The notes under the pieces: model-generated
Databases searched by the model: none
The model's input: only the letters and a program-made list of their open reading frames with translations
Told to the model about the DNA's origin: nothing
Position numbers and translations under genes: made by a program
In this document: positions 1-27,500 of the stretch, piece by piece
How the letters are laid out: the number at the start of each line of letters is the position of its first letter
Position numbering within the stretch: the stretch's first letter is position 1
From: Medakamo hakoo
Taxonomy: Eukaryota; Chlorophyta; Trebouxiophyceae; Coccomyxaceae
DNA length: 27,500 bases
Assembly: GCA_026636295.1 (NCBI GenBank)
Contig: CP089457.1
Location: 577,501-605,000, forward strand
Direction of reading: 5' to 3'

Positions 1-154
1 CCAATTGATCCTCGTTAAGGGATTTAGATTGTACTCATTCCAATTACCAGAGTTGAAAAACCCCGGTATTGTTATTTATTGTCACTACCTCCCTGTATCA
101 GGATTGGGTAATTTGCGCGCCTGCTGCCTTCCTTGGATGTGGTAGCCGTTTCTC

Positions 155-587
155 CGCGTGTTCCGTGCCGAGTGTCCGAAGGACAACCCAACACTCCACG
201 AGCTCTCCCCGGTCCGTATGTGGGCCGGTTCCTCTCGCAGACCACCTTTCGGTGGGGGCCGACTATATCTCAAGCCTCCTTTCCATGCAGGAAAGGAAGC
301 CCACTGCCATCTAGTCTGTGAACTGCATCCGTGGGCGGTTCGCGTCATCGCGGCCGCCGGCAGGACTTGGCTGCGGATAACCCATTGGTGCATCTCTGGA
401 CGTTTTGACCGTACCCGAGGGCGTTAACCCCCGGCCACCGGCCGCGTTTCCGCGCCGGCTTGGTAGTCGCAGAGCTTTAGGGCCTCCCCGCAATTTGACA
501 GTGTTGCCCGGGCCGTGTTGTCGCACGGCCGGACTACCGGGGGCACACCCGCGTGTGCCCCAAGTCTCGAGCCCAAGAAAATTGTAT
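155..587 (-). ncRNA. Group I intron (IC1-like) in 18S, second site
   Basis: This 433-nt insert lies between exon ...GGGAGCCT and GAGAAACGG, which corresponds to about E. coli SSU position 323. It follows group I rules: the upstream exon ends in U and the intron ends in G. The internal guide GGGCUC pairs with exon GAGCCU through a terminal U-G wobble, forming P1. The conserved core blocks are present (GACTAGATGGCAGTGGG and GATATAGTCGG, the R and S elements of IC1 introns). A P8-like hairpin (CCTTTCC, loop ATGCA, GGAAAGG) lies between them. The intron is too short for a homing endonuclease and no such frame is seen, so it should be a ribozyme without its own mobility gene. Confidence 0.9.
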
Positions 588-947
588 AGGCTCCCTCTCC
601 GGAATCGAACCCTAATCCTCCGTCACCCGTTACCACCACCGTAGGCCACTACCTTACGGTTGAAAGTTGATAGGGCAGAAATTTGAATGAAACATCGCCG
701 GCACGAGGCCATGCGATTCGTGAAGTTATCATGATTCACCGCGAGTCGGGCAAGCCCGGTCGGCCTTTTATCTAATAAATACGTCCCTTCCAGAAGTCGG
801 GATTTACGCACGTATTAGCTCTAGAATTACTACGGTTATCCGAGTAGTAAAGTACCATCAAATAAACTATAACTGATTTAATGAGCCATTCGCAGTTTCA
901 CAGTATAAAGCAGTTTATACTTAGACATGCATGGCTTAATCTTTGAG

Positions 948-1368
948 CGTTGCTTCGGTCGCGAAGGGCCAGGGCCCCTGCCCGAGGGCAGTACTACTCG
1001 CGTCCTTCGACAGCTCTCCGGCCCCCGCGGGAGGGGGGCCATCCTCTGTCGAACCACCTTGCGTGTGGGAACCGACTATATCTCAAGCCTCCACACACGC
1101 ATGCGTGTGTGGAGACCCACCGACATTTAGTCTGTGAACTGCACCCGCGGGAAAACGCGTTTTCCCAGCGGACTTGGCTGCCCATTGCCCCTCTGATCGC
1201 ATCACAGGATTGTCACCGTGCCCGCAGGTTTCCCTGCGGTGCGCTGCCGCCCTTTCGGGCGCCAGGCGGTACCGTGGTGCGTCGGGGTGTCCGGGCAATT
1301 TGACGGTGTTGCCCAACTCCGTGGTTGGACTAGCATGCAATTCGCATGCTTTCACTTGCCAAAAGGAA
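948..1368 (-). ncRNA. Group I intron (IC1-like) in 18S, first site
   Basis: This 421-nt insert lies between ...CATATGCTTGT and CTCAAAGATTAAG, only 35 nt into the 18S gene. The upstream exon ends in U and the intron ends in G. Guide GCAAG pairs with exon CUUGU, with the expected U-G at the cleavage site. The R block GACTAAATGTCGGTGGG and S block GATATAGTCGG are close to those of the Tetrahymena intron. A perfect 26-bp palindrome at 1089-1114, rich in CA/TG, sits between R and S and should form P8. Another perfect palindrome is at 1149-1166. There is no room for a homing endonuclease. Confidence 0.9.
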
Positions 1369-1435
1369 ACAAGCATATGACTACTGGCAGGATCAACCAG
1401 GTAGCTGCCTTTCCCGAGCGGGTCGCGGCGGCAAT

Positions 1436-1458
1436 CGTCTTTTCGAAAAGAAAAGACG
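1436..1458. repeat. Hairpin just upstream of 18S 5' end (left)
   Basis: Arms CGTCTTTT (1436-1443) and AAAAGACG (1451-1458) form a perfect 8-bp stem with a 7-nt loop. Flanking GTCGCGG and CCGCGAC can extend it. Its place next to the mature 18S end suggests a role in pre-rRNA folding or cleavage, as 5' ETS hairpins have in other eukaryotes. That role is inferred. Confidence 0.6.
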
Positions 1459-2106
1459 ACAGAACCAACCGCGACTGAATCCGTTCGTCCTCAAGCCCCA
1501 TTGCAGGGCAGGAGTGTATGAAAGGTTTTGAATCGCTACTTGTGTGTGTGTTGTGTAGCTGCGCCGATCCGACGCCGCACCGGCAACGAGGGCCGGGCGG
1601 GCGCGGAAGACGGACGCTTGCTTCGAGTCCGGTTCAAAGAAACCGTCCCCCACCACCCGTCGGCGGAGCGGAGGAACTGGCAGGGTGCGCGGTCGAACGA
1701 CCGGCCTGCCGCCTCCCGCCGGCGGGGGTGCGTCGCCAGCTGACCCCGGGTCGCGTCGACCGCGCCTTCGAAAAAGCGCGGGTCGCGATGCCTCCCGGAG
1801 CCGGACCTGGCCAACGGCTGTGTTTCGTAAGTTTGTGCATCGCATAGCAGCACGAACTTCCCACCGCGCCCCGGCCAAACCTTGCCTTTTGAGGAGCAAG
1901 GGGCGGGGCTGGGCGTGTGTCGGCCCGCCGGCCTCCCCCCTCCGAAGAGGAGGGAGGCGGCGGACCATTCGTTGATACCGGCAAAAGAACCGAGGCGTTG
2001 AGGTCGCTCCAGGCGCTGCCGCAGCAGCTCCCGGACGCGCCGCGTCGGGCCGGACTGTCACTCACCAAAGAATGTTGGAAAACAGCTACTGGGCAAGTCC
2101 CTGCAT

Positions 2107-2148
2107 GCCGGCGGGTCCCAGGCTGTTCAGCCTGGGGCGGCCGCCGGC
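2107..2148. repeat. Nested inverted repeat in rDNA spacer (left)
   Basis: The inner stem is CCCAGGCT (2117-2124), loop GTTC, AGCCTGGG (2129-2136). The outer stem is GCCGGCGG (2107-2114) with CCGCCGGC (2141-2148). Both stems are perfect. This could be a structural element of the spacer, an RNA polymerase I terminator or promoter element, or a processing site. The sequence alone does not decide. Confidence 0.5.
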
Positions 2149-2328
2149 GGGCGCCTGTCACTGGGTCGGGGAGAGGTCGTCTCCCCACAGACGAGGTGCA
2201 GGGTGAGGTGGGTGGGGCACGACAACACGGGTGACATTAGGCACTGGGAGAGGGTGGGCTCTGGGCAGTGTGGCCGGGGGAGTTGACGAAACAATGCGAG
2301 CTCTCTCCCCTGTCTTTTTGCATGGGGG

Positions 2329-2730
2329 TGAGGCGTCGGCCGCCTCGCCCGCCGCCTCGTCACGCCCCGCACCCACGGTCCTGGGGGCGGGGCGGCTAGG
2401 TGAGTGACAAGGCGGGCGGTGGGTGGGTGGGTGGGTGGGCGGGCGGCGTGAGTGAGAGCGTGGCCTGGGCCGCCGCCGCCGCGCGCTCTGTGTGTGTCCG
2501 GCGACGCCACCCAGCCCTAGCGCTGCGCGGCTCACTGGTTTTTCTTTTCCCCTTCTCTCGCCGGGGGGGGTCTGGGGGTGTAGTACACCCGGCCCTCCCG
2601 AACACCCACATGAACAGTGCTCCTCTCTCGGCTTGTGGGTTACAGAAAACACACGCGCCCGCCTCCGCTGCCCTCCCTTCCCTGCCCTCCCCCCTGCCCT
2701 CCCTCCCCATACCCGCCCATCCCTTGCTTT
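2329..2730. other. Diverged spacer between rDNA arm and first protein gene
   Basis: From 2329 to about 2590 this stretch is still recognisably related to the right side (about 25035-25304), but with indels and substitutions. It includes short GGTGG and GGGC tandem repeats near 2420-2450. From about 2600 to 2730 it is a C- and CCCT-rich tract that should be the 3' flank of the carrier gene. I see no gene here. Confidence 0.6.
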
Positions 2731-4083
2731 TCACTTGCGCGCGGGCGCCGCCCAATCGGCCGCCTTGGGCGCGTAAAACAGCTTGGCCTGCTCCAACGCG
2801 GAGAAGAAGACGCACCCGCCCAGGCCGATCCACAGGACGCGCGGCTCCCACCCGCGGAAGAGCGTGGCGACGCCCTCCTCGCGCACAATCTTGGCTGTGC
2901 AGTCGGCGATGCCCTTGTACCGGCCAGTCGCGCCCTGGGTCATCAGCCGGGTTTTGAGCACGTCCAGGGGTGTGGTGACGACACCCGTGATGGCGCCCGC
3001 CGCCGCGCCGATGGCCGACACCTCCGCCGCGTTGACGTCGCGGGCGCCCTTGAGCGAGGCCGCGTACGCGCGCTTGAGCTGCTCGTACGCGACAAACTCG
3101 ATGGCGTCGAACGGGATGTCCCGCAACAGGAAGGAGCCGTAGCCGGCGAACATGCCGCGCAGGCCCTCCCGGGCGACGATGGACCGGACGGCCGCGGTCG
3201 CGGCCGCAAACTCGCCGGACTGCATGCGCTGCTTGACGACCTCTGTTGGCACGCGCACGACCGACGCGGCCACGCCCGCGGTCGCGCCCGCGACCAGGGG
3301 GCCCAGCCACTCCTTGCCCGGTGGCGCCCCGTCGGCCACCCGGCGCTTGACCGGCTCGTACACGCCCATGAAGATGGCGGACGCTGGCATGACGCCGGCC
3401 AGGTTGCCCCACACGCCCGAGTACAGGGCCTTGCCGCCGCCGGCTTGGAGCAGGGCGCGCAGGCCGCCGCCCGACCGCATGAGCTGGAGCCGGGTCTTGA
3501 TGGTGTCGATGGGGTACAGGGCTGTTGCGTGGGCGGGTGTATGGGGAGTGAGTGTGCGTCGGAAAAAAAAACAGGCCCACCACCCACATGTGCAAGCGCG
3601 GCTTTTCTCACCTGCTTCCACCGCCGCGCCCGCCGTCGCGCCGGCCGCCAGGTTGCCCAGAACGACCCGCCACTGCGGCGCGCCCGTCGCGGGTGGCGCG
3701 GCCGCCCCGCCCGCGGCGGCCAGCGTCGCGACCGGGCCGCCGGCCTTGGCGGTGGTGGTGGTGGTGGTGGCGGTCGCTGTGCCGCGGCCACCGTTGCCCG
3801 CCGTCCCCATCGTCATGCTGGCAAAGCCCGCCGCCCGCCGGCGCCGGGGCGGTAGAGCCGCCGCAGTGACCAGGCCGGCGGTCGCGGCGGTGTCGTGGTG
3901 GTCATGGTGGCCGCGGTGGCTCCGGCGCGGGCCGGCCGGCCGGCCGGCGCGGCGGTGGTGGGCCGCGTCAGCCGAGCGGGTCGGGCGGCCGCTCAACTCA
4001 AAGCGCGCGCGCGCAAAGTCTACGGCCGGCGGGGTGGCGGCCGCGTCCTGGACGTCCACCCAGCGGCAGGCAGCCGTCAGCAT
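2731..4083 (-). CDS. SAMC: S-adenosylmethionine carrier, mitochondrial carrier family
   Basis: This is a membrane carrier that should import S-adenosylmethionine into plastid or mitochondrion in exchange for S-adenosylhomocysteine. Exons are 3612-4083 and 2731-3521. The 90-nt intron (GTGAG...CAG) is a multiple of three with no stop, but its removal restores the family text [15 protein letters not shown]. The spliced product is 420 aa. All three carrier signatures are visible: [16 protein letters not shown] and [21 protein letters not shown] and [17 protein letters not shown] are typical of plant SAMC/SLC25A26. The first ATG gives a long Ala/Thr/Gly-rich leader that may be a transit peptide. 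An inner ATG at 3816 would give 331 aa, nearer the usual size. It is divergent from CTP synthase, with 229 bp between the starts. Confidence 0.92.
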
Positions 4084-4312
4084 GGCGGGCAGCGGGAGGC
4101 GGGGAGGGGCGGTGTGTGGCTGTCGGAGCGGGCGAAACAGAGAGGCAAAGCCGCCGCGTCGCGCGAGTGAGCGGCGACGCTGCCGCAAGCCGCCGCCGGT
4201 TGCCTGCCATCATTCTTGCTTTTCTCTCGCGGGCGAGGGGGCGGCCTACCCTCTACACACACTCCACGCACCCTCCCCGGCGGCCGTGTGCTCACGCCAC
4301 CCACCACCCCCA
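4084..4312. promoter_or_regulatory. Shared upstream region, carrier and CTP synthase
   Basis: These 229 bp separate two divergent start codons and must hold both 5' leaders and promoters. No TATA-like motif stands out. The CTP synthase side is CA- and CCACC-rich just before its ATG. A bidirectional promoter is inferred from spacing only. Confidence 0.45.
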
Positions 4313-6955
4313 ATGAAGTACGTCCTCGTCACCGGCGGCGTGGTGTCGGGCCTGGGCAAGGGCGTGACGGCGTCGTCGATTGGCGTCATCCTCCAGGCGT
4401 GCGGCCACCGGGTGACGTCCATCAAGATTGGTGCGTGTGCGGGCGTGGTAGGTGTGGTGGGCGTGTGGGGCGGAGGAGGGGAAGGCGCCGGCGCGCGCTG
4501 GCCGGTCCACCTCTCTCCTGTTTTTCGCGCGGGCGTCGATGCGGCGCGCGCAACCGCTGCTGGGCTGTCGGGGCTGGAGGCCCAGCCCTCGTTCTCACCC
4601 CCGCCCCTGCCTCCACCCTCCCTCCCCACCCACCAGACCCGTACCTCAACACGGATGCGGGCACGATGTCGCCCTTTGAACACGGCGAAGTGTTTGTGCT
4701 GGACGACGGCGGCGAGGTGCGTTGGACCCCCTTTTTTTGAAAGAGCCGGGGAGAGAGGGGGCGCCCGTTTTTTTCTGCTCGCGGCGGCCGATGCGGCGGC
4801 CCACGCTGCGAAATGGCCCGGCAACGGGCGGGCGGGGGCCGCCACTGCCCGTCCGCCGCTCGCATGGTCTGTCCAGCGCACCAGACAACCTCCTGACCGC
4901 GTGACGCGGGCAGGAGGCGGCTGCGTGGACGGTTTGCCCGGCCCCCAGGCGGGGCGCGAAAGAGAGAAAAAAACGTCGCGCGCAGTCCCTGCTTGTTTCG
5001 CTGACCACGCTCTCCCACGCCCCACCCCCTCTCTCTACACACCGACACACCCAGGTCGACCTGGACCTGGGCAACTACGAGCGCTTCCTGGACCTGACCC
5101 TGACCCGGGACAACAACCTGACGACGGGCAAGGTGTACCAGGCCGTCATCGAAAAGGAGCGGCGGGGCGACTACCTGGGCAAGACGGTCCAGGTCGTGCC
5201 CCACATCACGGACGCGATCCAAGAGTGGATCGAGCGCGTCGCGCACGTGCCCGTCGACGGCCGGCCGGGCCCGGCGGACGTGTGCGTCATCGAGCTGGGC
5301 GGCACGGTGGGCGACATCGAGTCCATGCCCTTTGTCGAAGCGCTGCGCCAGTTCCAGTTCAGGGTCGGGCCGGGCAACTTTTGCAGCGTGCACGTCTCCC
5401 TCGTCCCCGTCCTGGGCGTCGTCGGCGAGCAGAAGACCAAGCCCACCCAGCACAGCGTGTCCGTGCTGCGGTCGCTGGGCCTGAACCCGCACATGCTGGC
5501 GTGCCGGTCGCAGGAGCCGCTGTCGGACGCGGTGCGCGAAAAGCTGGTGCGTTTTCTTTTTGGCTTTTTTTTTGAGCGGTGGTGGGTGGGTTGGGTGGAT
5601 GGAGCGCCGGACGCCCGGGTCGCGAGCTTGTGGGCTCGGTCCAAAGCACCGCGATCCGAGAAGCACGCCGCCGTCCCAACCACCCCGCCGTCCCAACGAC
5701 CCCTCACAACTCACCACCTGTCTCACCACCACCCACCGTCCCATCAAACCACACACACACACGCGCGCGCCAGGCCCTCTTCTGCCAGGTGCCGACCAAG
5801 CACGTCCTCAACATGCACGACGTCTCCAACATCTGGAAGGTGCCGCTCGTCCTGGAAGCCCAGGGCGCGCACGAGTCCATTTGCGCCCAGCTCCAGCTGT
5901 CGGGCGCCGACCGCATGAACCTGGCGCACTGGAAGACGACGCTGGCGGACCGGTGGGACAACCTGGAATCATCGCTGACCATCGCCATGGTCGGCAAGTA
6001 CACTGGCCTGTCTGACGCGTACCTGTCCGTCATCAAAGCCCTCCAGCACGCGTGCCTGGCCGTCAACCGGCGCCTGGACCTGGCGTGGGTCGACGCGGAA
6101 AAGCTGGAGGACGCGGCCAAGGCCGAGGACGAGGCGGCCTGGGCGGCCGCGCACGCCACGCTCGCCGCCGCGCACGGCGTCCTGGTCCCCGGCGGCTTCG
6201 GCGGGCGGGGCGTGGAGGGCAAGATCCTGGCGGCCAAGTACGCGCGCGAGGCGGGCAAGCCGTACCTGGGCATCTGCCTGGGCATGCAGCTGGCCGTCGT
6301 CGAGTACGCGCGCAACGTGCTGGGCCTGGCCGACGCCAACTCCGCGGAATTCGACGCGGCCACGCCCCACCCGGCCGTCGTCTTCATGCCGGAAGGGTCG
6401 ACGACGCACAAGGGCGGGACGATGCGGCTGGGCTCGCGGCGGACCGTGCTCGAAACGGTCGACTGCATCGCGGCCAAGCTGTACCAGGCGGAGCAGTACG
6501 TGCACGAGCGGCACCGCCACCGGTACGAAGTCAACCCCACGCTCGTGCCGGAGCTGGAGGCGAAAGGCCTGAAGTTTGTGGGCAAGGACGAGACGGGCCA
6601 GCGCATGGAGATCGTGGAGCTCCAGGTGAGCGAGGAGGGTGGTGGCGTGGAGGAGGTGGGGGGTTGTTTTTTTTTTTTCACGCACGCACGCGCACCCCAC
6701 ACTCACACCCACCCATCCCAAAACAACACGCACATACAGGGCCACCCCTACTACGTCGCCGCCCAGTTCCACCCGGAGTTTAAATCCCGCCCCGGCAAGC
6801 CGTCCCCGCTGTTCCTGGGCCTGGTCCTGGCCGCGTCGGGCAAGCTGGACAACTGGCTGAGCGGCAACCCGCTCAGCCCGGCGGCCGCGCCGGCCAAGCG
6901 GGCCCGGGTGGCGGCGGCCAAGGGCGGCGGCAAGCCGCTGAAAGAAAACTTGTGA
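4313..6955 (+). CDS. CTPS: CTP synthase
   Basis: The enzyme makes CTP from UTP, ATP and glutamine, the last step of de novo pyrimidine nucleotide synthesis. It has five exons: 4313-4430, 4637-4716, 5055-5546, 5774-6625 and 6740-6955. The introns of 206, 338, 227 and 114 nt start GTGCG or GTGAG and end in AG. The spliced protein is 585 aa, normal for eukaryotes. The N-terminal synthetase domain has [17 protein letters not shown] and continues across the introns as [15 protein letters not shown] and [15 protein letters not shown]. The C-terminal glutamine amidotransferase domain has its nucleophile Cys398 in GICLGMQ and the His525/Glu527 pair in FHPEF, so it looks active. Regulation by CTP and GTP and filament assembly are known for the family but cannot be judged here. 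The tail is Ala/Lys-rich. Confidence 0.97.
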
Positions 6956-7536
6956 ATGTGTGTTTGTGTGTGTGAGAGAGGAGGAGGCGGGAGAGGCGGA
7001 GTGGAAGAGAGAGCGACCTGGGCGCGGCGTGTTTTGTGCGCGGGGGTGTGTTGTTGTGTGTGGCCGGCGCGCCGCCCGTCCCGCACAACCACCACCGCGG
7101 GCACGCCTTGTCGCCAGCACTGGGGCGGGTGGTGGAGTGTGTCTGTTTGTGTGTGCGTGTGTGTACGTGTGTGTGTGAAAAACGGGATGAAACAAAAAGA
7201 TGACAGGATTTTTTTTTTTGCGACCACGCGCCCCGTCCGTTCATTTTCGCTCACTCCCCCCCACACTCGCAGCAGCAGCAGCGCGCGAGTGAAAAAAAAA
7301 CAACGCTCGCACCGCGCAGCAGCGGCCGCCTTCCTCTCAGACCCTTCCCCTTTCCCAGCAAGGCCGAACACGTGCGCACTCGTCCAGCGCGCGTGCGTGC
7401 CCTGACGGGCGTGTCTGCGAGCGACCGTCGCCTCGCAAACAAAAAACGCCGCGCGCGCGAAACCATTGCCTCTCGCCGACCTCTCTCTCCAGGCAGGCAC
7501 GCCCACACACAGACGGCCAAAACGAAAAGAAAACGA
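6956..7536. other. Intergenic region before the protein kinase gene
   Basis: This 581-bp stretch holds the CTP synthase 3' end and the kinase promoter and leader. It starts with a TGTGTG-rich tract, has a T9 run near 7210 and an A9 run near 7293, and becomes AAACG-rich just before the kinase ATG. No RNA gene or short conserved frame was seen. Confidence 0.5.
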
Positions 7537-9118
7537 ATGCGCAGCTTCCTGAACAAGGTCGCCACCGCCCGCGGCAGCTCCCGCGACGGCGGCATCGGCG
7601 GCGGCCCAGGCGGCGGCGGCGGCCTGGGCGCCGACCTGGTCGGCCGCACGCTGGCCATCGGCCCGACCGCGACTGTCCTGGTCGACCGCCCCATCGGCGA
7701 GGGTGGCTTCGCCACCATCTACCGCGCCCGCGACCTGGCCACGGGCGAGGCAGTCGCTCTCAAGCACGTCCGCCTGGCGGGCGACGCGGACGCGGCGGCC
7801 GACTGCCGCAACGAGGTGGGCGTCATGTGGGCGCTGCGCGGCCACCCGCACATCCTCACCCTGCGCGCCGCGACGGGCGGGGGCGTGGACGCAGTCATCG
7901 CGGGTGGTGATGGTGGCCGTGGTGGTGGTGGTGGAGAGGATGGGCGTGGCGAGCAGGTCGCTGGCGCCGCCGCGGCGGCGGCAGCAGCGACGGCCGACCA
8001 GGCGCCAACGACGGCCGCGGCCACCACACCCACCGGCACTCCTCCACCTCCACCTCCCGCGGACGAGGCCCTGCTGCTCATGGACCTGTGCACCGAAAGC
8101 TTGGCCGACCGCCTGCGCGCCGCGGGTGCGGCAGCCGCCGCCGCCGCCGCCGCCGCACCCGCAGCCGGCCCACCCCAACCGGTCGGCCTGCCGCCCGCCG
8201 ACGCGGCGGCCGCCTTCCGGGACGTGTGCCGGGGCGTGGCGGCCATGCACGCCGCGTCGCCGCCCCTGTTCCACCGGGACATCAAAGCCGAAAACGTGCT
8301 GCTCCACGCCAGCGGGCGGTGGGTGCTGTGCGACTTTGGCAGCGCGACCGCGTGGGCGGGCGTGCACCGCGACACCGACGCGATCATGGTCGCGGAGGAT
8401 GAGGTCCGCCGCCGCACGACGCCCGCGTACCGGGCGCCCGAGCTGTTTGACCTGTACACCCGGGAACGGCTGGACGGCCGGGTGGACGTGTGGGCGCTGG
8501 GCGTGCTGCTGTACCTGCTGGCGGCCGGGCGTCTGCCCTTCACGACCGGCGCCGACACCAACAAGCTGGCCGTCCTGGGCGGGCGGTTCCCGCCGCTGCC
8601 GCCGGGCGTGCCGCCGGCCATGGCCGCCCTGGTGGGCGACCTGCTGGCCGTAGCGCCCGCGGACCGGCCGGCCATGGTCGCCGTCCTGGCCCGGGCGGAA
8701 GCCCTGGCGGCCGACTTGGAGGCGGGTGGTGGCGGTGGCGGTGGTGGTGGAGGTGAGAGTGCGGCGGCCGTGCCACCACAGGCTGACCCGGTGGCGGCGC
8801 CCGCACCGGAGGCTGGCCACCTCATGCCGCCGTCGCCGTTGGCGGCGGCAGGAGGCACGTCGCCCGCCCGGCGCCAGGTCTCCAAGCCGGCCGGCAGCGG
8901 CTTTGCCGCGTTTGGCCCACCCAAACGCGGCGACGGCGGTGGTGAGGCGGCGCGGCCCGCGAGCCCAGCGCCCGCGCCCACCGCCGCCGCCCGGCCGGGA
9001 GGTGGCGGCGGGGCGGGCACGTTTTGGGCCCGGCATGGGAGCGGTGAGGCCGGCCCGCCGCCCGGCGGCAGCCCGGTGAAGCAGCAGCAGCAGGCGGCGG
9101 CGACGGCGCCTGCGTCAC

Positions 9119-9153
<35 letters not shown>

Positions 9154-9459
9154 GCCGCTCAGCGACCCCAGGACGACGAGGTGGAAAGCCTGCGCCGCCA
9201 GCTGGCGGGCGCCCTGGCCCGCAACGCGGCCCTGGCCGAGACGGTGCGGGCCCAGGACGCCACGATCGCCCAGCTGCGGGTGGCGGCGGCCGCACACGAG
9301 GCCAGCAGCAGGGCGGGTGCTGCCGCCACCGGGTGGGCCACGTTTGGTGGGGAGGAGGGCGAGGGCGACGCGGTGGTGGGCGGAGCGGGCCTGGCGGGTG
9401 CGGCGGAGGTGGAGCGGGCGGCATCGGAGCCGACGCCCGTGGAGAGTTGGCGATTGTAA
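7537..9459 (+). CDS. NAK-family (AAK1/GAK-like) serine/threonine protein kinase
   Basis: This looks like a kinase of the NAK family, whose members phosphorylate clathrin adaptors and act in endocytosis. It is a single exon of 640 aa. The start is the first in-frame ATG, giving MRSFLNKVAT. Catalytic landmarks are present: glycine loop GEGGFA (54-59), Lys76, Glu93, HRDIKAEN with Asp248, DFG (266-268), and APE (300-302). The forms WVLCDFGSAT and YRAPELFDL are characteristic of NAK. Two low-complexity inserts (about 123-175, and an Ala run near 198-212) interrupt the N-lobe and the hinge/alphaD region in frame. The C-terminal half is Gly/Ala/Pro-rich with a poly-Pro run coded by a CCG microsatellite near 9119. 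A likely short coiled coil follows (VESLRRQLAGALARN). The same strand carries CTP synthase upstream and the J-protein downstream. Confidence 0.88.
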
Positions 9460-9722
9460 ACGGATGGAAATGGAAACGGAGATGGTCGAGGTCGAGGTCA
9501 GTCGCGAATTCCCCGGACGCACACACGCAGCACCGCCCACGCACGCGCACGCACACGCCACACACAAACAAACCCCTCGCCATACCCAGGCCGCCCTTGC
9601 CTTCCTCACACAGTCATGCGGGCGGGCGCACCACGCCTGTGATTTGAAGAGGGCGCGCGTGCGAAGCAGAGCGCGAGCGCGTTTTTTTCTTCGCCGACCC
9701 GCCCGACCACCCACTGAAAAAA

Positions 9723-11464
9723 ATGCGGTGTCTGTACGAAGTCCTGGGCATCGCCCGGGACGCGGACGACGGCGCCATCAAGACCGCATACCGGCGGGCC
9801 GCCTTGCAATGGCACCCAGGTGCGTGGGCGCGGCGGGTGGGGAGCGATGGACAAGTGTTGTTTCCTCCCTGGCCACCAGCTCACACGCCCTGTTTCCTTT
9901 TTCCCACTCTCAAAAAGATAAAAACCAGGACCGGGCCGAAGAAGCGGCCGACCGGTTCAAAGAAATCCAGAACGCGTACGAGGTCTTGAGCGACGCCCAC
10001 GAGCGGGCGTGGTACGACAGCCACCGCGACGCGATCCTGCGGTCGGGCACGTCGTACCAGGCCGGCGCCGACGGCTGTGGCGCGGGTCAGCCGCCGGACA
10101 GCGAGTTTGATTTGTACCCATACTTTTCGGCGGCCTGTTTCAAGGGGTACGGCGACGGCCCGCAATCTTTTTACGGCGTGTACGGCGACGTGTTTGCCCG
10201 GCTGGCGGCGGCCGAGCGGGAAGCCGGCGCGCCCGGCCCGGTGCCCGCCTTTGGCGGGCCCGCCGCGGCGTGGGCCGCCGTCTCCGCTTTTTACGACTGG
10301 TGGTCGTCCTTTGCGACGGCGAAGGACTTTGCGTGGGCAGACGAGTACAACCCGGCGTCCGCGCCCAACCGCAAGGTGCGCCGCCTGATCGAGGACGACA
10401 ACCGCAAGCGCCGCGCCAAAGCCCGCCGCGAGTTCAATGAGACCGTGCGCGAGCTGGCCGCCTTTGTGCGCAAGCGGGACAAGCGGGTGGCCGCCCAGGC
10501 CGCGGACGCGGCCCGGGCCAAGGCCCAGCGCGAGCAGGAGGCGGCCGCCCGGCGGGAGGCGGAGAAGCTGGAGCGGGCCGCGCGCGCGCGCGCGTACCAG
10601 GAGCCGGCCTGGGTGCGCGGCGGCGATGGTGACGGCAGCGCGTCCGCCAGCGGTGGCGACGACAGCGACGACAGCGGTGCCGGTGCTGGTGGTGGTGCGG
10701 CCGCCGACGCGGCGCCGCTGCTGCACTGCGTCGCGTGCGACAAGCTGTTCCGGTCGGCGGGCGCCATGGCCAACCACGAAAGGTCCAAGAAACACGCGGA
10801 AGCCGTGGCCGTGCTGCGCGCCATGCTGGCCGAGGACGACGCCCTCGTGAGTGGAAGTGAGGAGGAAGAGGAAGTGGTGGAGGATGAGGCGGCGACGACG
10901 GCGACGGATGAGGAGGGTTGGAGCAGCAGCAGCGCCGGCACTGCGACAACCAGCGACGACGGCGGCAGCGACGATGACTCTTCTTCGACCACCTCCACCA
11001 CCACCACCTCCTCCTCCACCACGACCACCACCACCTCCTCCTCCTCCTCCTCCTCTTCATCTGCGTCTGCCTCTGCATCCGGCGGCAGCGTGGGCGACGA
11101 CGAGTTTGTGGCCCGTCTGCTGGCTGGCGCGGCGCAGCGGCGCCGGGCTGCAACGGCGCCGCCCTCTTCCTCCTCTTCTTCTTCGTCGTCGGACGACGAC
11201 GAAGCCGCGACCGACGCCCTGCCCGACCTGGCATCCCTGGCCGTGGATGAGTGCACGGCCGCCGGCGCACCGGCTGCAGCCGCGCCGCCGCCGCCTCCCG
11301 CCCAGGCCAAGCGGGCGACCAAGCCGCGCCGCGCGGCCGGGCGCAAGGCCAAGGGCGGCCCGCCCGATGCGCCGGCGTGTCGCGTGTGTGGCGAGGCCTT
11401 CTCCTCCAGGGGTGCCCTGTTCAAGCACTTGGAAGCCAGCGGGCACGCGCGGGCAGGTGTGTAG
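9723..11464 (+). CDS. JJJ1: J-domain protein with two C2H2 zinc fingers (JJJ1/DNAJC21 type)
   Basis: This is a cytosolic Hsp70 co-chaperone. The yeast homologue Jjj1 helps release the Arx1 export factor from pre-60S ribosomes. Exons are 9723-9819 and 9918-11464. The 98-nt intron cuts the codon for Asp33, so the catalytic HPD motif exists only after splicing (WHPDKNQDR). The product is 547 aa. The J domain is about 1-70, followed by the family-typical region with FYDWWSSF and NRKVRRLIEDDNRKRRAKAR. A charged helical stretch comes next, then zinc finger 1 near 303-325 (CVACDKLF...H). Finger 2 is near 520-542 (CRVCGEAF...H), at the extreme C-terminus. Between the fingers lies an acidic, then Ser/Thr-repeat tract coded by TCC/ACC microsatellites (about 10850-11080). 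The ATG follows an A7 run. Confidence 0.93.
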
Positions 11465-11645
11465 AAAAGACAGAAAGACACGAAAGACTTCACACGCCTC
11501 CCATTCCCGACCCACCACCACCACCACCACCACCACGTCTGTTTTTCTAATCACTGGCCGAACACGCACCCGCCCGCCCCGCTACCAAGCCCCACAGACG
11601 CACACCCGGATCTGGAGCCGGCACGCTTCCAAAGCCCCGCTCCCT

Positions 11646-12284
11646 TCACGCTCCCGGCTCCAGGTGGAACAGTTCCTCCAACAGCTCGCCCGCGTGCGCC
11701 AGCGAGTTGGCCACCGCTGTCGGCCGCTGTTCGGGCGGCAGCGCCGCCGTGCTGCGACCTGCGTGCTGGCCATCGTGGTCGATCAAAATCGTGTGCGACC
11801 CGGCCCGGTTGCCCGCGACGACGTCGTCGACCAGGCTGTCGCCGATCATGACCAGTTCCGTCGGGAACACGCCCCACGCGGCCGCGCACGCGTGGATGGC
11901 GGCCGGGTGCGGTTTTGGCGGCTGGAACTCGCGGGCCAAGGCAGGCGTGAAGGGTGGCGCGGCCGCGACTGTGTGCAGGTGGGCGTGAAACGCGGTGACG
12001 GCTTTTTCGTTGTTGCGGGTGACCAGGCCACGCGGCAAGCCACGCGCGTCCAGGGACGCGACCAGGCCGTGCAGGCCTGGTGCGAGTTCCAGGCGGGCCA
12101 GGCCGGCCATTTCCACTTCTTCGATGATGGCATGTGCTCGTGCACGCTCCGCCGGGTCGGGCCAGGCCGCGACGGCCGCGAGGATGTCGCCTTCCAGCAC
12201 GCCGACGCGGCGCCGCATTTCGGCAAAGTCGATGGTCGGAATCGTGAGCGTGCCGTCCATGTCTGCGTGGAGAGTGTGGGGCAT
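11646..12284 (-). CDS. HAD-superfamily phosphatase, function unknown
   Basis: This is a 212-aa hydrolase of the haloacid dehalogenase superfamily with all four motifs. Motif I is DMDGTLT (Asp8 nucleophile, Asp10 acid/base), motif II is LVTRNN, motif III is the Lys in PKPHP, and motif IV is GDSLVDD. The helical cap after residue 20 (MRRRVGVLEGDI) is of the small C1 type. The opening ADMDGTLTIPTIDF resembles uncharacterised plant and fungal HAD proteins annotated as phosphoglycolate-phosphatase-like. The real substrate is unknown to me. It is a single exon. The 3' end converges on the J-protein gene (181 bp apart), and the 5' end is divergent from the ankyrin-RING gene. No obvious organelle leader is present. 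Confidence 0.9.
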   Translation of the reverse strand: MPHTLHADMDGTLTIPTIDFAEMRRRVGVLEGDILAAVAAWPDPAERARAHAIIEEVEMAGLARLELAPGLHGLVASLDARGLPRGLVTRNNEKAVTAFHAHLHTVAAAPPFTPALAREFQPPKPHPAAIHACAAAWGVFPTELVMIGDSLVDDVVAGNRAGSHTILIDHDGQHAGRSTAALPPEQRPTAVANSLAHAGELLEELFHLEPGA

Positions 12285-12735
12285 GACGGTGCGAGAGTGA
12301 GCTCAGCGGAATGAGGGAGGGGCGTCCAGGTGCGTGAGGGACACCCTCTCCCGACACGCGTCGGGAGAGAGTGAGGAGCGACGTGGGGGCATGGAATGGC
12401 AGTGTTGGAGGTTGGTGGAGCGCGCCGACGAACAAACGCACCAAACACTACACCACGAACAATCGGCCGGCCGGCGCGGGATCCCATGGCGTGCAGGGCG
12501 CGCAGACCGGGCCCAGCCATCGGCTGCCGCCCGGGCGCGGATGCGGGAGTGGTGCGGACTGGGCTCGGCGGGCCCCCCCGCCCGGAAAAGAGTGAGTGAG
12601 GTGTGCGGTCACACCAAAAAAACGCGCGGCCGCGCCCGCCGGCCCCGCGCATCGCTGTCTCTCTCCCCCGCGCCCGCACCCTCGCCCACCCGCCACCCAC
12701 ACCCGCGGCGGCACGTGGACGCAGTCGGCCTCCAA
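12285..12735. promoter_or_regulatory. Shared upstream region, HAD phosphatase and ankyrin-RING
   Basis: These 451 bp lie between divergent starts. The frame of the ankyrin-RING gene stays open upstream to 12391, so a longer N-terminus cannot be excluded. The upstream translation is low-complexity and lacks the expected MG start. CCCGC- and CACCC-rich tracts dominate and no specific site is recognised. Confidence 0.4.
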
Positions 12736-13995
12736 ATGGGCCTGGCGGCCTCAACCCCGGCCGACCGTCTCACCACGGTCGCGGCAGCCGGCGACGCCCG
12801 CGCTCTGTCCCACCTGCTCGCGTCAAACCGGTGCGACCCCAACACGCCCGACCGGACAGGCACGACACCGCTCGTCGCCGCGGCGCGGGCCGGGTCGGTC
12901 GACGCCCTGGCCGTCTTACTAGCTACCGGCGCGGCCGTCAACGGCGCCGCGCCGGGTGTCGACGGGTGCACGGCCCTGCACGCGGCCGTGGCGGGCCGCC
13001 ACGTCGCCGCCGTGGACGCGCTGTTGGCTGCAGGTGCGTCGCCGTTCATCGAAAACGGGCGCGGCCAGACGGCCGTCGACGCGGCCGTGCGGGCGGGCGA
13101 CGCTCGCCTGGCCCGTCGCCTGGAAGGCGCGGCCGCCGACTTTGCGGGCGAGGTGGCGCTGAAGGTGCCGCGCCTCCTGCTGGGCACGGAGTGGCGGACC
13201 CGGTATGTCGTCGTCGCGCCCCGTTTCGCGTGCCCGCTGGCGGGTGGCGCTGCAGCCGTCCACCGCCGCACTCTGTTTGCGTTCAAAGCCGCGACAGAGA
13301 CCGTGCCCGTCTGCCGGGTGTGGTTGGACGGTGCGGCCGCCCGGCCGGCCGCAAGTCGCCCGGGCCGCCCGCCCGCGGTCGAGCTGACCTTGCACCCAGC
13401 GCACGCACCACCCGTGGGCGCCCACACCACCACTTCCGGCCGGCGCTGCGGCCACACACTCCACTTTCGGGCGGCCGACGCGTCCGCGGCCGCGGCACAG
13501 AGCCTGGCCCGCTTTGTCGCGGCCTTGGACACGTCGGCCGCGGACGCGGCCCTGGCCCGCCGCCTGCAAGCCGAGGAAGACGCGGCGGCCAGAACGGTCG
13601 CTGCAACCTACCCGGCCCGGCCGGCCGTCGCGCCGAGCGCGCCCGTCCTGCCACCGTCGGCGTGGCCCGGTGGCGCCGAGATGCCTGCCCGCGCGGCGTC
13701 GGCTGCGCCTGGAGACGGGTCCAGCTGGCGGCCGGCGTCCCGGTCGCCGTCGCCGCCGCCACAACCGCCGCCGGCTGAGCACCTGGTCGGTCAGCAGGAC
13801 GACGGCCACGACGACGACGACGACGACGGCAACGCGGCCTGCGCGATCTGCCTGTCCGCGCCGGCTCGTGTAGGGTTCCTGCACGGGGACACCATTCACC
13901 GGTGTTGCTGCCGCGAGTGTGCGCGCGAATTCCGGCCGGGCGCGGCCTGCCCGCTCTGCCGCCGGCCCGTCGAAAAGATTTGCCTTGTTTTTTAG
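12736..13995 (+). CDS. Myristoylated ankyrin protein with MDM2-type C-terminal RING (probable E3 ligase)
   Basis: This is a likely ubiquitin E3 ligase on membranes, a single exon of 419 aa. The chosen ATG gives MGLAASTP, a good N-myristoylation signal, as in plant XB3/XBAT34-35 proteins of similar layout. About three ankyrin repeats cover residues 10-140 (GTTPLVAAARAGSVDALAVL, DGCTALHAAVAGRHV). A middle domain of about 150 residues has no name known to me, and a Pro/Ser-rich linker with a poly-Asp run follows. The final 51 residues are a RING with ligands C369, C372, H383, H388, C392, C395, C405 and C408. That is a C2H2C4 set whose spacing matches MDM2 except for one residue in the last loop. 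The protein ends 11 residues after the last Cys (C408), as in MDM2, where the tail supports dimer function. Starts at 12391 or 12541 are possible but less convincing. Confidence 0.85.
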   Translation: MGLAASTPADRLTTVAAAGDARALSHLLASNRCDPNTPDRTGTTPLVAAARAGSVDALAVLLATGAAVNGAAPGVDGCTALHAAVAGRHVAAVDALLAAGASPFIENGRGQTAVDAAVRAGDARLARRLEGAAADFAGEVALKVPRLLLGTEWRTRYVVVAPRFACPLAGGAAAVHRRTLFAFKAATETVPVCRVWLDGAAARPAASRPGRPPAVELTLHPAHAPPVGAHTTTSGRRCGHTLHFRAADASAAAAQSLARFVAALDTSAADAALARRLQAEEDAAARTVAATYPARPAVAPSAPVLPPSAWPGGAEMPARAASAAPGDGSSWRPASRSPSPPPQPPPAEHLVGQQDDGHDDDDDDGNAACAICLSAPARVGFLHGDTIHRCCCRECAREFRPGAACPLCRRPVEKICLVF

Positions 13996-14098
13996 AGGGA
14001 GCGCGGGGGGTTTGCCCGCCCAGGAACCTAGAGTTACAAAGAAAACCCGTAGAAAGACACACACACACAGCACGCACGCACGCACGCACGCTCGCTCG

Positions 14099-15078
14099 CT
14101 AAACCAACAAGACGGCGTTGATGCAGCCATCATTCTCCGGGTTGTTCGTCACCTGGGCGAACTTGCCCCACACCACCTTGCCGCCGGGCGTGACCAGGCC
14201 CAGCTCGGACACGTTGACTTCGATGATGGTGCCCTTGGTGATGACGCCCAGCTGGGTGTACGTCGCGCCATTGGGGTTTTTCTTGACGCCGATGATGTCC
14301 AGGCAGAACGTGCATTTCAGCTCGGGGTGCGTGACGTGCGCCTTGTTCATGCGCAGGCCCGTCGGCCGGATGAACCGCTCGTACTTGGGCGGCTTGCGCG
14401 TGAAGGTCGGCCCCACGAACGTGACCTTGGTGACCATGCGCTTCCACGCCTTGGCCTTGCGCTTGCCCGTGCGCAGGACTTTGAAGGCCTCGTCCTCGGC
14501 AATGGGCCGCACCTTGGGCAGGGGCACCTCCCACTTGCCGGCTTTTTCCTTGCGCTTCTGCTTGATGGTGTTGCTCAGCACTTTGGCCCGGTCGACCTGT
14601 CGGGTGGGTGTGGGGTGGTGGGGTGGGGTGGGGTGGGGTGGGGGTGGGGGTGGGAGTGTGTGGTCAGAGAGAGCGGCCGCTGGTTTGCGCGAGAGGGTGA
14701 GCGGGAGTGCCTGGGAAAACTCGCGCGCCCTGAGAGCGGGGCGCGAGTTTTTTTTTTTCGCTCCCCACCCCTCCACCAATCACCCACACGCACCTGCTCC
14801 CGCTCCAGCAGGTACGCCGGCACCGCCGTCTGCGGCGCGCCGTCGTCCACCTTGCGCTTTTGGTCACGCTGCTGGTGCATGGCAATCGTCTTTTTCATGG
14901 TCGCCTTCTCCGCGTGCCGCTTCTTCGCAAACAGCTTGCCCTTCAAGCCCAGCGCTTTCTTGGCAAAGGCCGCCCGCTTGTGCACTTCCCGGGCCTCCCG
15001 CTTGCGCAAGCGTTCATGGTGGTCTAAACGGTAACCGTGCCGTTTACGGTGCAGCTCGATGTGGTCGCCCTGCGGCAT
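14099..15078 (-). CDS. NSA2: Ribosome biogenesis protein NSA2 (TINP1)
   Basis: NSA2 is a nucleolar factor needed for pre-60S assembly and 27S pre-rRNA processing. Exons are 14794-15078 and 14099-14596, with a 197-nt intron (GTGCG...CAG) that contains GGGGT repeats and a T11 run. The spliced protein is 260 aa, the usual length for this very conserved family. It opens [19 protein letters not shown], has the basic [17 protein letters not shown] segment, and ends with the S8e-like beta domain ([33 protein letters not shown]) and [11 protein letters not shown]. Its 5' end is divergent from the 85-aa gene and its 3' end converges on the ankyrin-RING gene at 103 bp. The assignment is close to certain. 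Confidence 0.97.
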
Positions 15079-15392
15079 GGCGGCGGCTGGTTACAGCGCG
15101 TGGGAGCAGGAAAAGAGCCGCCGGCCAGGCGCGGGGCGCAGGCAAAAAAACTCGCGGCTGAGGGGCGCCGCGGGTCTGCCGTCCTCCCAGCCCACGCGGT
15201 CTGGGTGCGCAACGGCCTGGTGATGACAGGCACGAGGGTCGTGTGTGCTGCTGGGAAGGGTGAGGCCGGCAGGCGCGAGTGAGAGACGAGACAAATTGGT
15301 TTGCGCGAGTGGAGGCGCTCTCTCGTCTCTGTCCCTCTGTCAGACCCTCCACCTCCCCAGCGCCAAGGAAAAAAAACGCCCGTGCTCTCAAC
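15079..15392. promoter_or_regulatory. Shared upstream region, NSA2 and 85-aa gene
   Basis: These 314 bp separate divergent starts. A7 and A8 runs occur near 15145 and 15369, the second in the leader of the plus-strand gene. I see no RNA gene or small conserved frame. Confidence 0.4.
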
Positions 15393-15878
15393 ATGTCCAC
15401 GCCCTCCCACAAGCGTCCAGACCTGCGCGCCGCGGCCCAGGCCGACACGCACGGCACCGCGCCGGACGTGTGGGCTAGCGCGGTGAGGGAGGAGGTGGTG
15501 GGTGGGCGCGGTCTCTTTTGGAGGCGGGTGCCTCTTCGCTCACCCTTCACTCCCACCACCACCCCACCACCAGGCCCACGCCCGCGTGCCCGACGACGCG
15601 TGGGAGTTCCAGGTCCGCAAATCGCTCAACGACGCAGCGTACACGGGCCTGGACTACGTGCCGTACTGCTCCACCATGCCCGTCCAGGCCCGGTGCGAGG
15701 CGCCCAAGTTTGCGTGGGTGAGGGATGGGCATGGGCGTGGGCGTGGATGGAAAAAAACGGCTGGACGGGCAGGCGTTCACCCGCCCGGTTCGACACGTGC
15801 GCACACCTTCTCACTCCTCTCGGCTCTTGACGCACCTTGTCCAACCAACAACAGAAGAAAAAGGCGGCCCCGCACTAA
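15393..15878 (+). CDS. Unrecognised 85-aa protein, three exons
   Basis: I do not recognise the family. Exons are 15393-15482, 15574-15717 and 15855-15878. The introns of 91 and 137 nt both start GTGAGG and end CAG, and all splice joints are in phase 0. The product starts MSTPSHKRPDLRAAAQ, has a middle block rich in aromatic residues (DDAWEFQVRKSLNDAAYTG, LDYVPYCSTMP) with two Cys, and ends in a short basic tail, KKKAAPH. There is no signal peptide or membrane span. The unbiased composition of exon 2, unlike the low-complexity frames around it, argues for a real gene. Size and composition would suit a small subunit of a larger complex, which is a guess. Its stop lies only 23 bp from the stop of the convergent Ala-rich gene. 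Confidence 0.68.
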
Positions 15879-15901
15879 AAAAAAAAAAGGCGACACACAC
15901 C

Positions 15902-17346
15902 TCACCCCCTGCTCCACGCGACGTCCGCGCTGCCGGCCGGCCGCAACGCCGCCGCCACCGCGCCCGCCGCGCCCGCCGCGCCACCACCGCCGCCAGCCAA
16001 GCCAGCCAGGCGCGCTACCGCGGCCGCCTGGCGCCCGGCCTTGGCGACCAGGGAGGCCTGGCGGTCACGCAGCGCGCTGGCTGCGGCCACGTCCCGGCCC
16101 GCGGCCGTGCGCAGGGCGCCGCACGCGGCCGCGACGCGGGCGGCACGCTGGCTGCGCCGGTCAGCCGCCGCGGTCGCGTCAGCGCCCGCACTCGCCGCGG
16201 ACCGCATGGCCGCCGCGACCTGGGCCCGCGCAGCGGGGCCGCGCATGAGGCTGACCTCGGCGCGCGCCTGGGCCAGGCGCGCCCGGTCCGCGACGCGGGC
16301 GGCCGCCCGGGCGGCGGCCTGGACCTGCGCGTCTGCCAGAGCGGCGGCCGCTTCCGCGGCTGAGGCGACGGTGGACGTGGGCGTGGACGCGGCCGGGTCG
16401 GGTGCCGCACACCGGGCGGCCAGCAGGGCGACAACGCCCGCGTCGGCGGCCTGGCGCCGCACGACCGCGGCGGCCGTGGCCGCGGCGGTCGTCGTGGCCA
16501 CGCGGTCACGGTCCTGTGAAGGGGGGTGGTGTGTGGAAGGGGGAGTGCGCGCGTGTGTCAAGGCATGCGATCCAAAGCCTTCCCGCCGCCCTCCCCGTCC
16601 CTTTTTGTCTATCCCAGGCGCACCATCCTCAGCGTGGCATCTGCCGCTGCAAGCGCGGCTGCGCACGTGGCCGCCACACCCGCCACACCGTCCGCCACGG
16701 CCGCCACCATCTCCGCGGCAGCGGCCTTGTGGTGGGCCAGGCCCGCCACGCACGCCGCGTCCAGGGCGCCCAGCTCCCGGCGGGCGGTGGTGGGTGTCGT
16801 GGGCGTCGTGGGCGTCAGTGACTCCCGCACGCGCTGGGTTCAGCAGGGTTGGGGTTTGTGGTGGTGGTGGTGGTGGTGGGTGGGGAGGGAGGGGGCGAGG
16901 CTGCGCCGCACCTGTCTCTCCACCCACGCACACCCACATACGCCTCACCTGCACAGCCGCCACGATACTACTCTCGTCCTGTGCGGCCGCGGCCGCGTGG
17001 CCGGCCGCGATGGCGGCCAACCGCTCGGCCAGGCGGGAGCGCTCGGCCGCGACCACAGCCCGCGCCGCGGCCGCGGCACGGTCGCCCGCAGCGGCCGCTT
17101 GGGCGGCGTGCTGGCGCCGGCCTGTGATGAGGCGTGGTGTGTGTGAGAGTGAGGCTGGGCCGTGCGCGATGGGAACAAAGCATCATGTTTTCCCATCCAT
17201 TCCCGACCACCCTCACCCGCGGCGACGCCCGCCGCGGCCGCCGCGCCCGCCGCGGCCGCCAGGCGGGCTTCCACCCGCGCCCGCCGGGCGGCCAGGCTAG
17301 GGGTGGTGGTCGTGGCCTGTGGAGGGCGTGGCGGGCCGTCCGCCAT
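15902..17346 (-). CDS. Ala-rich helical protein, 374 aa, four exons, function unknown
   Basis: I cannot name this gene. Exons are 17217-17346, 16949-17121, 16624-16833 and 15902-16513. The introns of 94, 115 and 110 nt have GTGAG/GTGCG donors and CAG acceptors, and every joint keeps frame, which supports a real gene despite the odd composition. The protein is dominated by Ala with spaced Arg, Gln, Asp and Glu (AAERSRLAERLAAIAAGH, AAARVADRARLAQARAEV), which suggests long helices, perhaps coiled coils. There is a Thr/Pro stretch at the start of exon 3 and a Gly run near the end. No catalytic motif, signal or membrane span is visible. It is divergent from the UBAC2-like gene at 162 bp. It could be a structural or tethering protein, but this is not shown. 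Confidence 0.62.
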
Positions 17347-17508
17347 GCCCGAGTCGCTCGTTTGGTCAACAGATATCGGGCCAAATGAAAAGAGGGAAGA
17401 GGAAGGGGCCGTCGACCAAAACGCTCAAAAGCGCACGCGCGCGACTCGCGTGAAGAAAAGCATTGACTCTTCTCCACCGCGTCTGCGCCGTAGACACGTC
17501 TCACGTCG
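17347..17508. promoter_or_regulatory. Shared upstream region, Ala-rich gene and UBAC2-like gene
   Basis: Only 162 bp lie between the two divergent ATGs, the shortest such gap in the window. It is less GC-rich than the genes and includes AATGAAAAGAGGGAAGAGG and AAGAAAAGC tracts. A compact bidirectional promoter is inferred from spacing. Confidence 0.5.
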
Positions 17509-18285
17509 ATGAACCAAGGCGCGCCCGGCTTTGCGGGCGCGCCCGTCACCAAGGCCTTGCTCCTGGCGGCGGGCGTGGCGTCGCTGGCAGGCGCGGGCGG
17601 CGATGGTGAGGCGTCGTCGTCGTTCGGCGCGCTGCGCCGCCTCGCGTTTGGGAGCGCGACCCAGGCCCTGTTCGGCCTGGGCAGTCTCTACCACGCCCGC
17701 ACCCTGGAACGGTTGCTGGGCCCGGCAAAGTACGGCGCGCACGCCTGCCTGGCCGCCGTCCTGACGGGCGGGTCGGCCGTCGGCCTGGCGTTTGCCGCCC
17801 TGGCCGGCCTGGCCGCGGCTGTGCCGCCGACCGCGACCTTTCACGTGGCCGGCCTCACCCTGACGGACCGGGCGTTCCTGGCCGCGGCGGCGGCCCAGCT
17901 GCTGGTGGCGGGCGGTTCAGGCGGCCTGGTCCCTGCCGCGGCGGGAGCGGCGGTGGCGGGCCTGCTGCACTTCCAACCCGCCCTGGCCGGCCTGGACACG
18001 CCGCCTGCTGCCCAGGCCGCGCTCGGCCGCCTGTTTGGGCCCGTCCTGGGCGGCAAGCACCACTCCCGCATCGTCGTCCCCGCGTCCGCCACGGCTGGTG
18101 GCGGTGGCGGTGGTGGCGGTCGGCTCGGTGGTGGCCCGCCGCGCCGGGCGCCCGCGGCCGAGCCCTCGCCCGCAGCTGTCCAACAGTTAGTCGCGATGGG
18201 ATTCAGCGCGGACAGAGCGCGGGCAGCCTTGCGGCAGACCGGCGGGGACGACGTGCAAGCCGCCCTGGCTGTCCTGCTGGCGTGA
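17509..18285 (+). CDS. UBAC2-like rhomboid-related membrane protein with C-terminal UBA domain
   Basis: This is a single exon of 258 aa. The N-terminal 170 residues hold several hydrophobic Ala/Leu/Gly segments, starting with GAPVTKALLLAAGVASL, consistent with the rhomboid-like membrane domain of UBAC2 and plant UBA-rhomboid proteins. Family members sit in the ER membrane and help in protein degradation or trafficking. I do not see a clear Ser-His catalytic pair, so it may be a pseudoprotease. A Gly-rich linker follows. The last 40 residues (AAVQQLVAMGFSADRARAALRQ...VLLA) form a textbook ubiquitin-associated domain with the MGF loop. The gene converges on Der, with 62 bp between the stops. 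The UBA call is strong and the membrane-domain call is moderate. Confidence 0.82.
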   Translation: MNQGAPGFAGAPVTKALLLAAGVASLAGAGGDGEASSSFGALRRLAFGSATQALFGLGSLYHARTLERLLGPAKYGAHACLAAVLTGGSAVGLAFAALAGLAAAVPPTATFHVAGLTLTDRAFLAAAAAQLLVAGGSGGLVPAAAGAAVAGLLHFQPALAGLDTPPAAQAALGRLFGPVLGGKHHSRIVVPASATAGGGGGGGGRLGGGPPRRAPAAEPSPAAVQQLVAMGFSADRARAALRQTGGDDVQAALAVLLA

Positions 18286-18347
18286 AGCGTGTTAGAGAGT
18301 GTGTTAAACAAAAACAGCAGTGCCTCTACAAACCAGAAAAAAAGAAC

Positions 18348-20344
18348 TCAGCGCCGGCCCGCCGCCGGCGGCCGCACGTGCAGGCGCAGCGGCACGCCGT
18401 CAAACCCAAATGCCGCGCGCAGCCGCTTGGTCAGCAGGCGGCGCGTGGGCGGTGCCAGGTCGCCGCTGCCGCGGACGAAGGCGACAAAGCCGGGCGGCCG
18501 CACGCTGGCCTGGGTCAGGTAGCGCACGCGCCGCGCGTCGCGCGCGGCCGCGCCGCCGCCGCCGCCACCCGCCTCCAGGTCGCGCACCGTGTCGGCCAGC
18601 CACGCGTTCAGGCGGGATGTCGGCACGCGCCGGTTCCAGGCCGCGTGCACGGCCGCGACGGCGGGCATGAGCGCGCCCACGCCGTCCCCCGTCTCCGCGC
18701 TGAGGGCCAGGCACGGTGCGCCGGCCGCGCCGGGCACGCGGGCGGCCACGTCCCGGGCGAGGGCGGCACACGCAGCAGCAGCAGCAGCAGCAGCATCTGC
18801 TTCATCAGTCAGCAGGTCGACCTTGTTGGCGACAAAGACCAGGCCCCGCCCCTCGGCGACGGCCGCGGCCGCGATCGCGACTTCAGCCCGCGTCAGGGTG
18901 TGGCCCGCGGCCGGCGGCCGGCGAGCGCCGCTGCGCCCGCCTCCCGCCGCCGTGGCCGCCGCGGCCGCGGCCGCCGCCGCATCCGTAACCAGGACGACGC
19001 AGTGCGCGACGTCCACGCCCCGCTCAGCCTGGTCCTGGGCTTCCAGGGTCAGGGCGACGGCTTGCGCGTTGGCCGCGCCGACGGACGATGGCGGCGGCAG
19101 GTGGGTGGTGTGGGTGGCGGTCGTCGTCGTCGTCGTCTTCGTCGTCGTCGTGCCGGCGACGACGTGCCCGCCCGCCGGCGTGCCCACCGCACGCCCGCCC
19201 GGTCCGCCTCGCCCAGCCGCCGCGACGACGCTGCCGCCTGGGACGCGGCCACCGGCCGTGGCCGCGCGCCGCACCCAGCCCGCCGTGTCAATGACCTCCA
19301 CCCGCCGCCCGGCCCAGGCAAACGCCGCGCGCACCGCGTCCCGGGTCAGGCCCGGTTCCGGGCCGGTCAGGGAGCGGGCCTCGCCGAGCAGCGTGTTGAC
19401 GAGCGTGGACTTGCCCGCGTTGGGCAGGCCGACGACGGCCAGCCTGATGGTGGTGGTGGATCCACTGCCATCAGGCTCGTCCTCGCCACCGCCTCCACCC
19501 TCCCGCGCCTCCGCCTCCGCTGTCGCCGCCGCTGCATCCACCAACGGCTGCAGCGCCGCGTACAGGTCGGCCATGCCCTCCCCCGTCTCGGCCGACACGC
19601 CGACCGCGTCGCCAAAGCCCAGGCCGCCCGCTTCGGCCACGGCCGCCGCGATGGCGGGCACCTCCCGCGCGCGCTCGGCCTTGTTCACGGCCGCAATGAC
19701 CGCGCCCGGCCGCGCTGCCGTGCGCAGCCAGGCTGCCAGGGCAGCGTCGCCCGGCGTGACGCCCGTGCGCGCGTCCAGGAGCAAGAGGGCCGCGTGCGCG
19801 CGCGCGACAACGCCAGCCGTCAGCGCGGTCGCCCGCCCCTGGAGGCTGGCACCCGACATGAAGGGTTCCAGGCCGGACGTGTCGACGGCCGTGAAACGCA
19901 GGTCGCCCAGGGACGCCGCGCCCTCCCGGTAGTCCCGCGTCACGTGGCCACCCGGCGTGTCCATGACCATGGCCGCCCGCCGGCCGACCAGGCGGTTGAA
20001 CAGCGCGGACTTGCCCACGTTGGGCCGGCCGACGATGGCGACCTGTTTTGGGGGTGTTCAGAAGAGGGGGTTCTGTGAGTCGGAAGCGGGGAGGAAGGTG
20101 TGTTTGGGTTGTTGCGGCGAGAAAAAAAAACGGCGGCGGACACGCCTCTCACCGTGGCGGCGGGTGGGTCGGCCGACCGTGGCTGCAGCCGCGCCGCCGC
20201 ATTGCCTCCTCTCCTTCGCCCGGCCCGCGTCGACGCGGGCCGTGCCCAGCCTGTCCACGGCCAGTTACCGTGCGCCAGGCACGGTCCCGCCAGCGCCGAG
20301 GGTGGCGGCGGCCGGAGCAGGAGGGTGGCCAGCCCTCGTAGCAT
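18348..20344 (-). CDS. DER: Der/EngA double GTPase, organelle-targeted
   Basis: Der is a tandem-GTPase factor for assembly of bacterial-type large ribosomal subunits. Plant homologues act in the plastid. Exons are 20153-20344 and 18348-20042 (110-nt intron, GTGAG...CAG), giving 628 aa. The first exon is a leader (MLRGLATLLLRPPPPSALAG) typical of plastid or mitochondrial targeting. An in-frame stop just upstream fixes the start. GTPase 1 has GRPNVGKS (69-76), DTSG (118-121) and NKAE (184-187) in place of the usual NKxD. GTPase 2 has GLPNAGKS (269-276), DTAGW (316-320), NKVD (470-473) and SAETG. The C-terminal KH-like domain is present (RVPTSRLNAWL, FVRGSGDLAPPTRRLLTKRLR). About 60 low-complexity residues with a poly-Thr run sit between DTAGW and the rest of GTPase 2. 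Confidence 0.93.
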
Positions 20345-20455
20345 TTTCTGCTGCAATGTTTACTAGAGAGAGTGCGACCCGACGCACAAACCATCTTCCA
20401 TTTTTCGTTTTCCATTTTTTTTACAAAAGAAAGAAGTGGCGGCGTGAGAGGATCC

Positions 20456-21241
20456 CTACGGCGCACCCGCCCCGCCCGGCAGGATCTCCGACAGTGCTGC
20501 CGTGGGCGGGGTCGCCCCGCCTCCACCTTTGTCCGCCGCTGTCGCCAACCCTCCCCCACTCCCTACGCCGACCACCCGCTTCGCACCGTCCAGCACGTCG
20601 CCCGGCACCGTCGCCAGCAGCCGGTCCAGGGCGGCCAGGGCGGCAGCCAGGCGGGCGTCCGCGTCCGCAACCGGCACCGGCCCGCCGTCCCGGACCGCCC
20701 GGTACAGGACGCCGTCCAGGCTTTCCAGGGCGGTGAAAAAGTCGGCGGCCAGGCGAGGCTGCGGCGGCGCCGCGGTGCCCGTTCCGGCCGCCGTCGTCGC
20801 AGCAGCAGCAGCAGCAGCCGCAGCCGCGTACTCGCCGATCGCCCGCACATTGTCGCGCAAGCCTTCAAACGCGCCCGACCGCAGCAGGCGGCGCGCGTCC
20901 TTGGCGTCCCCGTACGCGGCCGGCAGGCGGGCCAGCTGGGCGCGCGCGTCCAGGACGGGCGGCACGTAGCTGGCCAGCGGGTCCAGCTTGCGCTTGCGCA
21001 CATACTTGTCCAGGCCGGCCGCGGCCGCGTGGGGTGGGGGCCGGCACGCCCAGGCGGCCAGGCCGGCCGCCAGCAGGGCCGCGTGCGCGGTGCGGCGGGT
21101 GGTTGGGAGGGGACGAGGTGGAACAGGGGCCGGCGGCGGCGCAGGCGGCGCGCGCGGCGCAGCCTGCTGCTGCTGTTCGCCCGCCGGCCGGCACGCAGAC
21201 GAGGCCGGCGCGCGCGCCAGTGATGACCGGGCGGGCTGCAT
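20456..21241 (-). CDS. Probable thylakoid lumen protein, conserved unknown domain
   Basis: This is a single exon of 261 aa. Residues 1-75 form a bipartite plastid leader: a Ser/Ala/Pro/Gln-rich first part, then twin Arg (49-50), a hydrophobic AALLAAGLAAWA and an Ala-rich cleavage site before GLDKY. This suggests Tat export into the lumen. The mature part (GLDKYVRKRKLDPLASYVPP, RRLLRSGAFEGLRDNVRAIGEYA, ALESLDGVLYRAV, LLATVPGDVLDGAK) resembles a plant and algal plastid family of unknown function, as I recall it. It is mostly helical, perhaps a PsbQ-like bundle, which is a guess. It is on the same strand as Der, 111 bp downstream of the Der start, and divergent from cysteine synthase. Confidence 0.8.
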   Translation of the reverse strand: MQPARSSLARAPASSACRPAGEQQQQAAPRAPPAPPPAPVPPRPLPTTRRTAHAALLAAGLAAWACRPPPHAAAAGLDKYVRKRKLDPLASYVPPVLDARAQLARLPAAYGDAKDARRLLRSGAFEGLRDNVRAIGEYAAAAAAAAAATTAAGTGTAAPPQPRLAADFFTALESLDGVLYRAVRDGGPVPVADADARLAAALAALDRLLATVPGDVLDGAKRVVGVGSGGGLATAADKGGGGATPPTAALSEILPGGAGAP

Positions 21242-21426
21242 GGGCTGCGCGTGCGCGGAGTGGGATGTCCCGCGTGTTTTTTTTTTGGGACGGCACTCAC
21301 AAGATGAGACGTGTGAGAGTTTCCGACCCCGACTCCCCAGACCCGAAAAACTAGCCTCAGCACTTCGGTGGCGTGGGTGTCGTCTCTCTTGCACGCCCCA
21401 CCACACGCCACCACACAACAACCGCC
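21242..21426. promoter_or_regulatory. Shared upstream region, lumen protein and cysteine synthase
   Basis: These 185 bp separate divergent starts of two plastid-type genes. A T10 run at about 21278-21287 lies on the lumen-protein side, and CACCACACGCC repeats lie before the cysteine synthase ATG. Co-regulation is possible but not shown. Confidence 0.45.
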
Positions 21427-23070
21427 ATGCCCGCCCTGCACCGGGCGCACACCCTGCGGCTGTCCCACCCGTTCGCGCGCCAGGTGAGAGCCGCGCAGGC
21501 CTAGCGTCGCCTGCGGCGGAAAAAAAGAGGACGAGAGCACAATTGTCCGCTCTGCATGCCCCCGTCGACGGCTCGAGAAGACTCTTTCCTTGGGGCCGCC
21601 GCCGCCGCCCGCCCACAACACCAACACCTTTGCTCCCACCTGCGCGCATGCGTGTGCACAAGGATGCCGATACTAGGCATGGAGCGCTCACGTTTTTGTT
21701 CCGCCTAAATAAAAAAATTTGCAGGCTCATGCTGCTGGGCGGCCAGCCCTGGCGGCGCAGCCGACCACCTCCACCCGCGTCCGCCGCGGCATGCCGGGCG
21801 TCGTCGCCGCCGTCGCGGCGGGCCGGCCCAAGATCGCCAACAACGTGACCGAGCTCATTGGTGCGTTGGAATGGTGTCTGGGGCAACACGCACGCGGGCT
21901 TTGCTCCGTCCGCGGCGCCTCCCCTCCCTCTTACACTCCCCCTCCCCGCTTGTCCGCAAAAAAAAAAAGGCGACACGCCCATGGTCTTCCTCAACCGCCT
22001 AACCGCCGGCATCCCGGGCGGCGCCCGCGTCGCCGTCAAGCTGGAGACCCAGGAACCCTGCCGCAGCGTCAAGGACCGCATCGGGCGGGGCATGATCGAG
22101 GACGCGGAGCGCAAGGGCCTGATCACGCCCGGGAAAACCACGCTCGTCGAACCGACGTCGGGCAACACGGGCATCGGCCTGGCCTTCATCGCCGCGGCCA
22201 AGGGCTACAAGCTCGTCCTGACCATGCCCGCGTCCATGAGCCTGGAGCGCCGCGTCCTGCTGCGCGCGTTTGGGGCGGAGCTGGTGTTGACGGACCCGGC
22301 CAAGGTGAGTGTGTGTGAGTGTGGGTGGGTGGGTGTGGGGGGTGGGGAGGGTGAGTTTTTCCCGCACAACACACACTCACGCCCCCCCAAAACACGGCCT
22401 CTTCGACGAACAACACCAGGGCATGAAGGGCGCGGTCGCCAAAGCCCAGGAAATCGCGGCCAAGACGGCCGGCGCGTACGTCCTGCAACAGTTTGAAAAC
22501 GGGGCCAACGCGGACGCGCACCGGGCGACGACCGGCCCGGAAATCTGGGCGGACACGGCCGGCCAGGTGGACGTCCTCGTCTCCGGCGTGGGCACGGGCG
22601 GCACCATCACGGGCGCGGGCGGCTTCCTAAAGTCCAAAAAACCGGGCGTCAAGGTCGTGGCAGTGGAGCCGGCCGAGTCGCCCGTCCTGGCCGGCGGCGC
22701 GCCGGGCCCGCACAAGATCCAGGGCATTGGTGCCGGCTTTGTGCCCGGCGTCCTGGACACTGCCGTGTACGACGAGGTCATGCAAGTCGGCAGCGATGAG
22801 GCCATCGCCATGGCCCGCCGCCTGGCGACGGAGGAAGGCATCTTTTGCGGTATCTCGTCCGGCGCCGCCGCCCTGGCCGCCCTGCGCATCGCGGCCCGGC
22901 CGGAGAGCGCGGGCGCGCTCATCGTCGCCGTCCTGCCCTCCTTTGGTGAGCGGTACCTGTCCACCGCCCTGTTTGCGGCGGTGCGGGAGGAGGCGGAGGC
23001 CATGGCCGTCGGCGACCGGGTGCGGCTGGCGGACGAGGCGGGGCGTGAATTTTTCGTGCCGCCGCTGTGA
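21427..23070 (+). CDS. OASTL: Cysteine synthase (O-acetylserine (thiol)lyase), plastid type
   Basis: This is a pyridoxal-phosphate enzyme making cysteine from O-acetylserine and sulfide. Exons are 21427-21483, 21725-21860, 21970-22304 and 22420-23070. The introns are 241, 109 and 115 nt. The second acceptor is a bare A-run followed by AG, but it rejoins [11 protein letters not shown] exactly. The product is 392 aa. The first 55 residues, rich in Arg/Ala/His, look like a plastid transit peptide. PLP-binding Lys99 sits in SVKDRIG, followed by the phosphate and substrate loops TSGNTG (127-132), GTGGT and GISSGAA, and the family text [21 protein letters not shown] and [11 protein letters not shown]. 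Family members bind serine acetyltransferase, and that partner is not in this window. All key residues are present. Confidence 0.96.
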
Positions 23071-23380
23071 GGAGGGGGGGGGGCTCGTGAGAATGGGCTT
23101 GGGGACGGGACGTGGGTGGTCGTGTTGAACACGAGAAAAGACGACACCGGCGGAGTTTGTGTGTGTTGTGTGCATGCGCGTGTGTGTCAGACAAAACCCG
23201 GCGAGAGGGAGGTGGCAGTGTCGAGACGGTGGTCGAGACGGACGCGACGGACGCGGGCGCGGCGGAGCGAGCCCGCGCACAACCGCGAATTGAAGGCTTT
23301 CCGCACGCCGCGCCGCGTGGGCGCCGGCCCGCCTGTCCGCACGCGCGCGCATACTCAGCACACGCGGTCGCAACCCCGCC
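23071..23380. other. Intergenic region after cysteine synthase
   Basis: This 310-bp stretch holds the cysteine synthase 3' end and the leader of the next plus-strand gene. It begins with a G9 run and contains a TGTGTGTTGTGTGCATGCG tract. I see no gene or RNA in it. Confidence 0.45.
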
Positions 23381-23920
23381 ATGCCACCCCGCCCGCCGAG
23401 CCCGCTGCGGCGGTGGGCGGCGGGCGCCCGTGAAATAGTGGCGCCGTCGTCGCTGCCCGACCCGGTGGCCGGCAGCGGGGCCGGGCCGGGCCGGCACCGG
23501 CGCCGCCGGTCCCTGGCGGACCGGTGGCGCCTGGTGGCGGCCGGCACGCGCGACTACCTGGCCAGCTGGCGGGCGGCAGGGGACGAGGATGCGGAGCCAG
23601 AGGAGGCGGGCGCGACGCCGGCGGGGCCGCCCGACCCGCCTCCAGGCGCGACCACGGCCGCCGGCCTGTCCACGGCCGAGGCGGCCGCCCGGGCCGCCGT
23701 CCGCGGCGCGGAAGCCCTGCGCCCGGGCGTGCAGCACCTGTTCCGCTCGCGGGCGGCGGCGTACCGGGACGCCGTGTTCAGCTTCGCCGACGGGTTTCGG
23801 GAAGGGGTGGCGGGTGGGGGTGGGGGTGGGGGTGGGGAGGGTGGGGACGCCGGCGGCGACGGCAGGCGACGACCGCCGCCACGCACGGCGTCGCCGCCGC
23901 CGCCTCCCTGTCCAGACTAG
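23381..23920 (+). CDS. Hypothetical protein, 179 aa
   Basis: I do not recognise this product. It is a single exon from an ATG after CAACCCCGCC to a TAG that is soon followed by A-rich DNA. Two segments have mixed, gene-like composition: SLADRWRLVAAGTRDYLASW (about residues 44-63) and LFRSRAAAYRDAVFSFADGF (about 119-138). Between and after them the sequence is Gly/Pro/Ala-rich, including a run of nine Gly coded by GGTGGG repeats and a Pro-rich tail. There is no clear signal peptide or membrane span. It fills an otherwise empty gap between cysteine synthase and the convergent PsbP gene (107 bp to its stop). In DNA this GC-rich a chance frame of this length is possible, so the call is moderate. 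Confidence 0.5.
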   Translation: MPPRPPSPLRRWAAGAREIVAPSSLPDPVAGSGAGPGRHRRRRSLADRWRLVAAGTRDYLASWRAAGDEDAEPEEAGATPAGPPDPPPGATTAAGLSTAEAAARAAVRGAEALRPGVQHLFRSRAAAYRDAVFSFADGFREGVAGGGGGGGGEGGDAGGDGRRRPPPRTASPPPPPCPD

Positions 23921-24027
23921 GTGCGCAGTTTGTAAAAAAGAAGAAAAAAAAGACGTCCGCAGCGCCCTTTTTGTGTCCGTGTTCTACAGGCTCCCGCCTC
24001 TCGCGTCCATCCATCTATCCACCAGTC

Positions 24028-25007
24028 TCACCCGACCAGCCGGAAAGACGACACCGCCGCCCGCAGCGCCGCCGCCTCCGCCGGCCAGGCCGCCGCCCGC
24101 GCCGTGCCCGCCACCAGGAAGACGCGGCCCGCCCGTGCGACGGCCGCCAGCGTCACGCGCAGGCCGTCCCGCCCCTCAAACTCGTACCTGTACACCGTCT
24201 GGGGCGGCGTCGGCACGACGCCAGCCACCGTGCCCGTGTCCCGGTCCGGCTGAGCGACGACCTGGGTCGCGGACGCCAGGACGCGCACGCCGCGCGGCAG
24301 GAGCAGGCCGGCGACGGTGGCGACGTCGCCCCACTGTGACAGGTCGGTCACCTGCAGGAACGTGGGCTTGATGCCGGACGCCTCCCGGGCGATGACCGTC
24401 AGCTCCGCGTCGCCTCCGGGCGACACGCACCGCACCTTCACCGGTGAGTCCGCGGGCGCGACGCCCCGGCCGCGCTCGCCACGCTCGCGGGCTGTGGGTG
24501 GTGGGTTGGAAGTGAGGGGGTGAGAGGGTGAGAGAGTCTGGGCGTCGCGACCCGCACTCGCCCCCGCCCGCCCGTGTTCCCTCCTCTACACTCGCCTGAC
24601 GCGGGCGCCGACCCGGGCGCGGCCGCCAGGAGGACGATGTCGTAGCCACGGGGCGGCGACACCGAAAAGCCCGGCGCGTCCAGGCGGTCGCCCAGGAGGG
24701 GAGGTGGAGTGGGTGAGGCGGGCGGCGACGCCATCGCCGACGGCGCAGCAGCAACAGGCGCCGCGTCGACTGCTGCCGCGGCACCGCCGGACCAGGCCGG
24801 CGCCAGGGCCGTGCTGACCACCGCCAGGGCGGCACGCCGGGTCAGGAGGTCGGCGGCGTCGGCGTCGGCCCCGGCCGGCCGACTCGTGGCCGCGCAATCG
24901 GCCGGTGCACGCCTAGCCAGCGCCCGACGAGAGGGCGGGGCGGCCGCGATAGGGCCGGCACCGGGCGTGGCTCTGGCCCGAGTGGCGGGCAGGGTGGGAG
25001 CCCGCAT
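24028..25007 (-). CDS. PsbP-domain protein, thylakoid lumen
   Basis: This belongs to the PsbP/PPD family, whose members support photosystem II or I or the NDH complex from the lumen. Exons are 24596-25007 and 24028-24491, giving 291 aa. The leader is bipartite: an Arg/Ala/Pro-rich plastid part, then LLTRRAALAVVSTALAP with twin Arg57-58, suggesting Tat export. Next come an Ala/Pro linker and the PsbP fold, starting at PGFSVSPPRGYDIVLL. It continues with SPVKVRCVSPGGDAELTVI, TDLSQWGDVATVAGLLLP and VYRYEFEGRDGLRVTLAAVARAGRVFLVAGTA, and ends in VSSFRLVG. The 104-nt intron seems to use a GC donor (CAG|GCGAGT). The only other donor keeping frame is a weak GT four bases further on. Which of the PPD subfamilies it belongs to is unclear. 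It is the gene nearest the right rDNA arm. Confidence 0.88.
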
Positions 25008-25304
25008 GTGACGTTGGGGGTGTGTGGCGCGCGTGCGTCGCTCTCTACACCCCAGGCCCCCCCGGCGAGAGAAAAACCAGTGAGCCGCGCAGCGCAAAGG
25101 CTGGAGTCCGTCGCCGGACGCACAGAGCGCGCGGCGGCGGCGGCCCAGGCCAAAGACAAACCAACACGCTCTCACTCACGCCACCCACTCACCCGCCCAC
25201 CCACCCACCGCCCGCCCGCCTTGTCACTCGCCTAGCCGCCCCGCCCCCAGGACCGTGGGTGCGGGGCGTGACGAGGCGGCCGGCAACAAACGCGACGCCT
25301 CACC
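25008..25304. other. Diverged spacer between PsbP gene and right rDNA arm
   Basis: This stretch holds the PsbP promoter and leader next to 25008, then from about 25035 a diverged counterpart of the left spacer at 2329-2600. Shared blocks such as AAAAACCAGTGAGCCGCGCAG and the GCGGCGGCGGCCCAGGCC tract are separated by indels. ACCCACCCACC repeats mirror the GGTGG repeats on the left. No gene is seen. Confidence 0.6.
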
Positions 25305-25484
25305 CCCCCATGCAAAAAGACAGGGGAGAGAGCTCGCATTGTTTCGTCAACTCCCCCGGCCACACTGCCCAGAGCCCACCCTCTCCCAGTGCCTAATGTC
25401 ACCCGTGTTGTCGTGCCCCACCCACCTCACCCTGCACCTCGTCTGTGGGGAGACGACCTCTCCCCGACCCAGTGACAGGCGCCC

Positions 25485-25526
25485 GCCGGCGGCCGCCCCA
25501 GGCTGAACAGCCTGGGACCCGCCGGC
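25485..25526. repeat. Nested inverted repeat in rDNA spacer (right)
   Basis: This is the mirror of 2107-2148. The inner stem is CCCAGGCT (25497-25504) and AGCCTGGG (25509-25516) in the reverse-complement setting, with the same GC-rich outer stem. Confidence 0.5.
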
Positions 25527-26174
25527 ATGCAGGGACTTGCCCAGTAGCTGTTTTCCAACATTCTTTGGTGAGTGACAGTCCGGCCCGACGCGGCGCGTCC
25601 GGGAGCTGCTGCGGCAGCGCCTGGAGCGACCTCAACGCCTCGGTTCTTTTGCCGGTATCAACGAATGGTCCGCCGCCTCCCTCCTCTTCGGAGGGGGGAG
25701 GCCGGCGGGCCGACACACGCCCAGCCCCGCCCCTTGCTCCTCAAAAGGCAAGGTTTGGCCGGGGCGCGGTGGGAAGTTCGTGCTGCTATGCGATGCACAA
25801 ACTTACGAAACACAGCCGTTGGCCAGGTCCGGCTCCGGGAGGCATCGCGACCCGCGCTTTTTCGAAGGCGCGGTCGACGCGACCCGGGGTCAGCTGGCGA
25901 CGCACCCCCGCCGGCGGGAGGCGGCAGGCCGGTCGTTCGACCGCGCACCCTGCCAGTTCCTCCGCTCCGCCGACGGGTGGTGGGGGACGGTTTCTTTGAA
26001 CCGGACTCGAAGCAAGCGTCCGTCTTCCGCGCCCGCCCGGCCCTCGTTGCCGGTGCGGCGTCGGATCGGCGCAGCTACACAACACACACACAAGTAGCGA
26101 TTCAAAACCTTTCATACACTCCTGCCCTGCAATGGGGCTTGAGGACGAACGGATTCAGTCGCGGTTGGTTCTGT

Positions 26175-26197
26175 CGTCTTTTCTTTTCGAAAAGACG
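26175..26197. repeat. Hairpin just upstream of 18S 5' end (right)
   Basis: CGTCTTTT at 26175-26182 pairs with AAAAGACG at 26190-26197. It ends 32 nt before the 18S start. It is the mirror of the left copy and likely folds in the pre-rRNA. Confidence 0.6.
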
Positions 26198-26264
26198 ATT
26201 GCCGCCGCGACCCGCTCGGGAAAGGCAGCTACCTGGTTGATCCTGCCAGTAGTCATATGCTTGT

Positions 26265-26685
26265 TTCCTTTTGGCAAGTGAAAGCATGCGAATTGCATGC
26301 TAGTCCAACCACGGAGTTGGGCAACACCGTCAAATTGCCCGGACACCCCGACGCACCACGGTACCGCCTGGCGCCCGAAAGGGCGGCAGCGCACCGCAGG
26401 GAAACCTGCGGGCACGGTGACAATCCTGTGATGCGATCAGAGGGGCAATGGGCAGCCAAGTCCGCTGGGAAAACGCGTTTTCCCGCGGGTGCAGTTCACA
26501 GACTAAATGTCGGTGGGTCTCCACACACGCATGCGTGTGTGGAGGCTTGAGATATAGTCGGTTCCCACACGCAAGGTGGTTCGACAGAGGATGGCCCCCC
26601 TCCCGCGGGGGCCGGAGAGCTGTCGAAGGACGCGAGTAGTACTGCCCTCGGGCAGGGGCCCTGGCCCTTCGCGACCGAAGCAACG
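26265..26685 (+). ncRNA. Group I intron (IC1-like) in right 18S, first site
   Basis: This is the 421-nt twin of the left intron at 948-1368. Guide GCAAG (26274-26278) pairs with exon CUUGU (26260-26264). The R block starts near 26501 and the S block GATATAGTCGG is at 26551-26561. The intron ends in G before CTCAAAGATTAAG. Confidence 0.9.
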
Positions 26686-27045
26686 CTCAAAGATTAAGCC
26701 ATGCATGTCTAAGTATAAACTGCTTTATACTGTGAAACTGCGAATGGCTCATTAAATCAGTTATAGTTTATTTGATGGTACTTTACTACTCGGATAACCG
26801 TAGTAATTCTAGAGCTAATACGTGCGTAAATCCCGACTTCTGGAAGGGACGTATTTATTAGATAAAAGGCCGACCGGGCTTGCCCGACTCGCGGTGAATC
26901 ATGATAACTTCACGAATCGCATGGCCTCGTGCCGGCGATGTTTCATTCAAATTTCTGCCCTATCAACTTTCAACCGTAAGGTAGTGGCCTACGGTGGTGG
27001 TAACGGGTGACGGAGGATTAGGGTTCGATTCCGGAGAGGGAGCCT

Positions 27046-27478
27046 ATACAATTTTCTTGGGCTCGAGACTTGGGGCACACGCGGGTGTGCCCCCGGTAGT
27101 CCGGCCGTGCGACAACACGGCCCGGGCAACACTGTCAAATTGCGGGGAGGCCCTAAAGCTCTGCGACTACCAAGCCGGCGCGGAAACGCGGCCGGTGGCC
27201 GGGGGTTAACGCCCTCGGGTACGGTCAAAACGTCCAGAGATGCACCAATGGGTTATCCGCAGCCAAGTCCTGCCGGCGGCCGCGATGACGCGAACCGCCC
27301 ACGGATGCAGTTCACAGACTAGATGGCAGTGGGCTTCCTTTCCTGCATGGAAAGGAGGCTTGAGATATAGTCGGCCCCCACCGAAAGGTGGTCTGCGAGA
27401 GGAACCGGCCCACATACGGACCGGGGAGAGCTCGTGGAGTGTTGGGTTGTCCTTCGGACACTCGGCACGGAACACGCG
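27046..27478 (+). ncRNA. Group I intron (IC1-like) in right 18S, second site
   Basis: This is the 433-nt twin of the left intron at 155-587. Guide GGGCUC (27059-27064) pairs with exon GAGCCU ending at 27045. The R block is near 27317-27333 and the S block near 27363-27373. The intron ends in G before GAGAAACGG and has no endonuclease frame. Confidence 0.9.
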
Positions 27479-27500
27479 GAGAAACGGCTACCACATCCAA

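Follow-up and report, generated by a model that had tools for sequence, protein, structure and literature searches.

The closest described counterparts of the locus reported here are the non-tandem rDNA copies of the fungus Rhizophagus irregularis. In the part of that account available to us, pairs of copies on reverse strands are separated by 76 and 90 kb that hold 31 and 42 protein genes, and the 5' regions are similar in one pair (PMC6123716). The non-tandem copies are heterogeneous there (ITS 90-93% identical, 18S 99.9%); according to its authors, pairs on the same contig are more alike than other paralogs, and there is also an identical pair whose copies sit on different contigs (PMC6123716). 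For chlorophytes, the excerpts at hand place the main rDNA in arrays at chromosome arm ends or, in C. sorokiniana, in a region inside chromosome 1 (Chlamydomonas, PMC10030371, PMC8226300; Auxenochlorella, PMC12633428; Chlorella, PMC11005252), with about 12 scattered singular or partial units in Chlamydomonas (PMC10030371, PMC8226300). Low rDNA copy numbers are recorded in algae, with 4 units in Ostreococcus and 3 in Cyanidioschyzon (PMC1955436, available in part). Among the matches listed by a literature search that mostly covered work outside subscription journals, and as far as those texts were available, no report described diverging rDNA around an island of protein genes in a green alga.

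Here we analysed a stretch of DNA of 27,500 nt (the window), in which, within the sequence as given, two rDNA copies of opposite strand are separated by protein-coding genes. Self-comparison of the window identified an inverted repeat of 2196 bp (133-2328 and 25305-27500) that is 100% complementary with zero differences; the chance expectation of perfect inverted arms of this length is ∼10^-1172. Because the window end cuts the right arm, the true arm is probably longer than 2196 bp. Rfam placed a eukaryotic SSU rRNA on each arm, directed outward, and the 18S 5' ends lie at 1404 (-) and 26229 (+). The window edges cut both 18S genes and neither is complete. The elements of the two rDNA copies are as follows.

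1-1404, minus strand: 5' part of the left 18S rRNA gene, cut by the window edge (Rfam SSU_rRNA_eukarya, 387.9 bits; 5' motif at 1404)
about 1404-1367, 947-588 and 154-1, minus strand: left 18S exons (exon blocks from blastn against five eukaryotic 18S genes)
948-1366, minus strand: first group I intron in the left 18S (85.5 bits for Rfam Intron_gpI at 1053-1376; exon edges)
155-587, minus strand: second group I intron in the left 18S (85.2 bits for Rfam Intron_gpI at 240-584; exon edges)
1405-2328, minus strand: left-copy 5' external spacer, the same sequence as in the right arm
2329-2577, minus strand: outer leader of the left copy, a diverged homologue of the right leader (outer limit by eye)
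25047-25304, plus strand: right-copy outer leader, the diverged counterpart of the left leader (outer limit by eye)
25305-26228, plus strand: right-copy 5' external spacer, the same sequence as in the left arm
26229-27500, plus strand: 5' part of the right 18S rRNA gene, cut by the window edge (Rfam SSU, 249.3 bits; motif at 26229)
about 26267-26685 and 27046-27478, plus strand: the same two group I introns in the right 18S (Rfam Intron_gpI matches)

We place the two introns tentatively at about positions S40 and S392; a literature search for these sites gave no useful report among the matches listed.

Perfect identity of the arms stops at 2328 and 25305. Homology reaches further inward than the original prediction had it, to about 2577 and 25047, as the two leaders align with 246 matches, 24 mismatches and 61 gap columns. 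The alignment score of 358 compares with a best of 80.5 among 200 two-base-block shuffles and a best of 101 among 218 island windows. Leader similarity ends 1173 and 1182 nt upstream of the 18S (outer limit by eye), and ending at nearly the same rDNA coordinate is expected of a unit with defined ends. The two junctions are thus different yet homologous sequences. The adjoining 924-nt spacer holds 0 differences, against ∼82 expected at the leader rate (24 mismatches in 270 aligned sites). Taken together, these measurements bear out the layout first proposed for this DNA: a window that begins and ends in outward-facing 18S genes, arms that match position by position over at least 2.2 kb, and some 22 kb between them (22,469 bp between the homologous arms).

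The island had also been credited with 15 dense housekeeping genes. Pfam matches above the cut-off were found at 11 loci, listed below with a twelfth, PsbP-like locus that falls under it (E=0.35), and the proposed count is borne out only in part. When ten chosen stretches were searched against Pfam, 6 of the 10 had no match and one added the sub-threshold PsbP.

2731-4188, minus strand: mitochondrial carrier-domain ORF of uncertain start (three stretches matching Pfam Mito_carr, 2.6e-55)
4316-6622, plus strand: CTP synthase, several exons (Pfam CTP_synth_N and GATase, in three frames)
8188-8688, plus strand: protein kinase domain (Pfam Pkinase, 2.9e-30)
9732-10795, plus strand: zuotin-like DnaJ protein, several exons (Pfam DnaJ, ZUO1-like_ZHD, zf-C2H2_jaz)
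11691-12158, minus strand: HAD-like hydrolase (Pfam Hydrolase_like, 9.3e-13)
12778-13977, plus strand: ankyrin repeats with a RING finger, taken as a single locus (Pfam Ank_2, zf-C3HC4_3)
14105-14569, minus strand: NSA2, 60S ribosome biogenesis (Pfam Ribosomal_S8e, 1.5e-34; PDB NSA2 chains, best E 2.8e-83)
17509-18285, plus strand: UBA-domain protein, part (Pfam UBA, 2.9e-10)
18372-20045, minus strand: EngA/Der GTPase, two GTPase stretches and a KH-like domain (Pfam MMR_HSR1, 1.3e-33; KH_dom-like, 2.5e-14)
20573-20980, minus strand: DUF7880 protein (Pfam, 6.5e-26 and 6.7e-29)
21966-22938, plus strand: cysteine synthase, at least 2 exons (Pfam PALP; PDB cysteine synthases, best E 5.4e-69)
24031-25007, minus strand: probable plastid-targeted PsbP-like gene, probably two exons (transit-like N terminus by eye; PsbP below cut-off)

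A sub-threshold C2H2 match at about 11378-11434 may be part of the zuotin-like DnaJ gene. Candidate genes for plastid proteins are EngA/Der and DUF7880, together with the PsbP-like match under the cut-off. The DNA is GC-rich and intron-bearing, as originally described, with 71.8% GC across the island and several multi-exon genes. Its host is most likely a chlorophyte green alga, a placement based on gene content and on 18S features rather than on a tree.

Several properties favour a normal nuclear segment. Coding exons have 91% GC3 (training set), and genes approach the rDNA closely at either end: the stop codon of the mitochondrial-carrier ORF is ∼150 nt from the left leader and the ATG of the PsbP-like gene ∼40 nt from the right one. 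ARAGORN found no tRNA genes in the window, and its tandem repeats are short, the longest of 30 rows spanning 76 bp. A scan of the window with eight telomere motifs returned isolated matches only and no array; the window stops before the 28S, and so before any expected telomere. Because GC never falls below 62.6% in any 1-kb stretch, the island lacks an AT-rich, centromere-like region.

Pattern searches for related sequences gave 0 stretches in IMG/VR for the 18S introns and 0 for the spacer, while 6 pattern stretches for an NSA2 fragment included none confirmed as a relative. A conserved 18S pattern retrieved one 3.3-kb IMG/VR contig, which matches the 18S over 64 nt at 90.6% and neither the spacer nor the island at E 1e-3. 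In prokaryote genomes, a conserved 18S pattern retrieved five contigs with eukaryotic 18S, whose exon pieces are 83-97% identical to those of the window. None of these matched the introns, the spacer or the island, and we therefore take them to come from other organisms.

Among the four options offered by the original prediction, an island inside an rDNA region fits broadly and best. Its most likely specific form, and the one we consider probable overall, is a nuclear chromosome segment with two dispersed inverted rDNA copies in a probable chlorophyte host. We favour this because the junctions differ but are homologous, because the island is not mirrored, and because zero differences in 2196 bp stand beside a diverged leader. 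A simple assembly fold-back, another of the four, was rejected on the same two junctions and on the non-mirrored 22.5-kb centre, where the largest inverted pair is 54 nt at 70%. A subtler artefact deserves more weight, although we judge it unlikely: short reads may have collapsed all rDNA, so that the assembler exits the island into it at each end. The island may then border two separate ordinary arrays, or one junction may be false, and arm identity would be uninformative. That the arms are exactly 100% identical until the very base at which the flanks diverge resembles a collapsed graph node, and such collapse would give the same pattern as gene conversion, the two being inseparable within the window. 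The spacer without a difference also favours arrays or collapse over single dispersed units, given the heterogeneity of the R. irregularis copies. However, a homologous, diverged leader at both junctions is not expected of a random chimeric join, and at least the link between leader and rDNA looks genuine on both sides.

The remaining explanations concern unusual molecules. The suggestion of a tiny linear chromosome with an rDNA cap at each end, in the style of nucleomorphs and microsporidia, finds positive support only in the outward orientation, as rDNA in Encephalitozoon cuniculi is transcribed towards the telomere (PMC4704409, in the part available). We nevertheless hold it to be very improbable, since the window contains neither a telomere array (with the expected telomere beyond its ends) nor an AT-rich trough, E. 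cuniculi chromosomes measure 217-315 kb (PMC4704409), Lotharella nucleomorph cores have ∼23-25% GC (PMC4035089) against 72% here, and rDNA is not at all chromosome ends in Cyanidioschyzon or Ostreococcus (PMC1955436), as far as these sources were available. Chromosomes of the Encephalitozoon or nucleomorph type were accordingly set aside on GC and size. Slighter still is the chance of a multicopy extrachromosomal element of the Physarum/Dictyostelium type with protein genes captured in its centre. Two diverging units and group I introns in the rDNA suit it, as does a Physarum central spacer of ∼23 kb in the available text (PMC13182076), but the centre here is neither palindromic nor repeat-laden, carries varied housekeeping genes instead, and is accompanied by no telomere array in the window. 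Equally remote is a true flip of the segment through arm-to-arm recombination, such that the population would contain both orientations. An identical inverted repeat of at least 2.2 kb is ample for homologous recombination, and inversion through the arms is mechanically possible, but the window bears no sign of two orientations.

Under the dispersed-pair explanation, two rDNA copies of opposite orientation, their 5' ends facing each other, would be separated by 22.5 kb with housekeeping genes, and each copy would open with the same ∼1.2-kb leader upstream of the 18S. An rDNA unit with its leader may have been duplicated in inverted form, or dispersed. Gene conversion, mutual or with other copies, would maintain identity of spacer and 18S, with drift confined to the outer 250 bp of the leader. 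Transcription of the two units by Pol I would run outward from the island, and their location would have no functional tie to the island genes. Given the inverted placement, a crossover between the copies would flip the island rather than delete it.

A bolder version, which we put forward only tentatively and regard as rather unlikely, is a green alga with few non-tandem inverted rDNA copies, homogenised by conversion over a sharply bounded tract, two of which enclose an invertible 22-kb block of essential genes; a phototroph would then have arrived at the Rhizophagus arrangement independently. An rDNA minichromosome with housekeeping genes is a bolder and less likely form again. Provided that both junctions are genuine and each copy is a single unit, a likely phototroph joins the rare eukaryotes with non-tandem rDNA, and the locus shows at single-base resolution (2328 and 25305) where rDNA homogenisation stops in a naturally occurring pair. 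Such an edge, if true, is relevant to the working of concerted evolution outside tandem arrays. Otherwise, this is an ordinary contig running into collapsed rDNA.

In summary, and within the parts of the sources available, the locus shares individual features with several known systems. It resembles the chromosomes of Encephalitozoon (PMC4704409, PMC10158259) and nucleomorphs (PMC4035089) in having rDNA near both ends, but differs from their size (217-315 kb in E. cuniculi), their telomeres and the AT-rich nucleomorph cores. Like the extrachromosomal rDNA of Physarum, Dictyostelium and Tetrahymena, it has two inverted rRNA units around a centre, diverging in Physarum; those molecules are palindromic, with a repeat-laden central spacer in Physarum, whereas the centre here is unique protein-gene sequence (PMC13182076). 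It probably shares a phylum with Chlamydomonas, Auxenochlorella and Chlorella, in whose available rDNA accounts no diverging pair around an island is described. The R. irregularis pairs differ in belonging to a fungus, in their spacing (76-90 kb and 31-42 genes, against 22.5 kb here), and in their long-read proof and heterogeneous copies, against zero differences over the part seen here. It is nevertheless these non-tandem inverted 48S pairs that the locus resembles in lying on opposite strands of one contig, with protein genes between the copies and similar 5' flanks, the last in one pair there.

Eukaryotic 18S genes, pointing outward and each cut by the window edge, lie at both ends of the window. 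As the original prediction held, the rDNA arms are identical: 133-2328 matches the reverse complement of 25305-27500 at all 2196 bp, 18S lies on both, and a chance origin of this match is out of the question. The inner limits of the perfect repeat are 2328 and 25305, while its outer side is truncated by the window. The 18S exon edges were derived from alignment with five other eukaryotic 18S genes, giving the following features:

155-587, - strand: group I intron, left 18S gene
948-1366, - strand: group I intron, left 18S gene
1404, - strand: 5' end of the left 18S gene
26229, + strand: 5' end of the right 18S gene
26267-26685, + strand: group I intron, right 18S gene
27046-27478, + strand: group I intron, right 18S gene

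The two introns in each arm score 85.5 and 85.2 bits (gathering score 50), and the first begins only ~38 nt into the gene. They can be aligned with each other in the core, where a 52-nt segment shows 77% identity, and may be related. We take their sites to correspond to about E. coli positions 40 and 392, in our own numbering.

Contigs with eukaryotic 18S genes also occur in five prokaryote assemblies (L002-L006), titled Blastococcus, Bacteroidetes MAG, Flavobacteriales MAG, Brenneria and Planomonospora. These are most likely contamination, and the genes appear to come from organisms other than the source of the window. The end of a 3.3-kb IMG/VR contig (L001:3266-3326) has a short match to eukaryotic 18S (64 nt at 90.6%; exact 33-mer); Rfam at gathering score gave no match to this stretch. 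This contig may not be viral.

The predicted arm limit of 2328/25305 holds for perfect identity but not for homology, which extends inward. Alignment of the flanks gave 246 matches, 24 mismatches and 61 gap columns; as computed it begins at 2623/24997, and is convincing by eye only from ~2577/25047. Its score of 358 is far above the maxima of 80.5 for 200 shuffles in two-base blocks and 101 for 218 island windows, and upstream of 18S each arm therefore carries an rDNA leader of ~1.2 kb, measuring 1173 nt on the left and 1182 nt on the right. The outer 250 nt of the leader are diverged, whereas the 18S-proximal 924 nt are identical between arms; at the outer divergence rate ~82 differences would be expected there, and 0 were observed. 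This identity reflects either homogenisation by conversion or one collapsed rDNA sequence assembled into both arms. The two leaders end at nearly equal rDNA coordinates; this points to units of fixed extent rather than to random array edges.

Between the leaders lies an island of 22,469 bp with 71.8% GC, rising to 91% at third codon positions (training exons). Against the 15 genes proposed, 11 loci have Pfam matches above cut-off (mitochondrial carrier, CTP synthase, protein kinase, zuotin-like DnaJ, HAD hydrolase, ankyrin/RING, NSA2, UBA protein, EngA/Der, DUF7880 and cysteine synthase), and PDB sequence searches were concordant for both loci tried, NSA2 and cysteine synthase. A twelfth gene, adjoining the right leader, has a PsbP match below cut-off and reads as a plastid-targeted protein; the full 15 were not recovered. 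Genes approach the leaders to ~150 nt on the left and ~40 nt on the right. The latter distance (25007-25047) separates the rightmost start codon from the diverged leader; the promoter would therefore overlap rDNA-derived sequence, diverging from Pol I transcription. ARAGORN found no tRNA genes in the window, and all tandem repeats are short, none of the 30 rows spanning more than 76 bp.

Two oppositely directed rDNA copies on one chromosome fit these observations best. The copies would stem from an inverted duplication, with gene conversion acting between them; the rDNA would be transcribed in the cell, and the island could flip. A tandem array may lie beyond each 18S gene. The proposal of a simple fold-back fails because it predicts mirrored sequence and a single junction, whereas the present island shows no mirroring and has two different junctions. 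A chimeric join of unrelated pieces is at odds with the homologous, diverged leaders at either end of the island.

A tiny rDNA-capped chromosome would account for the outward rDNA but lacks any positive sign beyond this orientation, and would be far smaller than the E. cuniculi chromosomes, listed at 217-315 kb (PMC4704409). Searches with eight motifs found no telomere arrays in the window. Nor does the island hold an AT-rich trough, its lowest 1-kb GC being 62.6%; candidate centromeres of the trebouxiophyte Auxenochlorella are described as AT-rich by comparison (PMC12633428). The central spacer of a Physarum-like rDNA element is similar in size (~23 kb), but is described as repeat-filled (PMC13182076), whereas the island consists of unique genes.

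The 18S sequence, the GC content and the genes of plastid type point to a chlorophyte as the probable source of the window. Low rDNA copy number is reported in algae: Ostreococcus has 4 units and Cyanidioschyzon 3 (PMC1955436). In the accounts consulted, the main rDNA of Chlamydomonas, Auxenochlorella and Chlorella is described as arrays at the ends of chromosome arms or as an internal region of chromosome 1, with ~12 additional scattered singular or partial units in Chlamydomonas. Our search of the open literature found no report of diverging rDNA around a protein island in a green alga, which is weak negative evidence. The closest precedent is Rhizophagus irregularis, where opposite-strand rDNA pairs on two contigs are described 76 and 90 kb apart, enclosing 31 and 42 protein genes, with similar 5' regions in one pair (PMC6123716). 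Same-contig pairs there are more alike than other paralogs, one different-contig pair is identical, and the authors suggest that inverted placement guards copies against loss by single-strand annealing (PMC6123716). In contrast to the 924-nt spacer here, which shows no difference, the R. irregularis spacers are reported as heterogeneous (ITS 90-93% identical; PMC6123716). The kind of arrangement is thus already known and, if the junctions hold, the present instance would add a more closely spaced pair, in a probable green alga.
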